Below the pieces are notes generated by a model. It saw only the letters and a program-made list of their open reading frames with translations. It did not search any database and was not told the origin of the DNA. The position numbers were made by a program, and so were the translations under genes. From Scenedesmus sp. ARA3 (taxonomy: Eukaryota; Chlorophyta; Chlorophyceae; Sphaeropleales; Scenedesmaceae): 64,000 bases of DNA. Location of the stretch: contig RWJK01001124.1 of the NCBI GenBank assembly GCA_004335835.1, positions 169,793 through 233,792 on the forward strand. Reading direction: 5' to 3'. This document shows positions 1 to 64,000 of the stretch, piece by piece. The number at the start of each line of letters is the position of its first letter. The stretch's first letter is position 1.

Positions 1-84
1 GATTGACATCCGGCTGTGGTGTTGGTTGAACATACTAGTTGTGCAGCTACTTCACACAGCTGCACAACACTCTCGCAACCTTGC
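1..84. repeat. 84-bp direct repeat, left copy
   Basis: Identical by eye to 1197-1280, and may extend past the window edge. It contains a short inverted repeat, GTGCAGCT...AGCTGCAC. Past position 84 the two copies diverge at once. It lies downstream of the NSN1 stop. Confidence 0.85.
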
Positions 85-114
85 ATGTGTATGCACCTGC
101 TGCTGCAGCCAACT

Positions 115-3100
115 TCAGCGCAGCGCAGCATCCCACTGCCCGCTGCATCTCAGCTGCAAGTGCGCACTTGCAACATAATATGTCCTTCCTGCCATGTGCA
201 GAACCACCAGCACATAGACCCGCACAGCCATCCCTTTCCCCAACAAAACTCCAAAACCCCGACTCACCGCTGCTTCCTTGATTCCATCAGCCTCATTCGC
301 TTCATCAAAGTCAAAGTCGCTTTCATCCCCGTCAGCAGCAGCAGCAAACGAGGCAAAGTCTGCCTTGACCCGCTTCGCCTTCTTTTGCTCTGCCTTGGCC
401 TTCTTGGGGTTGTGCTGGCCCACAGCATTGTACAGCTCCACATTCTGGCCTGCCTTGCCTGCTGCTGCTGCTGCTGCTTTGCCGCTGGTGCTGGGCGCAC
501 CATCCTCATCGTCCATGGCATCTGCAGGGCGGCAACAACACACCAACTGACTTAAAAATATATCATGTAAGCCCAACTTCTGTGTCGCTATCTTGGTATG
601 CACACGCCTGCCTGTATGCGGTCGCTGAGCTGCAACAAGCAAGCGCTGCATCATTGCTGCTGTCTCAGCATGTATGTTCCAGCAGCTAGCGCTGCTGCTG
701 CTGCTGCCGCACTCACCCTCGCCATCTGCCGCCTGCTGCTGCTGCTGCTCCTCGGCCTCCTCCAGCTGCATTGCCACTGCGCCTGCTGACTGCGCCTCAA
801 AGAATGCAGCGCCGTCATCCTCCAGGGAGGGCAGGTGCTGGATGACAGCTTTTGCCTCGTCAGCAAACACCCTGCAGGAACGCAGATGACGTTACAAATA
901 CGGCAAATGTTCAACATGATGCTGCAGCAGAGGCAGGGTGCAAGACACGCAAGGTTCGCAGGGCAGGACGGAGTCAACAGTGATGGTAAAAGCTGGCTGC
1001 AGCACCAAACACTCATGGTTGGTTTCTGCAGCAGCAGCTGTGCATTGCGAGACAAAGGGCGCACAACAGCAGTTTCTGAGGCTTGATAAGACAAGCTGGT
1101 AGAGCAACATTGTGGGTGCCATATGGAGCCTTGTGCAGCCCACACTCAGCTGCCGCGCCAGAAGACCTGGCGCAGCAGCCAGAGCCGCTAGGTAACGATT
1201 GACATCCGGCTGTGGTGTTGGTTGAACATACTAGTTGTGCAGCTACTTCACACAGCTGCACAACACTCTCGCAACCTTGCGGCGCGCCAGCCTTGCCCAA
1301 TGCATGCTTATGCGCCGCAGCTGAGAAACCATCGCGATTTCATACGCGCTCTCAAACATTGGACAAGGTTAAACCGGCAATAGTAACGATACTTGCAGCA
1401 CACTCGGCAACTCACAGACCACAACAGCAGCGCAGCGCAGGGTTCAGCCATTCAAGTGCCTGCGCCACACACAGCCGCCCATGCTGTGACCACCTCAAAC
1501 AACCGACAGACACACACACCCAGCAGCACGCTCAACAGCCCACAACAGCAGCAGCACAGGGCGAGTGCCTAACGTCTTAAACGTTTCAGCCACTCACGTG
1601 TCTGCATCAAACTCCGCGGCCCAGCTCGTCACCACCTCTGCTGTGTTGTACTGCGTGTTCTTTGCCTTGGGCGGCAGCGTGTAGTAAGGGATGCGGCCCT
1701 CATTCCAGTCTTGCAGCACAATGCGCGCAGCAGCCTGCGCGACGACGAGATGAGGAAAGATGGCACAACATATGAGTGGAGCAAAAGCAACACAACCGGA
1801 TGTGGCGCTCATTCCAGTCTTGCAGCACAGTTCGAGCAGCAGCCAGCGCCGTGGATGCGAGAAGCAATGAGAATGCGCAAAGCAGCGCAGCAGGAAGCTC
1901 ACACGTGTAGCACACGCAAAGCAATTGAACATACACTACCTTTTTGATAAGATAGCATGTGATCAGAATTGCTCTTGAGTTGTGGGTGCCGGATATTCGA
2001 AGATCAGTGCATGCTTTTGACTTCCCATCCCCGGAGATCCGCACCGCTGCTGCTGTTGCCCCGTCTTGTACCCGGGCCGGCACTGGCAGCAGCCGGAACA
2101 GGTCTTCACTCAGGGGCTTGGCAAACACACCAACACACGTGCATGCTGCTGCGCTGTTGTACCTAGGCTGCTCACCACACCAACATGCCTTTGGCATCCT
2201 AAACACTGCTCAATGAAAGGGTCTGGCACCCATAGTTGCAGCTGTGCTCCCATGCGATTCCGCCACACATTGATGCAACCTCTACCAAAGCACAGCAGCC
2301 CACCTCCACGTCCACGATGCCGCCCTTTTTGAGCTTGCCGCGTGCTGCAGCGATCAGCTGCAGGAACTGATCCACGCCCGCAAAGGCGCCGATCTTGTAG
2401 ACCGCCATCAGCTGCTTGGAGGGCACGCGCTTCAGGATCTCGCCCACGGGGGTGAGCGGGTCCGCCAGCCGCTCCACCTGCAGGTGAAGATGTTGTGTAA
2501 CATGTCACGAACTAGTTCAATGGGGTGAAACATGCTGCATGACATGATTGTGACGTGCTTCGAGCTCTCGCCCACAGGCGTGAGTGGGTCCCCCAGCCGC
2601 TCCACCTGCAGGAGACCAGACGTTTGCAGGAAAGCAAGAGGCAAAATGGTTTGAACTTGCAGCATTTAACTTGCAGCTTTTAATTGTGACGGTTGAAGAA
2701 TCTTGCCAACAAGGGTGAGCGGGTCCTCCAGGCGCTCGATCTGCAGGTGAAGATGTTATGTCACATGTTACAAACCAACTCAATGAACTGGAGCAAGACT
2801 AAGAACATATCAGACCAGGCAGTGCAACGGCTGCTGCTGCTGCTGCTGCTGCAATGCCGCTGCAAACACACAACAGCTTCGCCTAACCCAATTCAGCCAC
2901 AGCCACATAACAGCGGCAGCGCACCTTGATGGCGTTGCGCAGTGCTGCTGCTGCTGCTCCCTCGCCGCTTGTGAACACGATACCAGGGGAGTCCAGCAGC
3001 CTGATGTGCTTATCCAGGTGGATCTCCTGCACGCCCTTGGTCACACCTGGCGTGCTGCCTACCTGCAGGGAAAAAAGAGTGAGATGAAATCAAGCGTGAG

Positions 3101-6100
3101 GGTGAGAACAGATTATCCGTAGACCACCTTATCCAGACACGGCTGCTATTCTGCTGCGAAAGTATTACAGATGCATGCAATGGCTCTGATAAACACAAAC
3201 ACGATGCATGGCCCGACTCATCTAGCACTTCAAGCTGAGGTGCTTGCAGCTTCGCATTTTACCAGATGTCTGTGGTGGCGTATCCCGCTTGAACGCACAG
3301 TGAAACCCCTCTATCTATCAAGCACTCCAGGGCCCACCTGTGCCACGCGTGCCCGCTTGAGGCTGTTGATCAGCATGCAAGTAAAGCTTGGAACACACAG
3401 GGCTCGCAAAAGCAATGCAAAACATAACCCACGGCTAAAAGTTCAGCTCACACAGCACACCCAGGGCCCACCTGTGCCACGCGTGCCCGCTTGAGGCTGT
3501 TGATCAGCATGCAAGTAAAGCTTGGAACACACAGGGCTCGCAAAAGCAATGCAAAACATAACCCACGGCTAAAAGTTCAGCTCACACAGCACACCCAGGG
3601 CCCACCTGCGCCACGCGTGCACGCTTGAGGCTGTTGATGAGGCTGGACTTGCCCACATTGGGCAGCCCCACAACGCCCACAGTGATGCTGCCCTTGCCAC
3701 CCATCGCATTCCTCGCATAGTTCTTCAGCAGCTGCAGCAGCGTGTCAGCACCCAGGCACGCAGACCCAGCAGCAGCGTACGACTGCTCGCTGCCTGCTGC
3801 TGCTGCTGCTGAGGAGCCTTTCTTGCCTTTGCCGCCTTTTACTGCTTTGGCCTTGCCCAGGCCCTCCTGCTGCTGCTGTGTTGAAGCTTTGAAGGCCACT
3901 GCAGGCAGCTCCTGGCGGTAGTGCTTCAGCCAGGCTTCTCCAACTTCACGAGGCACCAGGTCTGCGGGGTTCAGGGTTTACAGTGGAGGCAGGGGTTTTG
4001 GCAGCTGGGTTTAGTCATGTGCAAAGAAGCAGAGGTGGTAGTGCTTCAGCCAAGCCTCACCAACCTTGCGAGGCACCAGGTCTGCACATATAATGGTTCA
4101 GCAGCAGCAGAGGTTGGTGAAGTTTGTAGGCAGCAGCGGAGGCGCAATGGTGTGAACATGCTACACTGAACTCAAAACAATGTGCAAGGCTGCAGCAACG
4201 GCTGGCGCACAGCACATCAAAGTATGACTGCAGCTGTGCTCCAACATAGCTATGATGAGAAGTGGTCACTGCATGACACACATGCAGCATGTGTCGATTC
4301 CATCACGGTGACGCACTCACCCATCTTGTTGAGCAGCAGGATGATGCGCTTGCTGGCGTCCAGGCTGCGCACGTAGCGCTCCACATCAGGGCAGCGGCAA
4401 CCCGCAGGGTCGCGTGCATCAAGCACCTGGCAACACCAGCAGCAGCAGCAGCAGCAGCAGGGGTCAGCAGGTTTAGCGGCGGGGCAACAGAATGAGCAAG
4501 CAGCTATGCAGTGGAAGTAGTACAGCTGGCTCACGCAACACTTGCTGAACACACACGATGCTTGCTGCACATGAGCCGTTGAACCAACGGGCTTGGCTAG
4601 GCCCAGGCAGCCCATGTACAGCAACAAGACATGGGAACACTGTGCAGCAGAACCCTGGCTGGGACCTGGCTGGGACTGGCTCACCTGAATCATCACGTCG
4701 CTGGCCTCCACCATGCATGCACAGCAAGCAGCCGCAGCTGCCATGCAACTCAAAATTGTATAATCAGAAACATGCAACCCAGAGCATGAGGCAGCTGCTC
4801 ACCTGGATGACCACATCACTGGCTTCCACCACGCGCCTGAACTCCTTGTAGAATGCGCGCCTGCTGTTGTCTGCGCACACACAGATTTGCAACAGCACAG
4901 CCACATATGCATGTCAGCAACATTGTGAAGCACGCAAGCTCCAGTGAGCCACGCACCTGTGCGTTTGGTAGCGAAAAGCACAAAGCACGGAGTGCTTGCG
5001 GCCTGCCTGATACCACAGAGCAGCAGGCTGCTGCTGCAGCTGCGGAATGTGGGTGCCGGATATTCGAAGATCAGTGCATGTTGTTTACTTCCCATCCCCG
5101 GAGATCCGCACCGCTGCTGCTGTCACCCCGTCTTGTACCCGGGCCGGCACTGGCAGCAGCCGGAACAGGTCTTCACTCAGGGGCTTGGCGAACACACAAC
5201 ATGCACATACTGAAACCTGGCCACTGTCTGCTGCTTTTCAAGTGCTTCCTGCTGCCTTCCTTTGCTGTCTCTAACCGACTTGTTCTCCGCTATACTTTTC
5301 ATTTGCTGATGCCTATACGGAGCACTTGCACACACCTGCATCTCCTGCTTTGGTGCCTTCGCTGGTCAGCTTTGCTTTCTTGCGCGCCTCAAAATCTGTT
5401 GCCTTGTGTGCTGCACTGGCCTGCAGCGCTGCCAGCTGCTGCAGGTCCTCCTGCTCATCATCCATAGCAGCTGCATTTCGCTCCTGTGTGTTGGCAGCCG
5501 TGTTTCAGCAGTGCAACATGGCAGCAGTGGTGATAGTAGTAATGTTAGCCTGAGCTTCTGCATCACATATAGCATGCATGCAATGCTAGCGGCCACACCG
5601 ATTTACTTGATGCCTCAAGACATTTTGCTTCTGCTTGCGTGAGAAGCAAAGTGGTTGCCATGATTGTGGGTGCCGGATATTCGAAGATCAGTGCATGTTG
5701 TTTACTTCCCATCCCCGGAGATCCGCACCGCTGCTGCTATCGCCCCGTCTTGTACCCGGGCCAGCACTGGCAGAGCCGGAACAGGTCTTCACTCAGGGGC
5801 TGATTCTGACATGCGTAAAGTCACCCTGCACAGCCATTCTGGAGCACACATGTACTGTGCGCTGCTCACCGCATGCGCTTTGCCTTGGTGTGCTGCAGGA
5901 AATGTCTGCTCATTTGGCCAGGCAGCTGCATTCCATGCTGCAACACCCTGCTTCTGCTCTGCTTCTGCTCCTAGCCAGCTCACCTCTCTGTTCCCTTTGC
6001 GCTCCTCGCGCTCGGCCTTGTCTGCCAGCAGCACCTGCTGCCATACAACACACCACCATAACATCCAGCTGCTGCTGCTACTGCAATCTAAACCTGAACA

Positions 6101-6774
6101 GCTCACCTCTCTGTTGCGCTTGCGCTCCTCGCGCTTGGCCTTGTCTGCCAGCAGCACCTGCTGCCGCTTCCAGGCCATCTCCTTGAGCAGCTCCTCCTTA
6201 AAAGGCCACTGGCTGGGGATCTCAGGGCCCACGGTTTTTAGGTCTTTGGGCTTGCGGCCGCTCTTCTTTAGCTCGCGGCGCTGCTTGCGGTGGTGCTCCT
6301 TGACCTTCTTGATTTGCTTGTACTGTGGGGCGGCAAGGGAGTGGGAGGTTTTCGTTAGGGTGAGGGGTTGGTGGTGGGTTGGTGGGTTTTTGTTGCGGAG
6401 GAAGTGTGGGTGGAGCGTGAAAGGGGAGGGGGCACAGCATGCGCGTGCAAGGACAAGATGCCAGTTTAATGTGTGGTGACAGGCAGCGCATGGGTGGGCT
6501 TCGTGCGTGCAAACACTTAAAGTGCTATTGTTAAGCACATGCTATGCAGTGAAGAATCCAGGATGTGTGCTGTGTGTGTACAGTGCATGCTGCTGGACGG
6601 CACCAGTGCCGGCGGCAGCAGCAGCAGCAGCAGCAACATGCACCCACACCATGCAGCGTGCAGCGCATGCTTGCGCGTATAGTCGACTTATGCATTCCAC
6701 AAAGCGCTTCACACCTTCTGCTTAAGCGTCAAGCGCTTGGACTTGGACTTCTTTGAGCGTTTTGCTCCCACCAT
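115..6774 (-). CDS. NSN1: Nucleostemin-family nucleolar GTPase (NSN1/GNL3-like), 12 exons
   Basis: Circularly permuted YlqF/YawG GTPase that acts in the nucleolus in large-subunit ribosome maturation (family knowledge). Exons in transcript order: 6774-6715, 6322-6107, 5483-5336, 4870-4803, 4426-4321, 3961-3606, 3062-2925, 2477-2304, 1734-1598, 871-717, 521-268, then to a TGA at 115-117. All phases agree, giving about 604 residues up to 268. The basic N-terminus ([14 protein letters not shown], then [15 protein letters not shown]) and the [10 protein letters not shown] stretch are typical of the family. Permuted G motifs run in order: DARDP (~167), NKMD (~197, split by an intron), GLPNVGKSS (~298), STPGVT (~321), DSPG (~342). 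Then comes [20 protein letters not shown] and an acidic poly-Gln/Ala tail. The last exon junction is uncertain: splicing at 268 or reading through both end at 115. Introns carry many junction duplications and three copies of a dispersed repeat. Confidence 0.9.
1197..1280. repeat. 84-bp direct repeat, right copy
   Basis: Second identical copy of the sequence at 1-84. It lies in the NSN1 intron between 872 and 1597. Confidence 0.85.
1803..1850 (-). repeat. Decayed copy of an NSN1 acceptor and exon start
   Basis: On the minus strand this reads as a diverged copy of the start of exon 1734-1598 (residues like TVLQDWNE against IVLQDWNE). It lies about 110 bp upstream of the real exon start, and its acceptor AG is lost. 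Confidence 0.7.
1981..2130 (-). repeat. Dispersed intronic repeat, copy 1 (~150 bp)
   Basis: Begins GTGGGTGCCGGATATTCG on the plus strand. It is nearly the same as 5048-5197 and 5665-5801, all in the same orientation and each in a different NSN1 intron. The minus strand of this copy is open in one frame (for example [19 protein letters not shown]), so it may derive from coding sequence. I do not recognise the source. Confidence 0.85.
2440..2750 (-). repeat. Three tandem copies of an NSN1 acceptor plus exon start
   Basis: CTGCAG followed by a [16 protein letters not shown] exon start occurs with first exon bases at 2477 (real), 2605 and 2740. Only the 2477 copy stays open to the next donor; the upstream copies hit frame changes or stops. 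Flanking intron (AAGATGTT...CATG) is copied along with the 2477 and 2740 junctions. Confidence 0.85.
3327..3650 (-). repeat. 134-bp tandem repeat of an NSN1 exon end plus donor
   Basis: Units 3327-3460 and 3461-3594 look identical, and a third partial unit at 3595-3650 is the real exon end (donor after 3606). Each unit holds the LKRARVAQ exon end, the CAG|GTGGGC donor and about 100 bp of intron. The two intronic copies lie downstream of the real exon in transcript order. Confidence 0.9.
4036..4087 (-). repeat. Upstream copy of an NSN1 acceptor and exon start
   Basis: About 50 bp closely match 3916-3967 and sit exactly 120 bp upstream (transcript sense) of the real junction at 3961/3962. The copy carries GCAG|ACCTGGTGCCTCG and the following codons with several substitutions. 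Confidence 0.85.
4679..4715 (-). repeat. Downstream copy of an NSN1 exon end and donor
   Basis: On the minus strand this repeats [10 protein letters not shown] and CAG|GTGAGC, a copy of the end of exon 4870-4803 placed about 120 bp into the next intron. Confidence 0.8.
5048..5197 (-). repeat. Dispersed intronic repeat, copy 2
   Basis: Near match to 1981-2130, with a TTGTTTAC variant in place of CTTTTGAC. It lies in the NSN1 intron 4871-5335. Confidence 0.85.
5665..5801 (-). repeat. Dispersed intronic repeat, copy 3
   Basis: Near match to the copies at 1981 and 5048, closest to 5048, with a short internal deletion around CTGGCAGAGCCGG. It lies in the NSN1 intron beginning at 5484. Confidence 0.85.
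5984..6037 (-). other. In-frame duplicate (cassette) exon in an NSN1 intron
   Basis: A near copy of the last 54 nt of NSN1 exon 2 plus its donor lies in the following intron. It has its own acceptor (ATGGCAG before the first base, 6037) and the same GAG|GTGAGCTG donor (last base 5984). The 18 codons are in phase 0, matching both neighbours, so inclusion would repeat 18 residues with two changes (K to E, R to G). Whether it is spliced in cannot be told from DNA. Confidence 0.6.
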
Positions 6775-7344
6775 GGCTGCTTGTGAAAGCTAAAGAGCCT
6801 ACTGAAGACGGCTGCCTAGAAAAAATATGTTTTATAGCCCAACGTGTATGGTAAACGCTGCGAAACTCGTTGCTGCGCTGTTTTTTCCAGAAGGGCTGGC
6901 GGCACGGAACCCTGCAATGCGCAGCAGACCCTGATGTTTCCTGAAAACAGCCTTCTGGACTTGAGCTGCTTACTTCACAGCGAGGCTGCGGTTGCAAAGG
7001 TTCTTCTACAAGAGTTAACTGTGTCATGTCACTTGTTACGACTTTGAACCTGTTCACAACTGTCCAGGGCTTTGCTGTTTTTTTTTGCGGTGTGCACTGC
7101 ACCTGTCATTCCAATTGGTACGATACTTTGATGCACGCTATAGGCCAAGCTCGCTTTTCGCAACAATCCAAGCCCGCCCTGCTGTTGATATACTCAATCC
7201 TCTGCTTGCCGTGATACGATATCAGACAAGGATTTGATCTCGGATCGACATGATTTTAGGCCCGTTTGTGTGGCAACAACGCTGCTCAAGGGCCTGAGCA
7301 ACAGCAGAGGAGCAACAACACTTGCCTAGGGAGAGGCAGCCAGC
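6775..7344. promoter_or_regulatory. Divergent intergenic region between NSN1 and WRAP73
   Basis: 570 bp separate the two start codons, so both promoters must lie here or overlap neighbouring sequence. I see no clear TATA box or other named element, and no further gene. Confidence 0.5.
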
Positions 7345-8680
7345 ATGGTATGCTTTAGCACAGTATCAACAAATAGCACGACATCATGTACCAACATGTT
7401 CGCATTGTGTTAGTTACCTGCATATACCATACACCCAACTCCGGCTTGCAGTACCCAGACTCTGAGAGCGTGCCACTGCCACAGCGCTGGCTGTACCATT
7501 GCTGCACCACAATCTCCACCCTCGTTGCGCACCATGGCATCAGCTGACTGACAAATCCGCCAACTGAACATGCATCTTAATCACTGCCTGCTATGTCAGG
7601 CTGTCCTCACTCATGCAGATTAAGCCAGCCGCACATAGCAGCGCCTATGCATGCACCATGGCAGCTTTACATTCACGCTGCTCTAGGCTAGCACTCTGCC
7701 ATCTCCTGCAACCATCGCCCTGCACCGCAGCATCACACGCTGTGACCTGCTGTCCTTACCTTTCCCACTTGCAGGACTTCAGCGAGTCGTACCGATGCTC
7801 GCTGCTGCCAGCCTACTCGTTTGATGGCCGTTTCATAGCAGCAGCAGTCGAGTACAGGCTGGTAGTGCGTGAGGTTGAGTCACTGAAAGTGGTGCAGATA
7901 TACAGCTGCCTGGACAAGATCCACCGCATAGAGTGGTCAGCCAACGGCAAGTGAGTGCTGATAGACGCAGGCATGCCCAACAGGCAGCTGCTGTTTGTGA
8001 GCAAAAGTGATACGAGCTGCAGCAGGACACGGCAGCAGCAGCAACAGCTGCACGGGGTTTCTGTCGTGTAGTAAATGCAACAGCTCAGCTGTTGCAGAGA
8101 GCAGTGATAGGCCATAGCGTCAGCGGCGGCAGTCAGCATGTTGGTGCACCTGGCAGGGATGGCCTAGTACATCCTGCAGCAAGAGCTGCTTGCTTTGGCT
8201 GACAGATATCGCACCTACGCACGTACTACGCCTCTATGTATCTGAGATCCACAGCCACTGCTGAAGCTACAGTTGTTGTTGCAATTGTGCGCAGGTACGT
8301 GCTGTGTGGGCTGTACTCGCGAGGCATAGTGCAGGTGTGGTCAGTGGAGGACCCAGAGTGGGCCTGCAAGATAGATGAGGGCCCGGCAGGCATCAAGCAC
8401 TGCAGGTGCGCTGACTCGTGCTGGTGCAGCACCGCCACTGCTGGAGTGACTGACGCAGCTGACGATAGGACAGCTTTAGCCGGCAGGCAGGGAGCAGCCA
8501 GCGGGTGCATATGGTGCGCAAACATCATGCAGACAGGACGTATGCTACCCTAGAAGAAGTAGAAGTGTTGCAGGATCAGCTGCGTCTCCTGCACAGGTTG
8601 CCCGTAGCAGGACACAGAAGTGACAGCCGGCAGACCCTGCTGTTCATCATGCCTGCAAGTTTGCAGTATCTGACAACCGC

Positions 8681-8721
<41 letters not shown>

Positions 8722-10907
8722 ACAATGCCACAGGTGGAGCCCGGATGGGCTGTCCGTGGTGCTTGTGGCAGACTTTTGTGTGCGCATGACCATCTGGTCG
8801 CTGGTGGACCGCAAGTGCACCTACCTGCCTGGGCCCAAGCATGCCAGCAAGGGCATCGCATTCTCGCCACGCGCAGACCAGCTGGCAGTGCTTGAGGTAA
8901 GCAGAGAGCTGGTGTAGTTGTCCAGGGGCATTGCGACCAAATTGCTTGCACAGACCCAGCCAAGGGCGCATCATTGGCAGCAAGCAGAGTGCTGTCTGGC
9001 ACGCTTGTCATTGTCATCAATTTCGTGGACATGCCTCACCGCCTCCACGCTCACCCATCCTGTCACAGTTTGCTGCATGGTGCTCTGTGACCTCGGCTTC
9101 TGTATGCCTTGCTTTTGGGAAGCTGCTTCCTGTCCCTATTGTTCCCTTGCCCATGCAGCAAAGACTGCAGAACAGGCTAGCACTGTACAGCACCAGCAGC
9201 GGCTGCGCAGGTGATTACCCTCTTTTGCTGCATCTTCTCCCTGTGATCAAGTCCACAAACTGCTGCGTGTGTCCGCTTTTCCTGTCCATGCAGCGCAAGG
9301 ACTGCAAGGACTGGCTGGCACTCTACAGCACCAGCAGCGGCTGGGAGCTGCAGGCGCGGCTGCAGCTGCCAACCCTGGACGCTGCTGACCTGTCCTGGAG
9401 CCCAGACAGCAGCAAGCTAGCTGTATGGGACAGCGCGCTGACGTATGCTGTGCACGTGCTGGGGGCTGATGGGGAGGCCTTGGGCAGCTACAGCGCGTAT
9501 GGTGATGGCCTGGGCGTGCGCAGCGTGGGGTGGTCCCCAGGAGGCGACTTGCTGGCAGTGGGCAGCTACGATCAGGTGGGAGCGGTGGCCTGGGCGTTGG
9601 ATCAATAGTGTGAGTTGCATTCTGTACTGAACACTTGTGATGGCTGCACGGTGTTGCCGTGCTCTGCGTTGCGGTTGTTGCGCGATGGTGGCGACATACC
9701 AAAAGGAACTGCACAGTGATGTGTCACGTGTGTCTTGCGCTCACGCCCTGCAGGTGGTGCGGCTGCTCAACGGCAGGACGCAGCAGCTGTTGCTGGGGTG
9801 CAATCACTCTTGCATCTCGCATGTGTTCACGCACGTGTTGCCTTGCTTTCATGCTGCAGGTGGTGAGCATATCGAACAGCATGACGTGGCAGCCGCTGCT
9901 TGAGTGCCGCCACATTTGCATTCTGAACACACCCACACGTGCTGCCTTGTGTTCATGCGCAGGTGGTGCGCGTGCTCAACGGCGTGACGTGGCAGCCGCT
10001 GCTGGAGTGCCACCACGGCAGCCCAGTGGACGAGCCTGCGCAGGTGGCAGTGTACCAGGAGGTGGAGGAGCCGCGGGGGGTGCTGGCGCCGCTGCAGGTT
10101 TGTATCATTGTGTTGCAAGAGCAATTGTTCAGATGCATGCAGACAGGCCAATGACAGTGGGTATGCGGGTTTGCTTCTGCGTGTTGGTAGGCAGTGGAGG
10201 AGCCGAGCGGCATGCTGGCGCCGCTGCAGGTGCGTGTTTGGATGTTTGAGTCCTGCAGTTTGCTTAACGGCCTTCTTCACTCTGCTAGCATGAGACGAGT
10301 TGCACATCTCAAGGGTTGTGGCATTGGCAGTGCAGCCAACCGTTCAAGGCAGTTCGTGGCAGGCAGCGTACTGCACCGCATGGACTGTTTTGTGAGCTGA
10401 CCCTGTGGTGCCGTTCATTTACCTCGTTCATGTGTGTGATTGCAGCTGCAGCAGCAGCAGTCCCCCGCCGCTAAGCGCGACACGCGTGCGCGCTACCTGG
10501 TGTGCCCGCTCCCTGTGGAGGTCACCAACATCACGCCGCCCACAAACAAGCCAAACCCCAAGCTAGGAGTCGGCAGCATTGCCTGGAGCCCCAACAGCAG
10601 CCTGTTGGCAACAGTAAACGAGAACATGCCGCATGCTGTGTGGATCTGGGATGTGCTATCTGCCTCGCTGGCGGCTGTGCTGGTGCATATCGGCAGCGTG
10701 CGCAGCATGGCATGGTCTCCTGCAGGAGACTACCTGGCGGTTGGCACCGGCAACTGCCGCGTGTATGTGTGGACGGCTGAGGGAGCGAGCATCGTGCACA
10801 TTCCGCTTGCAGGATTCAGTGTGTCGCAGCTGGCGTGGGCGCCTGATGGCAGCAGCTTTGCGCTGATGGATCAGGAGGCGTTCTGCTGCGCGTACGTCAC
10901 CAGCTAG
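7345..10907 (+). CDS. WRAP73: WD-repeat protein WRAP73 (WDR8 family)
   Basis: WD40 protein which, in other eukaryotes, acts at centrosomes/spindle poles and in cilium formation. Exons: 7345-7347, 7775-7950, 8295-8405, 8734-8896, 9294-9575, 9963-10097, 10446-10907 (TAG). All phases fit, giving 443 residues, close to the usual ~460. Recognised along its length: [75 protein letters not shown], and a C-terminal [19 protein letters not shown] block. The start is inferred: ATG at 7345 is followed directly by GTATGC and joins to GACTTCAGC, giving M-DFSE as in the family. The sequence is also open upstream of exon 2 to ATGs at 7613 and 7658, so a longer N-terminus is possible. Introns before exons 5 and 6 and after exon 6 hold junction copies. 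Confidence 0.9.
8685..8720 (+). repeat. (CTG)12 tract before the WRAP73 exon 4 acceptor
   Basis: Twelve CTG units end 13 bp before the acceptor CAG of exon 4 (first base 8734). The tract lies where a pyrimidine tract would be. Confidence 0.9.
9130..9215 (+). repeat. Upstream copy of the WRAP73 exon 5 acceptor and start
   Basis: CCATGCAG|CAAAGACTGCAG with CTGTACAGCACCAGCAGCGG following mirrors the real junction 135 bp downstream (first exon base 9294). Frame and several residues have decayed. Confidence 0.85.
9740..10229 (+). repeat. WRAP73 exon 6 junction array: two acceptor copies, one donor copy
   Basis: Copies of CAG|GTGGTG plus the exon start begin at 9754 and 9860; the real exon begins at 9963. 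After the real donor (10097) a copy of the exon end, GAGGAGCCGAGCGGCATGCT to CTGCAG, ends at 10229 with its own GTGCGT donor. One exon is therefore flanked by duplications of both its junctions. Confidence 0.9.
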
Positions 10908-11802
10908 CTAGCACTGCTTGGGCCCTGGGCTGAGATTGCGTATTGACAGAATGCTGCACGTTCACCAGCGCCATTGCATTGCGGTGCACGGCCAGCCTGT
11001 CTTATGAACATACTTTGCAGACGCGTATACAGCTGATGCTGATGCATCAGCGAGATGTCTCAGGTTGTTGCGCCAGATCCCTATGCAGCCTTTGGCGCTG
11101 TCGTTACCTGGTGTGGCTTGACTGGTGACTTCAGGGCATTGACAATGCCAACGTTGACGGCCAACTCTTCCAGGTCTTTGTGGTTGCAGTCTCCTTGACC
11201 TGTCACGTCAGCTGTTTGAGGCGTTGTGTACACAACATGTGCTGTACAGCAACATGCCAGCCTGGACTCCAGGCCTGGGAGGCAGCGTGCTTGTGTTGCA
11301 TATTGTTGCACACATATGTGTAGGTATGTGTGTTTGCTGTGTTTCCAGTGACCGTGATCCTCTTCATGACTCCTCATCCCACCGAATTTATCGTAACGAT
11401 GTTGCTGACCCGAACTGCCAGCATCGGGCGGCATGTTACTGTCATGCGGGAAATTTGAAAGTCACGGCAGCATCCATACAGAGTAAACGCACCGATGCTT
11501 GAAACGCCCCATCAGGGTAATGGTCGTGTTCATACACGTCAATTGTGTTTGCCAAACACACCTCCGGCTGTATGAGAGCTGCTCCGGATCGTTGCAGGCT
11601 TCAGCGTATGCACCAGCTCCAGTACACGTCAAGCACACTCCCAGTACGGCACAATTCAGCACAATCACTTTTCAAACTTTTCAAGCGGTGCTGTGAGCCG
11701 GACGTCGCCACTTAGCTGCAGTGGGAGCAGCAAGAAAAGGAGTGGGGCACACTGGCAGTGCCTTCTGGCAGAGAGCAGCAGGATATAGCAGAGGTTGATG
11801 CC
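10908..11802. other. Intergenic stretch, no supported gene
   Basis: Follows the WRAP73 stop. Open frames are short and none is recognised. The MYND frame is open back to a TAG at 11713-11715 and reads LQWEQQEKEWGTLA, so an upstream exon of that gene may begin near 11716. Confidence 0.4.
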
Positions 11803-13233
11803 ATGTCAGGGGTAGCAGACGTCTCAAGCAATGGCAGTGACGTTGCTAGGCTGGACGAGGTGCGTGCCCAGTGCAGGGTGCTGCTCCACAATGCTTGTTG
11901 CACGTGGTAGTGCACGATACATGTATCCGCAACTTTTCTTGACACTTGTCCACCCACCAGCACAAGTGCTCCCTGCCACCTGCAACAAGCACTCAAAGTC
12001 AGACAAGGCAATGGTGACTCTAAAAGCTTATTGCATCAGCTCTGGTCCACAGGCATTGCCGTGCACTCAAAGAAGCCGCTGCTTTTGCCCTGCTGTTTAC
12101 TGCAGCTGTGCCAAGCAGCATCAGAGGCAGCGTCACAGCTCAGCCGCTTGTGGAAGCAGTCTGCACACACCAAGCTGCTGCAGCAGCCTCCCACTCAGAA
12201 GATGAGTGCCAAGCATGCAGCACTCTTCCTTCAGAGCAAAAAGCACACAGCTGCGCTGGAACATGCTCTGTCGCTTGCAGCCCATATATGCGCAGATCTG
12301 CAGCAACAGGGCCATCCACAGCACGGCCAGGACTTTGTCGACAGGGTTTTGGCTTCCAAGCCAGTGCCCACGCTTACCAGGCTGCTGATATGGCTGCAGC
12401 AGAAGCCAGAGCGCCTGCAGCTGCATGCGCTGGAAGCATGGAGCACAAGCCCAGCAAGCAGCAGCAGCAGCAACCATCTAGACTACGGGATCCTTTGGAT
12501 GGTGACTGCTGGAGGTAAGCGTATTCAGCTGGAGCAATCAATGCCAGCGTTAGAGCCGGGGGCGAACAGCATTAGCGTGTCAACAGGGCGGCCATGTGGA
12601 GAGCACCTACACAGCAGTATAGCAGGACATCTTCTGCGTCTGCAATGCTCAACTCAGCTTGGGACTGCTGTGCCGATGTGATGGAGATGTGATGGGACGG
12701 CAGCAGCCGCAGCATGCAGCAAGTACCATGCCTGGGTGTCATCCTGGCGCTGCTGCTGCTGCAGCACCTGCTGCCACCCTTGTTTTGCTGCTCTCAACTG
12801 TGGTTAGCTTCATCGTGGTGTGCTGCAACAGAACACCTTTGTTATTACAAAAACTTTGCTGCTCTCCCTCACAGCACCACTCTGTGCCCTGACCACCTGC
12901 GCCATGCAGGGCTTGTTGCGCTGCTGGACTTTGTGTTAAAATTCGGCGGCAGCAGCAGCAGCAGCAGCAAGACGCCCGCGGTGCTTGGCGAGCAGCTGAT
13001 CCAGCAAGGTAGGGCATGGTAGTGCTTGCGGGGATGCTGGCAGCAGTGCACCCTGACAACCCCCTGATGTGTGCTGCCTGGCCGCTAGCCCAGTTGGCGC
13101 AGCAGTGCACAAACTCACTCTGTTACCAAATGAACCATAGCTTCACTCGGTTTCATCAGTGTAGCGCCCCTGAATTGTGCAACCCCCTGAATTGTGCAGG
13201 CCCGTGGTGGCACTTGCCATACGCCCTCACCTG

Positions 13234-13281
<48 letters not shown>

Positions 13282-13562
13282 AGGCCTGCCTTTGCAGCTG
13301 CCAGCCTTCCTGCTGCAGTCCGTCGACCTCCTTGCAGCAGCCGGGCAGCCGGTGGTGTGCTCGCCGCTGCGCACTGCAATGCGTGTGGTGGAGGCTTTTA
13401 TAAGAGCGCTCACGCATGAGCACTGCGTGGCAGCGCTTGGCTTCAAGTGGTCCTGGGCAGCAGTCATGCTGCAGCAGCTGCTGAACTACGCAGTGGCTGC
13501 AGGCCTGATGCGCGCACTGCCAGGCGGAGCAGCAGCGCCGTCAGCGGCGGTGTGCAGGGCAG

Positions 13563-13600
<38 letters not shown>

Positions 13601-14912
13601 GGGAAGATATGGGAGAAACTGGCGTGCGCACAGGTCATAGCTCCTGTTGAATGCCTGCTGCGGTGTGCCAAGACGGCCCTGCTGCTGCAAAGCAAGCGGC
13701 AGCGCCTGTTGGACTGCACGCCTGCACAGGTGCACTCATCAGAGGCATGTCAGGCGTTCATCTTCCAGTCAGTGACAGCAGAGCTGGCACTGCAGCTGCT
13801 GGCGAGCCGCTGTCTGCTCATGCACCAGCAGCTGAAAGCAGTACAGCAGTACAAGCTGCAGCAGCAGCAGCAGCAGCAGCCGGTCCGGCTGCTGCGGCTG
13901 TCGCTGCAGCTTGGCAAGCGCATGCGTGGTGACCTGCTGCTGCTGCCTGATCCGAAGTCCAGGCTGGCTGAGCTGCTGCCAGGAGACGTGTTCACGGCTG
14001 CCGATGCAGCAATGCACGCACGCCGCCGCAGCAGCAGCGGCAGCAGCAGCAGGGACGTTGGCATGTTTGACCTGAACGACACGTGCACTATGCTGAATCT
14101 GCTGCTCTTCACGCTTATAGACGCCTGCATACCCAGCAGCAGCAGCCACAGCAGCACCAGTGCCAGCAGCAGCCAGCTGGTGCTCTCTGGGCCAGCACTG
14201 CAGCTGACAGCAGAGCTGCTGCTGCTGGCTGCTGCGCACTGGCAGCAGCTTTACTACAGCTTGACTGGGCGGCAGCAGTGGCTGCTGAACAAGCAGACAG
14301 CGCAGCTAACAAGCGAGGAACGTGCGGAAGTACAGGGGGTCAGAACCGGCAAGCTCGCTGCTGCGCACGAGCTACTGACAAGCTGTGAACGGCTGCTGCG
14401 GCAGCAGGTGACGCAGGCATGGGCCGGTGGGCAGGCGCAGGCGCCGATGCAGCTGTTGCAGCAGAGCGGCGGGCAGGTGCTGCTGCAGGGCCTGAGCCTG
14501 GCGGTGCGCTGCAGCAGCAGTGATGTGGCGCTGCGCAAGTATCTGACCATATCTGAGATGCTGTTTGTGCTGTCAGACTATGTTGGAGGTGAGTGTCCCA
14601 AACCCGCTGTTAATGTGTGGTACCCCACCGGACCCTCGGGTACGGCAGGGATGGTAGGAGACGTGGAGGCGCATGGGGTGTCCTCATCGCCAAACACATC
14701 CCCTTCCGTAACTTATGCGGGTGTTAAGTGTGAACACACCACGCGTAGCTCATTCATTCATTCATTGGTGTGTGGTGCCTCTGCTTTGCTGCATTCCATG
14801 TGCAGCACAATCCTCCTTGCTTCATCACCCAAATGCAACTCAACAGCACATCAGCCCTGTGCCGCACAGGAGTGCACTACGCATAACATACAATGCATCG
14901 AGCTGCTGCTGC

Positions 14913-14950
<38 letters not shown>

Positions 14951-16276
14951 GCACGCACAGACTGCGGTGAGGAGGGTGTGCTGCACCGCACCAGGCGGGA
15001 CCTGTTCACCAGCCAGCTGGCGCGCAAGAACCCGGTGCCCTTCTTTCAACTCCTGGACATCTGCGTGAGGTCGGGCCAGCTGCATATGACCACGCGCGAG
15101 GTTCTGCATCTGATGCAGCTGCTGGTGCACGGCAGCAGCAGGATCGGCACCAAGGGGCTGGCAGAGCTGCTCGCTGACCCTGCAGCAACAGCAGCGCTGG
15201 CCTCGGCGCTGTGCAGCATACTGAAGGTTAGCGCTAGAAGCTTCTCTGCAGCAGCAGCAGTGGCAGAGGTGGTGCAGACTCCCGGGTTGCGCACAGCATC
15301 TGTTGGTGCAGGCGCTTGCAACCTTGAGCCTCCCGCCACCAACTTCACTGCTGCGATGCAGCTGCTGCCACCGCTGCAGCAGCTGTGCTGTGCACTGAAG
15401 GCAGCAGTGCGGGCCGTAGAGCAGGACGCAGCTGCAGCAGCAGCTGCGGTGAGCAGCAGCAACAGCAGCAGGGTTGAGCAAGCCAAGACCAGTGCTGTGC
15501 TCCTGATGGTGCTGCTGCACCAGCGGCTGCTGGCGCTGCTGGAAGCTGCAGCAAGCAGTGCTGCACTTCATGAGCCAGACCTCCACGCAGCAGCAGCAGC
15601 TGCAGCTTCTGCACCACCTGCGGCAGGTTGCGGCGCGTACATGATGCTTGAGCTGACGCTTGTTGTGGCAGGAGTGCTGCTGGAGGCCGCAATGTTTGAG
15701 GAGTACTTGCAGCCGCAGCACGCTGCTGCTGCTGCTGCTGAGGCACGCAGGAACAGTTCAGGCACAAGACAATTATCAGCGGCAGCGGCAGATGCGCAAC
15801 ACGACGTCAGCAGCAGCGGCAGCAGCAGCAGCAGCAAGGCTGTGCGTTGGCATTACCTGCTGCGGCTGCATGAGTCGCGCAAGCTGGCGGGCGCAGCAGC
15901 AGCCGTCTCTGCAGCCTGGACTTCTGATGCTGCTAAGGTAGTTCGTGGTGCATGTGTTACTGCAGCGGCAGATGCAGAGACCCTTGTAGTAGCTCAACAG
16001 GCGGCGGCGGCAGGAGGCTGTGAGCAGATACAGCCGCTGATGGAACATCTGCTGGGCTTTTGCAGGGCGCTGAGCGGTGTAGCGCCGCTGCCTGTGGTGT
16101 GCAACAACCCCGAGTGCAGTGCACTGCATGGTGTCTCGGAAGCAGCGGCTGCACGCTTTGTTTGCAGCGGGTGCGGCTGCCGCTACTGCAGCGCTGCCTG
16201 CCAGGCTGCTGGCTGGAGGAGCCACAAGAAGGGCTGCAGGCGCATGGCAGCATGCGGGATGAGGGTGGAGGGCTGA
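11803..16276 (+). CDS. Large MYND-type zinc-finger protein
   Basis: Modelled exons: 11803-11859, 12040-12514, 12910-13008, 13284-14588, 14961-16276 (TGA), about 1,083 residues, phases consistent. Only the C-terminus is recognisable: a MYND finger with ligands CNNPEC, CSGC, CSAAC and HKKGC in the last ~60 residues. The first cysteine pair has four residues between rather than two. The rest is helical-looking and leucine-rich, broken by Ser/Ala/Gln runs from CAG-type triplets. MYND fingers bind proline-containing partner peptides (family knowledge); the partner here is unknown. No SET domain is seen. The sequence is open across the introns at 13009-13283 and 14589-14960, but splice consensus and CTG tracts mark both as introns. 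The N-terminus is uncertain and a short intron near 15229 is possible. Confidence 0.7.
13234..13280 (+). repeat. (CTG)n tract reaching the MYND exon 4 acceptor
   Basis: An almost pure CTG run leads directly into CTGCAG|GCC, so the acceptor AG is embedded in the end of the triplet run. Confidence 0.9.
14914..14949 (+). repeat. (CTG)12 tract before the last MYND acceptor
   Basis: Twelve CTG units end 11 bp before the CACGCACAG acceptor at 14960. Confidence 0.9.
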
Positions 16277-17103
16277 CAGTATTTGCGGTGTAGATGCAGC
16301 AGCAACGCAGCAGCGGCAGAGTTCAGCTCAGGACCTGCAGCAAAGCAGCAGCGAAAAGGTTGGTGAAGGAGGGTGGCATCAGCATTTACCTTACACTTGG
16401 TTTCATCTGGGTGTGGTCAGCTGGCCCTTGAGCGGCATTGGCGGTTGTGTTTGTCCAGGGAAGAAAGCGGCAAGTTGGTGCCACCTGCTGTTGGTACTCC
16501 GGACAGTAAGAGAACCTTGGCTTGGAGCCGATGTTATGTTGTTGGAATTGACTGGTCTGTTGTTGGTGTCTTGAACATTACACCATGCATGAAGTTCATG
16601 GTGCGCTGTCGCCAACTTCACACTTGCCAGGTGGCGGTGCAGCATGTGCCGGAGAAGGCTTATCACGGGAGGCAAGCCTTGGAAGTGCTGCTTTCAGCGG
16701 ATGGTGCGTCCATTGTCTGACCAGGAGTCTGGCTGAAGGGTGGCGACAGTTCCAGCTGGAACTCCATCCGCAGCTGCAGCTGGGTGCTTTCATCGGGTCG
16801 CAGTGTTGTGACTTGTGCGCGTCACCGCTGTTGGGTGCGCTCAAGTTTGCGTTGTTCGCAGCAGCATTCCTCGGCCCTGGCAGGCATGCGCCCGGGACCA
16901 ACGCAGGCTGCAAAGTTTGAAAACCCTACACCGAAGCAGTGAATTACTGCAGGCAGTGTGTGATTCAATGAACGGTTGCAGTATTTTGTTAACTCATCTG
17001 CGTGTTTGCTGCACTTATGCATTACTCCAGCCCGCCCTCGTACCGACACAGACGCCTGCAGGCTACGCGTTTGCAAAGCAGGGACAGATCTAGGCTCGTT
17101 TGC
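16277..17103. other. Intergenic stretch, no supported gene
   Basis: Lies between the MYND stop and the hydrolase start. I recognise no coding exon or repeat here. Confidence 0.4.
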
Positions 17104-19344
17104 ATGAGCAGCAATATTTCAACCAGCAAGGCAGTTACCTTTATAAACAACGATGTGAGTCACACGTGTTCAACTGCAGTGGACACATAGTCTTCTGCTC
17201 CTGTACAGCACATGCTGCTGCTGCAGTGCTGCTGCTGCTGTGCGCTGCTGACTTCGCTGAATGGCAGCTGTGAATTGAATGTGACACATGAGCAGTGCTC
17301 AAGAATGATGTGTGTCAGTTGAATCAGCCTGTGCTTGGGGTTGCAGGGGCTGAAGCTTGCAGGAACGCTCACTAGCAGCAGCAACCCAGGCAGCCAGCAA
17401 TGTATCATCATGAGCCATGGCTACCAGAGCTACAGGGAAGGCTTCCAACTGCCGGCACTGGCAGCTGCTCTGGCAGAAGCAGGTAAGCTATTGGTAACAG
17501 AATGCAGCTCACGCTGACGGTCACGCCACGCTTGCCAGTACCAGTTGCCAATGTGTACTTGTTCACTAGTTCAAGATCATGTGTTACATGGTGGATGGCC
17601 TAGCACACAATGCACCCACTTCATCCAGGTATACCCTTTGCTGCTGCTGTGTACTGCCAGGCACATTCACTCTGCAGTATTGCAGCAAAGGTCTCTGCAG
17701 CAGCAGTGTGCTGCGGGGAGTGCGCGCCCAAGGCCCCAAGCATGCAGTCAAAACAACTGATCCTCACCTTCTGCTGCTTGCAGGCTACAACAGCTTTAGG
17801 TTTGACTTCAGCGGTGAGTTTGACCAGCACGCTTGCAGGACACTTGCAGGCAACGTGCACGGCAGGCGTGCTTACAGCAGCTGCACAAGTGGGCTGCGCC
17901 CTGCCCCCTGATGGCATGCAATTCATGTCCATGCAGGCATCAGCGCAGCACTTCAGGAACACTGGCAGCAGTAGCCACGGCATGCAGCAGAGCCAGGGAA
18001 ACAGTGCAGGGGACAGCAGCAGCAGCAGAGGAGAACACAGTCTTCCTAGGCGTGCCTAGGCGTGCCTCCCCCGCCCTTCGCCGCCCTCATGCAAGTTGAT
18101 GTCTAAGCCAGGTGCAAGGCCTTGGAACTGCCGCATTCCCGACATTGGTTTGCAGCTTTTCGTGCTCACACCCTCTCTGCTGCTGGTGGCGCTGGCTGCT
18201 CAACAATTGCTGCTGCTGCCAGGCAATGGCGACAGCGAAGGCACCTTCCGCTTTGCCAACTACTGGGGTGAGGTGGCTGAGATCCATGCGGCCAAGCAGC
18301 ACCTGCAGCAGCATGAGGGGCAGGCCGTCATTGGGCTGCTAGGTAAGGGCCGGGGGTTGCAATGCAAGCCTTGCGGTGCAGTACAATGTAGTGCGGCGAT
18401 GCCGGAGGGCGGTAGGCTTAATGCGGTGAAGTGCGGCAAAGCGCAGCCACCTTGGCCTGTTGCATGTGTGGCAGTTTTGGGGTATTCGCACTACATGCTG
18501 CTGTCTTTGACCACGTGCAGCATGCTCGTGCAAAGCAACGCAGCTGCGTCTCCTGACCTGTACTGCCTCCTTCTGTCGGAACTTTATGCTGCATCAGGGC
18601 ACTCCAAAGCCGGCGGCGAGGTGGTGCTGTACGCCTCGTCATATGACGACATTCCACTCGTTATTAACGTAGCCGGGCGCTTCTGGATGGACAGGGGCGT
18701 CACCATGCGCTTTGGGGAAGACATTTTTGAGCGTGCAGCAGCAGCCCCTGTGGAGATGCCTGCTCAGAGAGATGATGGGCACACCTTCACCTGGCTGCTC
18801 ACAAAAGAAGTGAGCGAGCTGGCAGACCTTTGGAATGCATGGTTTGGTACAGCACCTTCACATGTCATAAGTCTTAAAACATACCACGCCAGGAGCTTTG
18901 CAGCAGCAGTGCATAGGATGTGGCTCCTGCAGCGCATCACTGGCATGTGGCATGCTGATCAACGCATGCTGTGACAGCGCAGCAGGGAAAGGAACTCCCA
19001 GTCGCAACAAGCCAGAGTGGCACGGTGCATAATGTGTGTGTTGGCGGCATAACTGTCTGCACTCACCTGTGTGTCTGCAGGACCTGGACGAGCGAATGAA
19101 CCTAGACATGGCTGCAGCAGCTGCTGGCATCAAGCGCTCAAAGGTCCTGACCATACACGGCACTGCTGACAGCGTCATCCCAATCGATGATGGCCGCCAG
19201 ATGGCTGAAAGCATAGCAGGCAGCAGCTTGGTTGAGGTTGAGGGGGCGGACCACAACTTCCGAGCATCAGAGCAGGTGCTGCAGCAGCTGATAGCCGCAG
19301 TGCTGGGTTTCCTGCAAGAAGGCAAGGCCAAGGGCTGGGTGTGA
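17104..19344 (+). CDS. Alpha/beta-hydrolase (serine hydrolase, S33-like)
   Basis: Exons: 17104-17154, 17347-17482, 17784-17813, 18223-18342, 18598-18809, 19081-19344 (TGA). Phases fit throughout, giving 270 residues, normal for a single-domain alpha/beta hydrolase. Visible features in order: a short N-terminus (MSSNISTSKAVTFINND), then GLKLAGTL; IIMSHGYQSYREGF with the oxyanion HG; FRFDFSGNGDSEG; the nucleophile elbow GHSKAGG with Ser ~115; HGTADSVIP with the acid Asp ~213; GADHNF with His ~241. The full triad is present, so an active esterase/lipase/thioesterase-like enzyme is likely, but the substrate cannot be told. No transit peptide is obvious. Unlike its neighbours, its introns hold no clear junction duplications. 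Confidence 0.85.
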
Positions 19345-20130
19345 GCAACAGCACTGCACCTGGCAGCTGCCGCTAAGCAACAGCAGTGTAGACATTTCAA
19401 AGGCGTGCATTCACGTTGGCATGGTGTCTTCCATGCTTTGTCAAGCCGTTGACATTGGCTATGGTCCATTGCATGGAGTCATGCTTTGTACGTGCACCTC
19501 AGCTCAGATCCCAGATCTGGTAGGCACTCCAAGGTTTGGCAACAGGCTAGCAGGCAGCGCGGTGGCACCGCACAGGCTTGTAAGCGTTTTGGTGTGTGTG
19601 ACCAGTGATTGCTGGGGTGCTTTCTCCTCAGGTGGATGCTACTCTCTATCCACTCCTGCTGCTGCTTCTTTGCAGATCTCTGCGGTACCGCTACTGGTAG
19701 TCATTGCAACTACAGGCTGCTGTTCTTGACATGCATGTTCAGGCGTTGTTAAGCGCGGCTGGGCGGTGGCTGAACGCTTTATGACGTTTTTGGTTTAGTG
19801 CAGCTGAAACACGCATGGTGACACCTGCAGGTGACACTGTCTCGCCAGCATCAGCGCGAGAGGAGCAGTCTGCTATTATGTGACGTATGTATACAGCTAC
19901 ACGAGACGTCAAGGTCAGTACTGTCACTTACAGGAGCTTTGCGAACACCGTTACTGTCGAAAGCAGCGCTGAGCATACTAGCCACAACACCACTTTAATG
20001 CAGATCATACACGTAGTTATTTCCTTCTGATTTAACCTAGGCGTTACCCGCTGCGTAAGCAGCAGGTGAGGTACTGTCACGTCAACATGGCAGAGGCAGC
20101 GCGATTGACTTCCTGCTGAGCAGCAAGGGC
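19345..20130. other. Intergenic stretch with a possible TGTAA poly-A signal
   Basis: TGTAA, the poly-A signal used by chlorophycean algae, occurs at 19579-19583, 235 bp after the hydrolase stop. Use of this site is a guess. No gene is supported here. Confidence 0.3.
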
Positions 20131-21328
20131 ATGATGCATCGAGATACAATCTGCCAAACTGTGGCAGAGCAGGAGTTTGACCTCGAGGTGAGCAGGAAGA
20201 TGCAGCGGATGTCAGCAGCTTGTGCTGAAGCAGCAGACCAGCACGCCTTGGCCCACGTGGGCCCACATGCAAACTGTGCCAGGTCAGCACCATTTCACGC
20301 CCTGCAGCGGTTGCATAGCCTGCCATTGGCACCTAGGGGTGGTATGCATCATTGAAGTGTCAGCAAAATTTGTTGTGGCTGGCAGGGTGGCACCGAAGGA
20401 TGCCAGCCTTGCTCAGCTTCTATGTTCTAGCACCCTGCTTTAGGAAGACGTCATCGCCTGAGTGGCCGCCCCGGGTTTAGACTGTCATTTGCCACCACAT
20501 GAACATTGTTTGTGCACCAGCATTTTTATGCAGCATTTCCTAAAAAGTGACCTTCTCCTCCCTTCTGATCCACACCCATTGTCAATCAAGTCAAGCACAA
20601 AAAATTACCATCACGAGACTTTCGGCGGGGGCCTCCTGGTCCAGCATTGCCTGAAGGTGCAGAACTGTGCAATCACTGTATGATTACGTTCTGACACATC
20701 ATCTACCACATGCTAAAAGACTCTGCAAACTGCATGTTAACATGCACTGCAGTACTCCCACCTGCGGAGCCTGGACTGCACAGAGCAGGAGAACCCCCAC
20801 GGGCGCCACCTCACTTTCCAGAAGACATACAGCATGCGGGACGTGGCAAGGCTGGCTTTGCAAGTCAACGGGCCCACAGGAGAGAACCTTCTGCTGCGCA
20901 AGCAGCGTGCAGATGCAAAGCTGCAACGCTCAGATACAAAGCAGCGCATCGCAGCGGAGCAGAAGGCAGCAGCAGCAGCGCTCACGCCGACAAGCCTGTC
21001 AGAGAAGCTCTGCAAGAAAGCTGGGGTGGCACCGTGGAGCAAGCTGACCAAGCAGGACACGTTGACCAAGTTTGACTTGGAGTACAGTGAGCTGGAAGCC
21101 CTAGGGGTGGCGTTTGAGGCAAAGCCCACCCCCAGGAACCCCAGGTTATAGCCCATGCGGCTATACAAGGCTGGGGACGTGGCCAGTGCCTTGGCTAGGA
21201 AGCAGCAGAGGGCCCAGGAGCTGCAGCAGCAGCGGGAAAATGCCAGAGCAGCACAGATGGCGGCCTCTCGGCGCGCTGCGCGGGCAGCTGCAGCCGCAAT
21301 TGAGGGAGCTGCAGAGCAGCAGGCATGA
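20131..21328 (+). CDS. XPA-C-like protein interrupted by one in-frame TAG
   Basis: Tentative model: exon 20131-20187 and exon 20753-21328, in one frame except for a TAG at 21149-21151. The second exon (acceptor ACTGCAG) reads YSHLRSLDCTEQENPHGRHL... then SKLTKQDTLTKFDLEYSELE, AKPTPRNPRL, the TAG, and PMRLYKAGDVASALARK, followed by a charged Ala/Gln helix to TGA at 21326. The LTK...K(F)DL...LE.L...NP...PMRLY pattern resembles the C-terminal domain of the nucleotide-excision-repair protein XPA (inference from motif order). No XPA zinc finger is seen. The TAG sits close to where XPA proteins often have a Trp, and TGG to TAG is a single change. It could be a pseudogene, a readthrough gene or a sequencing error. 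The first exon is weakly supported. Confidence 0.45.
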
Positions 21329-21738
21329 AGCGGTGTTATGTCAGTCAGTATGGGCTTAGGCACTACTGTGCTTATTGCTTATTGTACAGTGACAGCAGGC
21401 AGACGAGAGGGACACTGCCTGTTCACAACGGCTAATACTGCGAGCACGGCCCCCCCCCCAAAGCACCCTGAACCCCTCAGTGGGGAATTTGACTGGTCGC
21501 CGAGCGAGGTTGACCTACCAGCAGACAGCCTTACAGGCATTGTAACTTCACCGAAGACAATAACACTACTTCAGTTATTCGTCTTGCAAAACATCGGGGC
21601 AACAGCTCATGTTTCCACGAGTGAACCGATGCTTCGCCTTACGAAAAGGCCAGACCGCTTTTGCTGTGGCAAATCAGTTCGATAAGATTGTAAAACGTTA
21701 CCAATTGTACCTAGTAGTTTTTTGGGCTCTCCTGCAGA

Positions 21739-22453
21739 GTATGTTTGTGCCATCAGTCCAGATGCTGCCAAGCCAGTAGGGCCCAGCACCAGCACCACCG
21801 TGTGCAAGACATGCTCTGTGAAGCTCAAATTTTATGCAGCTAGCTACAAGAGTCAGACTGAAGTTCGCTCCACTAAGCGCAGCTGCACCCCAACATCACC
21901 ACCAGCGGCAAAGCATGTGTGCAGTACTGCTGCAGCGGGCAGCACGGTACTGCAGCACAGCCCGGCACCACCATCAGCGCTTGAGAGCCATTGGTAAGCA
22001 TCATCAGTGCCAGTATATCAACCTAGGCTGTACACGACATCGTATGCATATCCTGACACTCATGAGGTCCCGGAATCCGCTTGCAGGAGGGTGGGAGGTT
22101 TTAAGAGGCCGCAGCTTCACACTTCTGTTGACAAAGAGAACATGCCAACGTGTGCACAGCGGCTGGAGCAGCTGGTTGGCGCAGCACCTGCTGGTTTGAC
22201 AGCGTTGGGAGCCCTTTGCCCCTGCGAGTCAATGACAGCTGTCATGCAGGCTGACTGGGCAACCACCAAATCTATCAACCATGATAGACTGAGGACCGGG
22301 TACAGTGACACAGTATATATTGCTGATAATTGTGGACTGCATGCTATTAGCATGATGCTAACACATGCTTGCAACAGCTGGCTTGGATTGATCGGTCGCA
22401 GCAAAGTGTCACTGGCAAGTGCCGCGGCGGTCAACAACGGCGTGATGGCATAA
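21739..22453 (+). CDS. Possible two-exon gene fragment, unknown
   Basis: An exon from 21739 (acceptor TCTCCTGCAG) reads EYVCAISPDAAKPVGPSTST... to ALESH and ends at a good donor, CATTG|GTAAGC, near 21993. An acceptor CTTGCAG near 22086 continues the frame as W|RVGGFKRPQLHTSVDKENMP to a TAA at 22453. The phase match across a consensus intron is the only support. No domain is recognised and the 5' end is missing. Confidence 0.25.
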
Positions 22454-22835
22454 ACCGGAACGCAATGTTCATATGACCTAGTACTGTGATTATTTGACAT
22501 GTTGTAGCCTGCATAGCTGCCTGCATAAGGGAGTGACATTTGACGGCCAGTACGTATGAGCATGACACACCCGATTGCTTTCCATTGACGGGCATCAAAG
22601 GCCATCAGCAACACTTGAAATGCAAAGATAGCTATCTGGACAGTTCCCAGGTGCTACACCCTACTGTCGCTTGCGTGTGCCCAAAGGTAAAGTGTTATGT
22701 CATTGCGTAAACCTGCAGGCAGTGTACCAGTTTTACTCCTCTGGCTTCCTCACCATCATGCATTGGCAGTCGATGCTTGTCTATGACGTATGTTAGGCAT
22801 GCGCAACACTTTGTTACCCAACGAGCACAGCACAG

Positions 22836-23732
22836 ATGGCTGCAGGCTTTCAGCAGGTCTCTGCGATGCCGACGCCAATCATAGCCGGTCAGCCGAAAGA
22901 CATATTAAATATTAACCAAGAGTTATTTGATCAGTCCGTCGTGGAGTGCGGTGGACATGAAGAAGAGCCTGAGCTGAAAGCAGTTTTGAGCAAGTGAGCG
23001 AACACAACCAGGGCCAGCCATCGTCAATCAGCCAAACAAATGTTACATGGCATACATGATGCCTGTACTCTTGTACGTGCTGTTTCGCGCTGCTTTTTGT
23101 AAGGGGCATGTGACTCATGTGGGGTGAGCTGTTACGCCGCCATGGTGCACCATACCTCTCATCATGGTGCATCCTGATGCACATGCACCCGCTGCTGCTG
23201 CTGTCACCACCACACCTTCACCTGTGCACTGTTGCTGCCCATCTTCATGTAACTGCCAGAGTGTCGCGATGGCTGTTGCCTATATGCTTCCTAGCTGGCG
23301 TCTTCAGCTACCTGGAGAGCACCAATTTGAACTTTGCAGCACTGCAGCTAAATGCAGGCCTAGGCTTTGCCCCACAGGTGATTGTCACTGCACAAGCTGC
23401 CGGTGAATGACGGCCAGCCCCCAGAAACAGGGATCCTGATCGTTAGCACAGCTGCGGCCTGGCACTAAGCGTCTGCTGTCGTGCTTCAAAAAGACAGCTC
23501 TTCGTGTCATGTTGTCCTGCTTTGCCAGCTGGCAATCTCAGCATTTGAATATAGACAGGTCACTGGCAGTACACAGCTGTGTCCCGCTGCAGCGCACAAG
23601 AGCAGGCTGGCTCCAGATGCACTGTATGCAGGTCAACGCCTTTGGTCAACAAAGTTTGACCAAGTTCCAAATGGACTGTGCTGTGCTTCCTGCAGGACTA
23701 TGGCCTGGGTGCTGGCCTGTTCTTCCTAGGTG

Positions 23733-23768
<36 letters not shown>

Positions 23769-26700
23769 GAGCAGACGTGCCACAGGCAGCAGCAGCAGCA
23801 TGACCAGACAGGGGCCAAAGCAGCTGTCCCTGCTTCGCCTGCAGTTCATGGTTGGTGCAAACAGTAGCAAGGCTGGCACAGGTGCCACAAAATGCCACAG
23901 CACCGCGGCCCTGTAACAGGAGCAGGAGTGCTGATGTAGAGCAGCAGAACAACTACTTGACTGGCAACAATTTCATTACATTACATTACATTACATGCTC
24001 CACTCAACGAGGAGTGGGAACCCCAGTCAGGAGCCAACGAGAGGCTCATAGGGGGAATTACATAGAGTACATCACATAACACACATCACTCATGTGATTC
24101 ACCATGTAATCTGCTTGCAGGGTACGGCCTGGGTCATGTGCCATCCACATTTGCCACCATGCGCTGCGGGGCGGGCTGGTACAGCAGCATCGTGATCGCC
24201 TGGGGCATCGTCGCCACATGCGGCGCATTCATCAGCAGCAGCGCGGGGTTGTGCCTGCAGCGCTTTTGCCTGGGGCTGGCTGAGGCTGGTGAGCGGCACC
24301 ATGATGGGTTCAAATGCAGGGTTTGTTTGCAGGGTTGTGATTGCAGGGTTTTCAGTGCAGCAGCAGCAGCAGCAGCAGCGCGGGGCTGTGCCTGCAGCGC
24401 TTCTGCCTGGGGCTGGCTGAGGCTGGTGAGCGGCACCATGATGGGTTCTGCAGCAGCAGCAGCAGCAGCAGCGGCGGCAGCAGCAGCAGCAGAGGCGTAT
24501 TGCTGAGGCTGGTGAGCGGCAGCATGCTTGCTCAGTGGTCGGCCGGCAGCCTGAAGCAGCAGCAGCAGCAGCAGCAGCAGCAATGGAACGGCACCTGCAG
24601 CTGAGGAGCCTGTGCGTCGAGCTGCTGCAGCACCAGCAGCAGCATAGGCGTACTGCGATAGCAAACATGCGTCACAGCTGCAGTCGCGACGGTGACAACC
24701 ACCGCCTTTTGCAGCAGGCCACCTGCTGCATAGCGGATGTGCTTGTCACCATGCAGCAACAGGAGCTGGACTGACATGCATGCAGTTGCACACGCATGCA
24801 CAGTTAGCATGTTTACACGGCATCGCAAGCAGCAAGGCACTGGCAGCTGCGCTGCGCAAGAAAGCCTGTCAGCAGCGCTGTTTTGCTGCTGCTGCTGCTA
24901 ACGCCGCGTTTCACCTGTTGCTGCCGCTGCTGATGCAGGTGCCATTCCCTCAGCGCTGCACCTCATGTCACAGTTTTACCCCGTGCAGATGTGAGTTGCT
25001 GCCCTGGAGCCCTTGACCAGTTCAGCTCAATGTCAAATGCAGCATTACAATAGTTGTTCCAGCAACAAGACGCTTTGAAAGCAGCAGCTGCTTGTCACGC
25101 ATGTACCTGCATAAGAAGCTTGCCTAGCAGCTGGCCTAAGCCAAAGTGTGTCAGCAGGCGCTTGATGGGCAGGTAGAGCCTGAGTTGCAATACTTTCGCA
25201 GCACCAGACATGGTGAGCATTGCAACCCTAGCTGTGGTTGCCTTACTACCAGCCTGTCAGCACAGCCTATACACCCAAGGCGGCTCAACACTCAACGCGC
25301 ACTGCCCGCTGCCTCTCACACCTTGCATGCTGCATTGCTGTTGCACTGCTGCTGCAACAGGCGCAGCAAGCCCTTCCTGGCGGTGACGCTGGCGAATGTG
25401 GTCAGCGTGGTGTTTGCTGGGCCGCTGGCTGCTGGCATCATGACCCTGGATGGGCGCGCAGGGCTCAGGGGCTGGCAGGTATGCAATCTGTTAGATTGTC
25501 ATATTTGTTATGATTCTGGTCAGCGTGGTGTTTGCTGGGCCGCTGGCGGCTGGCATTATGACCCTGGATGGGCGCTCTGGACTGAGGGGCTGGCAGGTGC
25601 GCAATCTGTTAGATTGTCATATTTGTTATGATTCTGGTCAGCGTGGTGTTTGCTGGGCCGCTGGCTGCTGGCATTATGACGCTGGATGGGCGCGCAGGAC
25701 TGAGGGGCTGGCAGGTGCGCAATCTGTTAGATTGTCATGTTTGTTATGATTGTGGTCAGTGTGGTGTTTGCAGGGCCCCTGGCGGCTGGCATTATGACGC
25801 TGAACGGCCGCGCAGGACTCAGGGGCTGGCAGGTATGCAGTTTTGTAGATTGTCATGTTTGTTATCGATGTGGTCAGCGTGGTTTGTACAGGGTCGCTGG
25901 CGGCCGGCATCATGACACTCAATGGACGCGCGGGGACCCAGGGGCTGGCAGGTGTGCTACGCTGGATTGCATGGTTTATCTTGTCAAGCATTGTCCATTT
26001 CTGATGCATGATTTGGACTGTGCCAATGTCATGACGCTGGACGGGCGCGCAAGGTTCAGGGGCTGGCAGGTGTGTTTCTGGGTTGAATGTCATGTCTGTT
26101 ACTTTTTGAACGCAAGTAACAAAATGGCAGGGCATCATCACGCTGGACGGCCGCAGGGCTCAGGGGCTGGCAGGTGTGCTTTTGTTTGATATCTGTCTCG
26201 TGTGTTATGATCGCGAGTAACACTGTCAGGGGCTGGCAAGTGCACTGCTGTTTAGTTTCGTTTGTTTTTTTGGCCACTTCTGGTACCAACAGTAATCGTG
26301 CACATGTCTGAAAAGGGGAGCCACAACGCGACAGGACTAAAATTAAGTCCAGTATGCCTTGTTCCTGCAACAGTCGGCGGTTACAAAGTTGATAGCTCAT
26401 AGCACATGGCACATGCGACTCACTCCAACGCTGTTTGTCTGCCTTCCTGCAGTGGCTGTTCATCATTGACTAAAATGCAGTCCAGCAGGCCTTGCTCCTG
26501 CAACTTGCAGCAGTGTGATAGTTTGCAGCAAATACAACTCACCCATGTATATGATGCTTGCCTTCCTGCAGTGGCTGTTCATCATCAAAGGCTTGCCATC
26601 AGTTGTTTTGAATTTCAAGTTTTGTTATTGTTAAATACGTCACTGTTACACAGCTCAAGTGTATGCATATATGCTGCTTGCCTGCCTACCTGCAGTGGCT

Positions 26701-27556
26701 GTTCATCATCGAAGGCTTGCCGTCCATTGCGCTGGGTGCGGTTATGATGCTGGCGCTGCCCTCAGGCCCCCTGACAGCTTGGATGCTCACGCCTCGGGAG
26801 CGCCAGTTCCTGCACAACAGGGTGAGACGCGCGTCTGATCGCTAGCGAAGATGTCTGAGGGTTGCATCGTTATCACACTAGGGTGGAACAAAATCAGTCA
26901 AGAGAACGCCAGTTCCTGCACAGCAGGGTGAGGCGCGCGATTGATTGCTAGCTGAGATGTGTGCAATTTGTATCCTTTGAATTGCAAGGTGTGGCTGAGC
27001 GAGCGCCAGTTCCTGCACAGTATAAAAGCTGAGGCACATGCTGACACGAGAACCTGTGCCGCACAAACCGCGCCAGCCGGCAGCAGTAGCTTGCTATCCT
27101 CCTTTTCAGCAAGCTTCATTGTGGCATGCACCCTTGCCACACTGCTGCTGCCGCGCAGGTGCACGAGGGCAACGCTGAAGCAGCAGAGGCAGCCAAGCAG
27201 CGGCTGCAGTGGAAGCAGATGATCAGCCTCACCATGGAGGCCCTGCGCATGCCGCAGCTGTGGTTCTTCAGCATAGCGGCCTTCCTATGGGGTGGGTTTT
27301 GAGCTGTGTAGCTCTGTAGCCGTCTGCATTATACTGTGTCGCATTATCGCATCAAATGTACCAGCAACAACTAGATGCTGCTCTGTAGTGACGTATTTTC
27401 CTGCTTTGCGCAAGCGACTGTGTGACAGAGGCATGTCCTGACATCGTCAATCTTCGCGTGCACTGCTGCAGTGCTTGCTGCGTTGGTCAGGATGTGTGCA
27501 GGGCTTGTCAGCCTTTGCGTCTTTTTACAATACCTTGAGACCACCTCCAGACCAAC

Positions 27557-27621
<65 letters not shown>

Positions 27622-28244
27622 GTGCTGCGCTGCAGTCCTAGGCATCTTCAGCCTCAACGCGTGGATGCCCATCATAATAAAGAACATGCTCGCCGGGACA
27701 GCGCTGCAGTCCAGCAGCAGCAGCGGCGGCAGCTCTGCGACCAACACGCTGCATGCTACACTGCTGGCAACCATCCCCTACTTCTGTGCGGCGATCGCAA
27801 TGTGGCTCAACACGTGGAGCGCAAGTCTTTTGCGGGAGCGCACGCTGCATGTGGGGCTGCCGTGTGTGTTTGGAGGCATCCTGCTGGCGCTGTTTCAGCC
27901 GATGTACAGCGCATCGTTTGCCGGAGGCTTTTCAGTGCTGGTGATTGCGATCGCGTGCGCCTACAGCGGGCAGAGCAACATGTTTGCGCGCGTCACAGGT
28001 GCGCGGTGAACTATGTCGTTGCTTGCGCGGGCGCTTGCCTGCCTGGCTTTTCACCTGTCGGCTTGCCTGCTTGCCTTCCTGCATACTTCTTGGACGCACC
28101 ATGCGTGCCTGGTTGCTTGCCTGGTGGTTGTGCCTGCTCAGCCCTTAGCACCAGGGATGCATCTCTGCCGGGTTGTTCGAGCTGCTTAACTACATATGTG
28201 TTCTGACCACTTGCTTGCCCTTCGATCCATCTGTCTGCCTGCCT

Positions 28245-28297
<53 letters not shown>

Positions 28298-28370
28298 CCA
28301 ACAGAGTCCCTGGACACCCAGCATGCTCGACTACATGTTTGTTTTGATCACTCGCTTACCTTCCCATCCA

Positions 28371-28401
<31 letters not shown>

Positions 28402-28523
28402 TTTGCCTGCCTTTCGTCTGCCTGCCACCAGAGTCCATGGACACCAGACCTGCAAAATCGCTCGCCTGCCTGTTGTGCCTGCTCTTTTCACACCTGCTCA
28501 CACCCCCTCTGCCTGCCTTTGCA

Positions 28524-28563
<40 letters not shown>

Positions 28564-28947
28564 GCTGCCTGCATCCCTGCCTGCCTGCCTTTCGTCTGCC
28601 TGCCTGCAGAGTCCCTGGACACGCGGCACGCTGGCGTTGGCATTGCCATCTTCAATGCCATTGGAGCAGCAGCAGGCGGCTTTTCAGGGCCGTGGGTTGT
28701 GGGCACGCTGGTGAACCGCATCGGCTCTTTTGTGCCATCCATGGTGTTTATGGGTGTGTTTCTGACGTGCGGGGGCGTCATGCTGTCAGGGTTTGGGGTT
28801 TGGGAGCTGCAGCAGCGCCGGAAGCTGCAGCGGCAGCAGCGGCAGCAGCAGCAGCAGGGAGGGAAGCTGCCGAAAGAGCAGGAGGAGGGGGAGGGTGCTG
28901 ACTCCTGCGTGGTGGTGAAAGACGAGGATTTTGCTGAGGAATGCTGA
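22836..28947 (+). CDS. MFS transporter, anion:cation symporter-like (ten exons)
   Basis: Exons: 22836-22993, 23260-23377, 23696-23729, 24121-24288, 24939-24990, 25361-25478, 26696-26821, 27159-27291, 27636-27998, 28610-28947 (TGA). All junction phases agree, giving 535 residues. The order of motifs fits the ACS/Dal5-like branch of the major facilitator superfamily: SRWLLPICFLAGVFSYLEST and NLNFAALQLNAGLGF (TM1), YGLGAGLFFLGYGLGHVPST (TM2), FCLGLAEAGAIPSALHLMS (TM4), GWQWLFIIEGLPSIALGAV (TM6), a central loop, LGIFSLNAWMPIIIK (TM7), and DTRHAGVGIAIFNAIGAAAG (TM11). The C-terminal tail is cytosolic-looking and Gln/Glu-rich. Members carry organic or inorganic anions; the substrate is unknown. The gene spans 6.1 kb mainly because its introns hold 15 junction copies, including an eight-unit array. 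Confidence 0.9.
23741..23766 (+). repeat. (CAG)n tract just after the MFS exon 3 donor
   Basis: A CAG run begins a few bases into the intron after CTAG|GTGGG. Confidence 0.85.
24289..24525 (+). repeat. Two downstream copies of the MFS exon 4 end and donor
   Basis: The exon end CTGGCTGAGGCTG|GTGAGCGGCA (real boundary 24288) recurs with boundaries at 24425 and 24511. The first copy repeats about 60 bp of exon almost unchanged. CAG tracts lie between the copies. Confidence 0.9.
25361..26240 (+). repeat. Eight-copy array of the MFS exon 6 end plus donor
   Basis: The real exon 6 (25361-25478) is followed by seven copies of its end, with donor boundaries at 25596, 25714, 25832, 25951, 26069, 26173 and a degenerate one near 26239. 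The spacing is 118 bp for five of the seven steps. A unit is about 78 bp of exon (VSVVFAGPLAAGIMTLDG...) plus about 40 bp of intron. Copies decay with distance: the last three lose much of the exon part, and the final one has lost GT at the boundary. Entering a copy at its CAG would shift the frame. Confidence 0.95.
26435..26695 (+). repeat. Two upstream copies of the MFS exon 7 acceptor and start
   Basis: CCTGCAG|TGGCTGTTCATCAT occurs with first exon bases at 26453, 26572 and 26696; only the last is open. Steps are 119 and 124 bp. Confidence 0.9.
26822..27025 (+). repeat. Two downstream copies of the MFS exon 7 end
   Basis: CGCCAGTTCCTGCACAACAG with GGTGAGACGCGCG recurs 106 bp on (boundary 26927) with its donor, and again at about 27003-27020, where the donor is lost. 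Confidence 0.85.
27558..27620 (+). repeat. (CTG)21 tract before the MFS exon 9 acceptor
   Basis: Twenty-one uninterrupted CTG units end 15 bp before the CTGCAG acceptor of exon 9 (27636). Confidence 0.95.
28210..28609 (+). repeat. CCTG tetranucleotide tracts with two copies of the MFS exon 10 acceptor
   Basis: Three blocks rich in CCTG/TGCC units each end in an acceptor plus an AGTCC(C/A)TGGACAC exon start: first exon bases at 28305, 28432 and the real 28610. The tetranucleotide runs take the place of the pyrimidine tract in every copy. Confidence 0.9.
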
Positions 28948-31900
28948 GTACTGCTTTTTGGTTGTGCTTGCGGCGCAGGTAGGGTTGTTGTCAGAAGGAC
29001 TGCGTTCGGATGTGTGACGCATGTTGCATACGACAGCAATGGGTGATGTCTCTGCACTTCTATATAGCAGCAGCTTGGTGCACAGCTGACCCCTGTCCAC
29101 TCGGTCGAGTCCGTCCATTTGGTTAAGTCTGAGAATGCATTGGATGTGTTGGGTACAGGGAACTGAGTCAGAAGAAAGGGGTAGACGTTCTGGGCTTCGC
29201 AGCAGCTGCTGGAGCTTCTGCTGCTTCAGCCCAGATGCTGGCCGCCTCGGTTGTCCCTGCTGCTCTTTGGCAACCTGGGCGCGCATGTAACAGGCACACA
29301 GCTAGGGCACACTGCAACTTTGAGACGCGGCACACAGCAGAGGCTGCTTGTCATGAATCGATGGTGCAGGACTTTGCTGGACTGAGTCGTGGGCGTGGAT
29401 GAGTGCAGCCGTCTGCTGCCTTCTGCCTCTTTTGATGCTGCACTGCATGCTGACACCGCATTGCAGTGCATGAACACGGATGATCTGTTCTAGTTTACCT
29501 GCTCGGCTTAGTCGATTGATGTACCATATGCATGCATTGAAGGTGAATACTGAGCAATGGACATTGCAGCCATGCCTGCTGTGCTGCGGAAGCACTTTTT
29601 CTTGGTGCTGTGCCTTTTACTACTGTGAGGGCTGTGCAGGGCTGATGAACTGACATTGTCAGTGTTGGTGTGCGCCTGTCGCGCCGAATGATCTGTTGCT
29701 TTTGCTAAGCTCCGGGACGGTGACAGGTGATGAGCATTACAGTATGCATTGTCTCTTGTCATGCGGTGTAAAACCGCGTTTTGTGGTTGTAACGCGGCAT
29801 GGTCGGCTGCAGCACAGGTATGGTATGTTGCTGCTGCCCATGCTCTGCTGATCAACCACGCCGGCTGTTGCAGGAACTTGACTGGTGTCTTGTTTACACT
29901 ATAGGCAAGCCTGAGCTGGCCATACATGTATGACAATAGCACTGCTGTACGTGCCGTGTAGTCTTTCTCTGTCCATATGTGCATTCTGTAGCGCATCACA
30001 CGTTACGATGCATGTGCATGCACTTACAGTGCTGGCTGTCAGAAGCCAGGTTTTGGAACATAGTGGCACCAGACAGGATGCTGTTGCTGGCCAGTCAGGC
30101 AGGATCTGTCAGTTCACTGCACATAAGGTCAGCCGAACATTCGGCTGGCTGCAGCAGTGGTCTTTGGTCTCTGCAGGCAACGTGCTGTGTTGTTGCAACA
30201 GCAGTGGGCTGTGTGTTAGCCAGGCGCCCGAACTGCTGGGGCGCCGTTTCCAGAGCCTGAGGCTGTGTTTAGGTGACTGCCCATGGCAGCACTGCCAGGC
30301 AGTTGCAAGGTTTCAACTGCACCCTTCGTGTCCCTTTTGCGAATTTTGTCACCGTTGTTGAGCTGCTGTTGCGCTGCTGTACATGTAGGGGTCAGTCATG
30401 TGGCGCCATGCTGCCATCATGCCGGAGGCTGAAGTATAATGCGCATAGGTTGCACCCCAACAACCGTTTCAAAACGCTGTCAGCCTCAACCCCGGCACCA
30501 AACAACCCAACCAAGGTTCTTTTGTTGCAAGGGGTTATCGGCCCAACAACCTTCTGACGGTGCCTAGTGACAAACATCGTATGTACGACCCATGTCCACC
30601 ACATTGTCCACGTGTGCGGGCCCCATGCACGTTGTAACTCTTTATACCCCGGTTCGCGTTCTATGAACATGGCAAGCGCAGCCCTTACGCCAGGGTGCTA
30701 CTCAACAGCCACTGCCCACTGCCCACTGCACAAAATCTCAATAGCAGTGCAAGTTAAAATATACCAGTGCCTAGCTGACGTCAGCTGATACAATGCAACA
30801 ACACAGGCTCAACAGTTCACAACTGGAGCAGAGCTGAGCAGGCGGCAGCACCGCGGCCTCAAACGCAACATCATCCATTGCGCATGCGCCAGCACAGAAG
30901 AGTGGCAACTACAAAGAGTGTCAGCTGCCATGCAGCTGCATGCTGCAGAATGCTGTGCACCTGATTGCAACAGGATGGTCACCTGCCATTGCACGCATGT
31001 AGGTAGCTGCAGGCACACGTACACTGCACTCAGCAAGACAACCAAAACAAGCAAGCAGAGCTAGTCTACTCGACTGCCGTGAAGCAAGCAGGGGTGTGCA
31101 AGCCCCGCACAGCATGCAAGTAGAGCGCTAGCTGTGTGGCATGCCCTTTCACATGCCAGCTGTGCAGTCAGCAGGTCGGCCGCCACCTGCGACACCAGCT
31201 TGCAGGAAATGATTATGACAGTCTTCGGCACCAACCTGCAGGAAACGCAACAATTGCCTTGACACAAGCCTGCAGGAACCATGGTAACCGCCTTCGACAC
31301 CAGCCTGCAGGAAACATGCTGATCACCTTCAACGCCAGCCTGCAGGAAACATGACAATGTAGCATGCAGGCCATTTTCCTGCAAGCCCCAACACCAGCAG
31401 ACCCGGGCCGAAAGCTGGCTGCCTACACTGCCTGCGGCCCCATCAACATAGCATGAACAACTCTGGACAATGGGGTGCATGACATGGTATGCCAACATGG
31501 TGATGATGATGATTTGTGAGGCAATGGTGAAAGAGCTGTGAAAGTTGGCTGGCTGCGACATGTAGGGGTTCACTTTGTTAGCGGCTGAATGCCTTTGGTC
31601 TGCCTTACTGGATATGCAGCAGGCGTGCACCACAAGACAACAGCAGCATCAAAACTGCGAGCCAAATGATGTGCAAACCACAAGGTGCATGACGCACCAG
31701 ATGTATCCAAAATGTATACACAACCAGCATAAGCGCTGGTGTGCGTCAAAAGTGGTGTGAAGCACAGCAAGCGTTCAGAAGGCGGACAAACATACTCCAA
31801 GGTGTATCACACAAACCCAGTTTACAGCCGTCCCACAAACACCACACAAAGATTCACGCCAGCCGTGCCGGTGGCTACCAAAATGCTGTGCGGCACAGTT

Positions 31901-33087
31901 TATGCGTAATGGCAAGACTACAGGAGAGGGTCTGCAAAACCTGTGTTTGTTCTGCTGGCATGCATGCAATGGCACTGTGGTGAACCAAAACGATGCATGC
32001 ATGGATGTACATGCCAGCGAAGCCTGATGTATGAAAATGTGTTATGTGTATCACCATTGTTGATGAGAAGCCAGTGGGAAAAGCACTAGCATGCACGACA
32101 GAAACGCTGGTTTGCCAGCACAACCACACAAAGAAAACGTAAGGGTGAAGGGTAGCAGCAGCAACAAGCCTGTACAGCGCTGAACTCTACAGAGGCGTAT
32201 CAAAGTACAACAGCAGCAGTCGCCTGCAAGTGCTGTCAGCTCCAGCAGCACAGCAGCGTGCACAGAGGACAGGAAGCAGGCATGCAGCTGCATTGTGCAC
32301 AGACGGGCCAGCACTTCAGCGCACTGCGGCACACATGCAAACAACACGCCAAGCACTGCTGCACCAGACAAACAACCGTAGCATGTGTAGCTGGTGGGCG
32401 GTTTTTAGTGCCAGCTGCCGTTCACGCTCCTTTTTTTCCCAGAACATCAACCAGGCATGCCACCAACCAAAACCCGCAAGAGCAGCTGAGAATGTGTATG
32501 CTGCCATGATGTGGTGTGCTTAGTCCACGATGCAGCTACAGGATTGCTTTCTTGAGCCAGGCAAGCCGCCAACCAAAACGTCTCAATCCTCTGTAGAAGC
32601 TGGCAATGCAAAGCAGCCAAGCAGTCACCTCCGACGGCTGTGTCGGCCGCAGCACACAGCGATCACACACACTATGCAAGCTGCTGGCCTGCGTTCTGAG
32701 TTGCCACCACAAAGAAACAACCAGTATCTTGTGTGGCTGCTATATCAGGCGGCGCTGGTTTGCAGCCCTTGTAGTCTACTCAAACGCGGTGCCTGCAGCA
32801 GTTGGACTGTTTCTCTGCCCGCTCACCCTCGCATACGCAGCCAAGCACCATTCACATACTCTGGATAACACCCGACATGTGCCAACCGTAGCACAATCTT
32901 TGAGCCAGATCACAAACTAAGTCTCTGTGATTACCACAACGCAAACAACTGTTGAAATCATACCAGCAACACGGCTCATCTCTTTTCAAGTCAGTGACAG
33001 GCATCATGCATGCGCGGCATCCCAGCAACTACTGTTATCATCCCCAACCGCCATACAGCCATCACCCCATCAGCTCCGTGCTCATCC
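28948..33087. other. About 4 kb without a supported gene
   Basis: Holds the 3' flanks of the MFS and chlorophyllase genes, which converge here. A TGTAA motif at 29286-29290 lies about 340 bp past the MFS stop. Open frames are short or compositionally odd. The only clear structure is the tandem repeat at 31187-31355. Confidence 0.5.
31187..31355 (-). repeat. Five-unit ~35-bp repeat containing an acceptor-like motif
   Basis: The plus strand repeats CACCAGCCTGCAGGAAAC with diverged spacers. On the minus strand each unit contains TTTCCTGCAGG, a good 3' splice-site look-alike. No adjoining exon is recognised. Confidence 0.7.
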
Positions 33088-34521
33088 TCACTGCTTCAGC
33101 GCCGCATCCAGCCACAGCAGCATGGCCTCCGCAGTCAGCGCAGCCACGCGCTCCCTGCCAGCATCAGCCGCCGCACCAGCCATGCCAGCTGCCGCTGCGG
33201 CAGCAGCCGCCGCTGCGCCATCCACTGTCAGGGCCGCATCTGCGGAGCTCAAAGTGCTCAAGCTGTTGAGGCTTGTGTAGCTGCCGGCCATGCTGCTGCC
33301 GCTGCCGTCGCTGTTCATGCTGCCGCTACCACCATGGTGGTGTCCGCCGGAGGAAAGGCGGTCAATGGAAGCCAGCTGTCCAAGGATTGCATGCTCCAGC
33401 AGCTCTCCCTCATCATGCTCCCGCATGCAAAGCAGCACGTGGTCCCACTCTGCAGCGAGCTGCGAGCCGTCGGCGTCTGGCAGGCCGGGCAGCAGCAGCT
33501 GCTGCAGGCTGGTGCCGTGGTGCGTGGTGAGGTCGTCCTGCATGCAGCAGCAGTACAATGTGACAGTACATCACGGCAGGACATCATGTCAACATACCAG
33601 CATTAGCAGACGACAGGCAAGACATCATGGCAGTCTCAAGCTGCAGGAAGTGGCAAGATGCAGCCGCCGCAGCAGCTGCTGCAGGGGATGGCCAAGGTAC
33701 AGATGCTGAGATGCTTGCAGCAGAGGCATTAACGCACATTTGCTGCTGAGAAATGGCACAGTTGCAACACTGTTGTTCCCTCACCAGCATGTGGTGGTAC
33801 AGCTCATCAATCAGCTGTACACAGCGCCAATCAGCCTGATGCACACACTTTACATTGTACTTTTGACCACCTTCTGCAATGACTGTAACTGTTACTGTTA
33901 TGAAACATGTTACATAACATAAACAACTCACCAGCATGTGGTGGTGCAGCTCATCAAACAGCGCCAATCATCCTGATGCACACACTTTACGTTGTACTTT
34001 TGACCACCTTCTGCGATGACTGCAAATATAACTGTTATTACACATGTTACATAACATCAGCAGCTCACCAGCATGTGGTGGTACAGCTCGTCAAACAGCG
34101 CCACGCGCTCGTCGCTGCTGTTGCAGCCCAACATCGCACTTGCCGGCAGCGGCCGCCCACTGGCTTTGCAGCCAGCCAGGTACAGATACAGAGCCAGCAG
34201 CAGGCTTGCACCCATGTGTGACATGCCGGCATCTGTGAACAAGTTGTCTGCTGTGTCCAGTAGGGCGTTTAGGTAGGGGCTTGAGCTGCAGAACTGCAGG
34301 TGGTGCGCGTCGGGGATAATGTGCAGCTGGCTGCCACAAGCTGCAGCGGCCAGGAAGTGCTGCAAGGACACAACGTTTGGCAGCGGCAGCAGCAGCGACA
34401 GCAGCAGCAGTGTCGTTGTTGGGGTGGCATGTGGTGCGCGTCGGGGATGATGTGCAGCTGGCTGCCACAGGCGGCAGCGGCCAGGAAGTGCTGCAGGAAC
34501 ACCAGGTTTAGCAGCAGCAGC

Positions 34522-34557
<36 letters not shown>

Positions 34558-34762
34558 CATTAGAATGGCAGGTGGTGCGCGTCGGGGATGATGTGCAGTT
34601 GGCTGCCACAGGCGGCAGCTGCCAGGAAGTGCTGCAAGAACACGACATTTTGGCAGCAGCAGCAGCAGCAGTCATTAGGATGGCAGGTGGTGCGCGTCGG
34701 GGATGATGTGCAGCTGGCTGCCGCAGGCTGCAGCGGCCAGGAAGTGCTGCAGAAAAACTAGG

Positions 34763-34795
<33 letters not shown>

Positions 34796-35737
34796 GTGGT
34801 TAAGAGGCTGGAGGGTGGTGTGCGTCGGGGATGATGTGCAGCTGGCTGCCACAGGCAGCAGCGGCGAGGAAGTGCTGCAGGACACACAAGAAGCAGGAGA
34901 TCCAGCAGCAGCAGCAGTGCCGTTGGGATGGCAGGTGGTGCGCATGATGTGCAGCTGGCTGCCGCAGGCGCCTGCATGCTGCTACCACGGCGATGCACAC
35001 AAGCAGCATGCAACACCACAGTGCACTGTCTTTGCTTCAACCACATTCACACGTACTCACCCTGCAGTCGCTGCCCTCGGGGTTGAACGCGCTGGTGAAG
35101 CCCGCACATACGGATGAGCAGCATAAACAGCTTTCACCATCGCCACTGATTACTCACCCTGTAGTCGCTGCGCTCCGGGTTGAACGCGCCAGTGATGCCT
35201 GCTGCCGTCACCCCCAGCGCCAGGCCCCTGCCGGCAAGCTGCTGCACTGCGCTGCTGCTCAGCTCATCAACGGGGTCCAGCAGGTAGGCTGCCTTGACAG
35301 CAGCGGGGTCTGCATCGTTTGAGAAGCAGAGGCCAGGCAAAGCAGTGAGTGCCGCGCATGTTACACAGTCGACAAGGTAGGTCGCCTTGACATCAGAGGG
35401 GTCTGCGCATTGCATTTCTAGGGCGCAGGCCAGGAGAACTGATATCATTGGCAGAGAGTTGCAGCATAGTAGTTGACCTAGAACATTGTCAGGTAATCTT
35501 GAGGTGGGGCCCTGCATGTGGGAGAGCTGTGGTTCGCTGCAGGTCATGTGGCTGCTCTTGCCCAGGGCCGCACCTTGTGCATACTGCAGCGCAGCCAGCT
35601 TGCCTCCCCTGCTGTGGCCAGCCACTGCCACCCGGCTCATGTCCAGCTTGTTATGCAGCAGAGGGTTGCTGGCGTCCTTGTTCTGCGCTGCCAGCCACTG
35701 CAGCAGCTGAGGCAGCGCTGCGATCTGCAGGAGCAAC

Positions 35738-35772
<35 letters not shown>

Positions 35773-37153
35773 GCCGGCGGCAGCAGCAGGGAGGGCAGGG
35801 GCAACAGCAATTGGGGAACTAGGCAACTGGAGAGGGAAAACGGCAAAGCTGCTTGCTGCATACAGCGCGTCGGTCTTTGCGGCTACCAGGTTTAGCCAGG
35901 GGAACCGAGCCTCACAACAGCAGGCGCAGCCAGGATCTTGCGCGCAGCACCTGCAACACCGGCTACGTTCAAGCATCTCCATCATCAGCTATGGCTGCAG
36001 CTGAGGTCCATGGTGTTTGCTCCTACAGCAGTGATATCTCCACCTTTGCTTGTGTACGCCTGAGCGCAAGGATATGCCTGTCTGCAATATCGAGGCAGTG
36101 CTGCGCCTCACCTAGGCTTCACCTAGGGCTACACCTAGGATTCATCCCATGTGCTCCTACAGCAGTGATCCATCCTCTGTTGCGTGTGTACCTATCAGCG
36201 CAAGAATATGCATTTCCACATATGCAGGGCAGTCCTGTTCCTCACCTCCTGTTCGAAGCCCATGGTCTGAACAAACGGCCCGTAGGGCTGCGTGTCATAC
36301 TGCACAGTGGCATAGCCTGCTGAGGCCAGGCGCGCCATGACGGCCTGGTACCACGAGGCGCGCGCCTGCAGGGGGTGCATGGCGTTGCATCGTCAGTGAC
36401 ATGCTTGCATTTGCAGGGGTGCAACAGGCCTATGATTAGCAGCAGACATGGCTTCTTAAGCGTGAGTCATGCAAGAATGTGGTAGGTGAACCCGATTACT
36501 GCAAACAGGGGGAGCAGAGCTGCTCCTGGAAGGCAAAACTGTGGTAGGAACCAGCACTCTGTGGGTAGCGCTGTTTCATGCCCTGCTGCCGCTGCCACTG
36601 CTGGTCACAACATGCACAGTCGGTGCGGCCGTGCAACGCAACGGGCCTAGCCGATCGCTATTGGCTGAAGTGCAAACATACTGTCTCGCAGATGTGTTGA
36701 GCTTTGCAGTCACTGCTGGGCAATGCACATTGCTGCTGAATCTGCTGGTGTTGCAAGTGCTGACCTGGAAGCCTCCAAAGAACACCAGCACTGGTGCTGC
36801 AGGCCCATCATCGTTGGGCGGCAGGTTGATGGTGACGGATTTTGCGACGTCTTTGAAGCTTCCAGTGTACAACTCACTTTGTGCCAGCTCGCTCTCGGCG
36901 ATGACGATGGGCCATACCGTTGGGTCTGCTGGTGCTACTGCTCCTGTGAGCTCGGCAGCCTTGGTGAACGTGCAGGTGGCAGCATCTGCAAGCGCGGAGT
37001 AATTGTAGCGGTGTCAGGGTCAATGCGAGCAGTGTGCGCGGCAAGGTCCGCATGGCGAGGCACGTACAAACCCCAAGCCCATGCCTCACCTGGCAGCTGC
37101 TGTCCCAGGAAAGCACGTGCAGCGACAGTGCGCCTGGATATCTGTCGCGGCAT
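33088..37153 (-). CDS. CLH: Chlorophyllase with a long C-terminal extension
   Basis: Hydrolyses chlorophyll to chlorophyllide and phytol (family knowledge). Exons in transcript order: 37153-37090, 36985-36765, 36365-36246, 35724-35574, 35309-35158, 34359-34069, 33537-33088 (TGA). Phases fit, giving 482 residues. Recognised: LVFFGGFQ, YDTQPYGPFVQTMGFEQE, then LLQWLAAQNKD and KLDMSRVAVAGHSRGGKLAA with the nucleophile Ser ~173, AAYLLDPVDE with Asp ~197/200, and QLHIIPDAHHLQF with His ~255/256. The core is family-sized, but the last exon adds 150 residues rich in Gly, Ser and Ala with a GGHHHGG patch, which ordinary chlorophyllases lack. A short N-terminus (MPRQISRRTVAARAF) is Arg- and Ala-rich and could be a transit peptide. 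Introns around exons 5 and 6 hold nine junction copies. An extra exon near 33610-33710 is possible. Confidence 0.9.
33770..33970 (-). repeat. Two downstream copies of the chlorophyllase exon 6 end and donor
   Basis: On the minus strand the exon end for DELYHHML plus CTG|GTGAG occurs at boundaries 34069 (real), 33932 and 33785; steps are 137 and 147 bp. The intronic copies keep the donor. Confidence 0.9.
34360..35000 (-). repeat. Five upstream copies of the chlorophyllase exon 6 acceptor and start
   Basis: On the minus strand, TGCAG|CACTTCCTGGCC and the CGSQLHIIPDAHH codons recur with first exon bases at 34490, 34631, 34746 and 34874, and a partial copy near 34935-34980; the real one is 34359. 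Steps are 115-141 bp. Short CAG tracts (CTG on the gene strand) separate the copies. Confidence 0.95.
35050..35112 (-). repeat. Downstream copy of the chlorophyllase exon 5 end and donor
   Basis: The minus strand reads AFNPEGSDCR with AGG|GTGAGTA, a copy of the real exon end AFNPERSDYR (boundary 35158) moved 97 bp into the intron. Confidence 0.85.
35368..35410 (-). repeat. Upstream copy of the chlorophyllase exon 5 acceptor and start
   Basis: The minus strand reads GCAG|ACCCCTCTGATGTCAAGG, a diverged copy of the real exon start at 35309, 93 bp upstream. Confidence 0.85.
35744..35771 (-). repeat. CAG tract (CTG on the gene strand) before the chlorophyllase exon 4 acceptor
   Basis: A CAG run on the plus strand lies about 20 bp upstream, in transcript sense, of the exon starting at 35724. 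Confidence 0.8.
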
Positions 37154-37985
37154 GACGTGAGCTGTGAATGGCAACGGTTTTGCTGCGAGGCAGCGGGCCC
37201 TGTGCAGCATGCTTGGTGTTCGGAGCATACTTTCGGAACCGGGTAAGGAACCTGTTCAACGTGTGGCTCAGTAAGATGGTCGAAAAAACAAAGCGTTTGT
37301 CGCGGCAGCAGTTCAGTGCCGGCAAAGAATGGTGCAGTGCAAACACGTGACAGGGGCGTAAGCTGGACAGACAGACTGACTATGTTCCCGCACGTGCACC
37401 CCCGCATGGCAATCCAAGCCGACTGCTCAAGACCTGCTACAACTGAATTCGCTGTAACAGATTGTGCTTGGCAAGCAGGGCAAGGTGGTGTGCACAGACT
37501 TTAGCGGCCCTCAAGCAGGCCCTGAGGTGCCACCTGCCACACAGAGTGGCGCGAATGACAACATCTAGCCTTCAACCATCTTCACCTGGCAAGTAGCTCG
37601 CTGAAAAACGTCTTAAGTTGTCAGCAGGTTGCATCAATTCCAATGTTGAACCAATATCACTGCAGCTGCCTGTAGGCAGCTGCAGTCACGGCCCGTACAG
37701 TCACGGTGACTGACTACATGCTCAACACATGGCACCACAGACCAGGTGAATTCAACGGTCTGTACACTGCGTTCTTTCCATTCTTCGTAGAGCATCAATG
37801 ATAATGACGTCATGCTCAGGAGTTTCCGGCATCACTGGACTCCCGCACGTCCCGGAAGTTGACGGCTTCCCTGGTGCTCGGCAGCATGCAATGTTCAAAA
37901 GCATCAAACTGGCACTTTAACAAGAATTGCCGATGCGTTTTCGCGGCTGCAGTCCGACTGAAACTCGAGCCCGGGCATTGGCTGG
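37154..37985. promoter_or_regulatory. Part of the divergent region between chlorophyllase and the first paralog
   Basis: No gene is supported. Together with 37990-38790 it separates two divergent starts, so it should contain at least the chlorophyllase promoter. No motif was identified with confidence. Confidence 0.35.
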
Positions 37986-37989
37986 GTCA

Positions 37990-40900
37990 CCAGGACTCCC
38001 AGTCGTTTTTTTTGGTTTAGCAGGGTTTTGGTACAGCGGGCTTTACTGACAACAGCGCTACCTTTGCCATATATCAACGCCGTCGTTCTTGATCGTGTGT
38101 TGAACGCTCTTGAGGTGCTTAGCAGCATCTCAAGCCACTATCAGCAGAGCACAAGCCACACTTTCAGCAGCAACCCGCTGGTTGTTTGCTGGGAACAAAA
38201 GACACATCATCAAGTTCTTTATCACAGTTACATTCAGTTTGCTCGCTTCTTCAGCGGTTTACACGAAAATCGCAAGGCTACAAGCACTGCACACACATCA
38301 GAGGCGCAGAGCTTTCACTTTAGCAACAAGATGGTTCAGTAGTCTGGCTCGGAGCGCTCAGGTGGGAACAGTATGTGTTTGGGCTCTGAGCACGCACAGC
38401 ACAGGTCGCTCGACGAGGCATGCGTGGCCTGCTCGCCTCGTGCGCTCCTACTGCGCTACACATATAGTTCAGATCACATATTTCGACAAGGACGTAGGCC
38501 ACAAGCCCTGTACATGCCTTTCTGCCTTCCACCAGGCCTGGTCCAGCCTGAGCAGGCTCTTGTCAATCGCCCAGCCAGCGACATTCATAGCCCGTCAACC
38601 TCAACTATGCACCTTATATCGCTCTTGACAGCAGCGCACAGTCATATCAGCAGCGTTTTGAGCGGCCCGTACCTGTGGAAGCAAGGGTACCCACCTGACG
38701 CCTGCCCTCTCTGCCCGCAACTGTGATGCTGCCACCTTGCAGGAGTCCCGAGAACTCGCACCCTGCTTGACACACTGTTGATCTGGTGGCATGGCTTGGC
38801 CAGCGCCCTCAAGCCCGCAGCTTGATTTTGTGGACCTGTCAGCAGAGCCTGACTGTGACTCGCCACCAGAAGCAGCAACAGCAGGCCTTCTGGCAGGTGG
38901 CAGCGATGCGCAGTTCTTCAACGGCTTTTGGTGTGACAGCCCGCAGCGCTTAGACGAAGGCACGCTTATGCCACAGCAGGAGCAGCAGCAGCAGCAGGGC
39001 CTTACCAGCGTGCCAGCAGCTGGCTGGAGCAGCGAGGGCCTGCATGATGGCGCTGCTACCACAGCGCCAGCTGCTTTCAAGCTCGCCAGAGTGTTTGGCA
39101 GCAGCAGAAATAGCGCAGCTGCTGCAGCGCCAGCCGCCTGGGTACCCATCGCCTACCCCAGCTATGCATCTGACTCAGCAGCGTTCGCAGCAGCGTCTTC
39201 ATCTGTGCAGCCGCCAGATGTCAGCTACTACGCGTACGCGCCGCAGCAGCCACAGGAGGGTGACGACGCGCTGCAGTTGGAGCTGCAGCAGCCACAGCAG
39301 GCGGCTGAGGAGATGCAGCTGACGGCAGCACAGCGCGCAAAGAGGGCGGCGTGGCAGGACAAGCTGGACAAGCTGAGCCATGCAGACTGGCAGCTGTTGT
39401 CGGTGCTCAACCTGCCCAAGGCCACCATCAAGAAGGGCCAGGCCCAGCTGCTGGCAGTGCTGGGCGTTGCTGACGAGCCTGACACCAGCAAATACTTCTA
39501 CATGCAGCGGGGCCCACAAGCGGTGAGTCGTACAAGATCCTGCAAGTCCCTGCAAGTCCCTGAAACTTTCTGCAAGTCCCTGCCTGCACGCGTGCTGCTG
39601 TGCTTTGTGTGAATGTCAACAGCATGACTCGCGCATGGGATGCATATTTCCTGTGCAGCTGCTGGCAATCACTGCCGTTAAGCAATTCTTGTGGCACGCA
39701 TGCACGGAACAGCAGTGCTTACCTTCGGGTGGTCATTACACCCTGCTGCCTATCTTTCACAGCTGCAACTGCTCTGCGCCTTGCTCCGCCCTGCTGCCTG
39801 CTGCAGACACTGCGAGGCATCGTGCGCCGCGTCATCGCACTGTTCCCCGAAGCCTACGCCCTGTACCTGCGCATCTGCCGGGAGAGGGGCATCTCTGAGG
39901 AGGGCAGCCAGCTGGACCTGAGTGCCTGCGAGGAGTTCTTTGCGGGCCTGCTTGCCCCACTGGGCAGCACTGCAGCTGCTGCTGCCGCGTACATGCCGAA
40001 GATGGAGGAGCGCAGGCCGCTTCGGGAGGTGGAGTTCACTGCCGGTGAGTTGTTGGTTGCTAGCCCTTTGTAACAACGTGCATGATGCGTTGGCATATGC
40101 AGTGCCATTGTCTGTGTACAGTCTGTGGTGGTGGGTCCGCATGAGGGGTTTGGGGTATGCAAAAGGATATCTTGCATTGTGGCGATTCGAAAGAGTTTAT
40201 TGCCCAAGATTGCAACATCTAACACACAGCAGCTGGATCCCTGTGCGCCTGCTATAAACTCAACGTGCCACGTCCGTGCTGGTGCCGCTGCCGCACTCCG
40301 CTTCTGCCTGTGTTGTGTGAGTGCAGGGCTGGCAAGCAAGGCGGCTGGCAAGGCGCCTGGCGAGGAGATCACGGCTGCTCAGCTTAACGAGTGCTTTATC
40401 CCAGGCGGCAAGAACTACGAGGTGGACTTTGGCAAGCTGCTAGAGCTCGGTGAGTGTGCTCCGGCGTGCTTACCTAAGCCCCTTGTCAACAACGCGTCGG
40501 TCTGCCACTTGCTATTGCAAGGTGCGTATCTCGAAATGTGCAAGCAATTCATAATCACAAAAGACGTGTTGAAGCAAGGATGTGTGTGGTGCCAACATTG
40601 AACACGCACACTGCCCTACGCATGCAAGCTCAAGCCATGCATTCTGCAGCAACCTACCGCAGTTGTTCATGAAAATCAACTCATCAACCGGCAGACATCT
40701 GATTGCGCTTTGTTTGTATGTATTTCTTGAAACCAATCGTCCGCCTGCTATGAACTGTTGCATGCAGGCATCGTCGCCAACCAAGTCACGCTGCCCCTAG
40801 CGTCCCCGCTGGAGCGCAGGGCGCAGCTGCACAGCATCAGTGCCAGCAACGTCAGCGGCAGCAGCGCGTGGCCTGCTGCTGCCAGCGACGCGCTGCCTGC

Positions 40901-42750
40901 AGCTGCTGCGCGCCTCACCAACAGCCGCCAGGTGAGCAGGGTGTGCTGCCCGGTGACTTGTACCTTGCACACAAATTCGACATGGTGTGGTGGTTCAACA
41001 TGTTGGTGCTGTCAACATTGCTGCAGGTGAATGTTCATCCCTCAAGACTTTGTTGAGCACTTGATGATGTTGCGACCTGCTGCTGCAGGATGCGACTTGC
41101 CACGCAATACGACTGCACCTCTGCAGCCACAGCTCGGCTGCTGCCCACTCACACATGTTTATTTGCATTCGATCGTTTCTGCAGGCTCCCAAGCGCCGTG
41201 CCGGTGCACCCAGCAGCAGCAACAACCCACTGAAGAAGAGGCGGGAGGCGGCTGCTGCGCTGGCCCACAGCGCCCTGCTGCTGGGCCGACCAGCAGCAGC
41301 AGCAGCAGGCATGGACGACAGCGTGGCGACGGCTACAGCAGCAGCGAGCGCTTATCAGTAGTCGGATGCGGACGTGGCTGCTATGACTTTGCTGGTATGC
41401 AGGTGTGGCATGTGCTGTGTGTGAGCAAGGCAGCTTGCTGCTGCGCAGTTGTGACGCGCTTGCTGCTGCCAAGCTCTTGCGTGTTTGCTGCTGTGGATGT
41501 GTGGAGACTTTGCTGCTGTTGAAGCTTGATGCGTTTGCTGCGCCCGAGCGGCGAGTTGCTCTTATGCATATGCGGCGCTGCTCTGGAGTTCGTCGCATCT
41601 GATACTGTGGAGGTGTCGAGTTGCTGCTGTGGAGGTGTGATGAGGTTGCTGGGTTGCCAGCGGCGGCGATGTATATTATTGGCAGGGCCAGAATGTAGGG
41701 AGCAGGCGGTGCACGTGGTTAGTGTGCTGCCGGATTGGTCTGGGGAGGGTTCAGGGTTTGGGGTGCGGTACTTGCAGAAAATGGGTGCAGGGAGCTCAGG
41801 GTGTGTCTGGTAGACAGGCGGCCTGCATGGGGTGCCATGTTGCATTGTTGTTGGGCAATGAGGTGCTTGCTTGTCACGGTCGTTTCTTTTCCTTTTTTTC
41901 ACTTTTGGGCTCTTGCTCGTCCCAAGGTGGTTGGCTGCTGCTGGTTGTGGTTGTGGTGGTGCATTCGGCGCCTCTGCAGGGAGTGCAGGAGTGCTGGACG
42001 GGATCTTAACATTGCAGCTGGCTGCTGAGGCCGATTTTGCGTTTCTGTGTGTATGACTGAGTTGCTGCTTTTATTGTAGCGTCACATCCCTGGTCACATG
42101 CCAAAAAATTGTGGCGTCACATGCGCAGTTTGAGGACTGGTGCAGGGACATATGTGTTGGTGAAACACCCTTGGTGAAGAGATCTACGGACAGCTGGAGA
42201 TGGTTGGCAGCAGAACAGTTGAGTTGTGGTGTGTAGAGGTGTATGTGTCAGAGTTGGCAGGTGGCTGTATAGAGCTGCAGGTGTAGTGGGCAGTATGGCA
42301 ATATGCAGCACTTCGGGCGCAACAACAGCAGCAGATGCAGCCCTGGAGTTATTGGGGCAGCACACAATCATTGTAAAAAACAACAAAAACATGACACTGT
42401 CGTGCCTGCAGGTGGTTGGCCCGCAGCACATAATACTTTTTCCAACACAATTGCACAGCATGTTTTTCTTTTCGGCATGTTCGGGTTGGTGTTGCATTTT
42501 CCAGGCATGGATTGTAGCAGCTCAGGTTCTCTTTCACGCCTGGGTAGCCTCAAAGGCCATATATATATAAGGCCATATAGTGGCATCCACTCAGTTCTAC
42601 CCCCAGCTTGCTCCATGCTTCTCGCATGCATGCTGCTTGTGTGCTTCTCTGTGTGCTGTATCTGTGTGCTGTATCTGTGTTGACTCAAGTCGGTGCACAC
42701 GCTGGAGTGTGGAGATTCATAGTTATATCATGTTTCTGACGCGCTTGCTT
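37990..42750 (+). repeat. Segmental tandem duplication, left unit (~5 kb)
   Basis: Contains the first paralog, its upstream region and a downstream non-coding block. TTGGTTTAGC lies at 38012 here and 42998 in the right unit, 4,986 bp apart; the two start codons are 4,988 bp apart. Downstream, the block near 42175-42450 is recognisably copied near 47735-47990. The duplication therefore took promoter, gene and 3' flank together. Confidence 0.8.
38791..41361 (+). CDS. Unknown nuclear-type protein, paralog A
   Basis: Exons: 38791-39522, 39807-40044, 40327-40449, 40768-40931, 41185-41361 (TAG); 477 residues with consistent phases. Not recognised. It shares with paralog B (43779-46553) the same five-exon plan and conserved blocks: (K)LDKLSHADWQLLSVLNLPKATIK, LAVLGVADEPDTSKYFY, TLRGIVRRVIALFPEAYALY, ITAAQLNECFIPGGKNY, and a final APKRR...LKKRR tail. 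The tail resembles a bipartite nuclear-localisation signal. The N-terminal 150 residues are low complexity (Ala, Ser, Gln). A DNA/chromatin-associated role is only a guess from the basic tail and Gln-rich composition. Confidence 0.75.
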
Positions 42751-42975
42751 AGGATGCAGCATTGGTACTTGTGCTGCCGTCATTGAGAGCGCCCCTGGGG
42801 TGCAGGGGACCTGCTGCCCCGGGCCCGGCCCGGGCCGGCCAGCAGCACGCTTTGTTGCTCAGCAGCAGCATGCAACTGCCTGACTATGTAATCGAAGGAT
42901 TCTTGACAACATGAAAAAAAATTTTGTTTACTACAGCAGCCACCTGAATGCAAACATCAGTAGAACTGATGACAT
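41362..42975. other. 3' flank of paralog A, no supported gene
   Basis: Contains TGCTGCTGTGGA-type repeats near 41500-41640 and a block at about 42175-42450 matching 47735-47990. The latter includes a shared CAATCATTGT(A/G)AAAA stretch. I see no second gene. Confidence 0.5.
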
Positions 42976-43778
42976 CTCCGGTGGTCCCGAACGATGTTGG
43001 TTTAGCGGGGTTTACTGTATAACAGCTGGAACTATCGACAGTGCCAACTCTACTTATAGACTATAGATGCTTAAGGTGGTAAGATCGTGTGTTTGACGGT
43101 CTCGGCGAAATTGACAGCAGCTGCAATGAACACAATCGCAGTGTCGGCGGAGGACAAGCGCAGATTCGCCATCAGGTGAACAGATGATAGTTTTTGTTGT
43201 TGTTGATGTCATCAACTTGCTGATGCCTGGGTAAATCCAGTCGAGATGCCCTCTGTGTGTGTAAATTTTGCGAAGCTCGCAAGCTCCCTCCCACGTATCA
43301 TACATCTACAGCGACCCTATGAACATTTTAATGTTTAAATGCGTGTTTGGAGGCTTTTCAGGTGGTCTCCAGGTGAGAATTCTGTACAGGCACGGCACAC
43401 ATGGCGCGAGAGACAATAAGAAGCAGGCTTGCGTCCTGCAAGCCGAGTGCGCTGCGTTAATTTAATTACTTGTCTTTAACTTGCACTACAGCAAACCAAG
43501 GTCTGTCTGCTGTTTGAGGCGCTGTCGGGCTACTGCCTGGCATGGCTTAACCGTGGGCAGGCCAGCTGCATCGAGCAGCGGGCGAGCTGCAAACTTGGCT
43601 TACAAAGATACTTCGTAGAGCACGGTAGCTCACTCCAGGCAGCAGTGCACAAGCACAGCGGCACACTGTGCGACACACACTTGTTAAGCTAGTAGCCTGA
43701 CACCTGCTGCGCTGTCCGCCGCTGCTGCCTGCTTGCAGGGAGCCGCAGCCTGATTGTAGCAAACAGGTTGAGTGTGGC

Positions 43779-46553
43779 ATGTACTGCCCAGCATCTCCAT
43801 CCCAAGAGCATGATGACGGGGGCCTGGTGTCAGACGACCTGCCTGACCTGCCTGCCTACGGTCTGCCAGCAGCAGCAACCCGTCTGGGAGATGGCAGCTA
43901 TCTGCAAGCAGTTGACAACGACCCATATTCGATGACCGCTGTTGAAGCATCTGATCTGCAGACCGCTGCTGAAGCATCCGATCTGCAGCCACTCATGGAC
44001 TGGATCTGCGACAGCCCTGCGCCCACATGCGCAGCTACCCTTGAGCCACAACAGCAGCAGCAGCAGCAGCAGCAGCTGATCTTGCCTGGCGCGGCAGCAG
44101 CTGGTTGGAGCAGCCAGGGCCTGCTGAATGCTGCTGCTCCTGCCATGGCACCTCGCACAGCTCAGGGTGCTGCTGCTGCCAAGCTCAACCTAGGCTTCAC
44201 AGCCCGTTTCAGAGGCAGCGCAGGCGCTGCAGCAGCGTCCAGCTGCGTGCCTGTGGGCAACACCAGCAACGCATCTGGCTCGGCAGAGTACGCAGCTGCG
44301 TACACAGCGGGGCCAGCTGCGCAGCTGGCAGCTTTTGGCGGCGCAGCGTATGCCATGCAGCAGCCAGAGGAGGGCGCGGAAGAGCAGCAGCAGGAGGAGC
44401 AGGAGGAGGAGTTGCAGGTGCAGCAGGCGAGGATGTCCAAAAGGCCTCGCCGCCCCACGCAGCAGCAGCAGCAGCAGCAGGACCAGGACCAGGCCGAGCA
44501 CGAGCAGCTTGAGCAGCAGGAGGCTGCGGAGCTGCAGCTGTCGCCAGCGCAGATTAGCCAAAAGAGGGAGAAGTGGCAGAAGAAGCTGAACAAGCTGAGT
44601 GCAGCAGACAAGCAGCAGCTGTCAAAGCTCAACCTGCCAAAGGCGACCATCCAGCCAAGCAAAGGCGACGAGCAGATGCTGGCAGCTCTGGGCGTTGCCG
44701 ACGAGCCTGCAGCAAGCCAGTACTTCTACGTGATCAGGGGCCCGCAGCAAGTGAGCTCCTGCAAGCTCCTGCAAGTTCCTGCAAAGCAGCATGCAGCTGT
44801 GGGATGTGTGCCAGTGAGGCGTAACCCATGTACATGACATCTTGTGTGCAGCTGCTTGTTTTCCTGTGCAGCATTGGTGGCGTTGACAGCAGCTGCCAGG
44901 CAAGCTACATGAAGCATGCTTGCACGCAGTGGTCAGCTGTGCTTGGCTGCCACACTGTTTGCGTCCACCTACTACCCTGCCGCTCACACATATGGTTGTT
45001 GCACCTATCCACTTGCATGTCTGCTCTCCCGCATTGCTGCACCTTGCCCTGCCGTGCTGCTTGCTGCAGACGCTGCGGTGTAGCATCATGCGCCGCATCA
45101 CCAAGCTGCTGCCCGAAACCTACCCCATATACAAGGAGGTCAATGAGGGCAGTGGGCTCACCAAGAAAGGCCTCCAGCAAAAGAAGGACGACTGCTTGCT
45201 GTTCTTCAATAAGGTGCTGGCAGAGCATCTGGCTGCTGAGTTCACGCCGACCCAGGCCGAGTGCGCGCCGTTGCGCGAGCTGGACTACGTTGCTCGTGAG
45301 TGGCCAGTTTGCTTGGGAGATCATACACAGCGGCAGCTCTCACCGTTTTACAGCTCTGCTGTGGGTTGGCTTGATGCGTTGGTGCTGAAACTGCTTGTGT
45401 CAGGGTTTCGAAGCCATGCATTTGCAATCAGGTAGCCCAGGCACGCTGACAGTCTGTGCAGACGCTGAACAAAAGACATTCATTCACAAGCAGTTACCAT
45501 CACAGGATCGCATCGCCCATACCTCCTTTGTAGCTGCAAGTCAACTGTACACGTGTGGAAATCATGATGGTGCCACTCTTGCCTCGTATGTGTTCACAAA
45601 TCGACTGCATTTGATTGCATGCAAGCAGGCGACCGACATATCCTACTGGGATAGCAGACTCCATGCATCTGTTAGGACATGGGGAAAGTACCGGTGACAG
45701 TGACGCCAGGTGTGCTGTTGTTGTGTGTTGTGTGCAGGGCTGCTGAGCATGGTGGCTGGCCGGACGATCACAGCTGCTCAGGTCAACGACGTCTTCATCC
45801 CAGGCGAGAAGAACTACACGGTGAACAAGAGCGCTGCGGCCGAGCTGCTGGGTAAGCGAGGGCTGATTGCACGTGGCTCTTGGTGTGGCGAACAGCGCAC
45901 AATGCTTCTCTGTGCTGTTGCAGGACTGCGCGCAATCAGCCAGCTGCATGCCGTGCGCTCTGGATCGTGAGGGAAAGTGTGTAGTGCTCATGTCCACGTT
46001 GTGATGTGTGCTGCCGGCAGGCGATGCCCCTGAGAGCTTCACCGTGCCGCTGGGGGGCTCATACCAGCAGGAGGCGCGCAGCAACAGCGCAAGCAACATC
46101 AGCGCAAGCAGCGCATTGCCCGCACAGCCCGGGGAGGCTGCAGCTGCAGCTGCGCGCCTTGGCGTGAGCCGCAGGGTGAGCAGGCGTCTTGAAGCACGCG
46201 ATCGATGTGATGTCGTCATGTGGATTCCATGTGGCATGCTATCAAAATCTGTGCGACAGACGGTGTTGTTGAATGCTTGCTTTGGCCTTGGCATGTATGT
46301 GGTCTTCTCTATCCAGGAACACAGAGCAGCACCTCCTTGATGCTGTTAGCCGCTGCTGCTGCTGCCGCCGCTGTTGCTGCTGCTGCTGCTGCTGCGTGCA
46401 ACATGCTCTGCATTGTCAGCTAAACGCCTGCAAACGTTGCAGCACTGCAGCTCATTCACCCACAAATGTGTGCGCATGCATTTCTGTCTGCAGGCTCCCA
46501 AGCGCCCTGGCGGTGTGTCCAGCAGCAGCACCCCTCTGAAAAAGCGCCGGTAG
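43779..46553 (+). CDS. Unknown nuclear-type protein, paralog B
   Basis: Exons: 43779-44750, 45070-45295, 45738-45851, 46021-46175, 46494-46553 (TAG); 508 residues with consistent phases. Same layout as paralog A. The first exon is longer, with poly-Gln runs and the direct repeat EASDLQT/EASDLQP, then KLNKLSAADKQQLSKLNLPK and MLAALGVADEPAASQYFYVI. Later blocks are TLRCSIMRRITKLLPETYPI, ITAAQVNDVFIPGEKNY and the tail APKRPGGVSSSSTPLKKRR, which ends the protein; paralog A continues for 35 more residues. An internal SKRPRRP is a second possible nuclear signal. Function unknown. The two proteins have diverged widely outside the shared blocks, so the duplication is not recent. Confidence 0.75.
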
Positions 46554-49500
46554 GCTGCGGCTGTGCAGGCTGGCGCTGGGCCATGCAGCAGCAGCGGCAG
46601 CAGCGGCAGTTTTGGTTGAGAGCAATGCAACGGCAACAGCAGCGGCTGGCATGTCAGGAGGGGCGGATGCAGATGATGGCTCTGCTGGTGCGCAGGCGTT
46701 TTGCTGTGCTTTTGTGAAGGTGGGGTAAGTTTGCTGCTGTGCAGTCATGACGCATCTGCTGCTGTGCTAGCGCGCTGCATGTGCTGCTGTGGAGGCGATA
46801 TGAGTTTGCTGCTGTTGGGGCGGGGCCGGCTGCTGCCGTGAGCGGGTGGCGATGTTGCTGCTGTGGAGGTGTGTTGAGTCGTACCTGTGGAAGGGTGCTG
46901 CTTTGCTGCTGTTGGGGCGGGGCCAGCTGCTGCTGTGAGCGGGTGGCGGCTCTGCTGCTGTGGAGGTGTGGCGGCTCTGCTGCTGTGGAGGTGTGGCGGC
47001 TCTGCTGCTGTGGAGGTGTGGCGGCTCGGCTGCTGTGGAGGTGTGGCGGCTCGGCTGCTGTGGAGGTGTGGTGGCTGTGCTGCTCTTGAGATGTGGTTTG
47101 ATGTTCATCTTAGGTTCTGCTGCCCTGGAGGTGTGGCTGGTTGCCTCTGTGGGGGCGCGACATGTGCGCTGCTTCTGGTGTTCATCGCAGTTGCTGCTGC
47201 GGAGGTGTGGGGAGTTGGCTGCTTGTGGGGTTTGACGCATATCCTGCTCTGAACGTATGGGCAGATGGCTGGGCTGGCCAGGCGTAGGTCAGAAAGAGCA
47301 GGAGCAGGAGGTGCAGGGGGTAATTGCCGTGCAGGATTGGCTTGTGGTGCAGGATTGGCTTGGGATTGGGGTGCAGGATGCGGTTCTTACAGGATACTGC
47401 GCAGGGTGTGTCTGGTGGTCAGATGGCCTGGCTGACATGCCATTATGCTTTGCGTGTTGTGTGTTGAACTCAATTTCTCTTCCTTATCTCTGCTTTTTGG
47501 GGCTGTTGCTCATCCAAAGTTTGGCTGGCTGCTGCTGGTGGTGATTTAGGTGGTTTGTTCGGCTCCACTACAAGGAGCGCAGGCGCACAGGGAAGGGGAC
47601 TAGGATTGTAGCTTTCTGTTTGCTGCTGGCGCTGGCTGTGGGGTTGTATAGTTGAGTTGCTGCTTGTATTGTGGCGGGACTTGAGTTCGAAGACTTGTGC
47701 AGAGCCGTCTGTGTTGACGAGCGCCCCTGGTGAAGAGGTTTAGGGACGGTTGGACATGGTTGGCTGGCAGAAGAACAATTGAGTTGTGATATGTAGAGGT
47801 GTGTGTCAGAGTTTGGCAGGTGGCTGTACAGAGCTGGAGGTGTACTTGGCAGTTTGGCAGTACAATGTGGTGCAGCAAAGGCAGCAGGTGCAGTCGTGGA
47901 GCTTTTGGTGCACCCTGCAATCATTGTGAAAACAACAAAACATACCACTGTGGGGCTTGCAGGTGTATCAGCCCGCAGCACTTTCTTCCAGAACAGCTGC
48001 ATCAGATGCTAGGGTGGTGTTGCAGGCAGGGTTGGTAGCAGCTCAGAAGGTTTTCTGTTTTGTGCCTGGGCAGCCTCAAAGGACCCATGGTGCTGCCTGA
48101 TTTGGTTTACCTAGCTTGGACGCTCCATGCTTCATGCATGGCTGCTGCCTTTCTTGTGCGTATCCGTGTGTGTTGATCTGTGATGACGCAATACTGTACA
48201 TTTGCTGAAGTGAGGATGGCAACGTGTCACTTGTTTGAAAAGCAGAGACACTAGGGAGGCGCTCACAGCGGCGCACATTACGAGAATGGTCACATGTGTC
48301 GAGAAGCAGAGATGTTAGGGGGGTCACTTGTCAAAGCATGCAAGGCTATCCAAAAACCGGTGGCTGTTTGGGGCTTGTGCAGTCAATGCAGGTTGATCAA
48401 GTTGCTGCTGCACCTTGGCACCCAATGCTGTACATTTTACTGCTCGTCGTACGCTAGGGCTATCACAGCATACTATGTACTGGTAGGCGCTCTTCTGTGT
48501 TCACACAGAGAGGACAGCAGAGATTACAGGGTGTTGCTATTTCAAAGCATGCAGGTAGGCCAGCATCTATTGCTGCATCCTCAACTGGTACAGGGCATAT
48601 GCGGGGTTCAGGTCGAAGCGCAGCAAGTCAAGTTGCAGCGGGACAGCCGTGGGGATTTGTGAGTGTAGCAAGACTGTGGTCGGCAGGCGAAGCTGATGCT
48701 GTGTTGCACGGCTGGTCAGCAGCTGTGCAGCGGGCCTTTTCTGGGCTGGTGTTGCGCTGCAGAGGGGATCTAGCGCTAGGTGCCGTGGGATCTGTGCGAG
48801 TGTGGCAGGACTGAGGTGTTTTGTATGTGGCACATGCCCGGCACTGTTGAACAGCTTTTCCCAGCCAAGCTGTCTGCACGACTCAGCCACTAGTGGCCAA
48901 GTACTTGGACAAGCCAGCAACTGCGTGCTCAGCACAGCCGTCGGGGTACCGCTCTGGCTGCCGCAAGTGGCGTCCGCCGCGGGGCCTTGCACTGGGGGCA
49001 GTTTGAGTGGCTTTGCCTGTGTTCACCGTTTGGCGCCGGCAGGCCACTAACATACCAGCGCCATCAGCCTGAATCACATTGAGAGTGATGTCGTGATGGG
49101 CGTGGCCTTGTCTGCTGCTCATTGTTGCACCAATCACACCCACACCATTCGTCAAGGATGTTGACATGTTACAACGGCTCAAGCGCTGCGCCGCCAGCTG
49201 CTATGAAGCTGGCGTACGTGCTGTGCGACTGCTCCTACCAACTTGGGGCATTTTGAAACTGCCATGACACAGCAGCAGCAGCAGCGCATGCTTGGCTGCA
49301 GCACACATGCAAATGGTAGTAATGGTGGCACGGCTGTACACCGCACTCACAGAGAACACACGCCAGATCATGCTGTTGCATGCACAGCAGCAAGCAGGAA
49401 AAACAAAACGGCAAAAAGAACGCACATAAGCGCGCCAAATCTGTCACATGATGCATGATGGTCGTGCCAGTGCAGCATGCTGCAGGTCATCGCCACATGA

Positions 49501-50541
49501 CAGCCCAAGCCGTAGCAACGGCTGTACAATGGTATGCTCAGCTGCGCAACTTGGCTGCTGTCCCTCGACCAACGCAATACAATCATCCCTGCAGCTGGTG
49601 GAAACTGACAAGCCATGGATGTGCTGAATGTCACCTGCCGGCAACCTCTGAACAAGAATTGCCAGCACATGCAACAAAGTGCCTGGACAGCCATTCTGTT
49701 GTAGCAAAGCGCGCTGCACAGGTGCAACTGCCTCAGCACGTCCTCAGCACAGTGCACTGTTGGCGAAACACAGAGCTCAAGCATGGCTTGCTATCTGGTT
49801 CCGCAGCTGCAAACCTTGCCGATGACCTAGCTTCGGCAAGATCCTCTCACCAAGACTTGCAGAGTCAGACCGTGGGGAGAGTACTAGTCAGATATAGTAA
49901 CAACCACGACGCTGTTGCCGGCTTACTCAGAGGTACAAACCTGCGGCTGCTGGTTTGCTGTTGGACTCATGCAGACAACTCAGCAACAAAAGCTCTGCTG
50001 GAAGACGCACAACAGGATGCAACCAGGCCTGTGACTGCAAGGCAGTCGCCCTGCGCCTCATCGCGCGCACTGTACAAGCGTGTGCAGCAGGGACAAAGCA
50101 GCGTCCGCAAAAACCCTCCAGCCAGGGCAGTTGTGGGCGTCAGCTGAGCAACTGCAATGCTACTATAACACACTGATTCAGAATGTTGTACACATACACA
50201 TGGTGATGCAGCGTTACTTGACTGGCGATACAACGTCACACCCTTCATAACTTGAGCACCCTCGCGGCAGCATCTTTCAGATGGCTCGCACACGCCAGAC
50301 ACCGCCAGCGCGCGCACCAGAGCGTATAAAACAGCCGCACCTGCACCCGCAGCCTCAAGCAGAACGAGTGCTTACTCTATAAAACACAATACCGCAACAA
50401 GGAAAACCAAACGCCACAAACAAGGCCAAGAATCTTGGCACAAGCATACAGAAAAGACAGGCTGTGCTACTCATTCACCGCACCCCAGCATCACAGCAGT
50501 TCATAGTACAAAGTGTGCGGCGTGCCGAACGCTTATGCACC
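46554..50541. other. Gene-poor stretch
   Basis: The left part is the 3' flank of paralog B; the right part is the 3' flank of the DUF4864 gene, so two transcription units converge here. Open frames exist (for example 49455-50147, plus) but none shows a domain, splice support or coding character. Confidence 0.45.
46946..47095 (+). repeat. 25-bp tandem repeat, six units
   Basis: Unit GCGGCTCTGCTGCTGTGGAG + GTGTG. Units 1-3 are alike, units 4-5 share a TCGGC variant, and unit 6 is diverged. It lies 3' of paralog B; paralog A has only scattered related sequence. Confidence 0.9.
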
Positions 50542-51731
50542 TCATACTGCATAGTTCCCGGGCCGCACACCCACAGTCATCCAGCAGCCCTTGTAAGGCC
50601 CTGTATGGATGAGCTCCAAACAGAAGGTAAAGGTGAAGCGCTGCAAGCCATCAGCGCCAACATCACCAGCGCTGCTGCTGCTGCTGCTGCTGTGCCGTGT
50701 GCTTGCCAGCACCTCCACTGCCTGCACTGCCCGCTGCCCAACGCGTGTGGCCGGGAACACCTGCAGCAACAGCAAAGAGCAGCACAGCTTTAGTAGCCCG
50801 CATCAGCCAAGCGTCCTGTACTACAACCGCTACTGCACATGCTTGACCGCTAGCAAATCCCTTTGTAAAACCAGCGCTCACAAAGCTGCGATCACAAAGC
50901 TAGTAGTGCAAGCCAGCACAACAGCAACAGCAAAGCTCGCTGCTGCCAAGCATGACTCACCATCTCGCTGCAAGCCCTCCAGGTGTCGCAGCCAAGCAGC
51001 ACATCATACGGCGGCGAATGCAGCAGCTCCGAAAACTCTGCAGGCGTCAGCCACTGCTCCTGCGCTGCCCAGCTGCGCACCCTGCTGCTGCAGCCGTCAC
51101 TGATTGGACTGCTGCTCTCAGTGCCTGCAGGACTGTCGTCACCACTGCTGCTGCTGCGCCGCCTGCCTGCGAGCCTGCTGCTGGGGCGCGGGCTGCTGCC
51201 TGCTGCTTGGGGTGCTGCTGTGAGCAGGCGCTCACACTCGTACGGCTTTGCAAACGCCAGCGCTGTGTGGACACCTGCAGTGGTGTAGGGCAGCCACAGC
51301 ACACGTGATTGTGAGTGAGCGGGGTTTGTGCAAAGGACAGGACGGTTGATGCTTGCAGTGGCCTGCAAGCACTATCAGAGGCTGACCCGGAAACAGTCCC
51401 ACCACCATCAAGCATGTACAGCATGCAGTTAACACACTTATCCGCTGCTGGTGCTTGCGCCTTTCTCCCCACTCCTGCATTGCACACAGGCAGCATACAT
51501 GCAGCCAGGTCAAGGTCAACCCCTGCGGCGCTGTGGTTATTCTACACCATCGCAGCAACTCACCAGCATCGGGCTCTGGCCAGTCGTTTATCTGCAGCGC
51601 ATCCAGCTGCGCTGCAACTGCTGCTGTGGGCGGGTCCAAGGGGCTGGGCCGGCGGTGCTGCAGTGGGGCCTTGAGTGAGAGCTGGTTGAGGTGCGCGCTG
51701 AACTCAGATGCCAGCCTGTCTCCTCCTGCAC
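50542..51731 (-). CDS. DUF4864-family protein, 5' end incomplete
   Basis: Exons in transcript order: 51731-51564, 51274-50961, 50760-50542 (TGA), with consistent phases; at least 233 residues. Blocks AAVAAQLDALQINDWPEPDAG, TALAFAKPYECE, EFSELLHSPPYDVLLG and FTFTFCLELIHTG...GCWMTV follow the order seen in plant and algal DUF4864 proteins, where a starting helix, a middle block ending in a conserved LLG and a closing beta sheet with GCW are typical. The function of the family is unknown. A Ser-rich insert (RRSSSSGDDS) splits the domain. The first exon is preceded by at least one duplicated copy of its acceptor and start, so the true 5' exons are uncertain; MYDHPPAFLQAGAGG upstream is a possible start. 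Confidence 0.65.
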
Positions 51732-51960
51732 CTGCTTGCAGGACAGGCCAGAAACGGAAGAGACAGCACCAGAACCAGAGTCAGCAGGCAAGACAGCAGG
51801 TGAGAGCTGGTTGAGGTGCGCGCTGAACTCGGATGCAAGGCTGTCTCCTCCTGCACCTGCTTGCAGGAAAGCAGGTGGGTGATCGTACATGGCGAGAACA
51901 ACAGGCAGCAGCAGGAGTCAGCAGGCAAAACGACAGGTGGTTTATCATGGCATAAGCTAA
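51732..51960 (-). repeat. Upstream copy of the DUF4864 exon acceptor and start
   Basis: On the minus strand CAAGCAG|GTGCAGGAGGAGAC and the LASEFSAHLNQLS codons recur with first exon base at 51856, 125 bp upstream of 51731. A shorter related piece lies near 51900-51940. Confidence 0.8.
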
Positions 51961-52922
51961 GTGGGATTCAATGCGTCTTGGTTGATGCTGTTGGGCGCAA
52001 GAGTGCAGCAGTTGCCTTGCAGCGTGCGCGTAATCTGTTGCTTGGTGAATGCACGTGGCGGGCTGCACAGTGCACAGCTGCATGTGGCTGCTGTGCAGCG
52101 TCTGTGTTGACTCCAGTGATGCATATTACGGTACCAAGCCTGAATACAGGTGGAGAATGCAACTGCTGCAGTTGACGTGTTCTCAGGTGCTCCAGTGGCT
52201 GACCATTCCTGCTGTGAAACTGCCAGCAGATTCAGCAGCGCATTTGCAGCATGCTGGTGCAGCATGCGCCCACCTTCAAAACTGAAGTGTTGTGACTGGA
52301 TTCTGCACTGTTGTGATCTGCGTGGATGTCTGAATGCTGGTTGCAATGGCCTGCAATGCTGCTGCACTGGGGCGGGCACATGCACAGCAGCAGGGCCACT
52401 GCTCTGGCGTAGCCTGCTCATCCCCGGCTGGCTGTGCTGCTGATGCATGCCGTAAAGTGATAGGGTCTGTTGTGAGCCGGCTTGAGAAGCCAGCGAGCCT
52501 AGCGATGGGACCGTAAGCGTCAACAGAACCGGGAAACAAGGCTGTTCGTAGTGGACAGTAGGCCGAGCAAGTCTCGAAGGGGTTACAGAACGTGTGCACG
52601 AACCATGGTTGCACGTGTGCTTATGATGCAAGAGAAAAGGCGCTACATGCCAGAGCCAAGGACATGACTGTCACCTCGAAACGCGATACAGTGCCCTGAT
52701 CCTGCCGTGATCATCAGCCTCGATCATCATGCTACGCAGCATGAATGTGCTTGTGTTGTATTTTCACGCGTGCAGAAGTCGGAAAGTCATAATCGCACTG
52801 CTGCTCTCTGCACACCGTTGCCCTGCTGTGCACCCTGCCACCTAGCCTCACGCCCTTGTAACGCAAAATCAAGCTCTTCACTGCATTTGATTGATTGTGA
52901 GCTGCAGCATGGTGGCTGGACA
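51961..52922. promoter_or_regulatory. Divergent region between the DUF4864 gene and ENY2
   Basis: Probably holds the missing 5' exons of the DUF4864 gene and both promoters. I could not place exons with confidence. Confidence 0.35.
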
Positions 52923-53836
52923 ATGAGTGCAAAAGACAGCACTGCAGAAGGCCTGGAGCAGAAGATACGCCATCAGGTCAGGCCAGCATCTGCAGGAGCC
53001 TGCAGTACTCTCCTGATAACCCTCAGCAACACAGAGCCTGACTCATCTTTCAGTAGCAATGTATGCTGGACACCGCAGCAAATCACCGAAGGCTATGACT
53101 TCCAGTAACTCAGCTGCAGCCGTTGGCAGCAGACTTGTGTCGCTCAAGCAAGCCACATATGCGACTCCAGTAGTCATGTTGCGAGCATGTATCATCTTAA
53201 TAGACCTCTGAGCACATGTTCTAGTCCTGCAATCCGCCTGCGCAGCTCATGTCGTTTGCAAGCCTGCAGCAGCTGGTAGCACAGAAATGCTGACTCCTTG
53301 TCTTGCAAACCAACTTGCTGACTGTAGCTCATCAAATCGGGCGAGCGTGAGCGCTTGAAGCAGCTGCTGCGGGAAAAGCTGACAGAGTGCGGCTGGAGGG
53401 ACGAGGTCAAGCAGCGCTGCCGTGGTGGGCGTGCAGCTGCAGCAGCCCCAGCAGAAGCCGCAGCAGTCAAGTCGAGCAGAGCGGCACCTGCAGCACCATA
53501 GCAGCATGCTTTGTGTTGTATGTAAATGTTACTGGCCACCTTGCTCGATACTGTTCTGCTTGCATCCGCCAGTCCAGCACAACACACAGCTGCAACAGCA
53601 GAGGTCGCAGGGCACCCCTCACCTGCTGCACTGCCTCATGTTGCCTGCTTGCGCTTCGTGTGCCTGCCTTCACACACACAGAGTACATTCAAGCGCGGGG
53701 GCATGACAATGTGACAGCAGAGGAGCTGGTGCGGTTCATCCGGCCAGAGGGCCGCGCAGCAGTGCCAGACAACATCAAGGCAGAGCTGCTCACGCGCATC
53801 AAGACGTTCATACTCGCACTCAGCTCGCAGAGCTGA
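52923..53836 (+). CDS. ENY2: ENY2/Sus1, SAGA deubiquitinase-module and mRNA-export factor
   Basis: Exons: 52923-52976, 53328-53424, 53682-53836 (TGA); 101 residues, the same size as ENY2 elsewhere, with matching phases. Conserved blocks run through the protein: [78 protein letters not shown]2 is an all-helical adaptor in the histone H2B deubiquitinase module of SAGA and in the TREX-2 export complex at the nuclear pore (family knowledge). The acceptor of exon 2 is GACTGTAG, slightly unlike the CTGCAG common here. RMC1 begins 192 bp after its stop on the same strand. Confidence 0.95.
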
Positions 53837-53846
53837 GCTGAGTCAG

Positions 53847-53930
53847 CTTGCAGGACTCGCAGGACAGCTTGCAGGACAGCTTGCAGGACAGCTTGCAGGA
53901 CACCTAGCAGGACAGCTAGCAGGACTGCAG
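53847..53930 (+). repeat. Short tandem repeat between ENY2 and RMC1
   Basis: AGGACAGCTTGC-type units of 12-14 bp repeat about six times, starting 10 bp after the ENY2 stop. Confidence 0.85.
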
Positions 53931-54028
53931 CTGTGCTATCGCACTCAGCTGCCGTACAGCTGAGACAGCAGGTGCCAGTGTGAGAGCACATCACACGAAA
54001 CAAGCGGCAGCGGCAAAAGCAGCACAAA

Positions 54029-57000
54029 ATGGCATCCACTGGTGCTGGCGACATTGCGCATGTGTACTTGCTGGAGCTGGGACCTGACATCGGTCATGAA
54101 GAAGTGGAGTTTGTGACGTATGATGACGCCACGCAGCAGCTGCTGGTGGTGAAAGGAGGCCATGTGTTTGCGTACGATGTGAGCAAAGGGCCAGCGGGCC
54201 ACAGCAGCCTCAAGTGGATGTACCCGCTGCAGGTGGGTTGGAAGTGTGGTCTGTGTAATGGACTGATGTTCACTGTTTTGCAATCGTTTGATGCTTGCTG
54301 TTGGTAAGCAGAGTTGGGTTTGGCGCTATGTGCTGCATGCGACGCTATGCTGATGACCAGTCATCGTGTTACTGAAGCAAACTGTACAATGGTATGGCCG
54401 CAATGCAGTGCAGCGCCGTGCGCACCTGCCTGGCTGCCTATGCACCCTCACATGTTCTTGCAGGAAGTGCCGCCGATGATTGCGCTGCGGCCGTCACTCG
54501 ACAAACGGCTGCTGGCGGTGCAGCGCAGCGCCGTCCTCACCTGCTTGGCTGCCTGTGCAACATATCTGCATGTTGTTGCTTGCAGGAAGGGCCGCCGGTG
54601 ATCGCGCTGCGGCCGGCACTCGACAACCGGCTGCTCCCAATACAGCACACCAATGTTCTCATTGCCTGACTGCCTGTGCAACATATCTGCATGTTGTTGC
54701 TTGCAGGAAGGGCCGCCGGTTATCGCGCTGCGGCCCTCACTTGACAACCGGCTGCTTGCAGTGCAGCGCAGCGCGGCCATGCTGGAGCTGGTTGACCTGG
54801 CCAGCGGGCTGTGCTTTGTGCACAGCATACACAAGGGCCGGGGCGACATCCTGTGCTTCTTTTTCACTGACGCGCCAGACACGGACATGGTCATCGTGAC
54901 GAGCCGGGCAGTGGAGCTGAACCAATTTGCTGCCAAGTGAGCGGGCTGAGGCTGGGTGGCAGCTGCTGTTGCTGAGGCTGACGTGTTGGATAGCAGCGAT
55001 CGGCTGCTTGCAAGTGCGTGCTGAGATGAGTGCGTGTGTGGGAGGTGGAAGGATGCCGGTGGCTGCTGAGTGTGCGATGCTCTGCTGCGCTTTTGTCCTG
55101 TGTCTCAGCTGCTGCATGTCCCACACAGTTGAGCATGCACAATCGCACTAGCTGTTCGGCTGTAGAACAACAGTCTCCTGTTATATCATTGCTACTACCA
55201 CATTCCGAATTCGTCTCTCTGCTGACCTGCTGCGTCCGACTGTGTTTTGTGCCCATGCGCCGTGCATGCGCAGGCGCCAGGGCCTACGCTGCCGCGAGCG
55301 CGTGCGCTGCAGCAACGCCTGGGCGCTGTACACGCACGAGACGCGCATGGCGCTTATCGGCTCTGCCACGCCGCCTCAGTCTGCGCTGGCCGCGTGGCAG
55401 TTTGCCAGCCACGGCATTACGCAGCTGCCGCTGTTTGAGCTGCAGGTGAGCGGCTGGGGCTGCTAGCATGCACGCAGCAGCACGTCAGAGTCTCGTGTTT
55501 TGGCCAGAGGCCTTCCTGCAGTGCATTGCTTGTTGGCGGATATGTTAATCGTATAGCCGCCGGTCCTATCACCTGACCCCCCCTGGGAGGGGTGATATCA
55601 GCGCCACCCCCAATCAACCCCCGAGGGGTGATATCACCACCCGTGATGAGTCATCCTGGATATGTTGCCTACAGCAGCTCTTGCATGCAGCAGCATGCCG
55701 ATGACTGTGTTGTGGCCTGAAGCCTTCCTGCAGTACGTGTTTCGCCATGCTTGTTGATGTCTTTCAGAGCGGCTTGCAACTGGTTCCTGCAATGCCGTGT
55801 GCTTGCAGGGCCCTTTGCCAGCGTCTGCTGCGATGCGGCAGTTCCTGCCACCCACGAGCCCCTACCAGCAGCAGCCGCTGCCCCCTGCTGCACCATCTCC
55901 CACACCAGCAGCTGGCGCAGGCCTCGCTGCTGGCACTGCCGCGGTAGCAGCGCAGCAGCAGCAGCAGCAGGAGCGCTCTGCTGCTGCCGGCGGCTCGGGG
56001 CATGCGCACAGGAACCTAAGCCCTGAGTGCATCTGGCTGTTGAAGATGTACGGGCGCGTGTATCTGGCGCATGCGGATGCAGCTGCCAGCAGGCTAGAGC
56101 TGTACCGCTTCTACACGGACACTATCATCCTGCAGCATGTGTATGAGCTGGTGTCGCCAAAGGTGAGGGCCACAAGCATTCCGGATTTTGCCTGAACCCC
56201 TGAAGATAATCTCCGCCCTGAACAAATACTCATTGGCGGGCTTGGACAAATCGCTGCTGTAATAGCTGTACAACCACTCTTGCTGGCCAATCGTTGACGA
56301 GCGTTTTGTGTGTTCCGCAACTCTTGATGTTACACGTTGTGCCCTGCAGGTGCAGCTGAGCGTCTTGGACAACACGCTGTGTGTCTGCTTCTGTTGGCTG
56401 CACAGCCAATGCAATATGCATTTCATTGTTGTACTTGCATGGCAGCACGTCGGTATCATGATGTGCATGATACTCTCTTTCAATTGCACTTCAGCTTTCT
56501 TTGTGCCGGCTGGCTCTTACATCAATATATGCAACACCACCATGCAACACACCGCTCTGCAGGTGCAGCTGAGTGTCGTGGACAATACGCTGCTGGTGCA
56601 CCACCTGGACACCTCAGTGGTCATGCTGCATGACGTGGCCCTGGCACTGCCAGCCAGCAGCCAGCTCGCCAACCCGCTGCCGCTGCGGCGGCTGCAGCTG
56701 CTGCCGCCAGAGCTGGCAGCAGCAGCGCTCGACGCAGATCAAGGTCCAGTCGATGCTGCTGCGGCCAGCAGCAGCAGCAGTAGCAGCCTGAGCAGGGCTG
56801 GCAGCCGCACGCTGCTCGTGCCTGGCAGCAGCAGCGTCACAGCTGCAGCAGCAGCAGCAGCTGCAGCAGCTGGTGAGGCTGGTGGAGAGGTGTATGAGGC
56901 AAGCGAGGCGTCACATGCTGCCAGCTGGCGCTACTTCATGCCTGGTATGATCCTGGATGTGGCCAGCAAGGCCATCGGCAGGCTGCAGCTGGACTTGCAG

Positions 57001-59176
57001 GTGCGCTAGCTGTACCAGCAGAACACGGGTGTTAACATGTCGTCATGAGAAGTTTCCAGCTTGTTTGGTCAAGTTGTTGTGTCGCCAGGCCATCGGCAGG
57101 CTGTAGCTGCACCTACAGGTGCGCGAATGATGTCAGCATGCGTGTAAAAGCAAAACGGGCCCGTTGACTGCAGTTGCGACACCGTTGTGAGTCTGTGGTC
57201 ACACCTGTTGTGCCGTCAAGCGCTGTGTACTCGTGGCACCTGCCTGTTCATGACAGCGTACAGTGGTGCGTGCATCGTATCTATCCTGCAGCCAGCCTTG
57301 ATTCAACGACCAAATAATGTCTTCTCGCGCGCTCCTGCAAGCATGCTGTCGGCCCTGACCCACCGGGATCTCTTCGTAATTGCTGACTCAAGTTCTGCTT
57401 TCACGTCCTGCAGGCCATCGCGGACTCCGCAGGCGACTGGCCGGCCCTGGTGGGCTTCCTGCAGCGCCGCAACGCGCTGCCGCCCGCCGCGCCGCTATCA
57501 GCGCAGCCGCGGCAGCTGCTGGTGGGCGTGGCGCGCACAGCACTCACGGAGCGGCTCAGCCTGGCCACAGTGCGGCTCATCTTTGACCGGCTGCTGCAGG
57601 TGGGCGGTGTGCACGCCTCGATAACAAGCAGCGCACATGACCTGTTCAGCAGCTTGGGGCTGTATTGGTGGCTACATGTGGGTGCAGTGCTGTTGTGGGT
57701 TTGTGTCGTCTGCCACATGCATGAGGCACATCACAGATGCTCAGTTCTCCTCGTGAGGGACCAGCAGTGGCATGTTGATTCACTGCTGACGTGTGGGTTG
57801 CTGGTGCGGCTGCATTGCAGGCTTACGCAGATGCTATGGCCCGAGCAGCAGCCAGCAGCAGCAGCAGCAGTGCCACAGGCGCAACAACAACAACCAGCGC
57901 CGCCGCAGCAGCAGCGCCTGCATCAGCTGCGCCTGCTTCTGCCACTGGCAGCGGCGCTGCTGCTGCTGCAGCAGCAGGCTTGCCGGTGCCGCTGCTGGCT
58001 GTGCCTGCAGTGACTGTCATAACGCCCAACGAGCTTGCGCGTGACCTGTTCCAGTGGGTGCATGATGAAGAAGTGGTGGATGCACTGTACCTGCAGGTGA
58101 GCCGGCAGCAGCAGCAGCAGCAGTAACGGCAGCAGCATGTTTTACACATGGATCTTCTGGCTGTGTGCCAGTGCATTGCCGCATACCTGGTTGGCGTGCG
58201 AGAGTTAGCGCTGCCATGGTCTCCACTGCTTGAAAGCCCTGGTGTTTGCATTGAGGTCCGGTCACGCAGCCTGCGCAATGTACAGTTGTTAGTCCGCGGT
58301 CGGCTGCTGCCGGCGGCACATTGCTACTGCTTTTTGCTCAGCTCACACTGTTGCTGCTGCTCCTGCTGCTTCGCTGCACACGCACGAGCGCAGGCCGTGG
58401 TGAGCGAGTACTGCGCAGCCTCAGACGCCGTCGGAGTGGTGCCGCCTGCCTATCTGCAGCTGCTGGCAGTCGACCTGCTGCTGCAGCAGGAGCAGCACTA
58501 CCAAGCAGTACAGCTGCTGTACAGCCAGCCGAGCTGCGGCTCCAGTCAGCTTGCTCAGCACTTGCTGGAAGTTGCAAGCAGCAGAGATGGAGCCTTGGGC
58601 TTAGCAGCAGCAGCAGCTGGCGTGGCAGGGCACGCTGGCGGGATCGCAAATGATTCAAGCGGCAGTGCAGGCAGCGACGTAGTAGCAGCAGCAGCAGCAG
58701 CTGGTGATGCTGCTGCAGGGCTGGCTGGGCCTTTGCTGCAGCGGCAGAGTGTGTATGACAGCAGCCCGGGTGCTGCCATGGCTTTGGCTCTCGCAATGGA
58801 TATGATGGGCCGCCAGGCTGTGCCAGAGCTGCGTGCCGTGTCTGGCAGCAGCAGCAGCAGCAGCGCAACAAGTGCAAGCGCAGCCGCCACAGCAGCAGGT
58901 GGTGCTGCTGGTGCTGGCGGGAAAGTCTGCACGGCGGCACTCGTGCGGCAGCTGCTCAGCACAGGGCAGGTGCTGCATGCGGCGCGGCTGGCGCGCACTG
59001 CGGGCGGCGTGGCGGCTGTCGGTGTGCCTGCGAGCACTTTCCTGCAAGTTGCAGCCGCCAGCGGGGATGCGGGCGCGTTTGCTGCAGTGTACAGGGTGAT
59101 GCGGCCACACCTGGTGGGCACTTGGCCTGACTTCAGCGCTGCGCGTGCTCACTTCTGGGGCACAACCGCTGCATAG
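54029..59176 (+). CDS. RMC1: RMC1/Mic1-like regulator of the MON1-CCZ1 complex
   Basis: Exons: 54029-54232, 54707-54936, 55274-55445, 55809-56162, 56563-57000, 57414-57599, 57821-58096, 58394-59176 (TAG); 880 residues, all phases consistent. In other eukaryotes RMC1 is a subunit of the MON1-CCZ1 exchange factor for Rab7 and acts in late endosome/vacuole traffic. The N-terminal beta-propeller-like part has FVTYDDATQQLLVVKGGHVF, IALRPSLDNRLLAVQRS, VTSRAVELNQF, WLLKMYGRVYL and VQLSVVDNTLLVHHLDTSVV. The C-terminal helical Mic1 domain has LVGFLQRRN, ITPNELARDLFQWV, LLQQEQHYQAVQLL and VRQLLSTGQVLHAARLARTA. Ala/Ser runs enlarge several loops. Introns before exons 2 and 5 and after exon 5 carry junction copies. 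Confidence 0.9.
54440..54760 (+). repeat. Two upstream copies of the RMC1 exon 2 acceptor and start
   Basis: CTTGCAG|GAAG plus the PPVIALRPSLD codons occurs with first exon bases at 54464, 54586 and 54707 (real); steps are 122 and 121 bp. Some of the preceding intron, including TGCATGTTGTTGCTTGCAG, is copied too. Confidence 0.95.
55567..55642. repeat. Palindromic G/C-block element in an RMC1 intron
   Basis: GGGGTGATATCA occurs twice, and the second forms the perfect 12-bp palindrome GGTGATATCACC at 55627-55638. A TATCACC with a C-run just upstream could pair with either. Located in the intron 55446-55808. Confidence 0.7.
56340..56395 (+). repeat. Upstream copy of the RMC1 exon 5 acceptor and start
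   Basis: CTGCAG|GTGCAGCTGAGCGT with the LDNTL codons lies 213 bp before the real start at 56563. Confidence 0.85.
57085..57125 (+). repeat. Downstream copy of the RMC1 exon 5 end and donor
   Basis: GCCATCGGCAGGCTG...CAG|GTGCGCG, 118 bp after the real boundary at 57000. One change gives an internal TAG. Confidence 0.85.
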
Positions 59177-59926
59177 ATGAAGGATGTTACGGTTGATACT
59201 TGGGGTGCTGCAGTGGTGTGGGATGCGTGTGGGTTTGAGGTGTGGTGACAACTTGAGGGCTGGGCAGCTCAGCATGAGTTTGAATCATGCAGGCAGTGTT
59301 GTGGCTGCTCCGCTGGCGGTGCGGTTTTACAGGATTAATCTGGCTTCTGCGTTCCAGCCTCTGAACTGGACTTGCTGATTTAAGGCAGGTTGCTGCCACA
59401 GTGCAGGAGGGGGCTGTTGTCAGGGTTGCGTTTCACGCTGTGAAAAGCGGCTGAGCAGTGGTAGATGGTGACTGTGGTGTAGACAGTTTTGACGGAACGG
59501 TGTACGTACCATGTACATACAAAACGGCTGTGCAGCACCCATGCATACTGTCATCCCCGTTGGTGTGTGCAGGGTCGTCTCTGGTAACCTGCTGTGCCCC
59601 ACAACCCTACTGCCAGTGATGGGACTTTAGCGATGCCATTACGAAGAATCCTGGATTCCATACGGACTTCAACAACAAGGAAGCAGGAAACAGCATTGAA
59701 TCAAGGCGATACACCTCAGGCCGGCTTGCCAGTTGTGAACTGCTGCGATCAAGACGTTTTCGACCTGTTTCGCTGCAGACATAGCCCGGAAACGGTCATA
59801 CTGTAATGGGGATAGTAGGTAGCAAAGATGAAGCAGGCAAAGTGATTCTGGGCAACTTGCCCCCTGGGTTCCTGGACAAAAAGGTGCAGCCTGACTGCAC
59901 TGCTGGTGTCTGCATCAGCACCCGGC
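59177..59926. other. Intergenic stretch, no supported gene
   Basis: A TGTAA motif near 59805 could end the RMC1 transcript but lies 630 bp past its stop. Nothing else is recognised. Confidence 0.35.
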
Positions 59927-61256
59927 ATGCAGATGCCAGAAACCATTGCAGCTGCTGAATGCTGTGATAATATTTCACAGGGATTGGAGCTGAGAGATAC
60001 TTTGGACGCCTGTCTGGAGAAGAATATGTGGTTCTTCTCTATAGGTGCGCAACTGCCGCTGCTGCTGCTGCTGCTGCTGCTGCTACCGTATTGCTGCTGC
60101 TGCTCCTACAGCAGCTGATGCTGCATCAACTGCTAGTGCACGCTCTGCATGGAGTCGTGTGCAGCCCTTTGCTTGCAGGCATGCTATTGACTTCGTGTGT
60201 GTGCCTGCAGGAGGGCTGCTGCTCACCATCCCCATCTGCATCAAGTTCAGGGTGAGCCCAGCAATGTGTGCTCAACACACCTGTCATTGGCTGTCATTGG
60301 CTGCTCGTCATTACCATGCATGTTGTAAAGAGCAAAACCAATGTGGCCAGCACCCGCAGTGACAGCCTGCCCATGCCTTGCTCCAGCATGCATCCTCAGC
60401 TGCCAGCAAACATCAGCTATGCATGCACTTTGCCAGGGAGCAGAGAACTTCAGCTTGAGCCAGTTGTGAAAAATTGCAGTAGCAGCATTGCGCTGTACAC
60501 CAGCACACCACAGAGTCCTGCATGCCAATGTAACTGTGTAGCCAATGACTGTTCGCAGACGCCACGTGCAATCCTCTCACAGCTTTGCACATGCATGCCC
60601 GATGCCTCCTGCGGTTGTGGTTTGTGTCACTGCAGACGGAGCGGCCGTTCTTTGTAGCAGCAGTGACGTGCCCATTTGCAGACATGTACTTTGGTGAGCC
60701 AGCAGCATGACAGCATGGCAGCGCAATGATATGGCTGCTTCACTTGCAGAGAGAGATCCCCACTAGCCAGCCAACAAGTGGCAGCCAAAAATGCTGATGT
60801 TGCATTGCATAGCCAGCAGAGTTTGCGTGCATGTAGTACATATGTAATGATGCGCAGAGGTGACGTGCATTGCGGCAGGGCTCATTGAACCTGCAGCGTA
60901 GCACGATGCAGGAACAGAGCAGGCCCTCAGGCTGATTCAGGGTACTGTCACAGACAGTTGCTGAAGCAGTATACGGCGCCAGGAAGCTGTTCATAATTAA
61001 ATCCCTGCTTGTAGTGTGTCCGAAGTGAATGGGTCTGCTGCTACTGCTTGCAGGCACACTCAGATGTACGCCTGAGAACGAAGCGTTCCGGGAACACTAC
61101 AGGCAATTGCAGGAAGCATACAATCAGCCAGTCGGCCAGCAACAGGAGCGCAGATGGCAGCCGCCGCAGCAGGAAGGCAGCGGCAGCAGCAGTAGCAGTA
61201 GTGAGAGCGGCAGCGGCAGCAGTAGTGGCAGCAGCAACTGGTGGCGGCGTCGATAG
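59927..61256 (+). CDS. Small two-helix membrane protein, unknown
   Basis: Exons: 59927-60044, 60211-60251, 60636-60693, 61054-61256 (TAG); 139 residues, phases consistent. Start ATG 59927, or 59933 two codons later. An acidic N-terminus is followed by LDACLEKNMWFFSIGGLLLT with IPICIKFR (first membrane segment), then RPFFVAAVTCPFADMYFG (second), then RCTPENEAFREHYRQLQEAY and a Gln/Gly/Ser tail ending WWRRR. The compact 'Cys-helix, short basic turn, helix, conserved Asp-x-x-x-Gly' plan is like small organelle inner-membrane proteins, but I cannot name the family. The four-exon model rests on phase and splice consensus. Confidence 0.6.
60055..60105 (+). repeat. CTG-rich tract in intron 1 of the small membrane protein gene
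   Basis: CCGCTG(CTG)n with one interruption begins about 10 bp into the intron. Confidence 0.8.
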
Positions 61257-61855
61257 CAGCATGGTGGCGGGTGTGTTCAAGGCTTGATGAAGAAACCGAT
61301 CTCCGCCACGTGCTGGCAAGAAGAAGTTCAGCTATTTGTACATGTCAGTTCGTATCGTTGGTTGCTGTGGTTGGGGTCAGCTCAATCCTTGTGGCGAAAT
61401 AGCCCACTTGTGCAGGTGACCACCCTCACTGGATGAATGATGAGCAACATGGAGCAGCAGCAGCACCGGCAAGAGAGGCACAGAACCCTGCTGCATCATT
61501 GGCATAGCAGCCGACGTTGAAATATGATTGGCATTCATCTTCAGCCTGTAGTGCTATGCCCATGCCATCAACATGGCGCATCTCACGTGAGCACCACAGA
61601 CATAACCCGCTGTACCAAGTTCTTTTGCATATCTACCAGATATTGGTATGGCAGGACAATCCGATGCAGTCTTATGCGTTCCAATCTTTAGTTACAACTC
61701 CCATCAACAAAACAAGGCGTTCAGGCTTACCGATTCGGACAAGGCCCACCAGGACTTGCGAGCCACACATAAAGCTGCATATCAACGTGTTCTCAAAAGC
61801 TTTCATTATGCTTTGCTGATTGATAGTAAGGCGTAGGAGGACGCAGAAGACCTCC
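61257..61855. promoter_or_regulatory. Intergenic region upstream of the receiver-domain gene
   Basis: About 600 bp; presumably holds its promoter. No motif or other gene is recognised. Confidence 0.35.
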
Positions 61856-64000
61856 ATGCTCTCTTCAGTTCATGCTGCACACCTGGAAAGTGTGCTCCAC
61901 CCCCAGGACGTCCACGTGCTGCTGGTGGACGACGAGCAGCTGAGCAGGCTTGTCGTTGGGAACCTGCTGAGAAAATGCGACTACAAAGGTGAGGAGGGCT
62001 GTGCAAGGCGACCAAAGGCAGGGCATGCAACGCTTCCGGCAGAAGCTGTGCGTCCACATCTATGGCTTGTATCAGAAGGAAAGCAAACCGTGACAGTCGT
62101 TGTTTGCAGCACAGCTGTTGATGTGTGGCGGTGGTGCTTGTGCTCAGCAGCAGCAGGAGTGGTGGAGAAGCGCCTGCAGGCCGAGGTGTCGGTGTTTTCA
62201 GTCATAATGGTCATCTGCTTGCCTTGAACTGACCATGACCTATCACCCAACTGTCTTGGTTGTGCTTCCTGTTCTGTTGTGCAGTGACTGTGGCGGAGAG
62301 TGGAGCACAGGCTTTGGAAGTGCTGCAGCGCTCCCTGCCTGGCACATTCCAGCTCATCCTCACGGTGAGACAGCTTACCGCCAGCAGCCACATCACAGTC
62401 ACTGGATTGGATGGATTATACGGTTTTCTGTTGTTTGTAGCAGCTGGCAGATGTGCTGTCTGGTGTTTGTAGCAGCTGGCAGATGTGCTGTCTAGGGGCA
62501 TACATGTGCTCTGCCCATCCACATCATGTGGTGTTCCTGCAAGTGTCTCACCTGGCACTGCCAGTTGCACTTGCCCCAGAGCCACAGCTGTGCAACAAAT
62601 ACAAACACACGAATAATTGTTGGTTTCCTTTGTCTGCTTGCAGGACGTGATGATGCCGGATGTGGATGGCCTGGACATCCTGCGCTACGTGCGGTCAAAC
62701 GCACAGCTGGCAGACCTGCCTGTCATCAGTGAGTGGCAGCAGCTAGGGCAAGCAGCAGCAGAAGGGATTCAGCTCTGCCACTAGCAGCAGTAGTAGTATG
62801 GCGCTGCACCACAGCCGAACAGTTGGAAGCCTGCCCGCTGGACAGCGCTGGTGGTGCTGGTGCTGGATGCGCACATCTTGTTGCGCATGGCTGCACAGCA
62901 TTGCAGAAGCAGCTGCGCCTGCTACAACAGCGATGGCTGCTGCCGGGGAAGCATGCAGCTAGCACTAGCAGTTCAAGCCTATCTGTGCTTCGTGCTGCTT
63001 TCCTGCAAGCAAGCCACATCCCTTCGCTCACTGCGCCTGCTTCTGCCCTGATTCTCCGCTCATCTGCCGTGCTGCGTGCACCTTCCTCCTGCAGTGATGT
63101 CTGCAAATGAGCGCAAGGATGCTGTGTTTGAGGCCATCAGGGGTGGTGCTGAGGAGTATCTGGTCAAGCCAGTGACCAAGAAGGAGGTGCAGAACATCTG
63201 GCAGCATGTGTGGAAGCGGCTGTCAGCAGCCAAGCTGCTGAGGGATCAGCATGAGGTGAGCAACAGGCCCCACAGCAGTATTCAACAGCTGGATGTTATG
63301 GATCAAGCAGCTGGAGATTATGCACAGATTTGTGTTGCCTTGCTTGGGGAAGTGAGGCAAGGCGTCTACGATGTCATGCTTGTATGCACCGGTGATGTGT
63401 GTGCATGCATGTGTTGGTGTGCCTGCGCTGACACATGCGTGTTCCATGCTGCCCGCTGCTGCTCCTGCTGTCATGGCGCAGGCTGACCTGCACACTGATG
63501 ATGCACCAGCAGCAGTGACGACAACTGGCACGCAGCCCACCAGCAACAACACCACCAGCTTGGGCTCAAGCCAGCAGCAGCAGCAGCAGCTGGTGCAGCA
63601 GCAGCAACAGCAGCTGCAAGTGCAGCAGCGGCAGCTCTTGCAGTCCATGCAGCAGCTGCACCGCACGCCGCAAGTTGTGCAGCAGCCGGATCCGCTAGCG
63701 CCAGGTCAGCAGCGGCCCAAGCAGCAGCAGCAGCAGCAGCAAAGACAGAAGGTGGTGCTCTCGCAGTGGCTGCAGCGCGCGAAGCGCTCTGTCAATGCAA
63801 AGGAGTCCATCTGGCTGTTCTGCGAGGTGCTGCTGCTGCTGCAGGACATCGCAGCAGCGACAGCAGGCAGCAGTGCAGGCCTGCTGCCACCAGGCGTAGT
63901 GAGGCCCAGTCGGCTGCTGCTGCACAGCAGCGGCAGGGTGACTGCTGCAGCTACTGCAGCAGCAGTAGACGGCCAGGAGGAGGCAGCGTACCAGTCGCCA
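61856..64000 (+). CDS. Receiver domain fused to a SPA-like kinase region, 3' end outside the window
   Basis: Exons: 61856-61988, 62285-62364, 62644-62728, 63095-63255, 63482 to beyond 64000; 326 residues visible, phases consistent. Residues 19-135 form a response-regulator receiver: VHVLLVDDEQLSR with Asp25/26, LILTDVMMPDVDG with the phospho-acceptor Asp72, MMSANER with Ser102, and EEYLVKPVTKKEVQNIWQHV with Lys124. The VKP...W-QHVW-R end is typical of plant pseudo-response regulators, but unlike those the phospho-Asp is kept. A poly-Gln stretch follows, then VVLSQWLQRAKRSVNAKES, LPPGVVRPSRLLLHSSGRV and AAYQSP. These fit the N-terminal kinase-like part of SPA proteins (VSLR-WL..., V.NVRPS..., WYTSPEE), partners of the COP1 ubiquitin ligase in light signalling. 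The SPA assignment is inference. Coiled coil and WD40 repeats would be expected downstream. Confidence 0.75.
62435..62493 (+). repeat. Tandem duplication inside intron 2 of the receiver gene
   Basis: TTTGTAGCAGCTGGCAGATG + TGCTGTCT occurs twice in a row. It is purely intronic and touches no splice junction, unlike most duplications in the window. Confidence 0.85.

Follow-up and report, generated by a model that had tools for sequence, protein, structure and literature searches.

Tandem duplications of about 120 bp spanning splice junctions in a Scenedesmus alga, with a possible bias toward exon-intron boundaries

Segments of about 120 bp that cross a splice junction are repeated in tandem at many exon-intron boundaries of this alga, whose proteins, 98–99% identical to those of Tetradesmus obliquus, place it in that species or very close to it. 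The sample comprised 248.6 kb, namely the 64-kb window (the whole stretch of DNA initially read, 64,000 nucleotides) and 184.6 kb outside it. A search for direct repeats (lag 35–400, score of at least 16) returned 269 segments, versus one in a dinucleotide-preserving local shuffle, and conservative curation retained 66 extra copies, grouped in 44 arrays that span junctions. The arrays occurred both in the window (22) and outside it (22, nine of them in the valyl-tRNA synthetase gene, VARS), so the tandem copies announced by the original prediction are real and extend beyond the window. These structures, their narrow size range and their centering on junctions were directly observed. The interpretation preferred here, held with about as much confidence as reservation, is that a recurrent tandem duplication of about 120 bp (79–148 bp) is biased to splice junctions and is tolerated since splicing still proceeds at the original junction.

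The exon models were self-trained. Since they fused neighboring genes and sometimes called a copy an exon, the junctions were curated by hand. In the window, the 22 arrays contained 34 extra copies, distributed as follows: NSN1, 9; WRAP73, 4; MFS gene, 8; chlorophyllase-like gene, 8; a minus-strand gene at 50–52 kb, 1; and RMC1, 4. About 41 extra copies in six genes had been predicted; conservative curation supports 34 of them, and a total near 41 is reached when degenerate copies read by eye and an array at 35985–36247 are added.

The NSN1-type GTPase gene (minus strand; Pfam GTPase domain MMR_HSR1 above the cut-off) carries arrays at the donors 1598 (copy at 1456, with its splice GT lost; span 1443–1638), 3606 (copies at 3472 and 3338, unit of 134 bp; 3321–3641), 4803 (copy at 4685; 4679–4834) and 6107 (copy at 5984; 5948–6165), and at the acceptors 1734 (copy at 1843, AG lost; 1689–1870), 2477 (copies at 2605 and 2740; 2425–2757) and 3961 (copy at 4081; 3914–4115). 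The WD40 (WRAP73-like) gene (plus strand; WD40 above the cut-off) shows them at the acceptors 9294 (copy near 9156; 9120–9343) and 9963 (copies at 9860 and 9754; 9725–10016) and at the donor 10097 (copy at 10229; 10057–10231). The MFS gene (plus strand; MFS_1 match below the cut-off) has arrays at the donors 24288 (copies at 24425 and 24511; 24230–24526), 25478 (copies at 25596, 25714 and 25832, unit of 118 bp, followed by degenerate copies read by eye near 25950, 26077, 26180 and 26230; 25394–26231) and 26821 (copy at 26927 and, by eye, a degenerate one near 27010–27019; 26798–27020), and at the acceptor 26696 (copies at 26572 and 26453; 26440–26729).

On the minus strand, the chlorophyllase-like gene (Chlorophyllase above the cut-off) is affected at the donors 34069 (copies at 33932 and 33785; 33780–34103) and 35158 (copy at 35061; 35054–35202) and at the acceptors 34359 (copies at 34490, 34631, 34746 and 34874, plus a degenerate one near 34963 read by eye; 34288–34975) and 35309 (copy at 35402; 35275–35406). 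In the same gene, a 134-bp tandem duplication (35985–36247, read by eye) starts from the donor adjoining the exon 36246–36365; it has almost no exon part and lies outside the 44 curated arrays. In the minus-strand gene at 50–52 kb, the acceptor was placed, with less certainty, at 51725 (copy at 51850; 51675–51871). The name DUF4864, originally given to one of the six genes, was not upheld, as Pfam returned no match in the two open frames tried. RMC1 (plus strand) contains arrays at the acceptors 54707 (copies at 54586 and 54464; 54381–54770) and 56569 (copy at 56356; 56341–56592) and at the donor 57000 (copy at 57118; 56960–57124).

In the whole sample, the copies were located downstream of the junction in the 24 donor arrays and upstream of it in the 20 acceptor arrays, as predicted; any direct tandem duplication crossing a junction gives this same pattern. 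The spacings agreed well with the 93–147 bp proposed: 60 of 66 were in the range 79–148 bp, with about 123 bp as the typical value, and the remaining six measured 181–240 bp. In each curated array the unit contained a part of the exon, mostly 20–80 bp, and an adjoining part of the intron, 40–120 bp. For spacings under 150 bp, the exon part was 42 bp (SD 16) and never exceeded 80 bp, and the intron part was at least 38 bp. A uniform position of the unit relative to the junction was rejected (Kolmogorov-Smirnov p = 3e-10, n = 36), it being understood that the clustering of arrays in few genes makes p-values too small and only rough. The arrays were in fact unevenly spread, with 18 of 30 gene blocks devoid of them. 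Codon bias was considered as a cause of this clustering and discarded, since Mann-Whitney tests on 25 blocks found the coding score per base (p 0.42) and GC3 (p 0.39) to be alike whether or not arrays were present.

Most copies have diverged by 2–30%, their exon parts being mostly 80–98% identical; one of the copy listings omitted copies overlapping by more than half. When exon copies were compared with their intron flanks, leaving out matches tied to seven mispredicted exons, five copies with 94–98% exon identity had flanks at chance similarity (z < 2), which is unexpected under a single plain tandem duplication. Inspection of the duplication boundaries, without statistics, revealed no single common motif. 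As judged from sequence comparison, the units appear to be local, with no sequence common to different arrays: two of them, searched genome-wide, had no match outside their own array except one of 40 bp, and the 44 units compared with each other gave 49 rows at E ≤ 0.05, the best 20 of which were all 13–31 bp long. These short matches between arrays are likely caused by CAG-type repeats.

Concerning which junctions are used, in VARS the outermost ones yielded a single frame of 776 residues across 16 introns, and 10 of the 11 inner choices tested gave a stop. The 16 VARS junctions were all free of insertions in P0023, the other T. obliquus annotation, and in P0024, and annotation P0001 of RMC1 was also consistent with the outermost junctions. 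So, reading frame and homology together indicate that the outermost junctions are used in VARS and RMC1, as had been predicted, and in these two genes there was no new intron or exon and no insertion relative to homologues. Two other modes of splicing were discarded. Recursive splicing of every unit needs AG/GT at each one, and several acceptor exons have no initial GT, so it presumably cannot be general. In-frame alternative exons do not agree with the spacings, which modulo 3 were distributed 18/24/24.

A single clear intronic duplication had been noted originally, and more were found: 35 rows of non-junction repeats at lag 10–60, with several rows per array, and about six or seven repeats at lag 79–150 in non-coding DNA. 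Three of these lag 10–60 rows border on a weakly modeled exon and none is at a confident junction. Minisatellites are head-to-tail arrays with diverged copies; those in the sample, unlike the junction arrays, had periods of mostly 13–56 bp and lay away from confident junctions. The raw odds ratio of junction-spanning versus non-coding duplications was 21–26. This value is inflated, because exon sequence keeps old copies recognizable (with exon parts hidden, 13 of the 44 arrays were still detectable and 31 were missed) and because ordinary introns (median 253 bp in 154 repeat-free ones) are only about twice as long as the unit of about 120 bp, so that many duplications touching an intron must cross a junction. 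After correction for detectability and target size, the odds ratio was 4.9–7.6, so the predicted outnumbering stands as an excess of about 5- to 8-fold, far below the raw one. The corrected ratio sets 13 arrays against 7 or 9 non-junction arrays, whose target is larger by a factor of 3.4 to 4.1; the exon range entering the target size (20–82) came from the same data. The seven non-junction arrays, chosen by hand after exclusion of minisatellites with units under 60 bp and of one CCTG tract, are at -42101, -30264, -29442, -16280, -14136, 32451 and 35985 (window coordinates); reading by eye placed the start of the one at 35985 on a donor, and the count would then be 14 to 6. The locus -15551 (lag 83) is ambiguous.

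The size of these corrections gives some weight to an explanation without junction bias, in which tandem duplications measuring about 120 bp have no preferred site of origin, those internal to exons are purged, those confined to introns soon become undetectable, and the conserved exon keeps the junction ones recognizable. Duplications of similar size away from junctions do exist, such as that at -42101 (lag 125, 97% identical). Nevertheless, this explanation accounts neither for the residual odds ratio nor for the absence of exon parts above 80 bp at spacings under 150 bp, as larger ones would be visible, and we consider it rather unlikely. The junction-centered position of the units speaks in favor of the junction-targeted process originally suggested.

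The state of the copies raises the question of whether they are functional, as spare or decoy splice sites or in regulated unproductive splicing. GT was retained in 30 of 32 donor copies and AG in 31 of 34 acceptor copies, and GT[AG]NG was present in 18 of 20 donor copies with an intron flank less than 60% similar, compared with 0.9% of random intron positions. The third-position share of mismatches was 0.67 (35/52) in copies at least 90% identical. Donor-motif retention and the third-position mismatches of young copies could mean selection on the copies. On the other hand, the share was 0.51 (72/142) in older copies, so without strong bias; a young age of the copies, as exon identity suggests, would likewise leave the motifs in place, with flanks replaceable by indels; and, among 42 copies of known frame, four had stops and four had indels. 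Considering also the indifference of the spacings to frame and the stops at inner VARS sites, selection for spare splice sites, put forward in the original prediction, is not favored, and functional copies seem improbable. More doubtful still is the view of the arrays as intermediate or failed stages of intron gain through tandem duplication. In one potato case (PMC4974935), a duplication across an intron-exon boundary did produce a new intron; nevertheless, the intron of that model is one unit and ends at the second copy, while the present arrays are inside longer introns (median 440 bp in 18 confident array-bearing introns, compared with spacings of about 123 bp), and VARS retained no exon copy. 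That the assembly is at fault, or that a mobile intron-like element is involved, found no support in the analysis and is very hard to credit: misassembly of one sequence does not produce copies differing by 2–30%, and a mobile introner-like element is the same sequence at unrelated places, which is at odds with the genome-wide search of two units and the comparison of the 44 units with each other.

Comparison with known systems helps to delimit the phenomenon. The potato RdRp gene (PMC4974935) likewise shows a tandem duplication across an intron-exon boundary, reported as a single event that made a new intron, whereas in the alga such events number in the dozens, affect donors as well as acceptors, and have added no exon sequence to VARS and RMC1. 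The Rogers model of intron gain (AG/GT exonic segment, as cited in PMC4974935; Drosophila, PMC2891723) shares with the alga a local, protein-neutral tandem duplication with splice motifs, but in that model an exonic segment is copied and yields an intron as long as the duplication, while in the alga an existing junction lies within the segment. Unlike the algal copies, which are partial exons with frame not kept, tandem or mutually exclusive exons are whole exons with both splice sites and frame kept. Apart from the potato case, no recurrent junction-spanning arrays were described among the titles and abstract openings listed in capped literature searches outside subscription journals, an absence that carries little weight.

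Returning to the duplication process biased to junctions, it would operate as follows. Segments of about 120 bp would be repeatedly duplicated in tandem, the surviving events being centered on splice junctions. The original junction, now outermost, would still be spliced, leaving the protein unchanged, and the extra copy, presumably dispensable, would sit in the intron, decay slowly and perhaps gain further copies, so that the intron grows. The excess over non-coding duplications would then reflect a true bias of the duplication process toward exon-intron boundaries. As a hypothetical trigger, one may think of breaks, or of problems with replication or transcription where a particle covering about 120 bp is bound on the boundary, with repair by fill-in and end joining. 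Pol alpha-primase fill-in with end joining, which gives direct tandem duplications from staggered breaks (PMC8355091), would be a possible chemistry, although that work introduces the duplications as short insertions (<100 bp) in human cells, with no link to splice junctions. Somewhat more tentatively than the general interpretation, it is proposed that a mutational process copies a quantum of about 120 bp centered on junctions, donors and acceptors alike, making boundaries hotspots and introns grow from their own edges.

A rough extrapolation from this uneven sample (44 arrays in 248.6 kb) gives about ten thousand arrays per 87-Mb genome. Many introns with several near-identical sites, the outermost pair being joined in the two genes tested, constitute a natural experiment in splice-site choice. 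The mean intron of T. obliquus, 462 bp, is the longest among the five green algae compared in Table 1 of PMC5966456 (others 230–302 bp), and junction arrays offer a measurable route for intron lengthening, from the edges inward. A mutational origin of the junction bias would make exon-intron boundaries a duplication hotspot of a new kind.

The DNA analyzed comprised the window (169793–233792 of contig C801), 69.8 kb upstream of it on the same contig and twelve further stretches, each 10 kb at most, from other contigs of the assembly (87.3 Mb, 1567 contigs), in total 248.6 kb, including about 10 kb of N. The RMC1 and valyl-tRNA synthetase (VARS) models matched Tetradesmus obliquus proteins with 98% and 99% identity, respectively, each across 95% of the query, so the source organism is, judged by these identities, T. 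obliquus or very close to it. A gene finder trained on this DNA gave the splice consensus CAG/GTGNG for donors and TGCAG for acceptors. Local direct repeats (lag 35–400, score ≥16) numbered 269, versus 1 in locally shuffled sequence; they are real, and the junction repeats of the original prediction are genuine. Curation, by gene-finder exons and inspection by eye, yielded 44 junction-spanning arrays (24 donor, 20 acceptor) with 66 extra copies. The window held 22 of them and 22 were elsewhere, nine of these in VARS on another contig; five of the twelve stretches from other contigs carried arrays (L010, L012, L013, L016 and L018). Outside the window, Pfam identified SAM decarboxylase, a P450 and a tRNA pseudouridine synthase among the genes with arrays. 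In young arrays the tandem nature of the entire unit was clear. The MFS donor array consists of 118-bp units, each with about 80 exon-end and 38 intron-start bases, while the unit is 134 bp in an NSN1 donor array and about 148 bp in a VARS acceptor array. The arrays were clustered, with 18 of 30 gene blocks array-free, several of them with many exons (simulated p = 1.5e-4); neither codon score nor GC3, tested across gene blocks, accounted for this.

Joined at the outermost junctions, the VARS exons encoded 776 residues, stop-free, across 16 introns, and the product was collinear in alignment with ValRS 1gax. When one junction was swapped for an inner copy (11 of the 13 VARS copies tested), a stop appeared in 10 of 11 cases. 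Insertions at the 16 VARS junctions were sought in P0023 (VARS of another T. obliquus annotation) and P0024 (87% identity, by its name probably from the transcriptome assembly of a relative) and were found at none; the small insertions that they show lie in two exons, away from junctions. P0023 also apparently fuses the synthetase with the next alpha/beta-hydrolase gene (L018 254–346). In the annotated RMC1 protein (P0001), 54232 is joined to 54707, skipping two acceptor copies. From these reading frames and homologues, we infer that the outermost junctions are those used in VARS and RMC1.

The spacing between neighbour copies was in the range 79–148 in 60 of 66 cases, 181–240 in six, which are perhaps arrays with a middle copy lost, and below 79 in none. 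Tandem repeats of lag 10–60 (35 rows) were never at a confident junction, and three of the rows touched a weak exon model at its edge. In the 38 arrays with a first spacing below 150, the spacing was 122.8 (sd 14.7); the exon contributed 42 (sd 16, at most 80) and the intron 81 (sd 19, at least 38), donor and acceptor arrays being nearly alike in all three. A uniform junction position inside the unit was rejected (KS p = 3e-10, n = 36), and its fit was still poor with the intron part restricted to at least 38 (p = 0.009). Because exon parts shorter than about 20 bp easily escape detection, their lower limit is less sure than the upper one.

The original prediction set about 41 extra boundary copies against one clear intron-only duplication. 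This raw contrast needs correction for target and detection, but an excess remains afterwards. A 122-bp unit with 20–82 bp of exon, a range derived from these same data, has 33,000–37,500 available starts at modelled exon edges versus 126,500–136,000 wholly non-coding ones, so that about 20–23% of events are expected to span a junction. With the exon parts hidden, 13 of the 44 arrays were still found. The odds ratio, 21–26 uncorrected, became 6.3–7.6 when these 13 were set against seven similarly sized non-junction arrays, 4.9–5.9 against nine and 11–13 against four. The p-values with seven or nine (1e-5 to 3e-4) are too small, because clustering within genes is ignored. A several-fold junction bias is likely, though not proven.

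Other repeats were also observed. Wholly intronic ones outside the 79–148 class occur at 55469–55522 and 55682–55734 (lag 212) and at L018 3340–3494 (lag 74). A sequence of about 110–140 bp, perhaps a short dispersed element, is present three times in NSN1 introns (about 2000–2130, 5045–5185 and 5662–5801), two copies being 96% identical (lag 617). An exact 84-bp repeat occupies 1–84 and 1197–1280, 1196 bp apart. A related 25-bp minisatellite forms two arrays 5 kb apart (41433–41651 and 46805–47271); the two genes concerned are similar, and each array lies between coding exons. Upstream on C801, between about −45680 and −24419 in window coordinates, similar exons recur several kb apart, which suggests tandem gene copies; this region holds none of the curated junction arrays.

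Concerning selection on the copies, the results were mixed. Counting against it, the 42 copies with known frame contain four in-frame stops and four indels, the spacings fall 18/24/24 modulo 3, and of the 13 arrays with exactly two copies, seven have a pair less similar to each other than each member is to the exon; the other six lack this pattern (two are ties), the NSN1 3606 copies being identical to each other. Counting for it, GT is retained in 30/32 donor copies and AG in 31/34 acceptor copies, and GT[AG]NG, with a frequency of 0.9% at random intron positions, is present in 18 of the 20 donor copies with an intron flank less than 60% similar to the real one. Also in favour of selection, mismatches at codon positions 1, 2 and 3 were 10, 7 and 35 in copies at least 90% identical, and 41, 29 and 72 in older copies. 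A constrained exon compared with a drifting copy also yields a third-position excess, estimated at 45–54%; the older copies are consistent with that estimate and the younger ones exceed it. Donor-motif retention may be explained by young copies together with indel-replaced flanks. Five copies combine an exon part of 94–98% with an intron flank at chance similarity (z < 2), and in some arrays the flank is the better conserved of the two parts (RMC1 54586, NSN1 3472). Inspection by eye explained one case (VARS 4491) by intron indels; others may come from gene conversion or later rearrangement. Drift of the copies is more likely than selection, with a certainty lowered by the donor-motif and codon-position results.

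The closest published event found is in potato, where a single tandem duplication over an intron-exon boundary created a new intron (PMC4974935). The model in which introns arise by AG/GT duplication (PMC4974935, PMC2891723) differs from the present arrays in that its segment is exonic and its intron one unit long. Break repair with fill-in generates small tandem duplications (PMC8355091) and could supply the duplication chemistry. None of the three predicts the narrow, junction-centred size.

Among 184 confident introns, a count that omits arrays in introns with mis-modelled exons, the 18 with curated arrays had a median length of 440 bp, versus 255 bp for the rest; array incidence was 0/115 below 300 bp and 18/69 in longer introns. 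Table 1 of PMC5966456 gives a mean intron length of 462 bp for T. obliquus, versus 230–302 bp for four other green algae. Junction arrays may contribute to the long introns of T. obliquus.
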